DNA from: Bacillus sp. KH172YL63
GTDB taxonomy: Bacteria > Bacillota > Bacilli > Bacillales > Bacillaceae_B
Reading direction: 5' to 3'
Assembly (NCBI RefSeq): GCF_011398925.1
Contig: NZ_AP022842.1
Coordinates: 1,600,001-1,664,000 of the forward strand
Length of the DNA: 64,000 nt
The translations under genes were made by a program, and so were the position numbers. Every line of letters starts with the position of its first letter. Within the stretch, counting starts at the first letter, position 1. The notes below the pieces were generated by a model that ran no database searches, was not told the DNA's origin, and saw only the letters and a list, made by a program, of their open reading frames with translations. This document shows, one piece after another, positions 1 through 64,000 of this stretch.

Positions 1-1331
1 TCCGAGAAGATGTGAAGTTCTACACTGTTCACTCTGATAGTCATCTGACGTTTGACGGGGTAAGCGTCACGTTCTTTAAAACGACTCATAGCATTCCTGA
101 TTCTGTAGGGGTATGTATCCATACATCAGAGGGTGTCATCGTCCATACCGGGGAATTTAAATTCGATCAGTCTGCCAAGCATTTCTATCGACCTGATTTA
201 GGAAAGATGGCTCAAATTGGCGAGAAGGGCGTTCTTTGCCTTCTGTCAGACAGCATCGGGGCTGAAAGACCGGGCTACACCACTTCCGAGGCGGTGATGG
301 AGCAGCACATCACGAAGTCTCTCCGTACAGCATCAGGAAGGGTCATCGTGGCATGCTTTGCTTCTAATTTAATCCGTCTGCAGCAAGTGTTTGATGCCGC
401 CGAGCAGAATAAACGCAAAGTCGCAGTAGTGGGGAAAAGCTTGAAGCGTGTGTATGATGTAGCGTTGAAACTTGGATATCTTCACGTCCGTGATGAAATG
501 ATCATCGGGATTGACGAAATAGAAGAATATCCAAAGGATGAAATCCTCATCATCGCAACAGGAACGCAAGGTGAGCCGTTTGAGGCCCTTCAACGGATGT
601 CAAAACGCTCCCATCGCCTGGTGAATATCGAAGAAGGCGATACCGTCCTCATTACCGCAAACCCTTCCCCTGGCATGGAAGTGATCACAGGGAAAACGAT
701 CGATATGCTTTACCGTGCAGGGGCAGAGGTGTTGATCCCTACTAAGGAAGAACAGGTTTCAGGGCACGGAAGCCAGGAAGATTTGAAATTCATGCTGAAT
801 ATCATGAAACCGAAATATTTCATCCCGATCCAGGGAGAATACAAGATGCTGGTCGCCCATACGCAGGTGGCCCATGACACCGGACTTCCTTATAAACAAA
901 TCTTCATCCTGGATAAAGGGGATGTACTTCAATATAAGGATGGAAAGATGCGCATGAACGGCAGGGTACAGGCTGGAAATGTGCTGATCGACGGCATCGG
1001 TGTGGGAGACGTGGGCAATATCGTGCTCCGTGATCGAAAGCTGTTGTCAGAAGACGGTGTCTTTACGGTTGTTGTCACCATCAACCGTAAATCCAAATCG
1101 ATTGTTTCAGGACCGGAAATCATATCGAGGGGCTTCGTTTATGTGCGGGAGTCTGAGGAATTGATGGGAGAAGCGGGTGATATCGTCGCAAGCGTCGTCC
1201 ACTCATACTTACAAAAGGGCTCTTTCGAATGGACAACGATCAAGCAGGATATCAGGGATCAGCTCAATTATTACCTGTTTAACAAAACGAGAAGAAGACC
1301 GATGATCCTGCCGATCATCATGGAAGTATAA
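1..1331 (+). CDS. rnjB: Ribonuclease J2, 5' end outside window
   Basis: RNase J family metallo-beta-lactamase/beta-CASP ribonuclease, which partners RNase J1 in mRNA decay and rRNA maturation. The reading frame is open from base 1 without a start codon (codons before base 12 read R-E-D), so the N-terminal part with the first metal motif lies upstream. What is present is the HSIPDSVG and HTGEFKFD region, the beta-CASP domain and the C-terminal dimerisation domain, 440 residues of about 555. The HTGEFKFD variant (J1 proteins have HTGDFKFD) and its place before tepA, ylzJ and spoIIIE indicate J2 rather than J1; both points rest on family knowledge. It ends at a strong terminator. Confidence 0.93.
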   Translation, partial: REDVKFYTVHSDSHLTFDGVSVTFFKTTHSIPDSVGVCIHTSEGVIVHTGEFKFDQSAKHFYRPDLGKMAQIGEKGVLCLLSDSIGAERPGYTTSEAVMEQHITKSLRTASGRVIVACFASNLIRLQQVFDAAEQNKRKVAVVGKSLKRVYDVALKLGYLHVRDEMIIGIDEIEEYPKDEILIIATGTQGEPFEALQRMSKRSHRLVNIEEGDTVLITANPSPGMEVITGKTIDMLYRAGAEVLIPTKEEQVSGHGSQEDLKFMLNIMKPKYFIPIQGEYKMLVAHTQVAHDTGLPYKQIFILDKGDVLQYKDGKMRMNGRVQAGNVLIDGIGVGDVGNIVLRDRKLLSEDGVFTVVVTINRKSKSIVSGPEIISRGFVYVRESEELMGEAGDIVASVVHSYLQKGSFEWTTIKQDIRDQLNYYLFNKTRRRPMILPIIMEV

Positions 1332-1336
1332 TGGAA

Positions 1337-1371
1337 GAGGCTGCTTGTTTATGCAAGCAGCCTCTTTTTTT
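1337..1371 (+). terminator. Intrinsic terminator of rnjB
   Basis: Perfect 11-bp stem (GAGGCTGCTTG at 1337-1347 with CAAGCAGCCTC at 1354-1364) followed by seven T residues, directly after the rnjB stop. Confidence 0.93.
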
Positions 1372-1459
1372 GTGAGCGGATCCCCAAACATAAAAAGTAT
1401 GAAAACACACCATTAATAAGATAATAACAATAGAATGGGAATGAAAAGGAGATGTTTTC

Positions 1460-2215
1460 ATGGAAGAGAATACGTTATCGATGGGAGATCAGCCGAATAA
1501 AGGGCAGGATGATCATAAAGAGAAGCCATCAGGGTTGATGGAAAAGATCCAGCAATTGGGACAGACGAGTGTCCCTCAATTATCCCAGGACTCAAATATC
1601 CATTGTTTGACGATTGTCGGTCAGATTGAAGGACATATGCAGCTTCCACCCCAAAATAAAACAACGAAATATGAACACGTCATCCCCCAGCTCGTTGCAA
1701 TCGAGCAAAATCCAAAGATCGAGGGATTGGTTGTCATTTTGAACACCGTGGGCGGGGATGTAGAGGCGGGCTTGGCCATTTCCGAAATGATTGCATCCCT
1801 CTCGAAACCGACCGTTTCTGTCGTCTTGGGCGGGGGGCACAGCATAGGTGTCCCGATAGCTGTATCATGCAATTTTTCTTATATTGCAAGCACGGCCACG
1901 ATGACGATCCATCCGGTGAGATTGACAGGACTGGTCATCGGTGTTCCGCAAACATTTGAATATCTTGACAAAATGCAGGAGCGGGTGGTCAGCTTCGTTA
2001 CGAAGCACAGCAATGTGTCTGAAGAAGATTTTAAAGATCTGATGTTTGCCAAAGGAAACCTGACACGTGACATTGGGACGAATGTTGTAGGGGAGGATGC
2101 CGTTGGCTACGGATTAATTGACGGTATAGGAGGAATTGGGTCGGCAATCAAGAAAATCAATGAGTTGATCGATATCAAGAAGCAGGCAGATCAACAAGAG
2201 GGATTGGTTCAATGA
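1460..2215 (+). CDS. tepA: TepA, ClpP-like translocation-enhancing protein
   Basis: ClpP/crotonase-fold serine peptidase of the TepA (YmfB) family, a cytosolic protein linked in B. subtilis to protein export and signal-peptide processing. The 251-residue protein has a charged 40-residue N-terminus, then the ClpP-like domain with the nucleophile motif GGGHSIG (Ser about 128) and a His in TIHPVR (about 151). The ATG has a good site, AAAAGGAG, eight bases upstream. The stop overlaps the start of ylzJ by four bases, so the two are translationally coupled. The order rnjB-tepA-ylzJ-spoIIIE is the conserved Bacillus arrangement. Identity is firm; the molecular substrate is not known from sequence. 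Confidence 0.92.
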
Positions 2216-2418
2216 TTCTTTATACAATGGTTCCGGATGACCTTATCTATCCGACAGATGAGAGTGTGTTTTCTGGCCAGATGATGATGGACTATCAAGG
2301 CATCCCGCTTCTTGTCCAGCAGGAGGAAAACAAGTATCGGGTGATCAGGATCATGAGCAGTGACCCGGCACATTACCTCAATGACCAACTTTACCCGGGG
2401 GGATTCATCGGTAATTAA
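2212..2418 (+). CDS. ylzJ: YlzJ-like small protein
   Basis: A 68-residue acidic protein beginning [10 protein letters not shown] and containing PGGFIGN at its end, matching the YlzJ family found between tepA and spoIIIE in Bacillus. There is no signal peptide or membrane segment. Function is unknown. Its ATG overlaps the tepA stop (ATGA), which points to a two-gene transcript. Confidence 0.85.
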
Positions 2419-2437
2419 GCAAGAAAGAGGATTTTCG

Positions 2438-2466
2438 TGGAAATAGTGGATATGCTATACTATACT
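2438..2466 (+). promoter_or_regulatory. Possible sigma-A promoter of spoIIIE
   Basis: TGGAAA at 2438-2443, 17-base spacer, TATACT at 2461-2466. The -35 matches four of six consensus bases. It leaves a 5' leader of about 130 bases carrying the inverted repeat at 2501-2552. Confidence 0.4.
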
Positions 2467-2500
2467 TAATAGAGTGATGATCATACGATACATTTACCGG

Positions 2501-2552
2501 GAAGGGTCTGACACCTTAGGCACGCGTTTTGCCCCAAAGGGTCAGCCCTTTC
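2501..2552 (+). repeat. Inverted repeat in the spoIIIE leader
   Basis: GAAGGGTCTGAC (2501-2512) pairs with GTCAGCCCTTTC (2541-2552) over 11 of 12 positions counting a G-U pair, around a 28-base loop. There is no U-tract of terminator quality (TCTTCATCTTT follows). It could be a leader hairpin, a weak ylzJ terminator, or a dispersed intergenic repeat; the sequence alone does not decide. Confidence 0.5.
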
Positions 2553-2606
2553 TTCATCTTTATGTACATAACGAGAAAGACTTCAACAGAATTTAGGTGA
2601 ATTGGA

Positions 2607-4961
2607 TTGGCGAAAAGAAAAAAAAGAAAAAAGCGGTCAACAACGACGTCGACATTAAAACAAACGATCAAGTATGAAATCATCGGCTTGATCCTCGTTG
2701 CATTGAGCTTGATATCGATTATTGAGCTGGGTGCCGTAGGGAAGGCGCTGGTCTATTTTGACCGTTTCTTCCTGGGTGAGTGGTATATGGTTGCCCTGCT
2801 CTGGGTGCTCTATGTCGCAGGCTACCTTATGGTGAAGCGGGAGGTGCCCGTATTATTCAGCAGGAGACTTGTAGGGATTTATATCATCATTGCCAGCTTC
2901 TTGCTGTTAAGTCACGTGAAATTATTCGACCTGCTCTCTAACGAAGGGTCATTTGACAATCCAAGTGTCATCATGAATACATGGGACCTGTATTGGATGG
3001 ACGTAAGGGGAGAGACGAGCACGTCGGACCTCGGCGGAGGGATGATCGGAAGCATATTGTTTGCTGTTTCATACTTCCTCTTTGATTCAGAAGGAGCAAG
3101 GATCGTCAGTGCTACTTTCATCTTGATCGGGATCATATTGGTGACAGGAAAGTCCATCGGGGATGTTCTCGGGAAAGCAGGAAACCGCTTCGGGGCATTC
3201 ATGAAGGACCAGTGGTCTGCATTTAAGCAGGATATGAGTGATTGGAAGGAAGACCAATCAAAGAAGAAAGAGAGAAAGCTACAGGAAAAGAAGGAATCGA
3301 AAAAAAGGGAAGATGATGATCCGGTTATTCCCGAACCACAAGCAGGAGAAACAAGTGAACCGATCATATCAAACTTTGCAGAACGTGCTTACGGTATGTC
3401 CCAGCCAAAAGATGAAGGACCTGCTGCAGCGGTTGACCATAAGGAGGAAGCTCCACCGCATGAGGAGCAGGTACCTGAAGGGGAAGAAGATCCTGCACCT
3501 CCGATTACATTCACAGAGGTAGAAAATAAGGATTATCAACTACCATCAATCTCTTTATTGAAGAGTCCAAGAAAAACAGATCAAAGCAATGAATATCAGC
3601 TGATCCATGCCAATGCAGCCAAATTGGAGAGAACATTCCAAAGCTTTGGCGTGAAAGCGAAAGTGACACAGGTACATCTCGGACCGGCTGTCACCAAGTA
3701 TGAAGTGCACCCTGATGTCGGTGTGAAGGTCAGCCGCATTGTGAATCTGAGCGATGACCTGGCATTGGCTCTCGCGGCGAAAGATATCCGGATCGAAGCA
3801 CCGATACCGGGTAAGTCAGCGATCGGGATCGAAGTGCCGAATTCTGAAGTGGCGATGGTCTCACTAAGGGAAGTACTCGAGGCGAAAGAACATAACAAAC
3901 CGGATGCCAAACTTCAAATCGGCCTCGGCCGGGACATCACCGGGGAAGCAGTATTGGCAGAATTGAATAAAATGCCCCACCTCCTCGTTGCAGGTGCGAC
4001 AGGAAGCGGGAAGAGTGTGTGTATAAACGGCATCATCACAAGCATCCTTATGCGGGCAAAGCCACATGAGGTCAAACTGATGATGATTGACCCGAAGATG
4101 GTAGAATTAAATGTCTACAATGGAGTGCCGCATCTGCTGGCCCCTGTAGTGACTGACGCCAAGAAAGCCTCCCAGGCCTTAAAGAAGGTCGTAAGTGAGA
4201 TGGAGCGGAGATATGAGTTATTCTCGCATACGGGAACAAGAAATATTGAAGGATACAATGATTATGTCAAAAGGCAAAACAATGAAAATGAAGAGAAACA
4301 GCCTCTCTTGCCTTACATCGTGGTCATCGTTGATGAGCTCGCTGATTTGATGATGGTTGCTTCAAACGATGTGGAAGATGCGATCACAAGGCTTGCCCAG
4401 ATGGCCCGTGCAGCAGGCATCCATCTGATCATCGCCACACAGCGCCCTTCTGTGGATGTCATCACCGGCGTCATTAAAGCGAATATCCCATCCAGGATCG
4501 CCTTTGCCGTGTCATCCATGACAGATTCCAGGACGATACTGGATTCAGGAGGCGCTGAGAAGCTTCTTGGCAGGGGTGATATGCTCTTCATGCCGGTCGG
4601 TGCTTCCAAGCCGACAAGGGTGCAAGGGGCCTTCTTATCCGATGAAGAGGTGGAAGAAATCGTTGATTTTGTCATCTCTCAGCAGAAAGCCCAATATCAG
4701 GAAGAAATGATTCCTGATGAAATTCAGGAAGACGATAGAACTGGCGAAGCGGAAGATGAATTATATGACGATGCCGTCCAGCTTATTGCCGAAATGCAGA
4801 CAGCTTCCGTATCCATGCTTCAAAGAAGATTCAGGATCGGTTATACCCGCGCAGCGAGACTGATCGATGAAATGGAAGTAAGGGGTGTAGTAGGCCCTTA
4901 TGAAGGAAGCAAGCCAAGAACGGTCTTGGTCGGAAAGCCTTCTGAAGAGCAAAGTTCATAG
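2607..4961 (+). CDS. spoIIIE: DNA translocase SpoIIIE/FtsK
   Basis: Septal ATP-driven DNA pump that moves the chromosome into the forespore and clears trapped DNA at division. The 784 residues match the family length (about 787). Order: basic N-terminus, hydrophobic membrane segments within residues 20-185, a Lys/Glu-rich linker (about 195-310), then the motor with Walker A GATGSGKS at 463-470 and Walker B ending VDELAD near 577, and a C-terminal winged-helix gamma domain (from about 715) that reads chromosomal orientation sequences. The start is TTG, with AGGTGA six bases before it. Followed by a terminator. Confidence 0.97.
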
Positions 4962-4965
4962 TGAA

Positions 4966-5015
4966 AAGGTGTGTTACCCTATTCGAAAATGAATAGCGTG
5001 ACGCACCTTTTTTTT
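4966..5015 (+). terminator. Intrinsic terminator of spoIIIE
   Basis: Long imperfect hairpin: AAAGGTGTGTTACCCTATTC pairs, with G-U pairs and one mismatch, with GAATAGCGTGACGCACCTTT, followed by a run of T residues. Confidence 0.88.
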
Positions 5016-5334
5016 ATGTTATGAAATGTTTATCAGTGGTAACTCCCTAGGGCCCCCTTTTTTTATCCACTAATGTGACATACTATTAAAAGCGTTTCCA
5101 TTAATTATGGTGGTTTATTCCATTTGTAATTATTACCAATCCATCACACACTTTATGTAAATAGTAAACTAGAATATTCCATGTAAACCCATACATGTAG
5201 TAAAATTCTCCTATTTACTGGAATAAAAGAAGTGTAAATTATCATTCATTTCATTTTTTTCGACAAAATCACACAATACTATTTATTTATGAAAAGAAAA
5301 GTGTTATAGTATTTTCGATTAGTAGGAAAGATAT

Positions 5335-5352
5335 ACATCAGAGGTCTGATGT
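5335..5352. promoter_or_regulatory. Palindromic operator candidate for YmfC
   Basis: ACATCAGA-GG-TCTGATGT is a perfect 8+8 inverted repeat about 25 bases downstream of the -10 candidate and 27 bases before the GntR-family gene. This position suits autorepression by the adjacent regulator. Its right half, AGGTCTGA, recurs in the palindrome at 7466-7476. Confidence 0.5.
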
Positions 5353-5378
5353 CTTGAGAAAATTTGGTGGTGGTTCCA

Positions 5379-6104
5379 GTGACAATAAAAACAGATAATA
5401 GGCATTTATACTTACAAGTGATTGATCGATTGAAGAAAGATATCGAATTGGGCGTGTATAAAGAAAAAGAAAAACTCCCGTCTGAATTCGACCTTTCCAA
5501 ACAATTAGGCGTAAGTAGGGCGACTCTAAGGGAAGCTCTCAGGATTCTTGAGGAAGAAAGTGTTATCGTACGACGTCATGGTGTAGGTACATTTGTGAAT
5601 GCTAAACCGCTCTTTACTTCAGGTATCGAGCAGCTGAACAGTGTAACGAACATGATCAAGCAGGCTGGAATGGATCCAGGGACCATTTTCTTAAGCTCGA
5701 CAACTCAAGAAGCTACTGAGGATGATATGAAAAGGTTTACATGCAATGAAGAGGATGATGTCATCCTGATTGAGCGGGTTCGAACAGCAAACGGGGAACC
5801 GGTTGTATATTGTGTCGATAAGATTCCGGAAGCGATCATGCCGAGGGACTTCACCCATGAAGATAATTCGATTTTCACTCTGTTGGAGAAACGGGAGAAT
5901 AAGAGAATCACACATGCGGTGGCACAGATTGAACCTATGGGATATCATGATAAAATTTCCCCTATTCTAAATTGCGAACCGGAAACGGCTCTCCTTGTCT
6001 TAAAGCAAATGCATTTTGACGAAAACGATGAACCGATTCTGTATTCTGTAAACTATTTCAGATCAGACAAATTTAGCTTCCACGTATTAAGAAAGCGTGT
6101 ATAG
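5379..6104 (+). CDS. ymfC: GntR-family regulator (YmfC)
   Basis: HutC-type GntR transcription factor: N-terminal winged helix (about residues 5-70, containing [20 protein letters not shown]) and C-terminal UTRA effector-binding domain (about 85-238). YmfC follows spoIIIE in Bacillus. GTG at 5379 is preferred because GGTGGTGG lies six bases upstream and it gives a normal family N-terminus; an in-frame TTG at 5364 would add five residues. The next gene, 50 bases on, is a nucleoside-binding lipoprotein, so YmfC probably controls that transporter and itself. The ligand is unknown. Confidence 0.88.
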
Positions 6105-6154
6105 AAACAAACTGTCTTTCTACTAATTTATTACAATAATAGGGGGTACTCTAG

Positions 6155-7249
6155 GTGAAGAAACGTAAATTCGGTTTAGCGTTGTCATTTGTTCTGGCTG
6201 CAGGTACATTATTGGGTGCTTGTGGAACAAGCGGGGACAAAGAAGGTACATCTAGTGGTGAAGGAAAGAAAGAAGATCAATTTACGGTAGCGATGGTTAC
6301 AGATGTTGGCGGTGTTGATGACAAATCATTCAACCAATCAGCATGGGAAGGCCTTAAAGCTTTCGGTAAGGAAAATGGCATGGAAGAAGGTAAAAAAGGT
6401 TACAGCTACCTACAATCACAATCTGATGCCGACTACGCTACAAATTTAAACACATTAGCTCGTCAAGATTTTGACTTAGTATATGGAATCGGCTTCCTTA
6501 TGGAAGGTGCAATCAATGATATTGCACAGCAGCAAAAAGATTCGAAATTTGCCATCGTTGATGCAGTTGTGGAACAACCGAACGTGGCAAGCATCACGTT
6601 CAAAGAGCAAGAAGGTTCATTCCTTGCAGGTGTTGCAGCAGGACTTGCTACAAAAACAAACAAAATCGGTTTCATCGGTGGGATGGAAATCCCGGTAATC
6701 GAGCGTTTCCATTCAGGGTTCATCGCTGGTGTGAAAGCGGTTAATCCGGATGCTGAAATCGTTGCAGATTATGCAGGTGCATTCGATAAAGCGGAACTTG
6801 GTCAAACAATCGCCTCTAAAATGTACTCTCAAAACGTAGACGTTATCTTCCATGCAGCAGGTGGTACTGGAAACGGCCTATTCAAAGAAGCGCGTGACTT
6901 GAAAGAAAAAGATCCTTCCCGCGAACTGTGGGCGATCGGGGTTGACTCTGATCAATCAGCAGAAGGTAAGGTTGGAGATCACAATATCATCCTGACGTCT
7001 TCACTTAAACGTGTTGATAACGCAGTGCTGGATCTTTCTGGTAAAGCGAAAGATGGTAACTTCCCTGGTGGAGAAGTCATCTCTTATGGTCTAAACGAAG
7101 ATGGAGTAGGGCTTGCTCCATTGAATGAAGAACTATCAAACAAAGATGAAGTCATGGCTAAGGTTGATGAATGGAAAGAAAAAATCAAGAGTGGGGACAT
7201 CACTGTTCCAGAATCTCTTGATGCAGCTAAATCATTTTCAGCTAACTAA
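6155..7249 (+). CDS. BMP-family nucleoside-binding lipoprotein
   Basis: Substrate-binding lipoprotein of a nucleoside ABC importer (BMP/Med/PnrA family, like B. subtilis YufN/NupN). The signal peptide ends in lipobox LGAC with Cys at residue 23, followed by a Ser/Gly/Glu linker. The two-lobed binding domain has the family motifs [13 protein letters not shown] and AAGGTGNG. Start is GTG with AGGGGGT upstream. The 364-residue length is typical. A terminator follows, and the ATPase and two permeases come next, so the terminator probably sets excess binding protein over the membrane parts. Purine nucleosides are the likely cargo, by family. Confidence 0.93.
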
Positions 7250-7255
7250 TTGAAG

Positions 7256-7300
7256 AGGGATAAGGGGACCATGGAAAGCCGGTCTCTTATCCCTTTTTTT
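7256..7300 (+). terminator. Terminator/attenuator between binding protein and ATPase genes
   Basis: AGGGATAAGGGG pairs with the TCTCTTATCCCT region through 12 pairs including G-U, followed by TTTTTTT. Partial read-through would explain why transporter genes lie downstream. Confidence 0.85.
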
Positions 7301-7465
7301 AAAACAAAATAAGCTTATAGCCTTCGAAAACATAAGTCTTTGGTCATGTAATCTTCTAAAATCTTCATCTATCCCGGAGCACTAAAAACTTTAATTGAAG
7401 CATAGAAACTTTTTCTATCTTTCATTTAGCGTTTTATAAGGGGACCTTTTTTTTCTGGTGATTCA

Positions 7466-7476
7466 AGGTCTGACCT
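7466..7476. promoter_or_regulatory. Short palindrome before the ATPase gene
   Basis: AGGTC-T-GACCT, an 11-base palindrome 48 bases before the ATPase start. It shares AGGTCTGA with the operator candidate upstream of ymfC, so it may be a second YmfC site. It is short and could be chance. Confidence 0.3.
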
Positions 7477-7523
7477 CTAACTACTAGAAAGATACCCCTA
7501 GCCTATGCAAGGAGTGAATAGCA

Positions 7524-9059
7524 ATGGATTATGTAATCGAGATGCTGAATATTCGCAAAGAATTTCCAGGCATCGTAGCAAATGATAATATTACCCTCCA
7601 GCTCAAAAAAGGTGAGATTCATGCGCTTCTTGGTGAAAATGGAGCGGGTAAGTCCACGTTGATGAACGTCTTATTCGGTCTATATCAGCCCGAACAGGGT
7701 GAGATCCGTGTGAAGGGCAAGAAAGTCAATATCACGAATCCGAATATCGCGAACGATTTAGGAATCGGCATGGTCCATCAGCACTTTATGCTTGTAGATA
7801 CGTTTACGGTAACCGAGAATATCATTCTTGGAAGAGAGCCGAAATCCGGCGGTACCGTTGATATTAAAAAAGCGGAACGGGACATACAGGAGATTTCCGA
7901 ACGATACGGATTAAAGGTTAATCCAGCAGCTAAAATTTCTGAAATCTCAGTAGGGATGCAGCAGCGTGTCGAAATATTGAAGACCCTATACCGGGGGGCA
8001 GACATCCTGATTTTCGACGAGCCTACAGCTGTGTTGACGCCTCAAGAAATTAAAGAGCTCATTCAAATCATGAAAACGCTCATTAAAGAAGGGAAATCAA
8101 TCATCCTCATCACGCACAAACTGAAGGAAATCATGGAAGTGTGTGATAATGTAACCGTTATCAGAAAGGGTAAGGGCATCGGGACTGTTAAAGTATCAGA
8201 GACGGATCCGAACCATCTTGCAAGCCTGATGGTCGGTCGGGAAGTAACGTTCAAGACAGAGAAAAAAGAAGCCAATCCTGCTGATAAAGTACTGGAAATC
8301 CGTGACCTGTTTGTCAAAGATCATCGGAATGTTCCTGTCGTCAAGGGGTTGAACCTTGAAGTAAAAGCCGGGGAAATCCTTGGAATCGCAGGGGTGGATG
8401 GAAACGGTCAAAGCGAATTGATTGAAGCCATCACCGGTTTGTATAAGGCTGACAGCGGTTCGATTAAATTGAATGGAAAAGAAATCCTCAATATGAAACC
8501 GCGGAAAATTTATGAATCCGGTGTAGGGCATATTCCTCAGGACCGTCATAAGCATGGTCTTGTACTGGACTTCCCAATCGGTGAGAATATGGTTCTTCAA
8601 ACCTATTATCAAAAGCCCTATTCGAATAAAGGGGTGCTCAGCTACAAAAATATTTACAAGCAGGCAAAAAAACTCATTACAGAGTTCGATGTCAGGACTC
8701 CGTCCGAATATACCCTTGCAAGGGCACTTTCAGGTGGTAATCAGCAAAAGGCAATCATCGGCCGGGAAGTAGACCGTGATCCAGATTTATTGATCGCTGC
8801 CCAGCCAACACGTGGGCTCGATGTCGGTGCCATCGAATTTATCCATAAACGTCTGATTGAACAGCGGGATAATGGAAAGGCTGTATTGCTCCTGTCATTT
8901 GAGTTGGATGAAATCATGAATGTCAGTGACCGTATTGCAGTCATCTATGAAGGACAGATCGTTGCAATCGTCAATCCGAAAGAAACAACCGAACAAGAGC
9001 TTGGATTGTTGATGGCTGGATCGAAAAGGAAGGAAGCGGGTGAAAACGCACATGTCTAA
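7524..9059 (+). CDS. Nucleoside ABC transporter, double ATPase subunit
   Basis: ATP-binding subunit with two fused ABC domains in 511 residues, as in NupO/YufO and sugar-type importers. Domain 1 has Walker A GENGAGKS (37-44), signature SVGMQQR (about 142) and Walker B ILIFDEPT. Domain 2 is degenerate: GVDGNGQS in place of a normal Walker A, signature LSGGNQQK, and AAQPTRGLD where a DEPT would be expected. This asymmetry is usual for the family. The permease start lies inside its 3' end. Preceded by AAGGAG. Confidence 0.94.
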   Translation: MDYVIEMLNIRKEFPGIVANDNITLQLKKGEIHALLGENGAGKSTLMNVLFGLYQPEQGEIRVKGKKVNITNPNIANDLGIGMVHQHFMLVDTFTVTENIILGREPKSGGTVDIKKAERDIQEISERYGLKVNPAAKISEISVGMQQRVEILKTLYRGADILIFDEPTAVLTPQEIKELIQIMKTLIKEGKSIILITHKLKEIMEVCDNVTVIRKGKGIGTVKVSETDPNHLASLMVGREVTFKTEKKEANPADKVLEIRDLFVKDHRNVPVVKGLNLEVKAGEILGIAGVDGNGQSELIEAITGLYKADSGSIKLNGKEILNMKPRKIYESGVGHIPQDRHKHGLVLDFPIGENMVLQTYYQKPYSNKGVLSYKNIYKQAKKLITEFDVRTPSEYTLARALSGGNQQKAIIGREVDRDPDLLIAAQPTRGLDVGAIEFIHKRLIEQRDNGKAVLLLSFELDEIMNVSDRIAVIYEGQIVAIVNPKETTEQELGLLMAGSKRKEAGENAHV

Positions 9060-10101
9060 TCGCTTAACAAATATATTAATCCCTGTCATTTCTGTCCTTC
9101 TGGGCATTATCGTCGGAACAATTATCATGCTTGTGAGCGGATATGATCCGGTTGCAGGATATTCAGCCCTATGGAATGGTATTTTCGGAGATATTTATTA
9201 TGTAGGGGAGACGATCCGTCAAGTCACACCTTATATTTTAGCAGGACTTGCTGTCGCATTTGCATTTCGGACAGGATTATTCAATATCGGGGTAGAAGGG
9301 CAATTGATTGTCGGCTGGCTTGCTGCTGTATGGGTCGGGGTTGCATTCGATGACCTGCCGAAAATGATTCATTTGCCTCTTGCCGTATTGGCGGCAGCAT
9401 TCGCAGGGGCCCTGTGGGGGTTCATCCCTGGATTGCTGAAAGCAAAATACCGTGTTCATGAAGTAATCGTTACGATCATGATGAACTATATTGCACTCCA
9501 TGTTACTAATGCCATCATCCGTGACGTACTGACAGAACGGAAAGATCGTACCGACTATATTGCCGAGACGGCTTCTTTGAAATCACCGTTCTTCGAAAGT
9601 CTAACAGATTACTCAAGACTTCATTGGGGGATTTTCGTTGCACTTGCCTGTGTGTTCATCATGTGGTTTTTACTTGAAAAAACAACCCGTGGATACGAGC
9701 TGCGTTCAGTAGGTTATAACCAGCACGCTTCTCAATATGCCGGGATGAACGTAAACGGAAATATCATTCTTTCCATGGTCATTTCCGGGGCGTTTGCCGG
9801 TCTTGCAGGTGCAATGGAGGGACTTGGGACGTTTGGGTATGCTTCCATTAAAGGTGGATTCACCGGTGTCGGGTTCGACGGGATCGCCGTGGCCCTTCTG
9901 GGAGGGAACGTGGCAATCGGAGTTGTGTTCGCTGCACTGTTATTTGGGGGACTCAAAGTAGGTGCCCTGAACATGCCGCTTGAAGCAGGCATTCCAAATG
10001 AACTGGTAGACATCATCATTGCACTTATTATTTTCTTCGTGGCATCCGGCTACATGATTCGTTATCTCATTGGCCGATTCAGTAAAAAGGGGGTGAAATA
10101 A
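9040..10101 (+). CDS. Nucleoside ABC transporter permease (NupP-like)
   Basis: Integral membrane permease of the BPD_transp_2 family, about 353 residues with eight or more hydrophobic segments and the conserved GLFNIGVEGQ motif after the first helices. GTG at 9040 overlaps the ATPase gene by 20 bases and has AAGGAAG at a good distance; ATG at 9052 is the alternative. Pairs with the second permease to form the channel for nucleosides. Confidence 0.92.
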   Translation: MKTHMSNRLTNILIPVISVLLGIIVGTIIMLVSGYDPVAGYSALWNGIFGDIYYVGETIRQVTPYILAGLAVAFAFRTGLFNIGVEGQLIVGWLAAVWVGVAFDDLPKMIHLPLAVLAAAFAGALWGFIPGLLKAKYRVHEVIVTIMMNYIALHVTNAIIRDVLTERKDRTDYIAETASLKSPFFESLTDYSRLHWGIFVALACVFIMWFLLEKTTRGYELRSVGYNQHASQYAGMNVNGNIILSMVISGAFAGLAGAMEGLGTFGYASIKGGFTGVGFDGIAVALLGGNVAIGVVFAALLFGGLKVGALNMPLEAGIPNELVDIIIALIIFFVASGYMIRYLIGRFSKKGVK

Positions 10102-11061
10102 GTGGGCTTTCTTGATATCTTAACGATTCTCATCCCATCTACACTGCTTTGGGCTTCACCACTTATTTTCACTGCTTTAGGCGGGGCGTTCTCTGAACGT
10201 TCAGGCGTAGTCAACATCGGATTAGAAGGCTTGATGGTCATCGGGGCTTTTTCAAGCATCGTCTTTAATATCGCGTTTGCAGATACGTTCGGGGCTGCAA
10301 CCCCTTGGGTGGCGTTGCTCATCGCCATGGTGATGGGGGCGCTGCTCGCTGTCCTTCATGCTGTCGCATCGATTACATTCAGGGCAGACCAGGTCGTCTC
10401 CGGTGTTGCAATCAACCTACTGGCGATCGGCTTAACGCTCTTCCTGGTAAAACGGATCTATGGCAAAGGACAGACGGATATCATTTCCGAAGGATTCGGT
10501 AAAGTTGATGTTCCTTTACTTCATAAGATTCCGGTCATCGGTGATATTTTCTTCAGCAATACGTATTGGCCGCCTTTCGTAGCGATTCTCGTTTCCTTTA
10601 TCGTCTGGTTCGTGATGTTCAAGACGCCATTCGGACTGAGACTCCGTTCCGTTGGTGAACATCCGATGGCAGCAGATACAATGGGGATCAATGTAACAAA
10701 GATGCGCTACATCGGCGTCATCATTTCCGGTGCTTTTGCAGGTGTCGGCGGCGGGGTTTACGCCCAGTCCATTTCATCTGACTTCAGTCATGCGACCATC
10801 AGTGGTCAAGGGTTCATGGCACTTGCCGCGTTGATTTTCGGTAAGTGGCATCCGCTTGGTGCAATGGGGGCAGCCTTATTCTTCGGATTCGCCCAAAGTT
10901 TAAGTATCATTGGATCAAGCATACCTTTGTTTGAAAACATCCCAAGCGTATACTTGCTGATTGCACCATATGTATTGACGATCCTTGCTCTGACAGGGTT
11001 CATTGGTCGCGCAGATGCACCTAAAGCACTCGGGACACCATACATTAAAGGAAATCGTTAA
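10102..11061 (+). CDS. Nucleoside ABC transporter permease (NupQ-like)
   Basis: Second permease of the importer, 319 residues, highly hydrophobic, with SGVVNIGLEGLM, the counterpart of the motif in the first permease. GTG follows the upstream stop directly and AGGGGGTG provides the ribosome site. It ends the ymfC-transporter unit at a good terminator. Confidence 0.92.
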   Translation: MGFLDILTILIPSTLLWASPLIFTALGGAFSERSGVVNIGLEGLMVIGAFSSIVFNIAFADTFGAATPWVALLIAMVMGALLAVLHAVASITFRADQVVSGVAINLLAIGLTLFLVKRIYGKGQTDIISEGFGKVDVPLLHKIPVIGDIFFSNTYWPPFVAILVSFIVWFVMFKTPFGLRLRSVGEHPMAADTMGINVTKMRYIGVIISGAFAGVGGGVYAQSISSDFSHATISGQGFMALAALIFGKWHPLGAMGAALFFGFAQSLSIIGSSIPLFENIPSVYLLIAPYVLTILALTGFIGRADAPKALGTPYIKGNR

Positions 11062-11074
11062 TTCTTTAACAGCC

Positions 11075-11107
11075 AAAAGGATACCTGATCATTCGGGTAT
11101 CCTTTTT
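11075..11107 (+). terminator. Terminator of the nucleoside transporter operon
   Basis: AAAAGGATACC (11075-11085) pairs with GGTATCCTTTT (from 11096), with a 10-base loop and T-run. Confidence 0.92.
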
Positions 11108-11192
11108 CTTATGCTTCTTCCAATGGTTATATAATCTAGAAGCCTTGCACGGAAATATCAAAAAGGATCACATTTTATGGGAGGTAGGTGTT

Positions 11193-11282
11193 TTGAAGAG
11201 AAGGGGAAAGGATAAAAGTAAAGAGAAAGGAAGGTCAATTTTCCAACATGAAAAGTGTATATTAAACAGCTCACATCGGTAA
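11193..11282 (+). CDS. Possible 29-residue basic small protein
   Basis: TTG start with GGGAGGT eight bases upstream; the product is Lys/Arg-rich at its N-terminus (MKRRGKDKSKEKGRS) and has one Cys. It is preceded by a -10-like TATAAT. I do not recognise a family. Its short length makes chance likely; only the good ribosome site supports it. Confidence 0.28.
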   Translation: MKRRGKDKSKEKGRSIFQHEKCILNSSHR

Positions 11283-11477
11283 AATGCATGCCTAATCATA
11301 AACCATCTCCGCCAGACATATAATGGTTTACTCCATGGGTAATTTTCCAACAGAGGAAGATGCTTGAAATCGCTATCTTACTACATGTATAGTTAAACAT
11401 AAATACCGCACAATAAAGGTGTTTATATCTTTTTTCTTTAAAAATGATGGAAGTGTGGAACGAAGGAGGACGGTACG

Positions 11478-12752
11478 ATGACAGCCATTAATGAAATCGT
11501 AAAAAAGAAACAGGGGTACACGCTACATATCGTTCAGACAGATAAGTATAAAACCAACAGCCTGGTTCTGAAAATGAAAGCTCCCTTGGACAAGGATACA
11601 GTGACACTGCGTGGATTGCTTCCTCATGTGATGCAGAGCAGTACAAAGACCTATCCGAGTACGACTGCACTACGTTCATACCTTGATGAACTATACGGGG
11701 CAAACTTTTTCGTGGATTTAGGAAAAAAGGGCGAATACCATGTGGTCAGCATGAGTGTGGAAATCGCCAATGAGAAGTTCCTTAAGGACTCTGATCCGCT
11801 GCTTCAAAAAGGGATTGAGTTCCTGGCAGATGTCCTGCAAAATCCTGATGTTGACAGTGAAGGGTTTGACTCGAACATTATTGAAAAAGAAAAACGAAAC
11901 CAAAAGGTGAGAATTCAGGCGGTCTATGATGATAAAATGCGCTATGCGAATTCAAGGCTCGTGGAGGAAATGTGTAAAGGTGAACGGTTTGCCCTCCATG
12001 TGAACGGTGTCAATGAAGAAGTCGATGGCATCACGGCAGTAAGTCTATATGAATATTACCAAAAGGTCATGAATGAAGACCAATTCGATCTATATGTGAT
12101 TGGGGATGTGGATGTTAAAGAGGTAGAAGCCCTGTGCGACCGGCTTTTCAAATTGGAGGATCGACACCCTCAAGAAGTTGAATCTTCAGAAGTAACGAGA
12201 AAAGAGAATGAGCATGTCGTAAAAGAAAAGCAGGATGTGAAGCAGGGGAAACTCAATATCGGCTACCGTACTAATACCCACTACGGCGACGAAGATTATT
12301 TTGCCCTTCAGGTGTTCAACGGGATTTTCGGTGGATTCTCTCATTCGAAATTATTCATAAATGTGAGGGAAAAGGCAAGCCTTGCTTACTATGCTGCCAG
12401 CAGGCTGGAGAGTCATAAAGGGTTGATGATGGTCATGTCCGGAATCGAGTTCAACAAATATGATCAGGCTGTGGGGATCATCAATGAACAATTGAAGGCG
12501 ATGAAAGAAGGCGACTTCACTGATGGCGAGATTGAACAGACGAAAGCGGTCATCCGCAATCAGCTGCTTGAAACCATCGATACGCCACGGGGAGTGGTGG
12601 AGATTCTCTATCATAATGCAGTCGCACATCAAGACATCGACTTGAAGCATTGGCTGGATGAGATTGAAAAGACGACGAAAGAAGATATCGTAAAAGCCGC
12701 AAATAAAGTGGAAATCGATACGATTTACTTTTTAACAGGAATGGAGGGATAA
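11478..12752 (+). CDS. ymfF: YmfF, M16-like protein, catalytic motif absent
   Basis: M16 (insulinase/pitrilysin) fold protein of 424 residues, partner of YmfH. The HxxEH zinc motif expected in the N-terminal third is absent (the region reads LLPHVMQSSTKTYPS), so it is probably the non-catalytic half of a heterodimer, as known for M16 pairs. Current family naming ties YmfF/YmfH to the 5-aminopentanol modification of elongation factor P, together with YmfI. Start ATG has AAGGAGG upstream. Two bases separate it from ymfH. Confidence 0.9.
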   Translation: MTAINEIVKKKQGYTLHIVQTDKYKTNSLVLKMKAPLDKDTVTLRGLLPHVMQSSTKTYPSTTALRSYLDELYGANFFVDLGKKGEYHVVSMSVEIANEKFLKDSDPLLQKGIEFLADVLQNPDVDSEGFDSNIIEKEKRNQKVRIQAVYDDKMRYANSRLVEEMCKGERFALHVNGVNEEVDGITAVSLYEYYQKVMNEDQFDLYVIGDVDVKEVEALCDRLFKLEDRHPQEVESSEVTRKENEHVVKEKQDVKQGKLNIGYRTNTHYGDEDYFALQVFNGIFGGFSHSKLFINVREKASLAYYAASRLESHKGLMMVMSGIEFNKYDQAVGIINEQLKAMKEGDFTDGEIEQTKAVIRNQLLETIDTPRGVVEILYHNAVAHQDIDLKHWLDEIEKTTKEDIVKAANKVEIDTIYFLTGMEG

Positions 12753-12754
12753 CG

Positions 12755-14044
12755 ATGAAAAAGATTTCCTTCGATCAATTACAGGAAAATTTATATTATG
12801 AGAAAATGTCAAACGGACTGGACGTATATATCCTTCCGAAAAAAGGCTTTAATAAAACGTATGCGACATTTACAACGAAATACGGCAGTATTGACAATCA
12901 CTTCGTCCCATTGGATGAAGAAGAATTTGTCAAAGTGCCTGACGGGATCGCCCATTTCCTTGAGCATAAGTTGTTTGAGAAAGAAGACGGGGATGTCTTC
13001 CAGCAGTTCAGCCGTCAGGGTGCATCTGCCAATGCCTTCACATCATTCACTCGGACTGCTTATCTGTTCTCGAGTACAACGAATGTAGAAAGGAACCTGG
13101 AAACGCTCATCGATTTCGTTCAGGATCCGTACTTCACCGAAAAGACGGTGGAAAAAGAAAAAGGGATCATCGGTCAGGAAATCACCATGTACGATGACAA
13201 TCCTGACTGGCGCCTGTACTTCGGTGTCATTCAGAATATGTATAAAAACCATCCGGTCAAGATTGATATCGCCGGAACGATTGAATCCATCACGCCGATC
13301 ACGAAAGACATGCTGTATCAGTGCTACAACACCTTCTATCATCCAAGCAATATGCTGCTGTTTGTCGTTGGGGCGGTGGACCCTGAACAAATCATGAATC
13401 AAATCCGCACAAATCAAGAAAAGAAAGATTATGAAAAAATGCCTGAAATCAAACGGAAATTTGAAGATGAGCCGGATGAAGTGGCAGAAAAGAAGCAAGT
13501 GCTTCAAATGAATGTCCAAAGCCCTAAATGCCTGGTCGGGCTTAAAGCACCGGAACCCCAGCAGCAAGGGAAGGAAATGCTCAAACAGGAGCTGTCCATG
13601 AACGTATTTCTCGACATGGTGTTTGGTAAAAGTTCTACTTATTATTCTGAACTTTACAATGATGGCCTGATTGATGAAACTTTCCATTATGACTACACTC
13701 AGGAAAATGGGTTCGGTTTCCTTACGGCAGGGGGAGATACTGACAGACCTGACGAACTGGCAGACAGGATTCAGTCACTGCTCCTAAAGGCCAAGGAGGA
13801 TTCCTTGTTTACTGAGGAAGCATTGGAAAGAACGAAGAAGAAAAAGATAGGGGCTTTCCTTCGTGCCATAAACTCCCCTGAATATATCGCAAATCAATTC
13901 ACACGCTATGCGTTTAATGAAATGGATTTGTTTGAAGTTGTACCTACACTGGAAGGACTGAAATATGATGATATTCAATCGTTGGTGAATACCATCATCA
14001 GTGAAGAACGTTTTACGGTCTGTCAGGTAGTGCCTAAATCATAA
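12755..14044 (+). CDS. ymfH: YmfH, M16-family zinc peptidase
   Basis: 429-residue M16 metallopeptidase with intact HFLEH (residues 67-71) and a downstream Glu-rich EKEKGIIGQEI helix supplying the third ligand. It is likely the active partner of YmfF, two bases upstream. Assigned by family to EF-P 5-aminopentanol modification; the substrate is not known from sequence. Ribosome site GGAGGG before ATG. A hairpin follows. Confidence 0.92.
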   Translation: MKKISFDQLQENLYYEKMSNGLDVYILPKKGFNKTYATFTTKYGSIDNHFVPLDEEEFVKVPDGIAHFLEHKLFEKEDGDVFQQFSRQGASANAFTSFTRTAYLFSSTTNVERNLETLIDFVQDPYFTEKTVEKEKGIIGQEITMYDDNPDWRLYFGVIQNMYKNHPVKIDIAGTIESITPITKDMLYQCYNTFYHPSNMLLFVVGAVDPEQIMNQIRTNQEKKDYEKMPEIKRKFEDEPDEVAEKKQVLQMNVQSPKCLVGLKAPEPQQQGKEMLKQELSMNVFLDMVFGKSSTYYSELYNDGLIDETFHYDYTQENGFGFLTAGGDTDRPDELADRIQSLLLKAKEDSLFTEEALERTKKKKIGAFLRAINSPEYIANQFTRYAFNEMDLFEVVPTLEGLKYDDIQSLVNTIISEERFTVCQVVPKS

Positions 14045-14050
14045 TGGGGT

Positions 14051-14078
14051 GGGAACTGCCTGCTGGCGGTTCCCTTTT
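14051..14078 (+). terminator. Hairpin terminator between ymfH and ymfI
   Basis: GGGAACTGCC - TGCT - GGCGGTTCCC, 10 bp with one G-U pair, then TTTT. The T-tract is short and ymfI begins 18 bases later, so it probably attenuates rather than ends transcription. Confidence 0.75.
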
Positions 14079-14095
14079 ATATTGGAGTGAAACAG

Positions 14096-14812
14096 ATGAA
14101 GTATGCATTAATAACAGGCGCCTCCGGTGGAATCGGGCGCAGCACTGCCTTGAAATTGGCAGAAGAGGGATGGAACTTATACCTGCATTATCACAATAAT
14201 GAAGTGGCAATAAAAGATCTTGTACATACGATCAAGGGTTTTGGAGTGGAAGTGAGGGTCGTAAGGGCAAATCTCTCTCTTCCAAGTGAAGTGAGCATCC
14301 TTGTGGACAGTATTTTTCAGCTTGATGCCATCATTTATTGCAGCGGGAACTCGAGCTGGGGACTATTTCAGGACCAGACGGAAGATGACATGGATCACAT
14401 GATCAACCTTCACATCAAAAGTCCTATGCTGCTTATCCAGAAATTGTTGGCAAAGCTTATGGAGCGGAATGGATCGGTCGTCATGGTCAGCTCGATCTGG
14501 GGTCAGGTCGGGGCTGCATGCGAGGTTGTATATTCGACGGTGAAAGGTGCTCAGTTGGCTTTTGTGAAATCACTCAGCAAAGAAGTGGCGTTGAGTGGCG
14601 TGAGGGTGAATGCAGTGGCGCCCGGAGCGGTGGAGACCCCGATGATGAGCGAATTTTCAGATGATGAACTTAGTGGAATCCGGGAAGAAATCCCGATGGG
14701 GAGGCTTGCAACGGGGGATGAAATAGCTGATTCCATTCAGTTTCTCCTTTCCCCGAAAGCTTCATATATCACAGGGCAGACGCTTGGTGTCAATGGCGGA
14801 TGGCACACCTAA
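14096..14812 (+). CDS. ymfI: EF-P 5-aminopentanone reductase (YmfI), SDR
   Basis: Classical short-chain dehydrogenase of 238 residues that reduces the 5-aminopentanone group on Lys32 of elongation factor P, by family. It has the cofactor motif TGASGGIG at residues 7-14, a catalytic Ser in MVSSIWGQ, and YSTVKGA (Tyr-x3-Lys). ATG at 14096 is preferred to GTG 14087 because TTGGAGTG then sits eight bases upstream and the N-terminus matches the family. Follows ymfF/ymfH, its functional partners. Confidence 0.9.
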   Translation: MKYALITGASGGIGRSTALKLAEEGWNLYLHYHNNEVAIKDLVHTIKGFGVEVRVVRANLSLPSEVSILVDSIFQLDAIIYCSGNSSWGLFQDQTEDDMDHMINLHIKSPMLLIQKLLAKLMERNGSVVMVSSIWGQVGAACEVVYSTVKGAQLAFVKSLSKEVALSGVRVNAVAPGAVETPMMSEFSDDELSGIREEIPMGRLATGDEIADSIQFLLSPKASYITGQTLGVNGGWHT

Positions 14813-14894
14813 AAAAATATCAAATCACTTTGCGCATAAATTTCCCTGATGGATACAAACTAAGGTTGTATTTCATTAAAGGAGGTCATGACAG

Positions 14895-15152
14895 ATGTCT
14901 GTTCTAGATAACTGGTCTGATTGGAAAAACTTTTTGGGTGACCGTCTTCACCAAGCCCAGCATGGCGGGATGGAAAATGAGACGGTGAATGACTTGGCTT
15001 ATCAAATCGGTGATTACCTGGCCAATCAGGTCGAAGCCAAGAATGATCAGGAAAAAACGCTTGCGGATTTATGGTCTGTCGCTTCAAAAGAAGAGCAGCA
15101 TGCGATTGCCAATATGATGGTGAAACTTGTAAACAATAATGGCACTCGTTAA
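14895..15152 (+). CDS. ymfJ: YmfJ, DUF3243 protein
   Basis: 85-residue soluble, mostly helical protein of the DUF3243 family, found between ymfI and ymfK in Bacillus. Begins MSVLDNWSDWKNFLGDRL. Ribosome site AAAGGAGGT is near perfect. No catalytic motif; function unknown. Followed by its own terminator. Confidence 0.9.
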   Translation: MSVLDNWSDWKNFLGDRLHQAQHGGMENETVNDLAYQIGDYLANQVEAKNDQEKTLADLWSVASKEEQHAIANMMVKLVNNNGTR

Positions 15153-15179
15153 GGAGAGGGATTTCCCTCTTCTTTTTTT
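15153..15179 (+). terminator. Terminator of ymfJ
   Basis: GGAGAGGG - ATTT - CCCTCTTC (8 bp with one G-U pair) then TTTTTTT, starting at the ymfJ stop codon. Confidence 0.88.
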
Positions 15180-15343
15180 ATACAAATATAATTTGTATGA
15201 ATGGTGCCTGCGGATGAATGAGAAATTGTACATATTATGTAGGTTTTGCTTTTCTATTACTTGAAAATCATTTATTATAATACCTAGATGTTTAAATGTA
15301 TTTATTTCAATTCGGAATGTCACATTTTTCAGGGAGGTTACCA

Positions 15344-16135
15344 ATGGTGCGGAAAGAATGGTATCTTGAATATGAAATTCAAAAAAATCGTCCAGGCCTC
15401 TTAGGTGATATTTCTTCTTTATTGGGTATGTTGTCAATCAATATTGTGACGATAAATGGTGTGGATGAAGGAAGAAGGGGAATGCTCCTTCTCGCTAATA
15501 ACGATGAACAGATCATGAGATTGGAGTCGATCCTGCAAACGATGGATACAATCAATGTGACAAAGCTGAGGGAACCGAAATTAAGGGACCGGCTTGCAGT
15601 GCGTCACGGACGATATATCCAGCGGGACGCCGACGACAAAAAGACTTTCCGGTTTGTACGTGACGAACTTGGCCTTCTCGTCGATTTCATGGCTGAGTTA
15701 TTTAAACAAGAGGGGCACAAGCTTGTCGGCATCAGGGGAATGCCCCGGGTCGGGAAGACAGAATCCATTGTGGCATCAAGTGTTTGTGCCAATAAAAAGT
15801 GGTTGTTCGTTTCCTCTACCTTGTTAAAACAAACGATAAGAAGCAAGCTGATTGAAGATGAATACTCTTCTGAGAATTTATTCATCATCGATGGGATCGT
15901 TTCAACCCGCCGTGCGAGCGAAAAGCACTGGCAGCTTGTAAGGGAAATCATGCGGTTGCCTGCAGTGAAAGTAATCGAACATCCTGATGTTTTTGTTCAA
16001 AACTCTGAATATTCACTTGAAGATTTTGATTATATCATTGAACTGAGAAACGATCCTGATGAAGAAATTACATACGAATTGGTAGAACAAAATAATCTAT
16101 TTCAAAATTCCGATTTTGGCGGTTTTGATTTTTAA
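15344..16135 (+). CDS. ymfK: YmfK, DUF3388 protein with ACT-like N-terminus
   Basis: 263-residue protein of the YmfK/DUF3388 family. The first 70 residues (EYEIQKNRPGLLGDISSLLG and onward) look like an ACT regulatory fold; the rest includes an MPRVGKTES segment that resembles a P-loop. ATG at 15344 is chosen because AGGGAGGT lies five bases upstream; the longer frame from 15296 lacks a ribosome site. Function unknown. It precedes rodZ by 16 bases, so the two are probably co-transcribed. Confidence 0.87.
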   Translation: MVRKEWYLEYEIQKNRPGLLGDISSLLGMLSINIVTINGVDEGRRGMLLLANNDEQIMRLESILQTMDTINVTKLREPKLRDRLAVRHGRYIQRDADDKKTFRFVRDELGLLVDFMAELFKQEGHKLVGIRGMPRVGKTESIVASSVCANKKWLFVSSTLLKQTIRSKLIEDEYSSENLFIIDGIVSTRRASEKHWQLVREIMRLPAVKVIEHPDVFVQNSEYSLEDFDYIIELRNDPDEEITYELVEQNNLFQNSDFGGFDF

Positions 16136-16151
16136 TATTGGAAGGTGTTAA

Positions 16152-17051
16152 GTGGTGACGGAATTAGGAAATCGTTTAAAGGAAGCTCGTGAAGCAAAAG
16201 GCTACAGCCTAGATGACTTACAAAGGATAACAAAGATTCAAAAGCGTTATTTGATCGGAATTGAAGAAGGGAATTATGATGCAATGCCGGGGAAGTTCTA
16301 TGTACGTGCATTCATCAAACAATACGCTGAAGCAGTCGGACTCCCTCCGGAGATGATCTTTGAAGAACACAAAGGGGAAATCCCGACTACCCATGAAGAT
16401 GAGATTCCTGTTTCCCTGTCCAGGGTGCAGTCCCGCAAGTCTGTTTCAGAAAGTTCGACAAAGGTTTTTGACTTTTTACCAAAGCTCATTATTGCCCTGT
16501 TTGTCATCGGCGCCCTGATTGCCGTGTGGGTGTTCTGGCAGGGAAAAGTAGGGGATAAGGCACCTGAATCCGATCAGTCCGCGAATCAGGAACAGGTAGA
16601 TGTGGATGAAAATAAAAGTGCTGAAAAAGAACAGCCTGAAGACTCTGACAAAGAGGAAGAGACAGACAGCTCTACTTCAGATGAAGACTCCACAAGCGGA
16701 GAGAAGGAACAAAAGCCTGAACAAACGTTAGAAGCAACTGAAGTGTCAGGCAAGAAAACGACCTACTCCCTTAAAAATGCAGAAGGATTCAAACTTGAAC
16801 TCAAAGCAAAAGGTGACACGTGGATCGGGGTATATAACACGGCCGATGAATTGCTATTCGAAGGGCTTCTGAAAGAGGGAAATATGAAAGACTTTGATTT
16901 TTCTTCTGAAAAGCTTGCTTACCTCGTCATTGGTAACGCATCAAATACCGATATCCTTGTGAACGAAGAAGTGCTTGAGTATAAAGTTCCTGCAGGAGAA
17001 GTGGTAAGACAGGACATCATCATCAACTATGATCCTGATGCAGCGCAATAA
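16152..17051 (+). CDS. rodZ: RodZ-like cell-shape protein (YmfM)
   Basis: Membrane-anchored cytoskeletal adaptor that links MreB to the elongation machinery, by family. Order: N-terminal Xre-type helix-turn-helix (about residues 4-75), one membrane segment near 113-133 (PKLIIALFVIGALIAVWVF), a long acidic Ser/Glu/Asp linker (about 138-195), and a C-terminal beta-rich DUF4115 domain. 299 residues. Two adjacent GTG codons (16152, 16155) are possible starts after GGAAGG. A small terminator follows. Confidence 0.9.
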   Translation: MVTELGNRLKEAREAKGYSLDDLQRITKIQKRYLIGIEEGNYDAMPGKFYVRAFIKQYAEAVGLPPEMIFEEHKGEIPTTHEDEIPVSLSRVQSRKSVSESSTKVFDFLPKLIIALFVIGALIAVWVFWQGKVGDKAPESDQSANQEQVDVDENKSAEKEQPEDSDKEEETDSSTSDEDSTSGEKEQKPEQTLEATEVSGKKTTYSLKNAEGFKLELKAKGDTWIGVYNTADELLFEGLLKEGNMKDFDFSSEKLAYLVIGNASNTDILVNEEVLEYKVPAGEVVRQDIIINYDPDAAQ

Positions 17052-17060
17052 TGATGTGTG

Positions 17061-17085
17061 AAGGAGTTTCTCATGACTCCTTTTT
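17061..17085 (+). terminator. Small terminator after rodZ
   Basis: AAGGAGT pairs with ACTCCTT across an 8-base loop, followed by TTT. The 7-bp stem is short, so read-through to pgsA is likely. Confidence 0.65.
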
Positions 17086-17134
17086 CTTACATAATATAGA
17101 AATAAAAAGGTGTTTAAGCATTGGAGGTAGAAAG

Positions 17135-17713
17135 GTGAACTTACCTAATAAGATTACAGTATCAAGGATATTTTTAATCCCTTTATTTTTAATCATCATG
17201 CTCGCCCCGTTGAATTGGGGAGATATGATGTTTCTCGGGGCTGAAATGCCAGTCAAGCATTTTGTCGGTGCACTGATTTTCATTATTGCGGCTACAACCG
17301 ATTGGGTGGACGGCTATTATGCCCGCAAGCTCGATCTTGTGACGAACCTCGGAAAGTTTCTGGATCCGTTAGCGGATAAATTGCTCGTTTCGGCTGCTTT
17401 GATCGTGCTGGTGGAGCTTGGCCTCGCGCCATCCTGGATCGTGATTATCATCATCAGCCGGGAATTTGCTGTTACCGGTCTTCGTCTTGTCTTGGCCGGC
17501 GAAGGTGAAGTCGTTGCGGCTGGCCAACTCGGTAAAATTAAAACATGGGCGCAGATCATTGCGATTTCAGCACTGCTCCTGCATAATGCAATATTTGAAT
17601 TGATCAATCTTCCATTTGCGACGATCGCTCTATGGGTTGCTATGTTCTTTACAATCTGGTCCGGCTGGGATTATTTCAAGCATAACAAGAAAGCATTTAT
17701 CAATTCGAAGTAG
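17135..17713 (+). CDS. pgsA: Phosphatidylglycerophosphate synthase
   Basis: CDP-diacylglycerol--glycerol-3-phosphate 3-phosphatidyltransferase, the committed step of phosphatidylglycerol synthesis in the membrane. The 192 residues carry the CDP-alcohol phosphotransferase motif in [19 protein letters not shown] followed by LDPLADK, with several transmembrane helices. GTG at 17135 has GGAGGTAG upstream and gives the family N-terminus [12 protein letters not shown]; the longer frame from 17051 runs through the rodZ terminator and is rejected. Essential gene in Bacillus. Confidence 0.95.
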
Positions 17714-17777
17714 GCGTGACAGGTGGGGTGATTCAGATGAATCATCCCATTCTTTATATCAGCAAGGGGGAATGAAA

Positions 17778-19013
17778 ATGAATGCAGAAATCATTGCGGT
17801 AGGTTCAGAGTTGCTTTTAGGACAAATCGTCAATTCAAATGCCCAGTACATATCAGAAGAGCTGGCAGGGATCGGGGTGAATGTGTATTATCATACGAGT
17901 GTCGGTGACAACCCGAAAAGATTGCTCGAAGCCGTCAAAGTAGCACAGGGGAGAGCTGATTTACTGATCTTTACCGGGGGGCTCGGGCCAACCAAGGATG
18001 ACCTGACAAAAGAAACGATAGCGGATGCGCTTGGCACTTCGCTGACAATGGACGGGGAAGCGCTGGATTCAATCCGGAACTATTTCAGGAAAGTGAACCG
18101 GACTATGACACCAAATAATGAAAAGCAGGCTCTCATATTGCAAGGCTCGGATGTACTTAAAAATGATCACGGTATGGCGCCCGGCATGTTGTTAATAAAA
18201 GATGGGAAAGCATATATGCTCTTACCCGGCCCTCCTTCTGAAATGAGACCAATGTTCAGTGCTTACGGCAAGCAGGCCATTTACGCCTTGTTAAAAAAGA
18301 AAGAGATCATTCACTCAAGGGTACTGCGCTTCTTTGGGATTGGTGAAGCCCAGCTGGAAACAGAACTTGAGGAACTGATCGATCAACAATCAAATCCGAC
18401 GATCGCCCCCCTTGCCGCTGACGGTGAAGTGACCCTCCGGTTAACCGCCAAACATGAATCAGAAGACGTGGCCGGAAAGCTTCTTGATGATGTGGAAGAA
18501 GAGATCATGAAAGTAGCCGGTGAATATTTCTACGGGTACAACGAAGATTCCCTCGTCGGGGTCGGATTCAACTTGATGAAGGAGAAGAAGCTTACTCTAT
18601 CATGTGCAGAGAGTCTTACAGGCGGGCTTTTCCAATCTCAATTGGCCTCCCTTAAAGGAGCATCTTCCGTCCTGAACGGCGGGGTCGTGTGTTACCAGGA
18701 CGAAGTGAAAACAAAAGTGTTATCCGTGAGGGAAAGTACGCTGAAAACACACTCAGCTGTGAGTGAGCAGTGCGCAAAGGAACTTGCGGAAAATGTAAGG
18801 GTGCTTCTGGCATCTGATATAGGGATCAGCTTTACCGGTGTGGCAGGGCCGGGGGAACATGAAGGTCATCCGTCCGGGACGGTGTGGATCGGCTTGGCGC
18901 AGGATGGCCAACCGACAAAGGCATTCAAGCTGAATCTCGCCGGAGGCCGAAACGGGAACCGGCTGCGGGCAACCAAATTCGGCTGGCATTATCTGATCAA
19001 GTCATTGAGTTGA
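17778..19013 (+). CDS. cinA: Competence/damage-inducible protein CinA
   Basis: 411-residue CinA: N-terminal MoCF-binding-like domain ([15 protein letters not shown], and [13 protein letters not shown]) and C-terminal CinA domain ([13 protein letters not shown]), which in homologues deamidates nicotinamide mononucleotide. ATG at 17778 lies seven bases after AAGGGGG; the frame is open upstream to 17616 but without a ribosome site. It precedes recA as in other Firmicutes, but here a strong terminator and a LexA-controlled promoter separate them. Confidence 0.94.
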
Positions 19014-19053
19014 GGAAAAAGAGGTTTTTCATCCTATTTTCGGGTGATTAAGC

Positions 19054-19105
19054 ATGTCCGGGCAAGCATTCATGTTATTTGATGGATGTTGTCCGGATAT
19101 TTTTT
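19054..19105 (+). terminator. Terminator of cinA
   Basis: Extended hairpin of about 19 pairs with one bulge (ATGTCCGGGCAA...TTGTCCGGATAT), then TTTTTT. Confidence 0.87.
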
Positions 19106-19239
19106 GAATTGTTAAGCATATCAAGATCCTTCCTATTGTCCATAAAGAGCGCCTTCAGGGAGATTCACTGAGGTGATTCAAGGTGATGCTCACTCCAGTT
19201 TCTTGAGTTTTATATCATTTCAGGGCGAAATGAAAAAAC

Positions 19240-19253
19240 CGAATGAATGTTCG
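19240..19253. promoter_or_regulatory. LexA (DinR) operator of recA
   Basis: CGAATGAATGTTCG matches the Bacillus SOS box CGAAC-RNRY-GTTCG at all but one position. It sits ten bases upstream of the -35 of the recA promoter, as expected for SOS control. Confidence 0.88.
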
Positions 19254-19262
19254 ACTTTTTTC

Positions 19263-19291
19263 TTGTTTTCTATCATAAAAAGGTTTATAGT
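19263..19291 (+). promoter_or_regulatory. sigma-A promoter of recA
   Basis: TTGTTT at 19263-19268, exactly 17 bases, then TATAGT at 19286-19291. Confidence 0.8.
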
Positions 19292-19362
19292 ATAGATAGG
19301 TTGGATTTGAGACAAGCTGATAAGTTGTCAATTCATGTTCTATAATCAAAGGAGGAAGATTT

Positions 19363-20400
19363 GTGAGCGATCGTAAAGCAGCCTTGGATATGGCGTTAAA
19401 ACAAATAGAAAAACAATTTGGTAAAGGCTCTATCATGAAGCTTGGGGAACAAACCGATAGAAAAGTGGTAACATGCCCTAGTGGATCCCTTGCACTTGAT
19501 GCAGCACTTGGAGTGGGCGGATACCCACGTGGACGAATCGTTGAGGTGTATGGTCCCGAATCATCCGGTAAAACGACAGTGGCGCTTCACGCAATTGCAG
19601 AAGTTCAGGCACAGGGTGGACAAGCGGCATTCATCGATGCAGAGCACGCTCTTGATCCGGAATATGCACAGAAGCTGGGCGTAAATATAGATGAACTATT
19701 ATTATCTCAACCTGATACAGGGGAGCAGGCGCTGGAAATCGCTGAAGCGCTGGTTCGCAGTGGAGCGGTTGATGCAATCGTCATCGACTCAGTGGCAGCC
19801 CTTGTACCAAAAGCTGAGATTGAAGGGGAAATGGGAGATGCCCACGTTGGTCTTCAGGCCCGTTTAATGTCACAGGCCCTTCGTAAGCTTTCAGGTGCCA
19901 TCAATAAATCGAAAACCATCGCGATTTTCATTAACCAAATTCGTGAAAAGGTCGGCGTCATGTTTGGTAACCCGGAAACGACTCCTGGTGGACGTGCGCT
20001 TAAATTCTACTCTTCTGTCCGTCTTGAAGTCAGAAGAGCCGAAACCCTTAAACAGGGTAACGAAATGGTAGGTAACAAAACGAAAATCAAAGTAGTGAAA
20101 AACAAAGTTGCGCCACCGTTCCGCGTGGCTGAGGTTGATATCATGTACGGTGAGGGAATCTCCAAAGAAGGTGAGATTGTCGATCTTGGATCTGAACTGG
20201 ATATCGTTCAGAAAAGTGGTGCGTGGTACTCATATAACGAAGAGCGTCTCGGTCAGGGACGTGAAAACGCCAAAGTTTTCCTTAAGGAAAACCCTGAGAT
20301 CCGGACTGAAATCATGCTGAAAATCCGTGAGCATTACGGGCTGGATACAGGCCGTGCCGAAACGGATGAAGATGGTGCGCTTAGCCTGTTAGAAGATTAA
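19363..20400 (+). CDS. recA: Recombinase RecA
   Basis: DNA strand-exchange ATPase and LexA co-protease of 345 residues. Walker A GPESSGKT at 64-71, Walker B in [15 protein letters not shown]-binding loop regions near [19 protein letters not shown] and [18 protein letters not shown] start with GGAGGAAG upstream. SOS-regulated through the operator at 19240-19253. Full length and intact. Confidence 0.98.
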
Positions 20401-20406
20401 GCTTAT

Positions 20407-20441
20407 AAAGAGAAGCAGCCGTTTTTGGTTTGCTTCTCTTT
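20407..20441 (+). terminator. Terminator of recA
   Basis: AAAGAGAAGCA pairs with TGCTTCTCTTT across a 13-base loop. The T-tract is short (TTTAC). Confidence 0.75.
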
Positions 20442-20646
20442 ACTATGTATGCAGGAAGATTTTATGGTAGAAAATAGTAACAGGCTTATCTACTTATGAG
20501 ACGGTGTGAGTCAAGGGATGATCTGAATGAAAGAATTCTCAGAGAGGTTTCGGTGTCATTGGCATTGCGGAGGCCAAATGCGCAGTGTCATTTTATGTCG
20601 AATGGAAAAATCCCTTGAGAAATCTAGTGATAGAAGGGTCTACCCC

Positions 20647-20675
20647 TTGACAATAAATTTTCAGAGATTTAAAAT
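20647..20675 (+). promoter_or_regulatory. sigma-A promoter of rny
   Basis: Consensus TTGACA at 20647-20652, 17-base spacer, TAAAAT at 20670-20675. One of the best matches in the window. Confidence 0.88.
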
Positions 20676-20809
20676 TAACATGTATATTTTACAAATTTTT
20701 CGAATGAATATTTGAAAGCCTAGCGCTGTATATTTTGTTCAAATGAGCAATGTACAAGCCGACATGTAAAAAAACATGATGACAGTTCATAGCAAGAGGA
20801 GGTGAAATA

Positions 20810-22369
20810 ATGGAACCTGTAACAATCATCTCCATTTTGCTTGGCCTAATCGTCGGTGTAGTTGTTGGATACCTAATTCGTAAGTCCATTGCTGAAGCAA
20901 AGATTGCTGGTGCCAAAGGTTCAGCGGAGCAGATTTTAGAAGATGCTAAGCGCGAGGCAGATGCTCTGAAGAAAGAAGCACTTTTAGAAGCAAAGGACGA
21001 AAATCATAAACTTCGCACAGAAATGGAAAATGACCTTCGTGAACGAAGAAATGAATTGCAAAAACAAGAAAATCGTTTGATGCAAAAAGAGGAAAACCTC
21101 GATCGGAAAGATGAAACGCTTGATAAGCGGGAAGCCTTACTTGAGAGAAAAGAGGGGACTCTTAACGAGAGACAACAACATATTGAAGAGATGGAAAGCA
21201 AAGTGGACGAAATGGTACGATCACAGCAAACTGAGCTAGAGCGTATCTCGAGCCTGACTCGTGATGAAGCGAAAGGAATCATCCTTGACCGCGTGGAAAA
21301 TGAACTTTCCCACGATATCGCCATTATGGTGAGGGAACATGAAACACGGGCGAAGGAAGATGCTGATAAGAAGGCGAAAGAGGTCCTGTCACTGGCTATC
21401 CAGCGTTGCGCCGCAGAACATGTGGCAGAAACAACGGTTAGCGTTGTGAACTTACCGAATGATGAGATGAAAGGTCGCATTATTGGACGGGAAGGACGTA
21501 ACATTCGTACGCTTGAAACTCTTACCGGAATCGATTTGATCATTGATGACACGCCTGAAGCAGTCATTCTATCTGGTTTTGATCCGATCCGTAGAGAAAC
21601 GGCTCGCATTGCGTTGGAGAAATTGGTTCAGGATGGACGTATCCACCCTGCACGAATTGAAGAAATGGTGGACAAATCCCGCCGTGAAGTGGATGAATAC
21701 ATCCGTGAAATCGGGGAGCAGACTACATTTGAAGTAGGTGTCCATGGACTTCACCCGGATTTAATCAAGATACTGGGACGTTTGAAATATCGTACAAGTT
21801 ACGGTCAAAACGTCCTAAAGCATTCCATGGAAGTGGCATATCTGTCAGGATTACTGGCAGCAGAGCTTGGCGAGGACGAAAGACTTGCAAAGCGTGCCGG
21901 ACTTCTGCATGACATCGGTAAAGCGATTGATCATGAAGTGGAAGGCAGTCACGTAGAGATCGGTGTAGAACTTGCAACGAAATACAAGGAACACCCGGTA
22001 GTCATTAATTCCATCGCTTCCCACCACGGAGATACTGAACCAACGTCGATCATTGCAGTACTGGTGGCAGCAGCAGATGCATTGTCCGCTGCAAGACCAG
22101 GAGCAAGAAGCGAGACGCTTGAGAACTATATCCGTCGTCTGGAGAAGCTGGAAGAAATCTCAGAGTCGTATGAAGGTGTAGAGAAATCATTTGCGATCCA
22201 AGCCGGTCGTGAAGTGCGCATCATGGTACGACCAGAAGCCATTGACGATTTGGAATCCCACCGTTTGGCAAGGGATATCCGTAAACGGATCGAAGATGAG
22301 CTCGATTATCCAGGCCATATTAAAGTAACGGTCATCCGTGAAACAAGGGCTGTTGAATACGCAAAATAA
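20810..22369 (+). CDS. rny: Ribonuclease Y
   Basis: Membrane-anchored endoribonuclease that starts mRNA decay in Bacillus. 519 residues: N-terminal membrane helix (about 3-23), long charged coiled coil (about 30-200), KH RNA-binding domain (containing [12 protein letters not shown]), and HD phosphohydrolase domain with His367-Asp368 in [12 protein letters not shown]. Near-perfect AGAGGAGGTG ribosome site. Its place after recA and before ymdB is conserved. Confidence 0.97.
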
Positions 22370-22371
22370 GA

Positions 22372-22415
22372 GGTTGACTCAAAAAGGGATATCCCTTTTT
22401 GAGTCAGCTTTTTTT
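22372..22415 (+). terminator. Terminator of rny
   Basis: Perfect palindrome of 15+15 bases (GACTCAAAAAGGGAT / ATCCCTTTTTGAGTC) then AGC and seven T residues. Confidence 0.93.
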
Positions 22416-22504
22416 ATCGGACGGCGTATAGCCACAGTTGATGCATAGATGAGGAGTCAATTGTGTTACAATAACAAAAAGTACATAAAGAGAAGGGACA
22501 TTTC

Positions 22505-23308
22505 ATGAAAATTTTATTTGTAGGAGACGTTGTCGGTTCGATGGGCCGGGAAATGGTCTCAGAATACTTACCTAAGCTGAAAAAGAAGCATTCACCTGAT
22601 TTTACGATCGTCAATGGAGAAAATGCCGCATCCGGCAGGGGAATCACCGAGAAAATTTACAAACAGTTTATTCAAGACGGAGCCAACATGGTGACGCTTG
22701 GAAATCATGCTTGGGACAATCGGGATATTTTTCAATTCATCGATTCATCGAAGCAGTTGGTTAGGCCTGCCAACTTCCCTGAAGGAACACCGGGGAGTGG
22801 TTTGGTGTTTGCTGAAGTGTACGGGAAAGAAGTTGCCGTCATCAACGCCCAGGGAAGAACATTCATGCCTCCACTTGATGATCCGTTCAAAGTGCTCGAT
22901 GAGCTTGTAGATGAAGCGAAGAAAAGGACTCCAATCATATTTGTTGATTTCCATGCAGAAGCAACTAGTGAAAAGCAGGCAGTCGGCTGGTTTTTAGACG
23001 GACGTGTCTCTGCCGTGATCGGCACCCATACACATGTCCAAACAGCAGACAACCGCGTCCTGCCAAACGGCACAGCATTCATGTGTGACGTAGGGATGAC
23101 AGGTCCTTATGATGAAGTGCTCGGCATGAGCAAGGATTCTGTATTAAAGAGATTCCAGACCAGCTTACCGGTCCGGTTTGAAGTGCCTAAAACCGGCAGG
23201 AAGATTCTGAGCGCATGCCTGATCGATATCGATCAAAAAAACGGGAAAGCCAAGAAAATCGAACGTTTGTTAATAAACGAGGATCATCCTTTCATGGCAG
23301 AATATTAA
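22505..23308 (+). CDS. ymdB: YmdB metallophosphoesterase
   Basis: 267-residue metallophosphatase of the TIGR00282/YmdB family, a 2',3'-cyclic nucleotide phosphodiesterase that affects biofilm choices in B. subtilis. Metal-site motifs: FVGDVVG (Asp8), NGENAA (Glu39), TLGNHAWDN (Asn67, His68), DFHAEATSEK and GTHTHVQTAD. Own ribosome site (AGAAGGGAC) and upstream terminator of rny. Follows rny as in B. subtilis. Confidence 0.94.
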   Translation: MKILFVGDVVGSMGREMVSEYLPKLKKKHSPDFTIVNGENAASGRGITEKIYKQFIQDGANMVTLGNHAWDNRDIFQFIDSSKQLVRPANFPEGTPGSGLVFAEVYGKEVAVINAQGRTFMPPLDDPFKVLDELVDEAKKRTPIIFVDFHAEATSEKQAVGWFLDGRVSAVIGTHTHVQTADNRVLPNGTAFMCDVGMTGPYDEVLGMSKDSVLKRFQTSLPVRFEVPKTGRKILSACLIDIDQKNGKAKKIERLLINEDHPFMAEY

Positions 23309-23443
23309 ATGTTTCCTTCCTTTTTCACCCATCAGCGGAATGATTTGTCCTGTTCCTGAATATAGTAGCAGTGGAATCATTTATACCAGGTTTGTTCTTA
23401 CCACGGACATGCGGTATGGGGGAAATGACAAGGAGGAAAAGGA

Positions 23444-23704
23444 ATGGAAATATTAAAAGTTTCAGCAAAATCTAATCCTAATTCTGTAGCTGGTGCACTC
23501 GCCGGTGTTCTTCGTGAGAGAGGGGGAGCCGAGATTCAGGCAATCGGGGCAGGGGCTTTGAATCAAGCCGTGAAAGCTGTTGCGATTGCAAGGGGGTTCG
23601 TTGCTCCCAGTGGCTTGGATTTAATATGTATCCCGGCATTTACAGATATCCTGATCGATGGGGAAGAGCGTACGGCAATCAAGTTAATTGTTGAACCAAG
23701 ATAA
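23444..23704 (+). CDS. spoVS: Stage V sporulation protein S
   Basis: 86-residue Alba-like protein, highly conserved in spore formers, needed for normal coat assembly and stage V progress in B. subtilis. Sequence MEILKVSAKSNPNSVAGALA is diagnostic. AAGGAGG ribosome site. A GCGGAATG / CTGAATAT pair at about 23335-23363 resembles a sigma-H promoter, the factor known to drive spoVS, but the -10 is imperfect. Confidence 0.97.
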   Translation: MEILKVSAKSNPNSVAGALAGVLRERGGAEIQAIGAGALNQAVKAVAIARGFVAPSGLDLICIPAFTDILIDGEERTAIKLIVEPR

Positions 23705-23712
23705 TAAATCAC

Positions 23713-23755
23713 GGGCTGTTCATTAAAGAGGATTCTTTAGTGGACAGCCCTTATA
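23713..23755 (+). terminator. Terminator of spoVS
   Basis: GGGCTGTTCATT pairs with AGTGGACAGCCC over 12 positions (G-U pairs included), extended by an AAAGAG/TTCTTT inner stem. The T-tract is weak (TTATACT). Confidence 0.72.
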
Positions 23756-23803
23756 CTATTCATAGGCATACATAAAAGGTAAGAATCGAAAGGATGCAGG
23801 CAG

Positions 23804-24727
23804 ATGATCTTTGATGCACACTGTGACGTATTGATGAAATTGTACTTGGAAAAGGGAATGGGGACTTTTCAATCAAAGCATAACATGCATATCACCTATC
23901 CTCAGCTTGTTCATGCAAAAAGCAGGGTCCAGTTGTTCGCAATCTATATCCCGTCTGATTTGAAACCGGGTCAACGTTTCCAGGCTGCCTTGGAAATGGT
24001 GAACCTGTTCCATAATCAAATTTTAACACCCAATCCAATGCTTAAATGGGTGAAAAGTAAACAAGACATTGACCTTCTGGGAGACGGGGAAATCGGTGTA
24101 ATGCTCTCACTTGAGGGAGCTGAAGCGATAGAGGAAGATATGACGAAGCTTGAGATTCTTTACAGGTTAGGCGTTCGTTCAGTCGGTTTGACGTGGAACT
24201 GGGCAAATGCGGTCGCAGACGGTGCCCTTGAACCGAGGGGTGGAGGACTGACCAGATTAGGTTATGAAGTGATCTCTTTCCTTAATGAAAAGAAACTGTG
24301 GACAGATGTATCCCATTTATGCGAAAAAGCATTCTGGGATACGGTCGAGGTAGCGGCATACCCGATTGCATCCCACTCGAATGCGTATTCCATTTGTCCG
24401 AACCCCCGGAATTTGAAAAATGATCAAATTCAAGCCCTGATCGAAAAAGACAGCGTCATGGGCATCACTTTTGTCCCACCCTTTCTTTCGAAAAAGGATG
24501 TGGCAGGGATAACGGATGTCATCAGGCATGTAGAGCACGTGTGCAGTTTGGGAGGGGAGGATCATATTGGGTTCGGATCCGACTTTGACGGGATAACGGA
24601 GACCGTTCAGGGCTTAGCGACGTTCGATCAATATGATAATTTGGTCCAGGCACTGCAGCGGTACTACAGTGAAAGACAAGTGAAGAAATTCCTCTATGAA
24701 AATTTTGTCCGAAGAATGCCTCAATAA
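23804..24727 (+). CDS. Membrane dipeptidase family (M19) zinc peptidase
   Basis: 307-residue amidohydrolase-fold peptidase of the renal dipeptidase family, predicted to hydrolyse dipeptides. Metal ligands: DAHCD (4-8), the bridging Glu in SLEGAE, His in ASHSNA and the GSDFDG motif near the C-terminus. No signal peptide, so cytosolic. It stands between spoVS and the 2-oxoacid ferredoxin oxidoreductase genes, where B. subtilis has tdh and kbl. Physiological substrate unknown. Confidence 0.9.
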   Translation: MIFDAHCDVLMKLYLEKGMGTFQSKHNMHITYPQLVHAKSRVQLFAIYIPSDLKPGQRFQAALEMVNLFHNQILTPNPMLKWVKSKQDIDLLGDGEIGVMLSLEGAEAIEEDMTKLEILYRLGVRSVGLTWNWANAVADGALEPRGGGLTRLGYEVISFLNEKKLWTDVSHLCEKAFWDTVEVAAYPIASHSNAYSICPNPRNLKNDQIQALIEKDSVMGITFVPPFLSKKDVAGITDVIRHVEHVCSLGGEDHIGFGSDFDGITETVQGLATFDQYDNLVQALQRYYSERQVKKFLYENFVRRMPQ

Positions 24728-24944
24728 AGATTTCAGAAGTCAATATAGGGAGACCTTCAGTGTTTGAATGAGCCCCTAATCTCTTTATTACAGTAGTGAT
24801 TTAAATGGAAAAGTGATAAACTGATAGAGTGCACATAAAGAAGCATCGTGTAGCAATCAATAAATCTAATGATTGTATGAATGAATGGAAGAGATCGATC
24901 TTCTATAATAGATGTTACAAATAAAGTTTGAAGGGGTGTAATGA

Positions 24945-26687
24945 ATGAAGGAACAACTTTCATGGAAGGTTGGCGGCCAGCAGGGTGAAGGGATTGAGAG
25001 TACGGGTGAAATCTTCTCGATGGCACTCAATCGCCTCGGCTATTTCTTATATGGATATCGCCACTTCTCCTCCCGTATCAAAGGGGGACATACAAATAAT
25101 AAGATTCGGGTCAGCACGACACAAGTACGTGCCATTGCCGATGACTTAGATATCCTGGTTGCCTTTGATCAGGAAACGATTGATGTAAATTATAAAGAAT
25201 TACATAGTGATGGTGTCATCATTGCAGATGCAAAATTCAAGCCTGAGAAGCCTGAAGATACTGATGCATCCCTGTTCATCGTTCCTTTTACAGAGATGGC
25301 GACGGCACTTGGCACGTCCCTGATGAAGAACATGGTGGCTGTAGGGGCAACCTGTGCAGTCTTGAACCTAAATCCGGGAGTATTCAAGGAAGTCGTTGAA
25401 GAAATCTTCGGACGTAAAGGCGAAGCTGTTGTAGAGAAGAACATGGAAGCCATCAAAAAGGGCTTCGAAGCGATGAAAGAAGCGCTCGGGGATAAAGTCG
25501 GGTCGTTACAGCTGAAAGAAGCCGACGGAAAGAAACGGATGTTCATGATCGGAAACGATGCGATTGCACTCGGTGCATTGGCAGGGGGCGTGCGGCTGAT
25601 GGCTGCCTACCCGATCACCCCGGCCTCTGAAATTATGGAATACCTGATTAAGAAACTTCCGATGGTGGGCGGAACAGTGATCCAGACAGAAGATGAAATT
25701 GCAGCGGCAACGATGGCGATCGGTGCAAACTACGGAGGGATCCGTTCATTCACGGCTTCAGCAGGACCCGGTCTTTCCCTCATGATGGAAGCAATCGGTT
25801 TATCCGGGATGACTGAACAGCCTCTTGTAGTGGTAGACACGCAGCGGGGAGGCCCTTCTACAGGATTGCCGACCAAACAGGAGCAGTCCGACTTGATGGC
25901 GATGATTTACGGTACCCACGGTGAAATCCCTAAAATCGTTCTCGCTCCGAGCACGGTTCAGGAGGCGTTTTATGATACGGTTGAAGCTTTCAACCTGGCA
26001 GAAGAATATCAATGTCCTGTCATCATCCTTTCCGACCTTCAGCTTTCATTAGGAAAGCAAACCGTTGAGCCCCTGGATTACAGCAAAGTCGAAATCCGCA
26101 GAGGGAAGCTCGTCCGACAGGAGTCCGATTTGGACGAATTGGAACCGAAAAAGTATTACAAACGCTATGAAGTAACGGAAGACGGGGTATCACCACGTGT
26201 CATTCCAGGTATGAAAAATGGGATCCACCATGTAACGGGGGTCGAGCACGACGAAACAGGAAAGCCTTCTGAATCGCCTGTAAACCGACAGGCTCAGATG
26301 GATAAACGGATGAGAAAGCTTGAGAACATCGCATTCAAACAACCGATTCATATCAACGCGCCCCACGAAGAAGCAGACCTGCTGTTAGTGGGCTTCAACT
26401 CGACACGAGGTGTCATTGAAGAAGCGATGGGCAGGCTGGAAGCAGATGGTGTGAAAGTGAATCATGCACATATCCGTTTGATTCATCCTTTCCCTGCAGA
26501 TGAATTGGAACCATTGATGCAATCAGCCAAAAAGGTGGTCGTGATCGAAAACAACGCCACCGGTCAACTGGCAAGCATTATCAAAATGAATGTCGGCTAT
26601 GGTAATAAGCTCACGAAGATGACCAAGTATGACGGCACACCATTCTTGCCAAATGAAATTCACACTAGATGTAAGGAGTTGAACTGA
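24945..26687 (+). CDS. korA: 2-oxoacid:ferredoxin oxidoreductase, alpha/gamma fusion subunit
   Basis: 580-residue large subunit of a two-subunit 2-oxoglutarate (or related) ferredoxin oxidoreductase. It fuses the gamma domain (residues about 10-180, beginning KVGGQQGEGIESTGE) to the alpha pyruvate-binding domain (AAYPITPASEIMEYL, TASAGPGLSLMMEA) and a C-terminal transketolase-type domain. The pair uses CoA and ferredoxin to interconvert 2-oxoacids and acyl-CoA. Start ATG 24945 follows AAGGGG; an ATG four bases earlier is out of frame. Substrate choice is by family. Confidence 0.92.
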   Translation: MKEQLSWKVGGQQGEGIESTGEIFSMALNRLGYFLYGYRHFSSRIKGGHTNNKIRVSTTQVRAIADDLDILVAFDQETIDVNYKELHSDGVIIADAKFKPEKPEDTDASLFIVPFTEMATALGTSLMKNMVAVGATCAVLNLNPGVFKEVVEEIFGRKGEAVVEKNMEAIKKGFEAMKEALGDKVGSLQLKEADGKKRMFMIGNDAIALGALAGGVRLMAAYPITPASEIMEYLIKKLPMVGGTVIQTEDEIAAATMAIGANYGGIRSFTASAGPGLSLMMEAIGLSGMTEQPLVVVDTQRGGPSTGLPTKQEQSDLMAMIYGTHGEIPKIVLAPSTVQEAFYDTVEAFNLAEEYQCPVIILSDLQLSLGKQTVEPLDYSKVEIRRGKLVRQESDLDELEPKKYYKRYEVTEDGVSPRVIPGMKNGIHHVTGVEHDETGKPSESPVNRQAQMDKRMRKLENIAFKQPIHINAPHEEADLLLVGFNSTRGVIEEAMGRLEADGVKVNHAHIRLIHPFPADELEPLMQSAKKVVVIENNATGQLASIIKMNVGYGNKLTKMTKYDGTPFLPNEIHTRCKELN

Positions 26688-26690
26688 TCC

Positions 26691-27557
26691 ATGGCTACCT
26701 TTAAAGATTTCAGGAACAATGTGAAGCCAAACTGGTGTCCTGGGTGCGGTGACTTCTCCGTACAGGCAGCGATCCAGCGGGCTTCGGCAAATGTTGGGCT
26801 CGATCCTGAGCAATTGGCAGTCGTATCAGGTATCGGATGTTCCGGGCGAATTTCCGGATATATCAATTCATACGGCTTCCATGGAATCCATGGACGATCC
26901 CTTCCAATCGCACAAGGTTTAAAGATGGCAAATAAAGATTTAACCGTGATCGCATCAGGCGGTGATGGAGATGGATTTGCCATCGGCCTTGGACATACGA
27001 TCCATGCAATCCGGCGGAATGTCGATGTGACATACATTGTCATGGATAATCAAATATACGGATTGACGAAAGGGCAAACATCGCCACGTTCGGCGTCAGG
27101 ATTTAAAACAAAGTCTACGCCGGAGGGCAGCATCGAACCTGCACTTGCACCGATGGAAATGGCACTCACCGCAGGCGCGACCTTCGTTGCACAAAGTTTC
27201 TCTTCCGACCTGAAAGAACTGACGGCATTGATCGAAGCGGGGTTGAACCATAAAGGCTTCTCCCTGATCAACGTATTCAGTCCTTGTGTGACATACAACA
27301 AAACCAATACGTATGATTGGTTCAAAGAGAATTTGACGAAGCTTGCAGATGTTGAGGGCTATGATCCTTCTAATCGGGAGCAGGCCATGAACACCTTGAT
27401 GGAGAAAGACGGACTTGTCACAGGTCTGATTTATCAAAATCAACAGCAGCCGTCCTATCAGGAGCTTGTGGCAGGCTATTCAGAAGAACCTCTGAGCAGT
27501 CATGACCTAAAGCTTTCTGAAGATACATTTGAAGATTTAGTTAAAGAATTCATGTAA
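26691..27557 (+). CDS. korB: 2-oxoacid:ferredoxin oxidoreductase, beta subunit
   Basis: 288-residue thiamine-diphosphate-binding subunit, partner of the preceding gene (three bases apart). Motifs: WCPGCGDF, GIGCSGRI, the TPP/Mg motif GGDGDGFAIGLGH and MDNQIYGLTKGQ. Cys residues in CPGC and GCS are placed as in family members that hold one [4Fe-4S] cluster. Ends at a strong terminator that it shares with the convergent gene. Confidence 0.93.
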   Translation: MATFKDFRNNVKPNWCPGCGDFSVQAAIQRASANVGLDPEQLAVVSGIGCSGRISGYINSYGFHGIHGRSLPIAQGLKMANKDLTVIASGGDGDGFAIGLGHTIHAIRRNVDVTYIVMDNQIYGLTKGQTSPRSASGFKTKSTPEGSIEPALAPMEMALTAGATFVAQSFSSDLKELTALIEAGLNHKGFSLINVFSPCVTYNKTNTYDWFKENLTKLADVEGYDPSNREQAMNTLMEKDGLVTGLIYQNQQQPSYQELVAGYSEEPLSSHDLKLSEDTFEDLVKEFM

Positions 27558-27559
27558 AG

Positions 27560-27599
27560 ATAAACCGGGCTCCCTATTTAGGAGCCCGGTTTATTTTTC
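27560..27599. terminator. Bidirectional terminator, korB and convergent coiled-coil gene
   Basis: 14-bp perfect stem, ATAAACCGGGCTCC / GGAGCCCGGTTTAT, followed by TTTT on the plus strand. The stop codon of the minus-strand gene (27578-27580) lies in the loop, so the hairpin encodes that protein's last residues. This boundary marks the start of the accessory block. Confidence 0.9.
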
Positions 27600-28552
27600 A
27601 GCTTATTGATTTCTTCTATTAAAAGGGAATTCGTAAATTGGAGATGAGCGATGGTGTTTTCTAATTTTTTCATTTCCGGAGATGCTGTGTTTTTCTCTTC
27701 AACTTTGAACAAAGAATCATCTTCCTTCATCTGTTTGATATTTAAACTGACCGATTGGAGTGTTTTCATGTACATCTCCATGTCTTCCCGTTGCTTTTTC
27801 AGTGCATGGTGAAGGGCTCGATTTCTATCCTTAAGCTTCTGTTGAAGGAGGGTGGCTTCATTGTGCTTATTCTCCTCGTCAGTCAAACGCTGGAGGAGGC
27901 CGGCCATTTCCGCTTCCTTATGATTGAATTGATCGATGAGGTCTTCCTTTTCCTTTACCAGTGCCTCAATCTCTATGTTCTGTAATTCAATGGAACGACG
28001 TAATACGTGTTCTTTTGAATGTGCTTCATCTTCACAGCTTTTAATCTGCTCTTCAAGCACCCACATTTCCCATTCCCTCTGCTGCAAGCGCTGCCCCATT
28101 TCTTCATTTGCTGAAAAATATCGCTCTCTTTCAAAGAGCAAGTGGCTGATCGTCGTTTGCAGCGAAAGAACTTCCTGCTGAAACACTTCAGCGCTTTCAT
28201 GCAGTTGTTCATCATATAACTTTGTATCCCTCATATAATGTTGATTGATCTTCCGAAGTTGATCCTTCAGTTGATTGATGGTAAATCGGAGCTTTGACAT
28301 TTCTTTTTCCTGTGCTTTATGAAGGAATACGAATTTTAACGATTGCCCTTCGATTTCTTCTCCCTTCTTTACAATGACATCCTCATATTCTTCAAGCTTC
28401 TTCAGGAGCGCTTGATGTTCTTTTTGAAGTGCTCCGTATTTTCGAACCACAACATTCGATTCCAAGGCTGCGCATCTTTGTTTGTATCGTTCCATCTCTG
28501 ATTTATAATGAATGATCTGCTGCTGAAGCTGGATGGAGGAAAGCTGTTTCAT
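27578..28552 (-). CDS. Coiled-coil protein at left end of the accessory block
   Basis: 324 residues, almost wholly predicted coiled coil (dense Glu/Lys/Gln/Leu heptads such as QKEHQALLKKLEEYE), no signal peptide, no membrane helix, three Cys at most. I recognise no family. The ATG follows AGGAGAAG. A sigma-K-like promoter (AC-N16-CATA) lies at 28581-28605, suggesting mother-cell expression late in sporulation. Similar in style to the coiled-coil genes at 30266 and 49088. A structural spore-layer or scaffold role is inference. Confidence 0.75.
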   Translation of the reverse strand: MKQLSSIQLQQQIIHYKSEMERYKQRCAALESNVVVRKYGALQKEHQALLKKLEEYEDVIVKKGEEIEGQSLKFVFLHKAQEKEMSKLRFTINQLKDQLRKINQHYMRDTKLYDEQLHESAEVFQQEVLSLQTTISHLLFERERYFSANEEMGQRLQQREWEMWVLEEQIKSCEDEAHSKEHVLRRSIELQNIEIEALVKEKEDLIDQFNHKEAEMAGLLQRLTDEENKHNEATLLQQKLKDRNRALHHALKKQREDMEMYMKTLQSVSLNIKQMKEDDSLFKVEEKNTASPEMKKLENTIAHLQFTNSLLIEEINKLKNKPGS

Positions 28553-28580
28553 AAGACTTCTCCTTTCTGTGCGCTTTTAC

Positions 28581-28605
28581 TAGTATGTATATGTGTGAGA
28601 GCGGT
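28581..28605 (-). promoter_or_regulatory. sigma-K-like promoter for the left coiled-coil gene
   Basis: On the minus strand, AC (28604-28605), 16-base spacer, CATACTAGTA. The -10 fits CATA-N3-TA only if one extra base is allowed. It lies about 30 bases before the start codon. Confidence 0.45.
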
Positions 28606-28626
28606 ATGATGCTAATCAACGTAAAT

Positions 28627-28662
28627 AAAGCCATGTAAACTTCCCAGCGTTTACATGGCTTT
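28627..28662. terminator. Orphan hairpin between divergent promoters
   Basis: AAAGCCATGTAAAC / GTTTACATGGCTTT, a perfect 14-bp stem with an 8-base loop, with a short T-rich tail on the plus strand and A-rich flank on the other. No annotated gene ends here. It may stop antisense or divergent read-through, or end an unseen small transcript. Confidence 0.7.
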
Positions 28663-28940
28663 TATATATAATTAATATCATTGCAATGATAGAAAATCAT
28701 TCACGTTCGTAATATTCATTTAAAAGAGTAAGCGTAAAAAATAATCAGAGGTTAACGGTTAGCTTCTTCATTCAGCTATCAATAATGTGCATCCCTCCTT
28801 TTCTTATGCTATATGATATGCCGGCTGAGGAGGGGGAGTACAGTCAAATGACCACAGGTTTCGCCTATTTTAAGCCCGTTTCCTGCAAACTAGTAATTCG
28901 CCTAGTAACTTTTTTTTGAATAAATAGGTATTTACTCTAT

Positions 28941-28967
28941 ACCAAATTCCTTCTCGTCCATAAGATA
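28941..28967 (+). promoter_or_regulatory. sigma-K promoter of the Cys-rich protein gene
   Basis: AC at 28941-28942, 16-base spacer, CATAAGATA at 28959-28967, a full match to CATA-N3-TA. About 43 bases before the start codon. Confidence 0.72.
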
Positions 28968-29009
28968 TATTGTGATATAAATATTCATTAAAAGAAAGGA
29001 AGGATTTGT

Positions 29010-30170
29010 TTGAAGAAGCGTAAACAAATTAGGGGTTCCCAGACTCCTACACCATCAGCGTCGCCACTACCATTGGATACAAATGATTTGGCTCCGGAAT
29101 GTATCCGCGTAGACAAAGTATATGACTGGGTATTCTTTGCAAACAGATACGAAAACAAGAACTTCATTCCGGATGAAGCATGTCGTGCAACTGTTAGTGA
29201 AGCATTGGCTGGAGGCCAGAGGGTGGAGATTCAAACTGCACCGGTTGATCCAACATCCGTCAATGTGACAGGATCCATCATTGAGAATGGAAATCCTGGT
29301 AAAGTGTTGATCGTTTGGACTGTTCCGGTTGAAGTAACGGTCTTAATTGCTGGAGTAGCGGAGTGTTCATTTACAGTACGTACACAATTTACAGATGAAA
29401 TAATGATGTGTGTACCTACAGGCATTACAAATGACAATTTGAATATCAGAGCGACTCAAGTGATTGCAACATCTGGTGGGGTTTTAATGGGGCCAGATCC
29501 ATTCGGACCGATGATCCCGCTTAGAGTAGTATTATGTAAAGATGTTCAAGTAGAGTACCCTGTTAAACTTGAAGTTCTGGCTAAATTCTGCTTCCCGCGT
29601 CCTAACAACATTCCAGTACCTGAAGAAAGACTTTCTTGCGACCTCAGCCTGCTTGAATTCCCGCGTCAGTGCCCTGGATTATTCCCGGTAGCAAACTGTG
29701 AGTGTCAGGCGACAGCACTTGCCAGAAATGAAGATACCCTTGCAACAATCGGAGGAGAAGTCATCGAAGGTACATCCACACTTAGAGCAGAAATCTGTCA
29801 AGAATGTTCTCTTGCAGACAGCACATGGTCATATTCCTTCACTGACACTGAAGTTGGTCCAACTCCTGCTCCTACTGGAACTGGATTCCAACCGGACTTC
29901 AGCTTTACTTTCGATCCATCTTCCATCGATCGCGTGACTTGCGGAGATACTGCAATGACGGCTGTAGGTGAAGGGATCCGGTACTTTGACGGTGTACCTG
30001 AACAATTATTCTATGAGCTTCAAATCATCGATGCGCCAACTGAAAGCTTCCGCCTGATCTTGAGAAATACTGCAAATGCAGTCATCTTTGACAGCGGACT
30101 TGTAGATGCATTGGTAGAGTTTGGTGAGTGTGATACATTCGCTGACCTATTAGACGGTTTGGATGACTAA
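29010..30170 (+). CDS. Cys-rich acidic protein, probable spore surface component
   Basis: 386 residues with 14 Cys (for example 31, 58, 119, 134, 210, 221, 230, 232, 263, 266, 311, 374), a basic N-terminal tip followed by a Pro/Ser/Thr stretch (SQTPTPSASPLPL), beta-rich body and acidic tail. No signal peptide. I do not recognise the family with certainty. TTG start after AAAGGAAGG. It has its own sigma-K promoter and terminator, so it is a single-gene late sporulation transcript. Disulfide cross-linking in the coat or exosporium is a reasonable inference, with the Ser/Thr stretch a possible glycan site. Confidence 0.72.
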   Translation: MKKRKQIRGSQTPTPSASPLPLDTNDLAPECIRVDKVYDWVFFANRYENKNFIPDEACRATVSEALAGGQRVEIQTAPVDPTSVNVTGSIIENGNPGKVLIVWTVPVEVTVLIAGVAECSFTVRTQFTDEIMMCVPTGITNDNLNIRATQVIATSGGVLMGPDPFGPMIPLRVVLCKDVQVEYPVKLEVLAKFCFPRPNNIPVPEERLSCDLSLLEFPRQCPGLFPVANCECQATALARNEDTLATIGGEVIEGTSTLRAEICQECSLADSTWSYSFTDTEVGPTPAPTGTGFQPDFSFTFDPSSIDRVTCGDTAMTAVGEGIRYFDGVPEQLFYELQIIDAPTESFRLILRNTANAVIFDSGLVDALVEFGECDTFADLLDGLDD

Positions 30171-30177
30171 TGAATGT

Positions 30178-30208
30178 AAGGAGAGGGGAAATCTCTCTCC
30201 TTTTTTTT
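30178..30208 (+). terminator. Terminator of the Cys-rich protein gene
   Basis: AAGGAGAGGG pairs with CTCTCTCCTT (10 bp, G-U included) followed by eight T residues. Confidence 0.9.
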
Positions 30209-30209
30209 A

Positions 30210-30236
30210 ACATGTATACAAACCATACATAAGATA
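30210..30236 (+). promoter_or_regulatory. sigma-K promoter of the coiled-coil/JAMM operon
   Basis: AC at 30210-30211, 16-base spacer, CATAAGATA at 30228-30236: the same spacing and -10 as upstream of 29010. It starts right after the previous terminator. Confidence 0.72.
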
Positions 30237-30265
30237 ATACAAAGAAATCATTGGGGGTGAAACAG

Positions 30266-31459
30266 ATGGAAGGGGAGGAGCATGCCCAGGGGGCGGGACC
30301 TCATGAAATATTACACGATATCCATAGCATATCAAATGAATTGGAGTCCCTTTATCATCACTATTCACGGAGAATCAAGAATGTGTCAGAAGAACTGTCG
30401 AGGGAAAGAAGCAAACAACGAATATACCAATTGGAAATTGCGGAAAATCATCAAACGATCCAGACACTCACTGAGCAGATTGAATTTTTATTGAGCGAAA
30501 TGGAGGTGAAGCAAGAACTTTACCTTCAATTACAGAAGGAGCAAAGAGATAAGTCATTGCTGGAAGAGGTGCATAAAAGGGATGCTGCATTCACCAAAGT
30601 GGAACAAGGAAAGCTTCACGACCCTCCCGACGACAGTCCGGATGGCATGATGGATTCCGTTCTCCCAACCTCGATCCCGGAAATCAGGGTGATATATGAA
30701 AGTACGCATAACGAATATAAATCATATGTTGAAAAAGTAAAAAATGATGTGATCACAGCATTGATTGATGCAAATCGTGCATTTGTCACCTCATTGGGCC
30801 AAGATATGAAGATAGATGCAGACTACGGCTCATTCTTCAGCTTGCTTGAATGGATTGGTGAGCTGCGAAAGCATTATGAAAAAAAACCGGAAAGGTGGTA
30901 TACAGACATGTGGAATTTTTTATGGGGGAAAGAAACTGAGAACAATCACCCGGAAATCATTAAGAAACTGGATTTGATTGAAGATCAGTTAGTATCTTAT
31001 TCAAATAAAATCAATGAAGTGAAAGCAACGTTGGAAAAGGACAGTGAAAAAGACGAGAAGACACAAGAATATTTACAGAAAATGAATGCATTGCATGAAG
31101 AGTTGAAAAAGATCGAAGGGTACTATGAGGAAGAGCTTGACGCCTTGAAAAATCAGCTCGAAGATATGAAACAAAGGGAAACGGCATTAGAAAAACAAGT
31201 GAATCTTCTGAATGAAGTGAATGACAACAGACAGAAGGAAAAGAACGTCCGGGAATTGGAGATGGAGAAGGAATTGAACGCGCTCCGGGAAAACCTTCAA
31301 ACTCAATCAAACAAGAAAAGCGACTTGTACAAAAAAATGAAGCAGCGGTCCACTGATAAAGCCCCACAAGTGAATCAGCAATTCGAAGAATACGGAAACA
31401 TCCCGATGGACAGTGAATCGAAACGCACGATGTTTAATCCGAATAAATATATCCGCTAA
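30266..31459 (+). CDS. Coiled-coil protein with NPNKYIR tail
   Basis: 397 residues; coiled coil in residues about 15-115 and 240-370, separated by a segment with WIGELRKHYEKKPERWYTDM. It ends in the short motif MFNPNKYIR after a polar linker. No membrane segment or signal peptide. ATG 30266 has GGGGGTG eight bases upstream; a TTG at 30251 would overlap that site. First gene of a sigma-K-driven unit with a 44-residue ORF and a JAMM protease. Family not recognised; the tail could be a protease-recognition or anchoring motif, which is speculation. Confidence 0.75.
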   Translation: MEGEEHAQGAGPHEILHDIHSISNELESLYHHYSRRIKNVSEELSRERSKQRIYQLEIAENHQTIQTLTEQIEFLLSEMEVKQELYLQLQKEQRDKSLLEEVHKRDAAFTKVEQGKLHDPPDDSPDGMMDSVLPTSIPEIRVIYESTHNEYKSYVEKVKNDVITALIDANRAFVTSLGQDMKIDADYGSFFSLLEWIGELRKHYEKKPERWYTDMWNFLWGKETENNHPEIIKKLDLIEDQLVSYSNKINEVKATLEKDSEKDEKTQEYLQKMNALHEELKKIEGYYEEELDALKNQLEDMKQRETALEKQVNLLNEVNDNRQKEKNVRELEMEKELNALRENLQTQSNKKSDLYKKMKQRSTDKAPQVNQQFEEYGNIPMDSESKRTMFNPNKYIR

Positions 31460-31479
31460 TATTGAAAGGGGGGATATTC

Positions 31480-31614
31480 ATGCAATCAAAGGATCTGAAT
31501 GCAATTTATAAGCAACGAAAAAGTATACCCATTGGCATTAAAAAAGAAGAAAGAATCCAATTGGAAGCAAAAAGAACAAAATTTAAATTCAAAGGCTGCG
31601 GATGTAACGCCTAA
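31480..31614 (+). CDS. 44-residue basic protein with GCGCNA tail
   Basis: Small ORF with a strong ribosome site (GAAAGGGGGGAT, then ATG). The product is rich in Lys and Arg and ends in KFKFKGCGCNA. It lies 20 bases after the coiled-coil gene and 13 bases before the preferred JAMM start, with the JAMM ribosome site (AAGGA) overlapping its stop codon. The frame of the JAMM gene is also open across this stretch, which may hide this ORF from gene callers. Family unknown. The Cys-x-Cys end could bind metal or form disulfides. Confidence 0.55.
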   Translation: MQSKDLNAIYKQRKSIPIGIKKEERIQLEAKRTKFKFKGCGCNA

Positions 31615-31627
31615 GGACTTTGTTATC

Positions 31628-32014
31628 ATGTCCAAGCTTGTCTATATGAGAATCATGCTGGAAGTCAGAAAAGACCTGCCAAATGAAGCCTGTGGGCTGC
31701 TTTCCGGATCAGGCAATCAGTGCCTGACGGTTTGGCCGATGACCAATACGGAGCCCACCCCTTTTTCATTTGCCATCGATCCAGTGGAGCAAGACCGGGT
31801 GATGGAGGAGATGGTTATGAAGAAAGAAACCTTCCTTGGTATTTATCACTCACATCCAAATGGCCGCCCGGTACCATCCAGGGACGATGTGGAATATTCG
31901 CTTTATCCTGATGTGTATTATTTCATTGCTGCTGTTAGTGTAAAGGGAGAAGAGCTCCGCTGCTACAAGATCAATCACGGGAAAGTCCGGCATATCGAAA
32001 TTCTCATTCAATAA
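31628..32014 (+). CDS. JAMM/MPN+ zinc metalloprotease
   Basis: 128-residue Mov34/JAB domain protein. It has the complete JAMM signature HSHPNGRPVPSRDD (His-x-His-Pro-x6-Ser-x2-Asp) and the upstream catalytic Glu in NEACGLLSG, so it should be an active zinc isopeptidase or protease, cytosolic. ATG 31628 is chosen because the JAMM domain starts there and AAGGA lies ten bases upstream; the frame is open to 31499 but those codons overlap the 44-residue ORF. Bacterial JAMM proteins trim C-terminal tails of small sulfur-carrier or ubiquitin-like proteins; here the target may be a neighbouring spore protein, which is inference. Confidence 0.83.
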   Translation: MSKLVYMRIMLEVRKDLPNEACGLLSGSGNQCLTVWPMTNTEPTPFSFAIDPVEQDRVMEEMVMKKETFLGIYHSHPNGRPVPSRDDVEYSLYPDVYYFIAAVSVKGEELRCYKINHGKVRHIEILIQ

Positions 32015-32038
32015 GGCATGGTGGGTCATCATGCAAGC

Positions 32039-32074
32039 TAAATCCGAACGGGCATCTCTGCCGTTCGGATTTTA
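32039..32074 (+). terminator. Terminator after the JAMM gene (CCGAACG type)
   Basis: AAATCCGAACGG pairs with CCGTTCGGATTT, with a short inner stem GGCA/TGCC. One of four hairpins in the block that share this core. Confidence 0.88.
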
Positions 32075-32205
32075 ATGTTGAAGACAGTTGCCGCTCTTCA
32101 CAACCGGATACGGTTATTGATGAAGTGTAGGCGTTGGTACAAGCATTTTACCATCAACGGGCATATACTGTCGGTATCACCGGATCTAAGAAAGAGGGGA
32201 TTGAA

Positions 32206-32910
32206 GTGAAGGTATCCATTATCATTCCATTCTATAATTGCCCATATGTGGACCGGGCCATCAAAAGCGCTTTAAATCAAACGTATCAACAGGTCGAAGT
32301 CATCCTGGTGGATGATGGTTCCACCGAACATTTTGAAAAAATTAAACCGTTTAAAGATAGAATCAAATATATAAGAAAAGCAAACGGGGGAACAGCTTCT
32401 GCCTTGAACACAGGGTTAAGGCATGCAACAGGCACATATTTTGCTTGGTTGAGCTCAGACGATATGTTTACAGTAGGAAAGATTGAAAGGCAATTGACAT
32501 ATATGCAGGCAATCCGTTCTAAAGTTTCATATACGGCTTTCAAGGTCATAGATGAAAAAGATAAAGTCATAAATGAAATCCATTCAAGGAGAATGACAAA
32601 GAATATGTTCAGGAATGTACTCTTGAAGGCCTGTCCTGTCAATGGATGTACAGTGATGGCAGAAATCGATTTAATTAAGCAGGCAGGATGGTTCGATGAA
32701 TCATTAAAATATACGCAAGACTATGAGATGTGGTGCAGGCTGATGCTTCATACGCGCATGGATTATTTGGATGAGGCACTGGTGCTGTATCGTGTACATC
32801 CGCAGATGGGGTCGGCGAAGAATGGAAAGGGTATGCTGCAGGAATCACAGGCAATACAGAGGAAATACCTGAAATATTTTCAGATGGACCGTAATAAAAA
32901 TAAGAGATGA
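32206..32910 (+). CDS. Family 2 glycosyltransferase
   Basis: 234-residue GT-A fold glycosyltransferase (GT2). N-terminus VSIIIPFYNCPYVDRAIKSAL, nucleotide-binding VDDGS, and the metal-binding acidic motif in AWLSSDDM. Soluble, single domain, no transmembrane segment. GTG 32206 has AAGAGGGG six bases upstream and gives the usual family start; the frame is open to 32134. A CATATACTG box at about 32169 resembles the -10 before the GT2 gene at 42051-42932, but lacks a good -35. Donor and acceptor unknown. Confidence 0.87.
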   Translation: MKVSIIIPFYNCPYVDRAIKSALNQTYQQVEVILVDDGSTEHFEKIKPFKDRIKYIRKANGGTASALNTGLRHATGTYFAWLSSDDMFTVGKIERQLTYMQAIRSKVSYTAFKVIDEKDKVINEIHSRRMTKNMFRNVLLKACPVNGCTVMAEIDLIKQAGWFDESLKYTQDYEMWCRLMLHTRMDYLDEALVLYRVHPQMGSAKNGKGMLQESQAIQRKYLKYFQMDRNKNKR

Positions 32911-33027
32911 AAAAGAAAAAGTGTGAGGCGAAAATGGATTTTTAAAGCATCAATGCCTGGGGTAAAGCAGTTGATCTTAGTGGGAGGTCGAGTTTACAGA
33001 CAGTCGAGGAAAAGTCCTTGAAGTAAA

Positions 33028-33930
33028 TCAACAGCGGTACGTATTGCGAATCCCTTCTTCTATTGTATAGGACGGTTTCCATTGAAGAGATGCTGTCGCA
33101 AGTGAATTATCAAGGCAGCTATGTTTAATATCTCCTTGGCGGTCAGCTCCGTGGAATGTCTTGACTTCCGTGTCATGATTTTCTTGTATGAGTTGAATCA
33201 ATTGAAGGATCGAAGTACTTTCTCCTGTACTGATCTGCACGACCAGATTTTTTGGTTCTTCTGCAGCAGCAATATTGGCGTCCACCACGTCTTGCACATA
33301 AATATAATCACGGGTTTGAAGTCCGTCCCCATTAATTTTCAACGCTTCATTTCTTTTGAGTGTTTCAAGGAAGACGGCGATAACCCCGCCTTCCCCTTTC
33401 GATGTCTGCCTTGGGCCATATACATTTCCGTAACGAAGGATGGAGTAGGGAATATTGAATGTGTCATTGTATAACCTGATATATCTTTCTGCTGCATATT
33501 TAGATAACCCATAGAATGAGATGGGATTAGGCGGCTGGATTTCATTGATTTTGTCACACATTACATTGCCGTATACCGCTGAAGTGGAGGAGAAGACAAA
33601 TTTCTTGATTGGGGTCCTTCTGCAAGCTTCCAATAAGTTGATTGTGCCTGCCAAATTTGAGTGCATATCCGAAAAAGGGGAGGAGGTTGACCTCGACACA
33701 TCAGCCTGTGCGGCCATATGGTAGATCACATCCGGCTTTTCATCCAAAATGAGCCGTTGAACACTCGGTGAACATATATCTAATTGATGGAATACGGAGG
33801 AAGGGTGGATGAACTCCTTCTTACCGCTGCTCAGGTTATCAATCACATGAACCGTATCCCCCCTTGAAATGAGGGTATCAACCAAATGGGAACCGATGAA
33901 ACCGGCTCCGCCTGTTACAAATGCTTTCAA
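33028..33930 (-). CDS. NAD-dependent sugar-nucleotide epimerase/dehydratase
   Basis: 300-residue extended SDR of the GalE/UDP-glucose (or UDP-GlcNAc) 4-epimerase type. Cofactor motif VTGGAGFIGSH at the N-terminus, catalytic Ser in FSSTSAVYG, YGLSK, and GDGLQTRDYIYVQDVV near residue 215. TTG 33930 is preferred, since AAGGTGAG lies nine bases upstream and the family N-terminus is kept; GTG 33942 is part of that ribosome site. Transcribed after the GT4 gene, 54 bases apart. Exact substrate not resolvable from sequence. Confidence 0.85.
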   Translation of the reverse strand: MKAFVTGGAGFIGSHLVDTLISRGDTVHVIDNLSSGKKEFIHPSSVFHQLDICSPSVQRLILDEKPDVIYHMAAQADVSRSTSSPFSDMHSNLAGTINLLEACRRTPIKKFVFSSTSAVYGNVMCDKINEIQPPNPISFYGLSKYAAERYIRLYNDTFNIPYSILRYGNVYGPRQTSKGEGGVIAVFLETLKRNEALKINGDGLQTRDYIYVQDVVDANIAAAEEPKNLVVQISTGESTSILQLIQLIQENHDTEVKTFHGADRQGDIKHSCLDNSLATASLQWKPSYTIEEGIRNTYRC

Positions 33931-33984
33931 TGGACATCTCACCTTTTTAAGTTATTAATCTTCTATGTCACTGCAATTAGGATG

Positions 33985-35052
33985 TTACACGCCGATGGAT
34001 TTCAACATTTTATTGAAGTGAAAGGCATATTGTTCATGACTGAATTGAGATTTTAAGTGTAGAAGTGCATTTTCAATAATATATTTACGCAAAGTGGCAT
34101 TTCCCATCAGTTCTTCAGCTTGAACAACAGCCTGTTGAATGTTGCCGAGCTGATAGTATTTACCGGTTTGATTATGAAGAATCGAACTTCTCACACCATC
34201 AGAGTCTGTTGTTAAAACCGGACACCGGCAGCTCATCGCTTCAAGCGGTGAATACGGGGCACCTTCTACTTTCGAAGTAGAACATAAGAAGCCTCCAGAG
34301 TCCCCGATCATGGAAAAATAGCGGGGCATTTGACTGTTGGGCAAATTTTGAAGAAGATGGACAGAATCATCGAGTCCGAGCATACCTTTTAATTGAATGA
34401 AATCCTGTCTCTCTTTTGGAGTGGATAGGCTCGGGTCCTCGAACATGTATAAATCAATGGCAGGGTTTTTTTGACGGAGGTGGTGCCCGATGTGTAGAAA
34501 TTCCCGCCAATTTTTGTTATCTTCCAGCCGTCCGATCCAGGCAATGATCGGACGGTCTTTTTTTGGGAGTTTTTGATACGTGAATGCCATGTGATCAAAG
34601 CAATTGTTGAATTCAAAAATGGGCGTGGATGCAAAGAATTCTCTGAAAATCGCCCCAATATGGGGGGTCTTGGGATAAAGCAGGGCATCACAATATTGTT
34701 GGACAAATGGAATGGCTTTCCCCATTTCAGCCCTGGCAACTTCTTTAGGGCCATAACCCTGTATTTCGAGGATGATTTTCCCCTTATACCCCAACGATCT
34801 GAACCTTTCCATCGCCCTGTAATCCGACGTAATAATCACTGTATCATACTTGCCTTTGTGCAGGATCGCTTTGATTTCCTGGTCATCATTCGTGATGAAC
34901 ACATGGGATCCCTCGTGGTTCAGCAAATTTCTTCGCTTGCTGTAGTAAAGAAAGTCACAGCGGACCCCGGACTTTTGCAGAGCAACCGCCCTTTGTCTGT
35001 TTAACGTTTCGACACCGCCGCTCGGTACGTAAAAGACGAATAGTAATTTCAT
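33985..35052 (-). CDS. Family 4 (GT1 group) glycosyltransferase
   Basis: 355-residue GT-B fold glycosyltransferase. N-terminal Gly-rich acceptor loop VFYVPSGGVETLNRQ, WIGRLEDNKNW at the inter-domain hinge, and the C-terminal donor-site motif EGAPYSPLEAMSCRCPV. ATG 35052 is chosen because TTGGAGGAT precedes it; the ten extra N-terminal residues of the longer frame include that site. Promoter candidate at 35099-35125. Heads a two-gene unit with the epimerase. Confidence 0.88.
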   Translation of the reverse strand: MKLLFVFYVPSGGVETLNRQRAVALQKSGVRCDFLYYSKRRNLLNHEGSHVFITNDDQEIKAILHKGKYDTVIITSDYRAMERFRSLGYKGKIILEIQGYGPKEVARAEMGKAIPFVQQYCDALLYPKTPHIGAIFREFFASTPIFEFNNCFDHMAFTYQKLPKKDRPIIAWIGRLEDNKNWREFLHIGHHLRQKNPAIDLYMFEDPSLSTPKERQDFIQLKGMLGLDDSVHLLQNLPNSQMPRYFSMIGDSGGFLCSTSKVEGAPYSPLEAMSCRCPVLTTDSDGVRSSILHNQTGKYYQLGNIQQAVVQAEELMGNATLRKYIIENALLHLKSQFSHEQYAFHFNKMLKSIGV

Positions 35053-35098
35053 AGGATATCCTCCAATCATGTTTTCGTTCACAAAACAATCCTATTAT

Positions 35099-35125
35099 TT
35101 TTATATGTAAGTGATTCCTTTTTGT
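35099..35125 (-). promoter_or_regulatory. sigma-K-like promoter for GT4/epimerase unit
   Basis: Minus strand: AC (35124-35125), 16-base spacer, CATATAAAA. The final TA of the -10 is AA here, so the match is incomplete. Confidence 0.5.
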
Positions 35126-35314
35126 AGAGGGCTAAGCGGTCATAAATTATAAAAAGGTCCTATTTTATCTGAATCCACTGTCAAAAGATACAAGCTGTAC
35201 ATAGAATATCTAGAGCAGTCATCGGTATTGTCCCTGCCTGTATCAGAAGGAAGAAGCAGCCAGGGGGTACAAGGCCGGTTGATCATAGAAGAAATATAAA
35301 AGAGGTGAGAATGG

Positions 35315-36274
35315 TTGAAAGATTTATACTTGGTCGGGGCAGAACAAAAGTCCAAAGTACTGAAAGATTGGGAACAATTCAAGAAAGCTGTCGTTGTAAA
35401 AATGGACGGCGTGACGAAGCAAGGGGAAAGGGTCATTGAATACACTTCTCCGAAAGAAGTGTGTCCTCTGCATGAAGCTTCCATCTCATTCACGGCGGCG
35501 ACATTGAAAGGAAAGAGGCTGTATGCATGCACCCAAACAGAAATCCTCATCTACAATGCCTTCACTTATAAGTTGGAGGAATACTATAGTTTGCCGTTGT
35601 TCAATGATGTACATCATGTAAGTCCGAGGAGGAACGGGAATATTCTGGTTGTAAACACAGGGCTTGATATGGTTGTGGAACTGAATCCAAATGGAAAGAT
35701 CTTCAATCTGTGGAATGTGATGGGGGAAAATCCGTGGAAGCGGTTTGATCCCAGAATCGATTATAGAAAAGTCCCCACAACTAAGCCTCATCTATCACAT
35801 CCAAATTATGTATTTGAATTGGACGATGATATTTGGGTGACAAGATGCTTGCAAAAAGATGCGATCTGTTTAACAAACCGGGCGAAAAAGATCAATATCG
35901 GCCGTGAACTCATACATGACGGTGTAGTTTATAACGGTAAGATCTATTTCACCCAGGTTGACGGGAGAATCGTCATCGTCAATGCCAAAACGCTGGAAGT
36001 GGAAAGAACCGTAAATTTGGTGCAAATCAGTGGACATAGTGAAAAAATCGGCTGGTGCAGGGGGATCAAACCTATAACCGATAACATCGTATTAGTTGGC
36101 TTCTCCAGGATTCGGCCTGCCAGTGAGAAAAAGGAAGACGGAACGGTGACCTACGTTGGGGGTTATGGTGTTATGCCGACACGCTTATCTTGCTTTGATA
36201 TTAAGGCAAATAAACTTTTGTGGGAAAAGAATCTTGAGGAATTTGATATGAATGTCATCTACTCGATTCATTGA
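35315..36274 (+). CDS. Predicted beta-propeller-like protein of unknown function
   Basis: 319 residues made of repeated short beta-strand units (for example RLYACTQTEILIYNA, NILVVNTGLDMVVELNPNG, KIYFTQVDGRIVIVNA, LLWEKN), which suggests a propeller fold. No signal peptide. TTG start with AGAGGTGAG six bases upstream. A CATAGAATA box at 35200-35208 fits a sigma-E/K -10 but has no matching AC at -35. First of a unit with a 52-residue ORF and a glycosyltransferase. I do not recognise a named family. Confidence 0.7.
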   Translation: MKDLYLVGAEQKSKVLKDWEQFKKAVVVKMDGVTKQGERVIEYTSPKEVCPLHEASISFTAATLKGKRLYACTQTEILIYNAFTYKLEEYYSLPLFNDVHHVSPRRNGNILVVNTGLDMVVELNPNGKIFNLWNVMGENPWKRFDPRIDYRKVPTTKPHLSHPNYVFELDDDIWVTRCLQKDAICLTNRAKKINIGRELIHDGVVYNGKIYFTQVDGRIVIVNAKTLEVERTVNLVQISGHSEKIGWCRGIKPITDNIVLVGFSRIRPASEKKEDGTVTYVGGYGVMPTRLSCFDIKANKLLWEKNLEEFDMNVIYSIH

Positions 36275-36323
36275 CCAAGGCCAAATGAAACATCAAACAA
36301 ACCGTCTATGGGGAGGGAACCAA

Positions 36324-36482
36324 ATGCTACCACGGAAAAATTATTACTGGCATGTAAATGGAACAAAAACATCGACACCTTTAAATCAGGTTCAACCAAT
36401 CAATGATCAGCAAAAATATAAAAAGCAGTCGATCCCGGATCCAAGAATAAAGTCCATACTCGATGAATTTCTTAAGGGGTGA
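36324..36482 (+). CDS. 52-residue small protein between propeller and glycosyltransferase genes
   Basis: ATG with GGGAGGG six bases upstream. The product is polar and aromatic at its N-terminus (LPRKNYYWHVNG) and ends in RIKSILDEFLKG, a likely amphipathic helix. Its stop lies five bases before the glycosyltransferase start. A longer in-frame start at 36252 overlaps the previous gene and lacks a ribosome site. Family unknown. Confidence 0.55.
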   Translation: MLPRKNYYWHVNGTKTSTPLNQVQPINDQQKYKKQSIPDPRIKSILDEFLKG

Positions 36483-36487
36483 GTGAG

Positions 36488-37702
36488 ATGAGAATATTAA
36501 TAGCTACTGTATTTCCGCTACCCGGGGGTGGAATCTGGTCATTTGTGTCCAATTTGAGGGAGAATCTTGTCAAGCAGGGACATCAGGTAGACATCATGTG
36601 CACAAGTGACAATAACTCTACGCTCGTTCTGCTGGAAGGAAAGTTGAAAGTCGATCTCGCTCCTTATCGTTCATATGTGAATCACCGATTGATGAAAGCC
36701 TACCCTCATATGGTGCATAATCCTTGGGTGTACCATGCGGAATCAAATCGATATTTGTTCGAACAGGGTGCGAAAAATGTGGATTTGTCCAAATACGATC
36801 TCATTCATGCCCAGGATGTCATTTGTGCGGTGGCGTTGAGTCGTTTGAAGCCTGTGAATGTGCCGCTTGTCACGAGCATTCACGGTTTTTTGTCGGGCGC
36901 CATCTTCCATCAGTACAAATCGGTGAATCTGAATATGCAGGCTGAGGATATTTGGAAGACGTTTCTTCTTCGCTATTATTCGAAGATAGAGGCAATAGGC
37001 TATGAAGTGAGTGACGTCATCCATACTTCAAGCCGGTGGATGAGGGGGATCATCCTAAGTGAATTCAACATTCCCGCTGCGAAAATCTATACGTTCAAAT
37101 ACGGGGTGAAGCTTTCTGATTTCGACAGCGGTCCCATTATCCAAAAGAGAAAAGATAAAAAAATTATCCTCGTCAATAGCCGGCTCGTGTACTTAAAGGG
37201 TCTTCAGCAACTGGTCGAAGCCCTTTCATTTTTGAAATCAAGAGACGATTGGGAATGTTGGATCATTGGAGAAGGAGAGCTAAAGGGGAAATTGAAAGAT
37301 CGTTGTGAGGAGCTCGGGATCGGCAGAAAGGTGATCTTCTGGGGAACTACGTCTCAAGTGAAGGAAATCTTGCAACTTTCGGACATGCTGGTGTTGCCGA
37401 GTCTTCAGGAAAACCAGCCATTTGCCGTGATAGAGGCACAGCTGATGGGGGTTCCCACGATTGTAAGTGACGCCGGAGGGCTCCCTGAAATGGTCGAACA
37501 CGGAAAGAATGGATTTATTGTTGAAAAAGAGAACAGCCTGCAGCTCGCTGAAAAAATTGAGTATCTGTTAAGTAACCCTCAGCTGAGAACACAGATGAGC
37601 CAGTATGCAAAAATGCATGGTAAAGATCTATGGGATGTTGAAAAGTTAGGGAGAAATACCTTAATGATATACACCCAAGCTCTCCAAACAAAACAAAGGT
37701 AA
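36488..37702 (+). CDS. Family 4 glycosyltransferase
   Basis: 404-residue GT-B glycosyltransferase. N-terminal PLPGGGIWSFVSNLRENL acceptor loop, SIHGF, then VNSRLVYLKGLQQLVEAL at the start of the donor domain and ENQPFAVIEAQLMGVPT (E-x7-E type motif). ATG 36488 is chosen over GTG 36479 because AAGGGGTGAG then lies seven bases upstream. Co-transcribed with the two preceding genes. Confidence 0.9.
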   Translation: MRILIATVFPLPGGGIWSFVSNLRENLVKQGHQVDIMCTSDNNSTLVLLEGKLKVDLAPYRSYVNHRLMKAYPHMVHNPWVYHAESNRYLFEQGAKNVDLSKYDLIHAQDVICAVALSRLKPVNVPLVTSIHGFLSGAIFHQYKSVNLNMQAEDIWKTFLLRYYSKIEAIGYEVSDVIHTSSRWMRGIILSEFNIPAAKIYTFKYGVKLSDFDSGPIIQKRKDKKIILVNSRLVYLKGLQQLVEALSFLKSRDDWECWIIGEGELKGKLKDRCEELGIGRKVIFWGTTSQVKEILQLSDMLVLPSLQENQPFAVIEAQLMGVPTIVSDAGGLPEMVEHGKNGFIVEKENSLQLAEKIEYLLSNPQLRTQMSQYAKMHGKDLWDVEKLGRNTLMIYTQALQTKQR

Positions 37703-37804
37703 CGATTTAGGTTGAACCAGATTGACAGCAGGTCGTCTGTATCTACATGGATGGAAGGATGATATGCCATTCCCGTTTCAAAAAAAATTGATATTTGAAA
37801 CGCC

Positions 37805-37960
37805 ATGAGGATGGAGGAAAAGGTTCAGACAGAATTCTCCCCTGGAAATTACTATGAAGACCGATTTTTCACTGCCTATTCGAAAATGAAACGATCCAGT
37901 TGTGCAACCATGTCTTTCACAATGGATTCTTCCCTCACCAATAGAAGTAAAAGATGTTAA
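37805..37960 (+). CDS. Possible 51-residue protein coupled to a 14-codon ORF
   Basis: ATG overlaps (ATGA) the stop of a 14-codon ORF at 37764-37808 that has a good ribosome site (GGAAGGAT). The 51-residue product (MRMEEKVQTEFSPGNYYEDR and onward) ends two bases before a terminator, as a real gene would. There is no independent ribosome site, so translation would depend on coupling. Family unknown; a decayed gene is the main alternative. Confidence 0.35.
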   Translation: MRMEEKVQTEFSPGNYYEDRFFTAYSKMKRSSCATMSFTMDSSLTNRSKRC

Positions 37961-37961
37961 T

Positions 37962-37984
37962 AGCCTCTTCAGTGGGGCTTTTTT
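37962..37984 (+). terminator. Terminator after the GT4 unit
   Basis: AGCCTC - TTCAGT - GGGGCT (6 bp, one G-U pair) followed by TTTTTT. Confidence 0.7.
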
Positions 37985-38056
37985 ATACATCGCAGATGAA
38001 AGGGCTTGATCATATCAGACATACGCCTTTTTTTGAAATAAGGTAAGGAGTCTAGG

Positions 38057-38084
38057 ACATGTCCCGATTAAGAACATAAATATA
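38057..38084 (+). promoter_or_regulatory. sigma-K-like promoter of the deoxyhexosamine operon
   Basis: AC at 38057-38058, 16-base spacer, CATAAATATA at 38075-38084. The -10 has one extra base before the TA. About 28 bases before the start codon. Confidence 0.5.
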
Positions 38085-38112
38085 ATAAGAGAATGAAAAA
38101 GGAGAGGTGAAT

Positions 38113-39207
38113 ATGAAAATCGTAACTGTATTGGGAACGAGACCGGAAATCATCCGGTTGAGCCTGATCATGAAGAAACTGGACGTGCTTGCAGACGAGC
38201 ATATCATCGTCCATTCCGGCCAGAATTTCACCCATTCATTAAATGGCATCTTCTTCAAGGAGCTCGGTCTGAGACAGCCGGATTATGTACTCGCAAGCGC
38301 CCAACAATCTCTTGGTGAACAGCTTTCATCCCTGTTCACGGAGCTGGAGAAGATCCTGTTAAAAGAAAAACCGGACAAAGTCCTTGTCCTGGGGGATACA
38401 AACAGCGGGCTCAGTGCGATTCTCGCTGAAAGAATGATGATCCCCGTCGTTCACATGGAAGCAGGAAACCGCTGTTTCGATCTGAATGTCCCGGAAGAAA
38501 AAAACCGGAAGATCATCGATGCCGTTTCTTCCTATAATTTAGTCTACACGCCATACAGCAAAACCAATTTACTCAAAGAAGGGATGACAGCAAGTAAAAT
38601 CATCATAACGGGTAATCCAATCTTCGAAGTCTTGACCCACTATCAGCCTCAAATAGAAGAAAGCAACATCCTGCAAGAGCTCTTATTAGGCAGTAAAGAC
38701 TACTTTCTAGCGACCATTCACAGGGCTGAAAATGTTGACAATCCCGCTCATCTTTCCACGATTGTCGGAGCATTGAATGAATTGGCTATGACGTACAAAA
38801 AAAGGATCATCCTGAGCACCCATCCGAGAACTCGTTCGAAACTCCACTCGTCTCCCCACCTATCATTGCATCCCTTTATCGAACTTCACGAACCATTCGG
38901 CTTTTTTGACTTCATCAAGCTTGAGAAAAATGCTTTCTGTGTGCTGACAGACAGTGGCACCGTTCAGGAAGAATGCTGTATTTTCCATATTCCGACCGTT
39001 ACGGTCAGAAAGACGACGGAAAGACCCGAGACGGTGGATTGCGGCAGTAACTTCATTTCAGGATTGAGTGAAAAAGCGATTCTTAATGGTGTCAAAGTGA
39101 TGAGTTCTAAAAGCTCTAACTGGATATGTCCTGCTGAATATCTGGATCGTCATGTTTCAGATAAAGTGATTAATATTTTATTAGGAGGTTCTGACATTGT
39201 TTACTAA
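38113..39207 (+). CDS. UDP-HexNAc 2-epimerase (WecB/CapG/FnlC family)
   Basis: 364-residue non-hydrolysing UDP-N-acetylhexosamine 2-epimerase. Motifs: VLGTRPEIIRLS, HMEAGNRCFDLNVPEEKNR, ATIHRAENVD, TDSGTVQEECC. With the next two genes it forms the three-enzyme set that makes UDP-L-FucNAc or UDP-L-QuiNAc from UDP-GlcNAc; this enzyme would do the last step at C2. ATG 38113 is preferred to GTG 38107, since GGAGAGGTG serves as ribosome site. It overlaps the next gene by 11 bases. Confidence 0.87.
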   Translation: MKIVTVLGTRPEIIRLSLIMKKLDVLADEHIIVHSGQNFTHSLNGIFFKELGLRQPDYVLASAQQSLGEQLSSLFTELEKILLKEKPDKVLVLGDTNSGLSAILAERMMIPVVHMEAGNRCFDLNVPEEKNRKIIDAVSSYNLVYTPYSKTNLLKEGMTASKIIITGNPIFEVLTHYQPQIEESNILQELLLGSKDYFLATIHRAENVDNPAHLSTIVGALNELAMTYKKRIILSTHPRTRSKLHSSPHLSLHPFIELHEPFGFFDFIKLEKNAFCVLTDSGTVQEECCIFHIPTVTVRKTTERPETVDCGSNFISGLSEKAILNGVKVMSSKSSNWICPAEYLDRHVSDKVINILLGGSDIVY

Positions 39208-40189
39208 TAAAACAATACTAGTGACAGGCGGTACCGGTTCATGGGGAAATGAACTCGTATCACAATTACTTGAAAAAGATCCAAAGGAAATCCGCATTTT
39301 CTCCCGGAATGAAACAAGCCAGGTATTGATGAAGCAGAAATTTGAAAATCATCCTAAACTGACGTTCGTCATCGGGGATGTGAGGGACAAAGAAGCGGTA
39401 TCCGAAGCTTCTCAAAAGGTCGATTACATTTTTCACCTGGCTGCATTGAAGCATGTGCCAGTGTGTGAATTCCAGCCATTGGAAGCACTGAAAACCAACG
39501 TATTGGGAACCCAGAACATCATTGATGCGGCGATCGAAAATAATGTAGAAAAAGTCATAAACATTTCCACTGATAAAGCGGCCAACCCGTCCAATTTTTA
39601 TGGGTTCACTAAGGCGATGGGAGAGAAATTGATTATCAATGCCAACGTATTGACAGATAAAACAAAATTTGTCTGCGTCCGGGGCGGGAATGTGCTTGGG
39701 ACCAATGGCAGTGTCATACATGTATTCAAGCATGGAATCAAAACTAAATCAAAGATCGGCATAACCGATAAAAAGATGACCCGCTTCTTCCTGACGATAA
39801 AAGATGCAATCAAACTATTATTCAAAGCAACCTACGAAAGCCATGGGGGAGAAATCTTTGTCATGAAGATGCCGACATGCAAAATCATTGACCTCGCTCA
39901 AGTGTTGATCGATCAATATTCCCCTGACAAGGAAGTCACCATTGAAGAGCTCGGTATCCGTCCAGGGGAGAAACTCCATGAACTTCTACTGACGGAATTT
40001 GAAAGCCATAATACAATCGTTTACGATAATGAGTACTTTGTCATCCTGCCGACGATTCCGATCGAGGGCCTGATGGAGTCCTATCAAGATTTTCCCCAGG
40101 TGGACCTCGATACGTATTCTTCAAGTGACAACATCATCCCATATGATGAAATCAAGACGATGCTGAAGGATGGAGGTTTTCTAGAATGA
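39197..40189 (+). CDS. UDP-GlcNAc 4,6-dehydratase/5-epimerase (CapE/FnlA type)
   Basis: 330-residue SDR of the polysaccharide-biosynthesis (CapD/CapE/FnlA/WbjB) group. Cofactor motif TGGTGSWGNE at about 9-18, AALKHVPVCEFQPLEALKTN, and STDKAANPSNFYGFTKAMGE. It would convert UDP-GlcNAc to a 4-keto-6-deoxy-L-hexose intermediate. TTG start with AGGAGG eight bases upstream, inside the 3' end of the epimerase gene. It overlaps the next gene by four bases. Confidence 0.88.
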   Translation: MFTNKTILVTGGTGSWGNELVSQLLEKDPKEIRIFSRNETSQVLMKQKFENHPKLTFVIGDVRDKEAVSEASQKVDYIFHLAALKHVPVCEFQPLEALKTNVLGTQNIIDAAIENNVEKVINISTDKAANPSNFYGFTKAMGEKLIINANVLTDKTKFVCVRGGNVLGTNGSVIHVFKHGIKTKSKIGITDKKMTRFFLTIKDAIKLLFKATYESHGGEIFVMKMPTCKIIDLAQVLIDQYSPDKEVTIEELGIRPGEKLHELLLTEFESHNTIVYDNEYFVILPTIPIEGLMESYQDFPQVDLDTYSSSDNIIPYDEIKTMLKDGGFLE

Positions 40190-41007
40190 AGATTCTCGTT
40201 CTAGGGGGGCATGGAATGGCAGGACACGTCATCGTTGACTATTTGCAAGGCCGCGGGCACCAAGTCTCATATTCGGTCAGAAAAAAAGATTTAAAGGGAA
40301 TAGAATTAGATGTGAGGAATCTCGGCAGAGTGCGGGAGGTCCTGCTTGCAGAACGTTCAGACATCGTCATCAATGCGACGGGCTTACTGAATGATTATGC
40401 GGAAGCACATGTGAAAGAATCGATTGAAGTGAATGCATTGCTGCCCCATGCCCTTGTGGACATCGTGAATGAATACGGGGGGAAGCTGATCCATATCAGC
40501 ACTGATTGTGTATTCTCGGGAAACAGGGGGAAGTATACGGAGCAAGATGTGAAGGATGGATCCAATATCTATTCAAAAACGAAATCACTTGGAGAGATCC
40601 AGTCTTCGCCCCATTTGACAATCAGGACCTCGATTATCGGACCTGAATTGAAGGATGATGGAATCGGTCTCCTTCACTGGTTTCTCCGTCAGCAGGGGGA
40701 AATATATGGCTATCAAAACGTCTACTGGAACGGTGTTACCACATTGGAGCTTGCCAAAGCAATAGAGGACCTCATCAATGAGGGGATATCCGGCCTTTAC
40801 CATCTAAGTGCAGATAAGGGAATCTCAAAATATGAACTACTGGTGCTGTTCAAAGAAACGTTTCAAAAATATGAAGTAGAGATCATCCCTGTTCCGGAGC
40901 CGGTGCATGATAAAACGCTCATTCATACACGGAGCGACTATAAATATCCAGTGAAAGATTATAAAAAAATGCTGCAGGAACTTCATGAATGGATGGAAGG
41001 GAAATGA
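40186..41007 (+). CDS. RmlD-like 4-keto reductase
   Basis: 273-residue extended SDR of the dTDP-4-dehydrorhamnose reductase family: GGHGMAGH cofactor motif, HISTDCVFSGNRGKYTEQD and YSKTKSLGE. It lacks the C-terminal cupin of CapF/WbjC, so it is closer to the RmlD-like reductases of the UDP-L-QuiNAc route (QnlB/WbvR type) than to the UDP-L-FucNAc reductase. Product assignment is therefore inference. Starts within the previous gene (ATGA) and ends within the next. Confidence 0.85.
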   Translation: MKILVLGGHGMAGHVIVDYLQGRGHQVSYSVRKKDLKGIELDVRNLGRVREVLLAERSDIVINATGLLNDYAEAHVKESIEVNALLPHALVDIVNEYGGKLIHISTDCVFSGNRGKYTEQDVKDGSNIYSKTKSLGEIQSSPHLTIRTSIIGPELKDDGIGLLHWFLRQQGEIYGYQNVYWNGVTTLELAKAIEDLINEGISGLYHLSADKGISKYELLVLFKETFQKYEVEIIPVPEPVHDKTLIHTRSDYKYPVKDYKKMLQELHEWMEGK

Positions 41008-41894
41008 GCAGGATTTTCATAACGGGGGCCGCCGGTTTCTCAGGCATGCATGCATGTTCATACTATCTAGAGAAAGGCTTTGAAGTGTACGCAGGGGTCA
41101 GGAGTCTGCCGCACCCGAATAATCAGGTCCACAATATCCAGTGTGATCTGATGAACCGGGACACACTGGAGGAGGTCCTGAAAACAATAAAACCACGATA
41201 CATCCTCCATCTCGCTGCCCAGAATCACAGTGGAAGGTCTTGGGCAGATCCTGTGACAACGATCAATACCAATGTCATCGGGACGATGAATCTGATGGAA
41301 GCGGTAAAGAGGACCGTTCCAGAGGCGATTCTTCTCGTCGTAGGCTCCGTTATCGAATACGATCCATGCTCATCCTCACACCCGAACCATCCATATGGCT
41401 TGTCTAAATACATTCAAACCCTGCTGGCGGCTAGCTGGGCAACATTTTATCATCTGGATATCCGCATCGCCAAACCATCCAACTTAATCGGACCTGGTGA
41501 ATCAGACGGGATATGCTCGCTTCTTGTACAAAAGTTTCTTGCCTATATGGAAGGCGAGCCGGTGGATTTTCACTTTGAAAATATGATGGATAACCGGGAT
41601 TTCATTGATGTGAGGGATGCTGTCAAAGCCTATGATTGTATCCTTCAAAAAGGGGAGCGAAATGAATGTTATATCGTATCTACCGGCCTTTCACGACGTT
41701 TCCTGGAAGTCGTAGAAGAGCTCAAAAGAATAACCGGAAGCACCCTTCCCATTTCTACTGCACACTCACAATTGACTCCGGAGCATACCTATGAGAATGA
41801 GAAACTGGCCAATTTGAACTGGCAGCCGGAGATCACTCTGAATCAGAGTCTTAAAGATATCCTTGCATACTATCGAGAATTGAATGGAACATAA
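41004..41894 (+). CDS. NAD-dependent epimerase/dehydratase, GDP-mannose dehydratase-like
   Basis: 296-residue extended SDR. Cofactor motif ITGAAGFSGMHA, catalytic SVIEYDPCSSS and YGLSK, and DNRDFIDVRDAVKAY, a pattern seen in GDP-mannose 4,6-dehydratases and GDP-6-deoxy-4-keto-mannose reductases. ATG 41004 overlaps the upstream stop (AATGA) and is preferred to ATG 40989. Last gene of the operon; it may supply a further deoxysugar or reduce one made elsewhere. No nucleotidyltransferase is nearby. Confidence 0.82.
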   Translation: MSRIFITGAAGFSGMHACSYYLEKGFEVYAGVRSLPHPNNQVHNIQCDLMNRDTLEEVLKTIKPRYILHLAAQNHSGRSWADPVTTINTNVIGTMNLMEAVKRTVPEAILLVVGSVIEYDPCSSSHPNHPYGLSKYIQTLLAASWATFYHLDIRIAKPSNLIGPGESDGICSLLVQKFLAYMEGEPVDFHFENMMDNRDFIDVRDAVKAYDCILQKGERNECYIVSTGLSRRFLEVVEELKRITGSTLPISTAHSQLTPEHTYENEKLANLNWQPEITLNQSLKDILAYYRELNGT

Positions 41895-41982
41895 GGGAGT
41901 AAAACAGAGTAATCACATAACAACAATTTCACCTCTTGAATCATGAGACTTATAAGTAAAACACCAGTGATTGTGTAACTGG

Positions 41983-42039
41983 AAAAATCCGAACGCATTC
42001 GATATTCCATTAAGAATTTCGAAAGGCCGTTCGGATTTT
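41983..42039. terminator. Bidirectional terminator (CCGAACG type)
   Basis: AAAATCCGAACG pairs with CGTTCGGATTTT, with a partly paired 33-base loop. It serves the convergent deoxysugar operon and GT2 gene. Confidence 0.87.
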
Positions 42040-42050
42040 CCATTCTGTGA

Positions 42051-42932
42051 TTAAAAATAGATATTGAACTTTTTAAATAAATCCTCAATATCCATTTTTC
42101 TTCTTCTTACATATTGAGCCCTTTTAGCCAAAACACCATCTTTCAATACTTTCTTCTCTATTTCCAAAGGGGAACCGTGAATGATCAGTGCCTTTGCTTT
42201 TTTAATTCTCTTATCGTCAAAATGGAGGTATGCCATCCGCAATAAGTTATAATAGATGCCTTCATAGTTCACGGTGTACGGGTGACTTACCCTGAATAAA
42301 TGCAGGACAGTCACCTGAGGGTCACAGTGACACCGGTAGCCAAATAACCAGAGTTTTAAGGCGAATTCCACATCTTCGTGACCCCAGGTGGAAAAACCGG
42401 TTTCAAATCCCCCTACGTCTTTGAACACACGCTGAGAGGTGATGATGCAAGCCCCCGGCAAAACGGCTGTTTCAAATAAAGATCGTCGCCTCTGATGCCA
42501 TTTTATTTTTAAGGAAGGGGTAAGGGATTGGCCATACCCCTTGATTGTCGGATCATCAAGAGATCCGATTGCAGGGCATACGGCATCGCTTTTTCCTTGC
42601 AACAGATGATAAAGTAAACGGTCTATCCAGAAATTCTCGAAGGTCATATGAGCGTCGCAAAAGGCAAGATAGGGATATATTGCTTTTTCTGCCCCAAGGT
42701 TCCTGGCATTGGCAGGTCCTACACCATTCGCACGGATATAGGTCACTTTCGAACGATGCGGATAGTTTGCGAGAAAAGCGCAGCATTGATCGTTTGAAGC
42801 ATCATCCACTATGATTGCTTGGATGTCAATTTTCGTTTTGACTGCAAATAATGAATCCAGGGTCATTTTCACATTCTTTCCTTCATTTTTAACCGGGAAA
42901 ATGATTGATATTTTTGGAGGGGTGTTTCCCAT
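42051..42932 (-). CDS. Family 2 glycosyltransferase
   Basis: 293-residue GT2 enzyme: ISIIFPVKNEGKNVKMTLDSL, IVDDAS, the acidic metal motif in LAFCDAHMTF, and a GHEDVEFALKLW segment typical of the polypeptide GalNAc-transferase/chondroitin-type GT2 group. Soluble. ATG with AAGGGAGAG upstream and a sigma-K-like promoter (AC-N16-CATATACTG) 34 bases before the start. Single-gene unit, convergent with the deoxysugar operon. Confidence 0.88.
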   Translation of the reverse strand: MGNTPPKISIIFPVKNEGKNVKMTLDSLFAVKTKIDIQAIIVDDASNDQCCAFLANYPHRSKVTYIRANGVGPANARNLGAEKAIYPYLAFCDAHMTFENFWIDRLLYHLLQGKSDAVCPAIGSLDDPTIKGYGQSLTPSLKIKWHQRRRSLFETAVLPGACIITSQRVFKDVGGFETGFSTWGHEDVEFALKLWLFGYRCHCDPQVTVLHLFRVSHPYTVNYEGIYYNLLRMAYLHFDDKRIKKAKALIIHGSPLEIEKKVLKDGVLAKRAQYVRRRKMDIEDLFKKFNIYF

Positions 42933-42965
42933 GGTTTCTCTCCCTTACGCTGAAAGATTCTATTA

Positions 42966-42992
42966 CAGTATATGTAGAAAGGGTAATTCCGT
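42966..42992 (-). promoter_or_regulatory. sigma-K-like promoter of the minus-strand GT2 gene
   Basis: Minus strand: AC (42991-42992), 16-base spacer, CATATACTG (42966-42974); the last base differs from CATA-N3-TA. Confidence 0.58.
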
Positions 42993-43122
42993 GTCTGTGA
43001 TCGGTAAGGATTGAGAGGATGTTATTGAGTCATTCTTTATAACATGTTTACATAATGGATAATAGTTGTGAAAAACGTGTGATTCACTTCCTTCTGTTTT
43101 AGGGGAATGCTGCAGGTAGCTG

Positions 43123-43156
43123 AAAAAGCCGGACGAGGTGAACTCCGTCCGGATTT
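43123..43156 (-). terminator. Terminator of the sulfate activation operon (CCGGACG variant)
   Basis: CCGGACG pairs with CGTCCGG, flanked by A- and T-runs; on the minus strand it ends in CTTTTTC. The core differs from the other three hairpins by a paired A-T to G-C change. Confidence 0.83.
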
Positions 43157-43167
43157 TCGTTTGCAGT

Positions 43168-43947
43168 CTATTCCGTTGTAGGGATCGTACAAAGAAAAGC
43201 AGGGTTGGTCAGGTTTTCCTTATTGTACTGAAGGGGCATACCTGTATGCTTAACCAGCACCTGTCCATTTGCTTCTTCCACAATGATCTGACCGGCTGCC
43301 GTATCCCATTCCATCGTCGGGGCGTAGCGGGGGTAATAGTGTGCGGTCCCTTCTGCAACCTGGCAGAACTTCAACGAGCTTCCGATGGATTCATACTGTA
43401 GTTTCAAACCCTTTTGCTGAAGGGATGCAACGTACGCTGAAGTTGCATCATTCAGGTGGGATCTGGACAAGATGACTTTTTTCACTTCTGGAGAGGAGGT
43501 GGCTATTTTCACCATTTTCTTTTTAAGTGGGGAGCTGGCATGGTGTATTTTATATGCGCCCTTTCCTTTTTCAGCACAATACACCATATCCAAAGCAGGG
43601 GCATAGATGACACCCAAGACCGGTCTATTTTCAGAGATAAGAGCGATATTGACTGTGAATTCACCATTTCGCTTAATGAATTCTTTGGTTCCATCCAATG
43701 GATCAACCATCCAAAATGTTTTCCAGCATCTTCTCTCACCGTAAGGCACATCCGATCCCTCTTCACTGAGTATGGGCATTTTCTCAGGCAGCTGTGCCAA
43801 GCTGCCCTGTATCCATTCATGGGATAATTGATCTGCGACAGTCAGGGGGGAGAGGTCAGCTTTTTGTTCTATTTTATACTTCTGATTATATACACCCATT
43901 ATTTTCTGTCCTGCTCCGATGGCAATCTCAATTACTTCGTTCAGCAT
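43168..43947 (-). CDS. cysQ: 3'(2'),5'-bisphosphate nucleotidase (CysQ)
   Basis: 259-residue inositol-monophosphatase-fold enzyme that hydrolyses 3'-phosphoadenosine 5'-phosphate (PAP), the by-product of PAPS-using reactions. Motifs: LSEEGSDV, the metal site VDPLDGTKEF, and EWDTAAGQIIVEEANG near the C-terminus. ATG 43947 follows AGGAG by nine bases; the TTG three codons upstream is too close to that site. Last gene of the minus-strand operon sat-permease-cysC-cysQ. Confidence 0.92.
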   Translation of the reverse strand: MLNEVIEIAIGAGQKIMGVYNQKYKIEQKADLSPLTVADQLSHEWIQGSLAQLPEKMPILSEEGSDVPYGERRCWKTFWMVDPLDGTKEFIKRNGEFTVNIALISENRPVLGVIYAPALDMVYCAEKGKGAYKIHHASSPLKKKMVKIATSSPEVKKVILSRSHLNDATSAYVASLQQKGLKLQYESIGSSLKFCQVAEGTAHYYPRYAPTMEWDTAAGQIIVEEANGQVLVKHTGMPLQYNKENLTNPAFLCTIPTTE

Positions 43948-43990
43948 ATTTTTCAACTCCTGTCATAAAATCACTGCTGATTCATCTTTA

Positions 43991-44590
43991 TCATGGTATC
44001 AATTTTCTTCTTTTTAAATAGAGGAGGATCTGTTGAACAGATTGTTCAACGGTCTGTGTTTCGGTATCAATCACAATTTCAGGAGAGTCTGGCGCTTCAT
44101 ATGGGGAATCTATTCCTGTAAAATCCTTGATCTCCCCATTTTTCACCTTTTTATATAAGCCTTTTGGATCTCTCCTTGAGCATTCCTCAACGCTTGCTTG
44201 AACGTATACTTCGATGAATTCACCTTCAGGAAACAAGGTTCGCACAAGCGCCCGGTCATTTTTAAATGGAGAAATGAAAGCGGTCAATGTGATGATGCCG
44301 GCATCTACAAACAATTTGGATACTTCCCCGATTCTGCGGATGTTTTCTTTACGATCACCATCAGTGAAAGTCAGATCACCGTTCAACCCGTGGCGGATAT
44401 TATCGCCATCAAGGCGATAGGTATGGATCCCTCTTTCAAACAGACCTTTTTCTAGCTCAACTGAAAGGGTGGATTTACCAGACCCGGATAAACCTGTGAA
44501 CCAGATCACTGCACTTTTATGTTGATGAAGGCGGTGCCGGTCTTCTTTTTCAACTTTGCCGCCATGCCAAGAAATATGTTCACTTTTCAA
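43991..44590 (-). CDS. cysC: Adenylylsulfate kinase (APS kinase)
   Basis: 199-residue kinase that phosphorylates APS to PAPS. Walker [22 protein letters not shown], and the lid region [16 protein letters not shown] 44590 is preferred because GAGGTG precedes it by six bases; the longer frame starts immediately after the permease stop without a ribosome site. In this operon it makes PAPS from the APS formed by Sat. Confidence 0.93.
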
Positions 44591-44617
44591 CGCATACACC
44601 TCGATTCCATTATTCAA

Positions 44618-46375
44618 TTATAACCAAAAGAAATGAACTGCCGTAACGGTGGTGATCATGGTGATGATATTCAGCGGGATGCCGATTCTTAAGAAATCCT
44701 TGAACTGATATCCACCTGGACCGTAGACGATTAAGTTGGTCTGATAACCGATCGGGGTCGCAAAGCTTGCAGATGCGGCAATGGTCACAAGTACGGCCAG
44801 TGCGACTGGATCCAGATTCATGGCACTCGATATTTCAAGTGAAATCGGAAACATCATGACCGCGGCTGCACTGTTTGTCATCAACTCTGTAAACACATTG
44901 GTGAGCAGATAAATGGCCGTGATGACGGCGAAAATCCCGAATGGCTGCGATGCTTCCATCAATAAGCTTGCGGCGAATGAAGCCACGCCTGAATTCATCA
45001 AGGCATAACCGATGCCGAATGAGCAGGAAATGATGATCAAGACGTTCCATTGAATCGCGTTCTTTGCAACTTGTGGATGAACGATCCTGAAGAGAAATAG
45101 AATCAAGGCGGCCAAAGTCATACCGGTGAGCATGGAAACAAAGCCAAACGTTACAAGAAGAATCATGGCACCCAGCAGCAAAACCGAAAACCACCCTTGT
45201 TTTTTCTGCTTTTGGGTGAGGATTTTCTTATCAATCGGGGTTACGAGGTAGAAGTCATTTGTATGGATTCTTTTTTGAAATTCAGCCCCGGCTACAAGGA
45301 GGAGACTATCCCCGGGTTTTAAGACAATATCCCCGATCTTGGCCTTCAAGCGCTGGTTTTGCCTGTGGACGGCAATGACAGCGGCATCATATCTGCTTCT
45401 GAAATTCGTTTCTTTTATTCTTTTAAATAATAATGATGAATGGTGTGAAACAACCGCCTGTACCAGTTCGTGATGCCGGGGGAAATCATCCTCGACTGTA
45501 GAGAGCAATTGCAGTCCTTTATTTCCCTGAAGTTCGGTGATGGTGGTAATATCACCGGTGAAAATCAAACGATCATTCGCTTTCAATACGGTGGTATTGG
45601 ATACCGGTGTGATCACACCGGTATCCCGGATGATACTGACCAGGAATAATCCTTTCAGACTTCGGAGTTTCGCCTGTTCCACTGTTTTTTGAATATAAGG
45701 AAAATCTTCGAGGATCAGGACCTCCCCTGTAAATTCCCTTACATTTTCACCTTTTGCCAGAGTGCTTTTCCTTGCAGGCAGGAGATAGTTGCTGAAAAAG
45801 ATAAGGTAACAGAGCCCGATTAAAGTAACCGGGATGCCGACTTTGCTTAATTCGAAGAAAGTGAAACCTCTCAAATTATGATCAAGGAGTAAGCCATGCA
45901 CAACGAGGTTCGTCGATGTGCCAATAAGCGTGATCGTTCCCCCGAGGATTGTCGCATATGAAAGTGGGATAAGGAATTTAGAAGGAGATAGCTGGTGATC
46001 TTCACACCACTTCTTTACAAGTGGCGTAAAGGCAATGACGATCGGTGTGTTATTCAGGAAAGCGGACAGGATGGATACCGGGAAGAGCAGCTTGGCCAGC
46101 ATATGCCTCGAGGAATTGGAGCGGTCCAACAGCTTCAAGAGGGCATGATCGACGATGCCGCTTCCTTGAATGCTGCCGGCAATTAAGAACAATAATCCGA
46201 TTGTCAGCATCCCTTCATTGGAGAAACCTTTGGTTGCTTCCTGTAGAGAAATGACCCCGGTCATGACGAAAAATAGAAGAGTGGAAGGGATGATGATTTC
46301 TGGCCGCTCGATTTCGAAAATCAAACAAGAGAGCATCATGATCATGCCCGCAATGACGATATAAAACTCAATCAT
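44618..46375 (-). CDS. SLC13-family permease with RCK_C domains, probable sulfate transporter
   Basis: 585-residue membrane protein: two blocks of SLC13/DASS transmembrane helices (about 1-190 and 395-585) separated by two TrkA-C/RCK_C domains (about 205-375). Transport signatures [15 protein letters not shown] and [11 protein letters not shown], and [10 protein letters not shown]. Similar fused permeases (SAC1-like group) carry sulfate. It lies between sat (four-base overlap) and cysC, which makes sulfate the most probable substrate. Confidence 0.88.
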
Positions 46376-47556
46376 GTTTTTGTCTCCTTATTGTTTCCCC
46401 CATTCTCTGAATCGGATCTCATTTCTTCCATTAGGATGTCAATTACTTCCGGCCTTGAAAATTCTTTCGGGGGAATGATGCCTTCCCGCAGCATCTGCCG
46501 CACTTTTGTCCCGCTTAGGTGAATATGGAATTCCTGTGAATGCGGACATGTCTTACGGGTTGCCATGGCTGCACATTTCATGCAATAAAAAGCATGATCG
46601 AATTTCAAGATCTCGATTCCTATCTCTTCTTTCGAAAAAGAATGGAAGATTTCCTGAGCATCATAGGTACCGTAATAATCCCCTACACCTGCATGGTCTC
46701 TTCCCACAATGAAGTGGGTACATCCAAAGTTTTTCCTGACAAGGCTGTGAAACACTGCTTCTCTGGGACCTGCATATCTCATGGCCGCCGGGAAAGTGGA
46801 CAGCACTGCTCGATTTTTCGGGTAATATCCATCGAGCAATGCATGATAGCTCCTCATCCGCACAGGAGCAGGAATATCATCCTGTTTTGTATCCCCTACC
46901 AAAGGGTGGATCAATAATCCATCCACATGTTCCAGGGCTGTCTTTTGGATGTATTCATGGGCCCGGTGAATCGGATTCCGTGTTTGAAACGCGACGATGC
47001 TTTTCCATCCTTTTTCTTTGAAGATTTCCCTCAGTTGTTCGGGGGATTTGAAGGAATCTTTAAAAATAGGGGGAAATGCCAGGAGTCTTACTGGCCCTGC
47101 TACATACACATCATCTTTTTCGAATGTTTTCTTTACGCCGGGGTGAAGTTTGTCCAACGTTTTAAAAACGAATAGGGCTTCAGCTTCTTTGCTGTATTCA
47201 TACATTTCCTCTATTTCCATCGTCCCATAAATGACGCCATCTTTCCCTTTGAGGGAGACGGATTCACCAATGGAAAGAGTCTCCTGTAACTGTTTCGGTA
47301 TCGGGAGCGTGATGGGCAGACTCCAGACCAAACCATTTGATAAACGCATGTCCTTCAACACATTTAAATAATCTCTCTGTCCCATGAAGCCTGTCAAAGG
47401 ACTGAAGGCACCTGTAGAAATCAGGACCAAATCAGAAAGGCCCCATGAATCGAGTGTGATGGAGGAGGGGAAGGCAGAAGCCTTTGTCAGCCATAGCTCC
47501 CTTTCTATTCCTTTCATCACAAGGTCAATAAGTTTGCCTCCATGTGGGGAAATCAT
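46372..47556 (-). CDS. sat: Sulfate adenylyltransferase (ATP sulfurylase)
   Basis: 394-residue monofunctional ATP sulfurylase: [30 protein letters not shown], and the Cys-x2-Cys ... Cys-x-His zinc site in [18 protein letters not shown]. It makes APS from sulfate and ATP. ATG 47556 is chosen because AAAGGAGAC lies seven bases upstream; the longer frame includes that site. First gene of the operon. No APS/PAPS reductase gene is present in the window. Confidence 0.95.
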
Positions 47557-47658
47557 ATATATTGTCTCCTTTCTTATCATTCACCATTAGCATACAGGCG
47601 AACGGAATAAATCTATTACTTATACCATTTTATGTAAAACAGCAGCTTAGGAGAGGGC

Positions 47659-48975
47659 TTGATTAGAAAACAAACATCAGCCTATGTAGGTATGCAGAGG
47701 GCTCCTTTACGGCTCAATCATAATTTGAAAGACCGTTTCATAAGATACATAGACTACAACATAAGGGCGGTGAGCCTGGACATGAAATTGATCATCAACA
47801 ATCAGGAATGGGGAGATATCCCGCCCCATGCATTGGCAGTCATCCAGTTCTATTGTGCTGAGAATGATTTGTTGTTTAACGTAAATGAGAAGGAAAATCG
47901 AGCAGAAGTGAAGAGTCCCCTCTATGGAAAAAAGGTCTGGTTGGCTGTCAGTGCGGAGTATGAAACCCTGGGCAACGATATTCAAAAACAGGTGAAAGCA
48001 ACCCTCGCTCCCCATGGGATTCAAGTATTAATGAAGGGCAATCATGAAAGAGTGACCGATGGAGACCTGCTGATCGAGTTAACCTACGTGAAATCATCCG
48101 GAGAGGATCCTTTTATTTCTATTGGATATAATGGAAAATTAAATGCAATCAACGTGAAGAAGATTCTCATGTATAATCAACATTCTTTCCGTTTTAAAGG
48201 CTATTTCCTGATGCCCGACGAACATGACATCCCCCATCTAACATGTGCTGTTAATAGTAGAAACGAGTCCTTACTCATTCAGGAAGGTTCTGGGATATTG
48301 ACTTCATGCATCCTCAAGGCTTTGCTTGGCAACCGGAAGCCGGGGTTGCTTCATCTGGATTTATTGCATTTCTTCCAAATGGGTAACAGCGGGGGAAGGA
48401 AGAAGGAAATGGACAGGGCCGGAAAGAAACATCTTCAAATGGACGATAAAACATATGAAGAGCTCAAAAAACGAAAGGCGAACCGGAAGCCGAGAGAGAC
48501 CGTGGAGAAAAAACCTCATGCTGAAATTTATTTTGATTACAATCTCCTGCCGAATCGAAAACTCGAGCGGTACTCCATAAAAGCAGATTTCTTCATTAAA
48601 AATACCGGCAATGTAGAATTGATGGATCCAAAAATCTGTTTCAGGGTGAATCCTGCTGAAAAGATTGAAATCGGCGGTCAGATCCTCCCGCCAGAAATGA
48701 GCGATATCTTCTCAGTACAAGGGCAAAACGGTGCTCAGGGTTGGAAGTATATGGGGAAAGACTGGCTTGAAAAGGCTTATTCGACGGGGGAGTATTGGAT
48801 TGAAGCCATCAACGGAACCAGCATCCCCCCTGGTGAAACAGCGGTGGTGGAAGGGTTGCAATTCACTGTGGAAAACTTGGAAGAGCAGGAATCTTCCACG
48901 ATCATTGGATTTATATTATGTGAAGAACAAGGACTTCAACTGAGTTCAAATAACAAGATCATGATTACATTCTAA
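47659..48975 (+). CDS. Unknown protein, two-part architecture
   Basis: 438 residues. The first half (to about 250) is mixed alpha/beta with the pattern SSGEDPFISIGYNGKLNA; a Lys/Arg-rich linker follows (about 255-295); the last 140 residues are beta-rich (YSIKADFFIKNTGNVELMDPKICFRVNP) and look like an immunoglobulin-type fold. No signal peptide or membrane segment. TTG start after AGGAGAGGG. Divergent from sat. I recognise no family; the setting suggests a spore-surface or glycan-related protein. Confidence 0.72.
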   Translation: MIRKQTSAYVGMQRAPLRLNHNLKDRFIRYIDYNIRAVSLDMKLIINNQEWGDIPPHALAVIQFYCAENDLLFNVNEKENRAEVKSPLYGKKVWLAVSAEYETLGNDIQKQVKATLAPHGIQVLMKGNHERVTDGDLLIELTYVKSSGEDPFISIGYNGKLNAINVKKILMYNQHSFRFKGYFLMPDEHDIPHLTCAVNSRNESLLIQEGSGILTSCILKALLGNRKPGLLHLDLLHFFQMGNSGGRKKEMDRAGKKHLQMDDKTYEELKKRKANRKPRETVEKKPHAEIYFDYNLLPNRKLERYSIKADFFIKNTGNVELMDPKICFRVNPAEKIEIGGQILPPEMSDIFSVQGQNGAQGWKYMGKDWLEKAYSTGEYWIEAINGTSIPPGETAVVEGLQFTVENLEEQESSTIIGFILCEEQGLQLSSNNKIMITF

Positions 48976-49022
48976 GCAAATGCCCTGCATATAACGATTC
49001 ATACGGATGCATTGGCAAACTG

Positions 49023-49079
49023 AAAAAATCCGAACGCTCAATCGACTCTTCTGGGAGAAATCGAATTCGTTCGGATTTA
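49023..49079. terminator. Bidirectional terminator (CCGAACG type)
   Basis: AAATCCGAACG pairs with CGTTCGGATTT around a 31-base loop; it separates two convergent genes. Confidence 0.83.
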
Positions 49080-49087
49080 TCTATGTT

Positions 49088-50290
49088 TCAGTCGTCCGCT
49101 TGTTTTATTGGAATAGTGGACTCAGGCTGTGGCTTAGGTCTATGGTTGATTACACGGGTTTGGCTTCTCTTCTGATTTTCCACCAGCCGTTTCAGTTCAA
49201 ATAGATTATGAGTCAACTTTGCATTATGGTCACGGATGTTTTCAACTTCTTCTATGAAGGACAGGAATCGGTCCTCTACCTCTTTAAACTTTCCGGCAAA
49301 ATCCTCTTTTTGTAGTGAAAAATGTAATTCATGACTTTGCTCGATGTCCCCGATCCGTTCATCTTGCTTCTTCCGTTGCTGATCAATGTCTGCAAATTGC
49401 GAAGACAGCCACCATTCATTTTCCTCGATATGTTGGTGAAATTGTGACAGGAAATCCTTCATATAATGCAATTTCTCCTGTTCGGCTTCTATCAGGTGAT
49501 TCTTTGAAAATTCTAAAGCATCCAGTGTATGTTGCCTTTCAGCCATCAGTTTCTCCAATTCTTCCGCTTTCGTTAAAAGAGTATGGAAAAGCTCTTTCTT
49601 CGTATTTTCAGAGTGGGAGAGGGCAGCATTTAAATCGGTGATATGCTGCTGTTGACTCTCGGTTAATGTAGTCAATGAGTGGATCTCCTGTAATAATGTT
49701 TGTTTTGTTTTTTGAAGATCCTTGTTTTCACCCGAGAGGTGATTCTTCCTGGCATTCAATTCTGACAGGGAGTCAGCATGAAGCTTCAGCTCATATTCAG
49801 TGTGAGAAAGCTGCTTCTCCAATGCATGAATGCTGTCTGTCTTTTCTTGAAGGGATTGGTTCTTAAGGAGCAGCTCTCCGGTAAGTGCCTTGATCTCCTG
49901 TTGCAGATTTTCAATGGAAAATGACAGATGAGTACATTCATTTTCCTTTAGAACAAGGTCTTTCTCAGTGTGTTTCATTTTTCCTGCCTGCTCGAGGAGC
50001 AATTCTTCTTTTATATGAAGCTTCTGATGAAGGGCATTCACTTCGGCTTCAAGTTTTTCCTTTTCAGTTTGAAACCGGTTGCGGTCACGGATCAATTCTT
50101 CCTGAATGATTTCGCTACATTCTAATGCTTCATGACTGATCTCTATTTCAGCCTCCTTCTCAGAAGCAACCTTTTTGAAATGCTGGACCTCTGCGTAAAG
50201 GTAGCTTTCTTGTAATCTCTTTATCGTTTGATTTAATTCATCGATTTTGGAAAGGTAATATAATTTTTCTTGATTTTCTATGTTGTACAT
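49088..50290 (-). CDS. Coiled-coil protein at right end of the accessory block
   Basis: 400 residues from the ATG, nearly all coiled coil (residues about 8-370), then a basic Pro-rich tail (NHRPKPQPESTIPIK). No membrane segment. The ATG at 50290 has no ribosome site. A perfect GGAGG lies eight bases before an in-frame ATT at 50315-50317, which would add MAKKDIKTP. A sigma-K-like promoter (AC-N17-CATAACGTA) precedes it. With the gene at 27578-28552 and that at 30266-31459 it forms a set of coiled-coil proteins. Function unknown. Confidence 0.75.
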   Translation of the reverse strand: MYNIENQEKLYYLSKIDELNQTIKRLQESYLYAEVQHFKKVASEKEAEIEISHEALECSEIIQEELIRDRNRFQTEKEKLEAEVNALHQKLHIKEELLLEQAGKMKHTEKDLVLKENECTHLSFSIENLQQEIKALTGELLLKNQSLQEKTDSIHALEKQLSHTEYELKLHADSLSELNARKNHLSGENKDLQKTKQTLLQEIHSLTTLTESQQQHITDLNAALSHSENTKKELFHTLLTKAEELEKLMAERQHTLDALEFSKNHLIEAEQEKLHYMKDFLSQFHQHIEENEWWLSSQFADIDQQRKKQDERIGDIEQSHELHFSLQKEDFAGKFKEVEDRFLSFIEEVENIRDHNAKLTHNLFELKRLVENQKRSQTRVINHRPKPQPESTIPIKQADD

Positions 50291-50320
50291 CGGGGTCTTG
50301 ATGTCTTTCTTAGCAATCGG

Positions 50321-50330
50321 AATCTCCTCC
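50321..50330 (-). promoter_or_regulatory. Ribosome binding site that decides the right coiled-coil start
   Basis: GGAGGAGATT on the minus strand is the only strong site before this gene. Its spacing fits ATT at 50315-50317 and not the first ATG, 27 bases further on. Confidence 0.55.
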
Positions 50331-50349
50331 CTGGGTATTTGTCTTACTT

Positions 50350-50377
50350 TACGTTATGCGGTGTTTAAAGGGGAAGT
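50350..50377 (-). promoter_or_regulatory. sigma-K-like promoter of the right coiled-coil gene
   Basis: Minus strand: AC (50376-50377), 17-base spacer, CATAACGTA (50350-50358), a full match to CATA-N3-TA. Confidence 0.65.
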
Positions 50378-50449
50378 TACTTGATCGAAAGCCCAATTTA
50401 TAAGGGGGCGGGGAAGATTCGAACATTTATGGACACATATGCGCCTCTA

Positions 50450-50478
50450 TTGTATGTAGCCTCGAAAACCTTTATACT
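50450..50478 (+). promoter_or_regulatory. sigma-A promoter of miaB
   Basis: TTGTAT at 50450-50455, 17-base spacer, TATACT at 50473-50478; a second TATAAT follows at 50481-50486. Confidence 0.6.
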
Positions 50479-50572
50479 ATTATAATGTGCAATCATGTAT
50501 ATCTTGTTAATGTAACCGGACTTTTAATAGAAGGTAAGCGGTTTAGTTATAGAGGTAGAAAGGGGATTTTTC

Positions 50573-52138
50573 ATGAACGAAGAACAGCGCAAACATGGAC
50601 AACAATCGAAGTCTGTATCTCCAGCGGACCAAAAATCCGAAAAGGATTTCAGCAAGTACTTTGAAAGTGTCTATATCCCGCCTTCATTAAAAGACGCAAA
50701 AAAGCGCGGGAAAGAAGAAATACAATACCATAATGACTTTACAATCGAAGATCAATATAGAGGGCTAGGGGAAGGCAAGAAATTCTATATCCGGACCTAC
50801 GGTTGTCAAATGAATGAACATGATACAGAAGTGATGGCAGGCATATTCATGGCATTGGGATATGAAGCGACCAATTCAACCGATGATGCCGATGTCATCC
50901 TCCTGAATACGTGTGCCATCCGTGAAAATGCAGAAAATAAGGTGTTTGGTGAGTTGGGTCATCTGAAACATCTGAAGAGGGAAAAACCAGAACTCCTGAT
51001 TGGTGTATGCGGTTGTATGTCACAGGAAGAATCAGTGGTGAATAAGATCTTGAAAACCTATCAACAGGTGGACATGATCTTTGGAACCCACAATATCCAC
51101 CGTCTTCCTAAAATCCTGTCAGATGCATATATGTCCAAGGCTATGGTCGTGGAAGTATGGTCGAAGGAAGGGGACGTGATTGAAAACCTTCCTAAAGTGA
51201 GACGGGGTAACATCAAGGCTTGGGTCAACATCATGTACGGATGTGACAAATTCTGTACATATTGCATCGTTCCGTATACCCGCGGGAAAGAACGGAGCCG
51301 CCGGCCGGAAGAAATCATTCAGGAAGTCCGTCAACTGGCAGCCCAGGGATATCAGGAAATCACCCTGCTCGGACAAAATGTCAATGCATACGGTAAAGAT
51401 ATCGAGGACCTTGATTATGGACTCGGGGACTTAATGGATGACCTGCGCAAGGTCGATATTCCGCGCATTCGCTTCACCACAAGTCACCCGCGGGATTTTG
51501 ACGATCATTTAATTGAGGTTCTTGCCAAGAAAGGGAACCTGGTTGAACATATTCATCTTCCGGTTCAATCCGGATCTACAGATGTCCTGAAAATCATGGC
51601 CCGTAAATATACAAGAGAGCAATTCCTTGAGTTAGTAAGAAAAATCAAAGCGGCAATGCCGGACGTGGCCCTGACAACAGATATCATCGTCGGTTATCCT
51701 AATGAGACTGAAGAACAATTTGAAGAGACCCTTTCCCTCTACAGGGAGGTGGGCTTTGAATCTGCATTCACATACATTTACTCTCCACGTGAAGGGACAC
51801 CAGCTGCCAAGATGGACGATAATGTACCGATGGATGTGAAGAAAGAACGCCTTCAACGTTTGAATGAAGTCGTGAAAGAATATTCTGCAGAGGCCATGAA
51901 GAAATATATCGGACAAGTTGTCGAGGTATTGGTCGATGGAGAGAGTAAGAGAAATCCTGAAATTTTAGCCGGTTATACGAGAAGAAGCAAACTTGTGAAC
52001 TTTAAAGCACCAAAAACAGCCATTGGAAAAATTGTGAAAGTAAAGATCACAGATACCAAATCATGGTCTCTTGATGGGGAAATGGTTGAAGAAGGACGGA
52101 TTGGAACAGAATTTCAAGAAGCGGTAGAGGTGAATTAA
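50573..52138 (+). CDS. miaB: tRNA-2-methylthio-N6-dimethylallyladenosine synthase
   Basis: Radical SAM methylthiotransferase that modifies A37 of tRNAs reading UNN codons. 521 residues: a 65-residue polar N-terminal extension as in Bacillus YmcB, the N-terminal cluster domain (Cys in [19 protein letters not shown] and GCMSQEE), the radical SAM motif CDKFCTYC and a C-terminal TRAM domain. AAGGGGAT ribosome site. One base from ricA, so the two are co-transcribed. Confidence 0.97.
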
Positions 52139-52139
52139 T

Positions 52140-52571
52140 ATGGCAAAGTATACAAAAGACGATATTATGAAACGTGCAGAAGAACTTGCAACGATGATTG
52201 CAGAAACAGAAGAAGTGGATTTCTTTAAACGTGCAGAAGCACAGATCCATGAAAATCAAAAGGTGCGGGAAATGATCGCAAGCATCAAGAGCCTTCAGAA
52301 GCAAGCGGTGAATTTCCAGCACTACGGAAAAACAGAGGCTTTAAAAATGGTGGAAGCCAAAATCGAAAACCTTGAGAACGAAATCGATGCCATCCCGGTT
52401 GTTCAACAGTTCAAGGAATCCCAAACGGATGTAAACGATCTGCTGCAAATTGTGGCATCTGTCATTTCAAACAATGTGACCGATCATATTATCGAAACGA
52501 CCGGTGGAGATCTCCTTCGCGGGGAAACCGGATCTCAAGTGAAAAATTCAACACCGGGCAGCTGTTCTTAA
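52140..52571 (+). CDS. ricA: RicA (YmcA), Ric complex subunit
   Basis: 143-residue helical protein of the YlbF/YmcA family. In B. subtilis RicA joins RicF and RicT in an Fe-S-binding complex that guides RNase Y in mRNA maturation and affects biofilm, competence and sporulation. The C-terminal Cys (in PGSCS) fits a cluster ligand. GAGGTG ribosome site lies inside the miaB end. A strong terminator follows. Confidence 0.94.
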   Translation: MAKYTKDDIMKRAEELATMIAETEEVDFFKRAEAQIHENQKVREMIASIKSLQKQAVNFQHYGKTEALKMVEAKIENLENEIDAIPVVQQFKESQTDVNDLLQIVASVISNNVTDHIIETTGGDLLRGETGSQVKNSTPGSCS

Positions 52572-52608
52572 CCGAGGGCACGCTCTCAATTAATATATAT
52601 GATAAGGA

Positions 52609-52645
52609 AAAACGATCTCTGCTTTTTTGCAGAGATCGTTTTTTT
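52609..52645 (+). terminator. Terminator of miaB-ricA
   Basis: AAACGATCTCTGC / GCAGAGATCGTTT, 13-bp perfect stem, followed by TTTT. Confidence 0.94.
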
Positions 52646-52772
52646 GCATTGATTTCCCGATTGAGATCCATTCGCAGGGAGGAAAGTCCCTCCACAATTT
52701 CCTTCATCCTGAACGCTTATTTTCACCTGTACATTACCTCTTCTTTTCGATGAGGGCAGGTATTGGGCGCCG

Positions 52773-52800
52773 GAACATTCAATGGTTATTCGCATACAAT
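52773..52800 (+). promoter_or_regulatory. sigma-E-like promoter P1 of cotE
   Basis: GAACATT at 52773-52779, 13-base spacer, CATACAAT at 52793-52800, a perfect sigma-E -10. B. subtilis cotE has two sigma-E-dependent promoters, which this layout matches. Confidence 0.6.
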
Positions 52801-52863
52801 ACATTATCTCGCAACAATCCCATCATGTGTTTAAATTTACTCGCACAAACACCTAGATAGCCG

Positions 52864-52871
52864 CATAAGAT
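52864..52871 (+). promoter_or_regulatory. Second sporulation -10 box before cotE
   Basis: CATAAGAT, 32 bases before the cotE ATG. A -35 is not clear; candidate for the P2 promoter. Confidence 0.42.
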
Positions 52872-52902
52872 GAATTGAAAATGAATGAGGAGGTTCGCTC
52901 GA

Positions 52903-53439
52903 ATGGCAGAATATAGAGAGATTATTACTAAAGCGGTCGTAGCGAAGGGACGTAAATTCACACAGTCTCATCATACGATTTGCCCGCCGCATAATCCATC
53001 GAGCATTTTAGGCTGCTGGATAATTAATCATCAGTATGAAGCACACAAAGTAGGGAAGAAGGTTGAAGTTCACGGTTCATACGATATCAACGTATGGTAC
53101 TCACACAGTGATAACACGAAGACATCTGTTGTCACAGAGAGAGTGGAATATACAGACTGCATCAAATTAAAATACCGTGATCCTGACTGCTTAGACGACA
53201 TTGAAGTATGTGCTCGCGTATTACAACAGCCTAATTGCTGCGAAGCGGTAATTTCACCAAACGGTAACAAAATTATCGTTCATGTTGAACGTGAATTCCT
53301 AGTGGAAGTTATCGGAGAAACGAAAGTTTGTGTCCTTGTCAATCCAGAGGGTTGTGACGATGAAGACTGGGACTGCGACTTGGATGACGAAGAGTTTGAA
53401 GAGCTAGATCCAGACTTCCTGGAAGGCGACGAAGAATAA
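52903..53439 (+). CDS. cotE: Outer spore coat morphogenetic protein CotE
   Basis: 178-residue CotE, which organises the outer coat and, in other species, attaches the exosporium. Recognised by [20 protein letters not shown] at the start, WIINHQYEA and a strongly acidic C-terminus ([17 protein letters not shown]). Eight Cys. ATG 52903 has GAGGAGGT upstream; the six extra residues of the longer frame cover that site. In B. subtilis mutS follows; here topB does. Confidence 0.97.
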
Positions 53440-53444
53440 CATTT

Positions 53445-53473
53445 ACTAGGAAGACGGCCTCTTCCTAGTTTTT
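53445..53473 (+). terminator. Terminator of cotE
   Basis: ACTAGGAAGA / TCTTCCTAGT, 10-bp stem, five-base loop, then TTTT. Confidence 0.9.
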
Positions 53474-53501
53474 CTTCATAGCCGAACTAAAATGATCCAG
53501 C

Positions 53502-53528
53502 GGGCATCTCTCCAGATGCTCTTTTTTT
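53502..53528 (+). terminator. Second terminator downstream of cotE
   Basis: GGGCATCT - CTCC - AGATGCTC (8 bp, one G-U) then seven T residues, 30 bases after the first. A back-up terminator, or the end of an unseen transcript. Confidence 0.75.
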
Positions 53529-53660
53529 ATATGGAAAGATTCAGGCGTAAGGATCAACTGCTGCCAGTGCTGAATGAAAGGGCATGAACGGACTTATTGA
53601 TCTATGTTAAAATGAATTGAAGAAGAAAATACATAACCAGTTATGAAAGGATTTTTATAC

Positions 53661-55829
53661 ATGAAAAAGATTTTGGTCCTGGCAGAGAAGCCGTCTGTCG
53701 GCAGGGATATTGCCAGAGTGCTCCAATGTACAAAGAATGGGAATGGCTTTTTGGAAGGGAATGACTATATTGTCACCTGGGCCCTCGGGCATTTGGTGAC
53801 ATTGGCTGAGCCTGAAAGCTATGATGACCGATATAAAAGCTGGAACCTCGAGGACCTGCCGATGCTCCCGCCGGCTCTGAACCTTGTTGTGATCAAAAAA
53901 ACAGGGAAGCAGTTTAGCGCGGTCAAGTCTCAAATGAACCGGCCTGATGTAAAGGAAATCGTCATTGCGACAGATGCAGGACGGGAAGGTGAACTCGTAG
54001 CCCGCTGGATCATAGAAAAGGCAAGGGTAAACAAACCGTTGAAACGCCTCTGGATCTCTTCCGTCACCGACAAGGCGATCAAGGACGGCTTCAGGCATCT
54101 GAAAGATGCGAAGCAATACGAAAATTTATATGCAGCAGCACAAGCGAGATCGGAAGCCGACTGGTATGTGGGAATGAATGCGACAAGGGCACTGACAACG
54201 AAGCATAATGCCCAATTATCATGCGGCCGTGTGCAAACACCGACGCTCGGCATCATCGCCCAAAGGGAAGAAGAAATCAAAAACTTCACCCCGAAAACCT
54301 TTTACGGTGCACAAGTTACAACGGAGAGCGGCACCTTCACCTGGACGAATACGAAAAACCGGGATACGAAGACTTTTTCTGAAAAAGAAATGGCCAGTGT
54401 CATGGAAGCATTGAAGAATCAAAAAGAAATCACCATTTCTTCGGTGAAAAAGGCGCTGAAAAAAACCTACGCTCCTTCTCTGTACGACTTAACGGAATTG
54501 CAAAGGGACGCCCACAAAATCTTTGGCTATTCAGCGAAAGAAACGTTATCGATCATGCAAAAATTATACGAACAGCATAAGCTTGTGACGTATCCAAGGA
54601 CAGATAGCAAACATTTATCGAGCGATATGATTTCAACATTGAAGGACCGGTTGCATGCCGTGAATGTCCAGCCATATCGCAAGCTTGCCCACAAAGCGTT
54701 ACAGGGGAACCCGAATCTGTCAAAAGCATATGTAGATGACAAGCTGGTGAGCGATCATCATGCGATCATCCCAACGGAAGAGACGCCTTCTCTTCAACGG
54801 CTCCAAGATCGGGAAAGAAAAATCTATGACTTAATAGTGAAACGATTCCTGGCAGCTTTTTATCCACCGTTTTCATATGAGCAAACGACAGTGGAAGCTT
54901 CTGCCGGGACTGAATCCTTTCAGGCAAAAGGGAAAAGGATTGTAGCATTCGGTTGGAAAGAAGTATACGGAATAGATGAGGAAAAAGATCAGCTTCTATC
55001 CGAAATGGAGGAAGGGAACACATTCCCTATCTCTTCAATCAAACAAACAGAAGGACAGACAAACCCACCAGGCAGATTTAATGAGGGAACACTTCTATCT
55101 GCTATGGAAAACCCTAAAAAGTTCATGAAGGAAAGCAACAAAGCGCTGCTTGAAACGATAGAAGATGCAGGCGGACTCGGCACTGTCGCAACAAGAGCAG
55201 ATATCATCGAGAAGCTGTTCAACTCCGGTGTGATCGAGCCAAGAGGGAAAGACATCCATATGACGTCAAAGGGCAGACAATTGCTTGGACTTGCTCCCCT
55301 TGAACTGCAATCTCCTACACTGACAGCCGAGTGGGAACAGAAGCTTGAAAAAATCGCGAACGGTTCACTTTCAAAGCATGAATTTATAAAAGACATAAAA
55401 GCTTATACGAAAAAGTCAGTGAGTGAAATCAAAAATTCCACAAAGAAATACTCACATGACAATCTCACTGGCACCAAATGTCCCGATTGTGGAAACCTGA
55501 TGCTTGAAATCAAAAATAAACACGGGAAGAAACTCGTTTGCCAGGATCGTGAATGCGGTCATCGGAAGAATGTCAGTAAGAAAACGAATGCCCGCTGTCC
55601 TAATTGCCATAAGCGCCTGGATCTTAGAGGAGAAGGGGAAGGCCAAATGTTCACCTGCGTATGCGGACATAGAGAAAAGCTCTCTACGTTCAATGAAAGA
55701 AAGAAGAAGGAAAAGAACAGTAAGGCAACAAAGCGGGATGTGAACAAGTATTTAAAAACACAACAAAATGATGAGCCGGCTAATACTGCGTTAGCAGATG
55801 CGCTGGCGAAATTAAAGTTGGATCAGTAG
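53661..55829 (+). CDS. topB: DNA topoisomerase III
   Basis: Type IA topoisomerase of 722 residues (B. subtilis TopB has 727). TOPRIM domain with LAEKPSVGRDIA and ATDAGREGEL, active-site Tyr in VTYPRTDSKHL, and two C-terminal zinc-ribbon-like modules (CPDCGNLM ... CQDRECGH and CPNCHKRL ... CVCGH). ATG 53661 has AAAGGA nine bases upstream and gives the family N-terminus; the 18 bases upstream in the longer frame contain that site. Single-gene unit with its own terminator. Confidence 0.95.
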   Translation: MKKILVLAEKPSVGRDIARVLQCTKNGNGFLEGNDYIVTWALGHLVTLAEPESYDDRYKSWNLEDLPMLPPALNLVVIKKTGKQFSAVKSQMNRPDVKEIVIATDAGREGELVARWIIEKARVNKPLKRLWISSVTDKAIKDGFRHLKDAKQYENLYAAAQARSEADWYVGMNATRALTTKHNAQLSCGRVQTPTLGIIAQREEEIKNFTPKTFYGAQVTTESGTFTWTNTKNRDTKTFSEKEMASVMEALKNQKEITISSVKKALKKTYAPSLYDLTELQRDAHKIFGYSAKETLSIMQKLYEQHKLVTYPRTDSKHLSSDMISTLKDRLHAVNVQPYRKLAHKALQGNPNLSKAYVDDKLVSDHHAIIPTEETPSLQRLQDRERKIYDLIVKRFLAAFYPPFSYEQTTVEASAGTESFQAKGKRIVAFGWKEVYGIDEEKDQLLSEMEEGNTFPISSIKQTEGQTNPPGRFNEGTLLSAMENPKKFMKESNKALLETIEDAGGLGTVATRADIIEKLFNSGVIEPRGKDIHMTSKGRQLLGLAPLELQSPTLTAEWEQKLEKIANGSLSKHEFIKDIKAYTKKSVSEIKNSTKKYSHDNLTGTKCPDCGNLMLEIKNKHGKKLVCQDRECGHRKNVSKKTNARCPNCHKRLDLRGEGEGQMFTCVCGHREKLSTFNERKKKEKNSKATKRDVNKYLKTQQNDEPANTALADALAKLKLDQ

Positions 55830-55872
55830 ATAGGGAGACTCCATGAAGATGGAGTCATCTCTATCTTTTTTT
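55829..55872 (+). terminator. Terminator of topB
   Basis: GATAGGGAGACTCCAT pairs with ATGGAGTCATCTCTATC (one bulge), followed by seven T residues; the stem begins at the stop codon. Confidence 0.9.
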
Positions 55873-55921
55873 GTGAAAAATTGGTAGACTATTCCTAATT
55901 ATAAGAAAAAGAGGTGTTTGT

Positions 55922-56437
55922 GTGACAAATCAAGCGTTTTTTAAAGCAATCGAAACAGGGGACAAAGTACAGGTGGAACAAATCCTACGAAATGATCCGA
56001 ATTTATGTAACGCAGAGAATGAACACGGACTGACGGCACTTGGCGTGGCAGCACATTACGGTCATTTGGATGTCGTCGAACTGCTGCTGAACTTTGGAGC
56101 GGATATCCATGCGGTCTCGAGGTCCAAGCTTACTTATATTCCTTCAAACACGGCTCTACATGCCGGAGTCGCCGGCAAGGCATCCAAGGAAGTAGTCGAG
56201 TTCCTTCTGAAAAATGGTGCAAAGGTGAACAAGACCGACTCATCTGGCTACACGCCACTCCATATCGCAGCCTTCGATGCCGGTGCTGAAATTACCTCCC
56301 TGCTTCTCACTCATGGGGATGGTGAGGGGATCCTTTCCGCTGGGGATCAACGGTCACCTTTGGACATTGCAAGGGAAAGGGATAATAAAGAATTCATAAA
56401 GGCATATGAAGAATTTGAAAAGAGGGAAGCAAAGTAG
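55922..56437 (+). CDS. Ankyrin-repeat protein
   Basis: 171 residues made of about four ankyrin repeats (NEHGLTALGVAAHYGHLDVV, NTALHAGVAGKASKEVVEFL, DSSGYTPLHIAAFDAGAEIT, DQRSPLDIARERDNKEFI). Cytosolic, no signal peptide, no other domain. GTG start after AAGAGGTG. Such proteins bind other proteins; the partner is unknown. Confidence 0.88.
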   Translation: MTNQAFFKAIETGDKVQVEQILRNDPNLCNAENEHGLTALGVAAHYGHLDVVELLLNFGADIHAVSRSKLTYIPSNTALHAGVAGKASKEVVEFLLKNGAKVNKTDSSGYTPLHIAAFDAGAEITSLLLTHGDGEGILSAGDQRSPLDIARERDNKEFIKAYEEFEKREAK

Positions 56438-56473
56438 ATCCTATAGAACAAGCATAAGGGCTGGTATCACGTA

Positions 56474-56527
56474 AAATCTGACCGAGTTCGATCTCTAATA
56501 GAGAGGCGAAGTCGGTCAGATTTTTTT
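56474..56527 (+). terminator. Terminator after the ankyrin gene
   Basis: AAATCTGACCGA pairs with TCGGTCAGATTT, with an inner ATCTCT/GAGAGG stem, then TTTT. Confidence 0.87.
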
Positions 56528-56656
56528 GCATGGCTACGAAAAAAAATAAAAAACCTGCAAGGGGAGTATCCGCTTACATTACTGCTATGTTGGGAAAGGA
56601 ACCAAAGTGATATTGAGAATATTAATCTGAATAGAAAATGTTTTTAGAAAATTCTG

Positions 56657-56685
56657 TTGTCTTTTGTCGGTTGACGTATTAGAAT
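56657..56685 (+). promoter_or_regulatory. Possible sigma-A promoter of the CstA-like gene
   Basis: TTGTCT at 56657-56662, 17-base spacer, TAGAAT at 56680-56685. Both boxes are imperfect. Confidence 0.35.
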
Positions 56686-56723
56686 AAACGTTAATTTCAT
56701 TTATACGAAGGGAGGACAACGTG

Positions 56724-58172
56724 ATGCTCACATTTCTTGCATCAATCTGTATTTTAGTGGCTGGTTATTTCATCTATTCAAAGGTGGTCGAAAAGATTTT
56801 CGGCATTGATGATGCCAATGTGACACCTGCTTATTCCAAAAAAGATGGTTTGGATTATATGCCTATGAGCTGGTGGAAAGCGAGCCTCGTTCAGTTGTTG
56901 AACATCGCCGGCCTGGGGCCGATCTTCGGCGCGATCCTTGGTGCATTATACGGACCGGTCGCATTTGTGTGGATCGTGATCGGCACGTTATTCGCAGGAG
57001 CAGTCCATGATTATTTTTCAGGCATGCTGTCGCTCAGGCATAATGGGGAACAGTTTCCTTCCATCGTAGGGCGGTATTTGGGGAAACCTGTTCAATCCCT
57101 TATGAACATCCTGTCGATTGTATTGATGGTTCTGGTCGCAGCGGCATTCACATCTGGACCTGCTCAACTGATGGCAGAGGTGACACCGTTTAATTTTATG
57201 ACTTGCCTGTTGTTGATTTTTACATATTTCCTGATTGCAACCATTCTGCCGATTGATAAGATCATAGGGAAAGTCTATCCGGTCTTTGGTGCAATCCTGA
57301 TATTTATGGCAGTGGCAATCGGCATTGGGCTATTCTTCTTCGAGAATCCTGTCCCGAATTTAACACTCCAGAATCTGCATCCCAGTGAATTGCCATTGTG
57401 GCCATTATTGATGGTGACCGTATCATGTGGAGCGATTTCCGGTTTTCATTCCACGCAAAGCCCGATCCTTGCCCGGACGTTGAAAAAGGAAAGTGAAGGA
57501 AGGAAAGTATTCTATGGAGCGATGGTAGCTGAAGGAATCATCGCTTTAATATGGGCAGCAGCCGGCATGGCTTTCTTCAATGGAACAGGCGGGCTGCAGG
57601 AAGCGCTGGCTGCCGGTGGACCGGCCGGTGTCGTGAACGAAATAAGCAAGACGACGCTCGGGACAATTGGCGGGGTGCTTGCAATCCTCGGCGTCATTAT
57701 CCTTCCGGTTACAACCGGTGATACTGCGTTAAGGTCTTCGAGGATGATGCTTGCGGACTTGCTTCGATCCGTCCGTAAAGGGAAAGATAATGGAAAATGG
57801 GTTCCGGTCGCACTTGTGATCCCTGTTGCACTGCCTACTTTCCTTTTGACTCAAATGGACTATACTTTCCTCTGGAGATACGTTGGATGGTCCAATCAAG
57901 TCGTTGCGACGGTCATGCTTTGGACGGCCGCCATTTATTTACTGCAAAGAGCCAAGTTCCACTGGATATGCAGCATTCCTGCTTTATTTATGACCGGGGT
58001 TGTCAGTTCATACATTTTTTATGCCCCAGAAGGCTTTGGTTTTGCCTACTCCAAAGCAATGATGCTTGGTGCTGTGATCTGGCTTGCGGTATTGATCTGG
58101 TTTGTGGTCCAATTGGTGAAATACAGACCTGTCCGCAACCGGCTTCCTGCTATGAAATCAGTTGAATATTAA
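56724..58172 (+). CDS. CstA-family carbon starvation/solute transporter
   Basis: 482-residue membrane protein of the CstA family, shorter than the classic 600- to 700-residue CstA. At least ten hydrophobic segments; conserved WWKASLVQLLNIAGLGPIFGAILGA region (split here), DYFSGMLSLRHNG, and CGAISGFHSTQSPILARTL. CstA proteins import pyruvate or peptides under carbon limitation. ATG 56724 lies eight bases after GGAGG; GTG 56721 is adjacent. Single-gene unit. The substrate of this short subfamily is uncertain. Confidence 0.88.
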   Translation: MLTFLASICILVAGYFIYSKVVEKIFGIDDANVTPAYSKKDGLDYMPMSWWKASLVQLLNIAGLGPIFGAILGALYGPVAFVWIVIGTLFAGAVHDYFSGMLSLRHNGEQFPSIVGRYLGKPVQSLMNILSIVLMVLVAAAFTSGPAQLMAEVTPFNFMTCLLLIFTYFLIATILPIDKIIGKVYPVFGAILIFMAVAIGIGLFFFENPVPNLTLQNLHPSELPLWPLLMVTVSCGAISGFHSTQSPILARTLKKESEGRKVFYGAMVAEGIIALIWAAAGMAFFNGTGGLQEALAAGGPAGVVNEISKTTLGTIGGVLAILGVIILPVTTGDTALRSSRMMLADLLRSVRKGKDNGKWVPVALVIPVALPTFLLTQMDYTFLWRYVGWSNQVVATVMLWTAAIYLLQRAKFHWICSIPALFMTGVVSSYIFYAPEGFGFAYSKAMMLGAVIWLAVLIWFVVQLVKYRPVRNRLPAMKSVEY

Positions 58173-58180
58173 AATACTTC

Positions 58181-58221
58181 ATGGACAGTCTTTTCGCTTT
58201 TGGAGAAGGCTGTCTATTTTT
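58181..58221 (+). terminator. Terminator of the CstA-like gene
   Basis: GACAGTCTTTTC pairs with GAGAAGGCTGTC (12 pairs including G-U), then TATTTTT. Confidence 0.83.
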
Positions 58222-58573
58222 GTGAAAAGAGCGATCAACAGTTGAAGCCAAGGATATTTATATAGTGCTAATTGAGTATAGCTTATAGGGTGAATTTCTT
58301 TGCGATACGAAATTTGTCGACTGAAAACTGAATATTTAAAGTATTATAACAAATATTTCTACAATTTTCGTAAAATAGATATGATACCTTATGTGAAACG
58401 GACAAGATTTCATACTGGTTGTACATTGTGACCAATGAAGAAGCGTGTTCGTGTTACATAGTGTATAGTGCTTTTTAAAATGAGCCGGGTTAGAATAAAG
58501 TGAAAATACTTAAAATTCTGAATTAATGTTGAATATGTGAATATAGCAAGTGATGTCATAGGAGGAAAAAACT

Positions 58574-58597
58574 ATGAAAGCGCTTACTATTTTATAA
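58574..58597 (+). CDS. Seven-codon mini-ORF (possible leader or gene remnant)
   Basis: TAGGAGG at 58558-58564, then ATG and codons for MKALTIL followed by TAA. The strength of the site compared with the length of the ORF is striking. It ends 28 bases before the amidohydrolase start. A leader peptide or the remains of a lost gene (many dehydrogenases begin MKAL) are the two readings. Confidence 0.3.
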   Translation: MKALTIL

Positions 58598-58625
58598 AAA
58601 TTCTATTTGTGTAGGGGGAAACGTG

Positions 58626-59516
58626 ATGTCGGATTTAGTGAAAATTGGACTGATTCAAGCTTCTCATGATGTGGATGGAAGTGAAGGTGTTGATGTCCAT
58701 AAAGAGCAAGCAATCAAGAAACATGTGAAATTGGTAAGGGATGCCGCTAAACAAGGGGCGCAGATTATTTGTTTGCAGGAGATCTTCTATGGACCATACT
58801 TCTGTTCCGAACAAAATCCAAAATGGTATGACTCCGCCGAAGAAATCCCTAACGGACCGACGACCAGACAGTTTCAGGATCTTGCAAAAGAGCTCGGTGT
58901 CGTCATTGTGTTGCCGATCTATGAAAGAGAAGGAATCGCCACCTACTACAATACGGCAGCGGTGATAGACGCTGATGGAAAGTACCTTGGAAAGTATCGA
59001 AAACAGCATATCCCCCATGTTGGAGTCGGGGAAGAGGGGTACGGATTCTGGGAGAAATATTATTTCAAACCTGGCAATCTCGGATACCCTGTGTTTGACA
59101 CTGCGTTTGCAAAGGTCGGTGTGTACATTTGTTATGACCGTCATTTTCCAGAGGGCGCACGTTTACTTGGATTGAAAGGTGCTGAGATTGTATTCAATCC
59201 ATCTGCAACTGTAGCAGGACTGTCTGAATATCTGTGGAAACTTGAGCAGCCTGCCCATGCCGTAGCGAACGGCTATTATTTAGGGGCAATCAACCGTGTC
59301 GGCTATGAAGGGCCATGGAATATGGGGGAATTCTACGGTCAGTCATATCTTGTAGACCCAAGAGGCAGCTTTGTTGCAGTGGGAAGCAGGGATCATGATG
59401 AAGTCGTCATTGGGGAAATGAATAAGAAGCTCCTGAGGGAAGTAAGGGATACCTGGCAGTTCTATCGTGACCGCAGGCCTGAGACATACAATGAGATGAC
59501 AGCATTGCTTCCTTGA
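58626..59516 (+). CDS. Nitrilase-superfamily N-carbamoyl amidohydrolase (beta-ureidopropionase type)
   Basis: 296-residue C-N hydrolase with the Glu-Lys-Cys triad: Glu in ICLQEIFYG, Lys in KYRKQHIPH, Cys in YICYDRHFPEGARL. In the reductive pyrimidine route it cleaves N-carbamoyl-beta-alanine to beta-alanine, CO2 and ammonia; hydantoin users have close relatives. ATG 58626 and GTG 58623 are both possible after GTAGGGGG. First gene of the operon with preT, preA, hydantoinase and permease. Confidence 0.92.
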   Translation: MSDLVKIGLIQASHDVDGSEGVDVHKEQAIKKHVKLVRDAAKQGAQIICLQEIFYGPYFCSEQNPKWYDSAEEIPNGPTTRQFQDLAKELGVVIVLPIYEREGIATYYNTAAVIDADGKYLGKYRKQHIPHVGVGEEGYGFWEKYYFKPGNLGYPVFDTAFAKVGVYICYDRHFPEGARLLGLKGAEIVFNPSATVAGLSEYLWKLEQPAHAVANGYYLGAINRVGYEGPWNMGEFYGQSYLVDPRGSFVAVGSRDHDEVVIGEMNKKLLREVRDTWQFYRDRRPETYNEMTALLP

Positions 59517-59579
59517 TGGAGCGGTAGCTCTTTTCTGTGAAAGTTGCATTCAAATGGAGATGAAGAGGGGGAAGGCAGT

Positions 59580-60935
59580 TTGTCCAACACAATTTCATTA
59601 CTCAATCTTGAAAGGAATTTCCTTGAAGCAAAAGAAGGCCTTACGAACAGAGAAGCGGTGGAGGAAGCGAATCGATGCCTGTATTGTTACGATGCACCTT
59701 GCATACAAGCTTGTCCTACAGGTATCGATATACCATCTTTCATTAAAAAGATCGCATCCGGAAATTTGAAAGGATCTGCAAAGACAATTATGTCAAGCAA
59801 TCCTGTCGGGGCAAGCTGCTCACGTGTATGCCCGACCGAGGAATTATGTGAAGGGGCCTGTGTACTGAATCATTCCACCAAACCCATCATGATCGGTGAT
59901 CTTCAACGTTATGCAACCGACTGGGCAAGGCATAATGACGCAGTATTATTTGAAGCAGGTGAACCCAACGGTAAAACGGTTGGAATCATTGGGGGAGGAC
60001 CCGCAGGTTTGTCAGCCGCCAGAGAACTTGCACTGCTCGGGTATGAAGTCACAATCTATGAGGCGGAGGAAAAAGCAGGAGGCTTGAATACGTATGGAAT
60101 CGTGTCCTTCCGTCTTCCGCAAAGCATTTCTTACTGGGAAGTCGAGCAAGTCCAAAAACTGAACGTGGACATACGAACAAATACAAAGGTAGGGAAAGAC
60201 GTTTCTGCGGAAGAATTATCACTAGCACATGATTTCCTTATACTTGCTGCAGGAATGTCGGTCGTACCTGACCTTCATATTGATGGGGAAAAGTTGTCAG
60301 GTGTCCATGATGCCATAGACTTCGTTAAAGCGACGAAAAGCGGAAAAATCAGTAAGGAATATCAAGGTAAGAAAGTGGCCGTCATTGGGGCAGGTAACAC
60401 TGCAATCGATGGAGCAACATGCGCTGTCAGGCTAGGTGCTGAAAATGTGAAAATTTTGTACCGCAGAACAATGGAAGAAATGACTGCTTATGATTTTGAA
60501 TATGAGTTTGCAAAGCAGGACGGTGTTGAATTCCGCTGGCTCACGGCCCCTAAACGGATCATCGGAAACGAAGCCGGGGAAGTTGCCGGAATCGAATGCG
60601 TCAAGATGGCATTAGGGGAGGCTGGGACCGACGGAAGAAGACGGCCGGTGGAGGTGCCGGGCTCGGAATTTGTGCTTCCGGTCGATGTGGTCATCAAGGC
60701 CATTGGCCAGACGCGTCACCGGACTTTGATTGAACAGTTCGGACTCGCCCATTCCGATGGGGTGGTGAAGATTGATCAACAAACATTTCAAACGTCAAAT
60801 CCTGCAATCTTTGCATGCGGGGATGTCATATTCGGCAAAGGTGTGGGAGAGGCGATGGTTGTCACCGCGGCCGAGCAGGGGAAGCAGGCTGCATACCAAT
60901 TGCATGCAACAGCTGCAGAAGTTCAGATGAATTAA
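59580..60935 (+). CDS. preT: Dihydropyrimidine dehydrogenase, PreT-like subunit
   Basis: 451-residue FAD/NAD(P) and Fe-S flavoprotein that passes electrons to PreA. Order: N-terminal Fe-S region (NRCLYCYDAPCIQACPTG and CSRVCPTEELCEGAC), FAD motif IIGGGPAGLSAAREL (about residue 137), NAD(P) motif VIGAGNTAIDGA, and C-terminal ACGDVIFGKG. TTG 59580 is chosen by family N-terminus and the purine-rich AGGGGGAAGG before it; upstream in-frame codons to 59544 are also open. Confidence 0.9.
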   Translation: MSNTISLLNLERNFLEAKEGLTNREAVEEANRCLYCYDAPCIQACPTGIDIPSFIKKIASGNLKGSAKTIMSSNPVGASCSRVCPTEELCEGACVLNHSTKPIMIGDLQRYATDWARHNDAVLFEAGEPNGKTVGIIGGGPAGLSAARELALLGYEVTIYEAEEKAGGLNTYGIVSFRLPQSISYWEVEQVQKLNVDIRTNTKVGKDVSAEELSLAHDFLILAAGMSVVPDLHIDGEKLSGVHDAIDFVKATKSGKISKEYQGKKVAVIGAGNTAIDGATCAVRLGAENVKILYRRTMEEMTAYDFEYEFAKQDGVEFRWLTAPKRIIGNEAGEVAGIECVKMALGEAGTDGRRRPVEVPGSEFVLPVDVVIKAIGQTRHRTLIEQFGLAHSDGVVKIDQQTFQTSNPAIFACGDVIFGKGVGEAMVVTAAEQGKQAAYQLHATAAEVQMN

Positions 60936-60957
60936 AACGTGATGAGGGGGGAATTTC

Positions 60958-62244
60958 ATGGCAAATTTAAACATCGATTTAGCAGGGATAAAATCGCCTA
61001 ACCCGTTTTGGTTAGCTTCCGCACCACCAACAAATTCAGGTTATCAGGTACAGAGGGCATTCGAGGCAGGTTGGGGAGGTGCAGTCTGGAAAACACTGGG
61101 CGAACCGATCATCAACGTGTCGTCGAGATTCGCAGCAGTCAGCTTCAATGGACAGAGGGTGGCTGGGTTCAATAATATCGAGCTCATAACTGACCGTCCA
61201 TTGGAAGTGAATCTTAAGGAAATTTACGAAACGAAGAAAAGGTTCCCGAACCACGCCATCATTGCATCATTGATGGTTGAGCCAAAACAGGAAAAATGGC
61301 ATGAAATTGTCAAAAAAGTGGAAGACGTCGGTGTGGATGGATTGGAATTGAATTTCGGCTGTCCCCATGGCATGGCAGAGCGGGGGATGGGTTCTGCATC
61401 CGGTCAGGTGCCGGAGCTTGTGGAAAAACAAACCTACTGGGCAAAGGAAATGGCCAGGACACCTGTCATCGTAAAGCTTACGCCGAACATAACGGATATC
61501 ACAGTTACAGCTGAAGCGGCTGTAAGGGGTGGTGCCGATGCCGTCAGCATGATCAATACGATCAATAGTCTGGCCGGCGTGGATCTGGACTCATGGAACA
61601 CCATTCCACATGTTGCCGGTAAAGGTGCACATGGCGGGTACTGTGGACCGGCAGTTAAGCCGATATCGTTAAATATGGTGGCAGAGTGTGCCAGAAATCC
61701 ACGGATCAACGTACCGATTTCCGGAATGGGCGGGGTATCCAATTGGCAGGATGCAGTTGAATTCATGCTGATGGGTGCATCAGGCGTCCAGGTATGTACA
61801 GCAGCCATGCACCACGGCTTTAGAATCGTCGAGGATATGCTTGATGGCTTGAATAATTATCTTGATGAAAAGGGGATTTCCTCGGTTCAGGATATCGTTG
61901 GGAAATCAGTGCCGAGATTTTCAGACTGGGGTAATCTTGACCTCAACTATAATGTGGTGGCAAAAATCAACCGTGATGTATGCATTAACTGTAATAAGTG
62001 TCATATTGCATGCGAAGATACGTCCCATCAATGCATCGATATGCTGAAAGACCCTGATGGAAACCGTTATCTGAAAGTAAGGGAAGAAGACTGCGTAGGG
62101 TGCAATCTTTGTTCCATTGTATGCCCTGTTGACGGAGCGATCGATATGATAGAAGTTCCAGCGAGCGGCATGCCGATGACGTGGAATCAGCGTCAAGCAG
62201 TCATGAACAAACTTTCAGGCCCGGCAGTGAATGCAGTGAAATAA
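60958..62244 (+). CDS. preA: NAD-dependent dihydropyrimidine dehydrogenase subunit PreA
   Basis: 428-residue flavoprotein that reduces uracil and thymine to the 5,6-dihydro forms. Dihydroorotate-dehydrogenase-like FMN barrel (residues about 1-320, with ELNFGCPHGM and ISGMGGVSNW) followed by a two-cluster ferredoxin domain (CINCNKCHIAC and CVGCNLCSIVCP). ATG with AGGGGGGAA upstream. Forms a complex with PreT. Confidence 0.94.
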   Translation: MANLNIDLAGIKSPNPFWLASAPPTNSGYQVQRAFEAGWGGAVWKTLGEPIINVSSRFAAVSFNGQRVAGFNNIELITDRPLEVNLKEIYETKKRFPNHAIIASLMVEPKQEKWHEIVKKVEDVGVDGLELNFGCPHGMAERGMGSASGQVPELVEKQTYWAKEMARTPVIVKLTPNITDITVTAEAAVRGGADAVSMINTINSLAGVDLDSWNTIPHVAGKGAHGGYCGPAVKPISLNMVAECARNPRINVPISGMGGVSNWQDAVEFMLMGASGVQVCTAAMHHGFRIVEDMLDGLNNYLDEKGISSVQDIVGKSVPRFSDWGNLDLNYNVVAKINRDVCINCNKCHIACEDTSHQCIDMLKDPDGNRYLKVREEDCVGCNLCSIVCPVDGAIDMIEVPASGMPMTWNQRQAVMNKLSGPAVNAVK

Positions 62245-62261
62245 ATCAGGAGGTATGATTA

Positions 62262-63689
62262 ATGGCTAAAATCATTCAAAACGGAACAATCGTTACGGCA
62301 ACAGACACATATAAAGCCGATATCCTGATTGAGGACGGCAAGATTTCCTCAATTGGTAAAGGCTTTGATACAGCAAAAGCGGAAGTGATAAACGCTGAAG
62401 GACAGTATATCTTTCCGGGCGGGATAGATCCCCATACCCATTTGGAGATGCCTTTTGGAGGGACTGTTTCCAAGGATGATTTCGAGACCGGGACGATCGC
62501 GGCAGCTTTTGGGGGAACGACGACTGTCATTGATTTCTGTTTGACCGATAAAGGAGAGCCTCTTCAACGGGCAATCGATACATGGCACGCGAAATCTAAG
62601 GATAAAGCGGTCATAGACTACAGCTTTCACCTGATGATCGGCGAAATCAACGAAAACGTCTTATCCCAACTCCCGGACGTCATGGAGCAGGAGGGCATCA
62701 CTTCCTTTAAAGTATTCATGGCGTATAAAAATGTTTTTCAGGCTGACGATGAAACATTGTTCAGGACGCTGGTCGCTGCGAAAGAGCTTGGAGCCCTTGT
62801 CATGGTGCACGCAGAAAATGGTGACGTGATCGAATACTTAACTGAAAAGGCACTTCAAGAGGGAAATACGGACCCGATTTATCATGCGCTGACGAGACCG
62901 CCAGAACTTGAAGGAGAAGCGACCGGTCGTGCAGCAAAGTTGACGGGGCTTGCCGATTCCCAGCTTTATGTCGTTCATGTTTCATGTTCGGAAGCTGTCG
63001 AACAGATTGCATCGGCAAGAAGCAAAGGATTGAATGTGTGGGGAGAAACTTGCCCTCAATACCTGGTGCTGGATCAAACTTATCTGGAAAGACCGAATTT
63101 TGAAGGGGCGAAGTACGTCTGGTCTCCACCGTTGAGGGAAAAATGGCATCAGGAGGTCCTTTGGAATGCACTGAAGAGCGGACAGCTCCAGACGCTCGGA
63201 TCGGATCAGTGTTCATTCGACTTCAAAGGCCAGAAAGATCTAGGGAAAGGTGATTTTACCAAAATACCGAATGGCGGGCCGATCATTGAAGACCGTGTTT
63301 CTATATTATTCTCCGAAGGGGTTGAAAAGGGACGGATAAGCCTCAATCAGTTTGTTGATATCATGTCGACAAGAAGTGCCAGGCTGTTCGGACTTTATCC
63401 TCAGAAAGGTACAATTGCTGTAGGATCTGATGCAGACCTGGTGCTGTTTGATCCGGTGGCGAGAAGAGTGATTTCTGCCAAGACCCACCATATGGCTGCC
63501 GATTACAATCCATTCGAAGGGATCGAAGTGAAAGGAGAGCCCGTATCGGTCCTGTCGAGGGGGGAATTTGTCATAAAGGATAAACAATTCGTTGGAAAGC
63601 TCGGCAGGGGCAAATATGTGAAAAGAGCGAAATACGGAAACCTGCTTACAAGAGAAGAGAGTGAAGCACTTCAATCCTCCAAGTCCTGA
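62262..63689 (+). CDS. hydA: Dihydropyrimidinase/hydantoinase
   Basis: 475-residue binuclear-zinc amidohydrolase that opens dihydrouracil (or hydantoins) to N-carbamoyl amino acids. Metal ligands: His-x-His in DPHTHLEMPFGG, the Lys likely to be carbamylated in FKVFMAYKN, His in VHAENGD and VVHVSC, Asp in LGSDQCSFDF. AGGAGGT ribosome site. Its product is the substrate of the first gene of the operon, so the three-step pathway is complete. Confidence 0.94.
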   Translation: MAKIIQNGTIVTATDTYKADILIEDGKISSIGKGFDTAKAEVINAEGQYIFPGGIDPHTHLEMPFGGTVSKDDFETGTIAAAFGGTTTVIDFCLTDKGEPLQRAIDTWHAKSKDKAVIDYSFHLMIGEINENVLSQLPDVMEQEGITSFKVFMAYKNVFQADDETLFRTLVAAKELGALVMVHAENGDVIEYLTEKALQEGNTDPIYHALTRPPELEGEATGRAAKLTGLADSQLYVVHVSCSEAVEQIASARSKGLNVWGETCPQYLVLDQTYLERPNFEGAKYVWSPPLREKWHQEVLWNALKSGQLQTLGSDQCSFDFKGQKDLGKGDFTKIPNGGPIIEDRVSILFSEGVEKGRISLNQFVDIMSTRSARLFGLYPQKGTIAVGSDADLVLFDPVARRVISAKTHHMAADYNPFEGIEVKGEPVSVLSRGEFVIKDKQFVGKLGRGKYVKRAKYGNLLTREESEALQSSKS

Positions 63690-63821
63690 TAAACAATCCA
63701 GAATCACATTCAGCTTACATGCAGAACGACTCCTGCAAACTGGATGGTAATCCGTCCGTTTGCCTCTCATGCACAATGATTGGATTTGCCATTGAAAGCA
63801 AATGTATAAGGGGTGTTCAGG

Positions 63822-64000
63822 ATGAAAAGAAGTTATTTAAAATCTCCAGATTTATTGCCAATTAAAGAGAATGAAAGAAAGATCACCAAACTAGGCTATT
63901 CTTTTATGTGGGTAGGGATGGTAGTGGTTCTTGCAACCTTTGCCATCGGAGGGGCCGGGGTGGTTTCCCTGCCTCTTCCACTCGTAGTGCTGGCAACGAT
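63822..64000 (+). CDS. NCS1-family nucleobase/allantoin/hydantoin permease, 3' end outside window
   Basis: First 59 codons of a gene that runs off the window. N-terminal SPDLLPIKENERK followed by the start of the first helix and LPLPLVVLAT fits the NCS1 (cytosine/allantoin/hydantoin) transporters. ATG with AAGGGGTG upstream. Its place suggests import of uracil, thymine or hydantoin for this operon. Confidence 0.7.
   Translation, partial: MKRSYLKSPDLLPIKENERKITKLGYSFMWVGMVVVLATFAIGGAGVVSLPLPLVVLAT

Follow-up and report, generated by a model that had tools for sequence, protein, structure and literature searches.

The interval between korB and miaB of Bacillus sp. KH172YL63 is probably a sigma-K-dependent mother-cell island for making and sulfating a glycan carried by the outermost layer of the spore, the exosporium or crust, as judged from genome sequences. 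Its predicted outer-spore role is well supported, because it holds a member of the BMQ_0737 spore-coat family (CysR), that family is seen only in sampled genomes with SpoIVA, sigma-K-type boxes are conserved, a CotZ-bearing block adjoins it in relatives, and CysR recurs together with a partner protein (p438). In the 64-kb window (the whole stretch of DNA analysed), korB ends at 27557 and miaB starts at 50573, a spacing of 23,016 bp, compared with 136-5,062 bp in those genomes of other families (20 of 25) that have both genes on one contig (B. subtilis is not among them). The original prediction of a 23-kb block of about 22 genes holds for the block, and the count comes down to 20 convincing genes by open reading frames and Pfam/NCBIfam matches; the nearby cotE was named by synteny. 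Likewise, its view of the block as a single mother-cell system, active late and giving the spore a decorated outer layer, is supported except for "single", since the island consists of a constant frame and optional glycan and sulfate cassettes that are gained and lost.

The anticipated Cys-rich protein, CysR (29010..30170, plus strand), scores just over the cut-off of NF052457, the NCBIfam model of the BMQ_0737 family (73.7 bits against 71), and its TTG start fits the N-termini of orthologues. PMC4656864 places BMQ_0737 of Priestia megaterium QM B1551 among the outermost spore layers; the island protein differs in having 386 aa and TP-rich segments and in being embedded among glycan and sulfate genes. 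NF052457 was found in 62 of 398 sampled genomes of the class, 60 of them over the cut-off, and all 62 fall within the 267 with SpoIVA (P 1e-12, overstated because the genomes are related and relatedness is uncorrected). Presence in non-sporulating relatives, which had been named as a sign against the original prediction, did not occur for the Cys-rich family, the one part for which it was looked at. Coiled-coil-type proteins do lie at both ends of the island, CCa (27578..28552, minus strand, 324 aa, an open reading frame) and CCc (49088..50290, minus, by clustering), and a third, CCb (30251..31459, plus, open reading frame and clustering), lies inside; all were recognised by eye and match no Pfam family. 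The expected JAMM-type metallopeptidase (31499..32014, plus) is present with a Prok-JAB match (PF14464, E 1.8e-19) and an HSH-x10-D motif seen by eye. The partner of CysR, p438 (47782..48975, plus, start set from orthologues), combines an N-domain of Amidase_3 fold with a conserved C-domain; among 397 sampled genomes of the order Bacillales, 191 have this C-domain. The N-domain has no Pfam match and lacks the sequence-family and zinc-ligand features of Amidase_3; by eye only, it reads ISIGYN at the place of the ISIHAN-type histidine motif, which we take as the Amidase_3 reference.

To our reading, this is an exchangeable island of the genus Rossellomorea. Among 28 genomes of the genus with korB and miaB on one contig (G008, G009, G011, G015, G019, G022, G028 and G033 being left out), 20 keep a constant frame of CysR, CCb, CCc, p438 and a family 2 glycosyltransferase (GT2b, in 20/20), with JAMM in 19, and six intervals are nearly empty, four of which retain CCc by clustering. 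Clustered orthologues of CCa are found in 14 of the 20 framed islands; CCa-like genes of G002, G018, G020, G026, G027 and G034 and a CCc-like gene of G024 fell outside their clusters, and some start positions came out wrong in the greedy ORF calling (CysR in G000, G010 and G032; p438; CCc). A CotZ-bearing spore block occurs in the interval of 8/28 genomes, and the frame adjoins this CotZ/DUF7852 block in seven intervals.

The sigma-K promoter consensus is AC-N16/17-CATA. Its long form AC-N16-CATAnnnTA occurs five times in the window against 1.17 expected (1 of 100 shuffles reaches five), and AC-N17-CATAnnnTA three times against 1.07 (11 of 100 shuffles reach three). Five of these eight precede CCa (by about 260 bp), CysR, CCb, CCc and cotE; two are inside island open reading frames and one is outside the island. 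Because the excess of short forms in the island is only modest (the island makes up 36% of the window and has 25 of the 52 matches), the claim for the boxes rests on their conservation upstream of orthologues. The AC-N16-CATAnnnTA box before CysR (28941..28967, plus) is conserved in 18/20 upstream regions (1.7 expected) and that before CCb (30210..30236, plus) in 20/20 (1.4 expected). The AC-N16-CATA boxes before GT4a (35098..35127, minus), the sugar operon at wecB (38055..38084, plus) and GT2b (42965..42994, minus) are found in 15/16, 13/14 and 21/21 (3.2, 1.0 and 3.1 expected), and the AC-N17-CATAnnnTA box before CCc (50350..50377, minus) in 18/24 (4.2 expected), at distances varying with the called starts. 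Boxes had been noted before at least six units, and the six given here would belong to the sigma-K regulon by their conserved promoter boxes. The box before CCa (28578..28607, minus; 7/14 against 3.1 expected) marks the weakest claimed unit, and conservation is weak or none for CCa, galE and GT2a. Presumed operon-internal genes show no boxes (JAMM 0/15, capE 0/14, GT4b 0/11); counts in the reverse-strand control are high too in regions shared with a divergent gene (CysR 16/20, 319-aa gene 10/14), and reach 7/8 for two second-block genes. A sigma-K box is not clearly seen before p438 or sat. In the hand-counted promoter-like region before sat (47625..47684, minus), a T[AG]GG[CT] block and a CATA element are both present in all 13 aligned genomes, CATAnnnTA in 12 of them with a departure in KH172YL63 (CATAAAATG), and AC-N16/17-CATA in only four (1.3 expected); this region may be of GerE/sigma-K type.

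Five glycosyltransferases had been counted, of which four have glycosyltransferase domains: GT2a (32206..32910, plus) and GT2b (42051..42932, minus) of family 2 (PF00535), and GT4a (33985..35052, minus) and GT4b (36488..37702, plus) of family 4 (PF00534). They are accompanied by a GalE-like NAD epimerase (33028..33942, minus, PF01370) and a 319-aa protein (35315..36274, plus) that is perhaps beta-propeller-like, by a weak PF16819 match below cut-off. The proposed deoxyhexosamine pathway is borne out by sugar-nucleotide genes on the plus strand at 38113-41894: a CapG/WecB-type UDP-sugar 2-epimerase (38113..39207; TIGR00236 over cut-off; best PDB match CapG 7ya2, E 1e-98), a CapE/PseB-type UDP-GlcNAc 4,6-dehydratase (39197..40189; PF02719; PDB 2gn4, 3vvb; NCBIfam PseB/FnlA scores under their cut-offs), an RmlD-type reductase of 273 aa (40186..41007; best Pfam PF04321) and an NAD epimerase/dehydratase (40989..41894; PF01370, PF16363). 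By sequence, these predicted enzymes form a route to a 2-acetamido-2,6-dideoxyhexose nucleotide. The dehydratase and 2-epimerase are homologous to Staphylococcus CapE and CapG of the UDP-L-FucNAc route (CapE among the PDB matches, CapG the best). CapF consists of a reductase plus a cupin domain, and no cupin family was found by Pfam in the 273-aa island enzyme. Since the middle enzyme is thus RmlD-type without the CapF cupin domain, the island sugar may be QuiNAc/RhaNAc-like. The same enzyme types are known from capsule clusters, as the CapE and CapG matches illustrate, and the permease and sugar genes carry no intrinsic spore signature, as would also be expected of a vegetative capsule or S-layer glycan locus lying near cotE by chance. 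However, no flippase, polymerase or initiating (undecaprenyl-phosphate sugar) transferase was recognised by Pfam/NCBIfam among the 20 island proteins, with no Pfam family covering the coiled-coil-type proteins, CysR or p438. The conserved boxes, the SpoIVA-restricted BMQ_0737 family and the adjoining CotZ/DUF7852 block also argue against such a locus, which we consider very improbable.

The sulfate activation operon of the original prediction was found at 43168-47556 on the minus strand, with all matches over cut-offs: Sat, ATP sulfurylase (46372..47556, TIGR00339); an SLC13/DASS-type permease, likely a sulfate importer (44618..46375, PF03600, PF00939); CysC, APS kinase (43991..44590, TIGR00455); and CysQ, PAP phosphatase (43168..43947, TIGR01331). 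Sat, cysC and cysQ are genes for PAPS synthesis and PAP removal. All four genes are open in KH172YL63, and the set is also in 12 other islands (13/20 framed islands). The island cysC belongs to a lineage different from the housekeeping cysC of the genus. Pfam/NCBIfam searches of the island proteins found no PAPS reductase or sulfite reductase; a separate assimilation operon with PAPS reductase lies elsewhere in the genome under a SAM riboswitch (S-box). A role of the island operon as the sulfate assimilation operon was ruled out by this other locus. The operon of an outer-spore glycan island could still feed reduced sulfur into late synthesis of the Cys-rich coat protein, as the cysteine content of that protein, the CysH in the genome and the want of an intact sulfotransferase in the KH172YL63 island would allow. 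We think this unlikely, in view of the missing reductases, the riboswitch-controlled set elsewhere and the distribution of sulfotransferases. Of the 17 genomes of the genus that carry the operon, 10 have a recognised sulfotransferase (three Pfam families), against none of the 19 that lack it (P 8e-5). The figures are 7/13 against 0/15 with intact intervals alone (P 0.001) and, as a weak association, 7/13 against 0/7 among framed islands alone (P 0.04), these P values being overstated because the genomes are related; the other seven of the 17 have none from the three families. The 17 and 19 include the eight genomes whose landmarks are not on one contig, with the operon assigned to G011, G028 and G022 from loci L065, L066 and L073 and to G015 from cysC matches alone, and with G009 and G019 counted as operon-negative on incomplete or broken data. 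Sulfotransferases lie within the islands of G005, G007, G018, G020 and G031.

The KH172YL63 island itself contains a remnant of a PF03567-type sulfotransferase gene (37861..37941, plus; tblastn of the gap with the G005 island sulfotransferase, 27 aa at 56%, E 1e-7). Intact genes occupy its position in G005 and G020, and scraps are seen there in G021 and, weakly, G012. This decay might mean that the glycan is still made, unsulfated, and that the sulfate operon of KH172YL63 is a relic. The four open genes and their presence in 12 other islands, however, make a relic doubtful at best, as does another sulfotransferase shared by G000 and G005 in a similar distant neighbourhood. The only other sulfotransferase recognised in KH172YL63 lies at 4.199 Mb beside apparent L,D-transpeptidase and MFS genes, with no AC-N16/17-CATA box.

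Under the favoured reading of a sulfated outer-spore glycan, the glycan would be assembled on coat proteins in the cytoplasm of the mother cell late in sporulation, with the TP-rich segments of CysR as a possible site. Sat, CysC and the likely sulfate importer would supply PAPS, from which a sulfotransferase would transfer sulfate to the glycan, and CysQ would dispose of PAP. The coiled-coil proteins, p438 and the protease may assist assembly of the layer, and glycan and sulfate parts may be swapped between strains as at a serotype locus. The B. subtilis sps crust genes and the B. cereus-group BclA glycan genes likewise act in the mother cell and serve the glycan of the outermost spore layer; to our knowledge, those clusters have no sulfate-activation genes. 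We found no sulfated spore glycan in the literature searched. The exosporium plasmid pBM600 of P. megaterium QM B1551 carries sugar genes of the same families as the island (wecB-capE-rmlD, NAD epimerases, glycosyltransferases). According to PMC4674009, strains without pBM600 have no exosporium, and its authors do not exclude a role of pBM500. Unlike the island, the pBM600 locus is plasmid-borne and has no cysC in the 23-kb stretch examined; on two further Priestia plasmids, cysC lies close to glycan genes of this or another kind.

Finally, CysR and p438 co-occur in 19 of 20 sampled loci of other families, though some CysR matches are weak (27-69 bits in L089, L091 and L097), and five of the 20 have sulfotransferases or PAPS genes next to the frame. 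Loci were chosen for their p438 score and for a spread of genera, without regard to sulfate content, skipping G722, G477, G680, G719, G528, G572, G660 and G460 (of higher or equal rank, mostly genus repeats); three stretches end at contig ends. Because the frame recurs across families with such genes beside it, we see about an even chance that many Bacillaceae endospores carry sulfated outermost-layer glycans via a transferable module, a spore "serotype" locus. The module would be the CysR-JAMM-p438 frame with swappable glycan and PAPS/sulfotransferase cassettes. Spore-surface glycans govern adhesion, charge and recognition of spores, and the island's own supply of activated sulfate hints at sulfated sugars on the spores of some bacteria. 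The variation in presence and absence among close relatives provides natural knock-outs. If the reading holds, the BMQ_0737 family and the unnamed p438 family would gain partners, and sulfated spore surfaces would become a testable, possibly common trait.

By ORF calling with Pfam and NCBIfam profile searches, the korB-miaB interval holds 20 convincing genes, in the order CCa (coiled-coil-type, like CCb and CCc), CysR (Cys-rich), CCb, JAMM protease, GT2a, GalE-like epimerase, GT4a, a 319-aa protein, GT4b, CapG/WecB-type 2-epimerase (wecB), CapE/PseB-type dehydratase, RmlD-type reductase, another NAD epimerase (gmd), GT2b, CysQ, CysC, SLC13-type permease, Sat, p438 and CCc. The block of the original prediction was found, but with fewer genes than the predicted 22 or so and with four glycosyltransferases (GT2a, GT4a, GT4b, GT2b) instead of five. 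Glycan and sulfate genes fill the ~17 kb between CysR and p438, whose start (47782) was set from orthologues, and ricA and cotE matches (by synteny) lie downstream of miaB. The p438 protein (47782-48975) consists of a widespread C-domain and an amidase-like N-domain, in which a usual zinc histidine seems to be missing. The genome is a single 4.25-Mb contig, and we infer the genus Rossellomorea from the names on eight loci with close p438 relatives (six Rossellomorea, two Bacillus sp.).

We searched korB and miaB in 61 genomes. Among the 28 genus genomes with both on the same contig, their spacing was 585-1,769 bp in six, 5,043 bp in one and 15-32 kb in 21. Gene maps showed that CysR, CCb, GT2b, p438 and CCc form a frame common to 20 of these 28 intervals, 19 of them with JAMM; 14 framed islands carry the wecB-capE-rmlD-gmd sugar set and the remaining six different glycan genes, and cysQ-cysC-SLC13-sat occurs in 13. 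In other families, the spacing was 136-5,062 bp in the 20 genomes, out of 25, that allowed measurement. The interval in a Cytobacillus spongiae record holds CysR, JAMM, GT2b and p438, but its remaining glycan genes differ. The korB-miaB block is an exchangeable island. For that Cytobacillus interval (L086), the annotation lists a nucleotide sugar dehydrogenase and a member of the alginate-lyase family in place of the deoxyhexosamine set; together with possibly related genes of similar size and place in G017 and G035 (L022, L024), this suggests a uronic-acid glycan type. Eight of the 28 intervals (seven framed ones and G014), as well as G022, contain a second block that encodes CotZ (PF10612), DUF7852 proteins and an Alp7A-like actin; this plasmid-segregation-type actin within a spore-coat block has a small partner there (L021, L035, L043, L045, L048, L049, L052, L053, L073).

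The module also occurs outside this site. In G011 and G028, GT4a, a sulfotransferase, wecB, capE, rmlD, gmd, GT2b, cysC, SLC13, sat and p438 lie together elsewhere, some of them split. In other families, G036 combines SLC13, cysC, sugar genes, glycosyltransferases, CysR (64% identical) and p438, and G040 has two sulfotransferases along with p438, the sugar genes and a gene that matches CysR weakly. The p438 C-domain profile matched 191 of 397 Bacillales genomes at E 1e-12. In 20 loci outside the genus (L087-L106), chosen by score and genus spread, a CysR-type gene lay within 2 kb of p438 in 19 (some matches weak), JAMM was present in the stretch in 14, and a sulfotransferase or sat/cysC in five, a figure without a random-stretch baseline. 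In G001, whose korB-miaB interval spans just 1.4 kb, a p438 gene is accompanied by a tandem array of three CysR-like genes with 34-35% identity (L081 9741-13575).

With regard to the spore, CysR narrowly exceeded the cut-off of NF052457, the morphogenetic spore coat family of BMQ_0737. In B. megaterium, BMQ_0737 is counted with the outermost spore proteins (PMC4656864). This family was detected in 62 of 398 class-sample genomes (60 over cut-off), all within the 267 SpoIVA-positive ones. The original prediction had noted AC-N16/17-CATA boxes before at least six units, and such sigma-K-type boxes proved conserved before six: in 300-bp regions upstream of clustered genes, they were found for CysR in 18/20 (1.7 in shuffled sequence), CCb 20/20 (1.4), GT4a 15/16 (3.2), wecB 13/14 (1.0), GT2b 21/21 (3.1) and CCc 18/24 (4.2), mostly at a near-constant distance except for CCc, whose called starts vary. 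Presumed operon-internal genes had none (JAMM 0/15, capE 0/14, GT4b 0/11), and counts were weak for CCa (7/14; 3.1), galE (5/15; 2.5), GT2a (2/19; 2.2), p438 (5/20; 2.5) and sat (4/13; 1.3). Opposite-strand controls were low for CCb (2/20), wecB (0/14), CCc (0/24), GT4a (3/16) and GT2b (5/21), but high for CysR (16/20) and the 319-aa gene (10/14), which share upstream regions with divergent CCa and GT4a, respectively. Upstream of sat, 13/13 genomes share a T[AG]GG[CT] block and a CATA element, the latter in the CATAnnnTA form in all but the window strain (12/13); by their consensus, these may be GerE and sigma-K sites, respectively. The Priestia plasmid pBM600 carries the same sugar-nucleotide trio and glycosyltransferases, and strains without it are described as lacking exosporium, a role of pBM500 not being excluded by the authors (PMC4674009). 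The island is likely to serve an outer-spore glycan.

The island sulfate operon is distinct from assimilation: a SAM riboswitch at 1.99-2.00 Mb precedes a separate set of genes that read as cysH (PF01507), permease, sat, cysC and sulfite reductase; the window gave no Rfam match at gathering score. In a midpoint-rooted cysC tree (42 rows), the 13 island copies and those of G011 and G028 formed one clade (98/92), and ten genus housekeeping copies grouped separately (100/99). Island-linked cysC did not form a single clade overall (three changes), with G036, G042, G486, G043 and two Priestia plasmids placed elsewhere, so the link possibly has several origins. Two Priestia plasmids (L084, L085) carry cysC and a TauE/SafE-type transporter close to glycan genes and, in one of them, also to spore coat genes; this may be an independent system for sulfated spores.

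Sulfotransferases lie within the islands of G005, G007, G020 (two each), G018 and G031; a further candidate, in G002, matched no sulfotransferase family of Pfam. A genome-wide search with three Pfam families in the 61 genomes found them in 10/17 genus genomes with the operon versus 0/19 without (P 8e-5), in 7/13 versus 0/15 for intact intervals (P 0.001) and in 7/13 versus 0/7 for framed islands (P 0.04), all ignoring relatedness. The window strain retains only a 27-codon remnant between GT4b and wecB (within 37744-37941), where G005 and G020 have sulfotransferases. Scraps occur in the corresponding position of G021 and, more doubtfully, of G012, so this gene may have been lost repeatedly. The one other sulfotransferase recognised in the window strain is far off at 4.199 Mb (with a relative in a similar G005 neighbourhood, by eye), which, with the remnant, makes sulfation the weakest link in this strain. 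In G043 (L071-L072), which lacks the spore frame here, a region of ~30 kb combines cysC-sat with three sulfotransferase-like genes and what by eye resembles a sialic-acid-like pathway.

The glycan is probably sulfated in the genus as a whole, and may be in the window strain. Sulfate activation and sulfotransferases built into a spore glycan cluster were not found in the literature searched. Spore glycan clusters are of a known kind, and the built-in sulfate activation with sulfotransferases is the new part.
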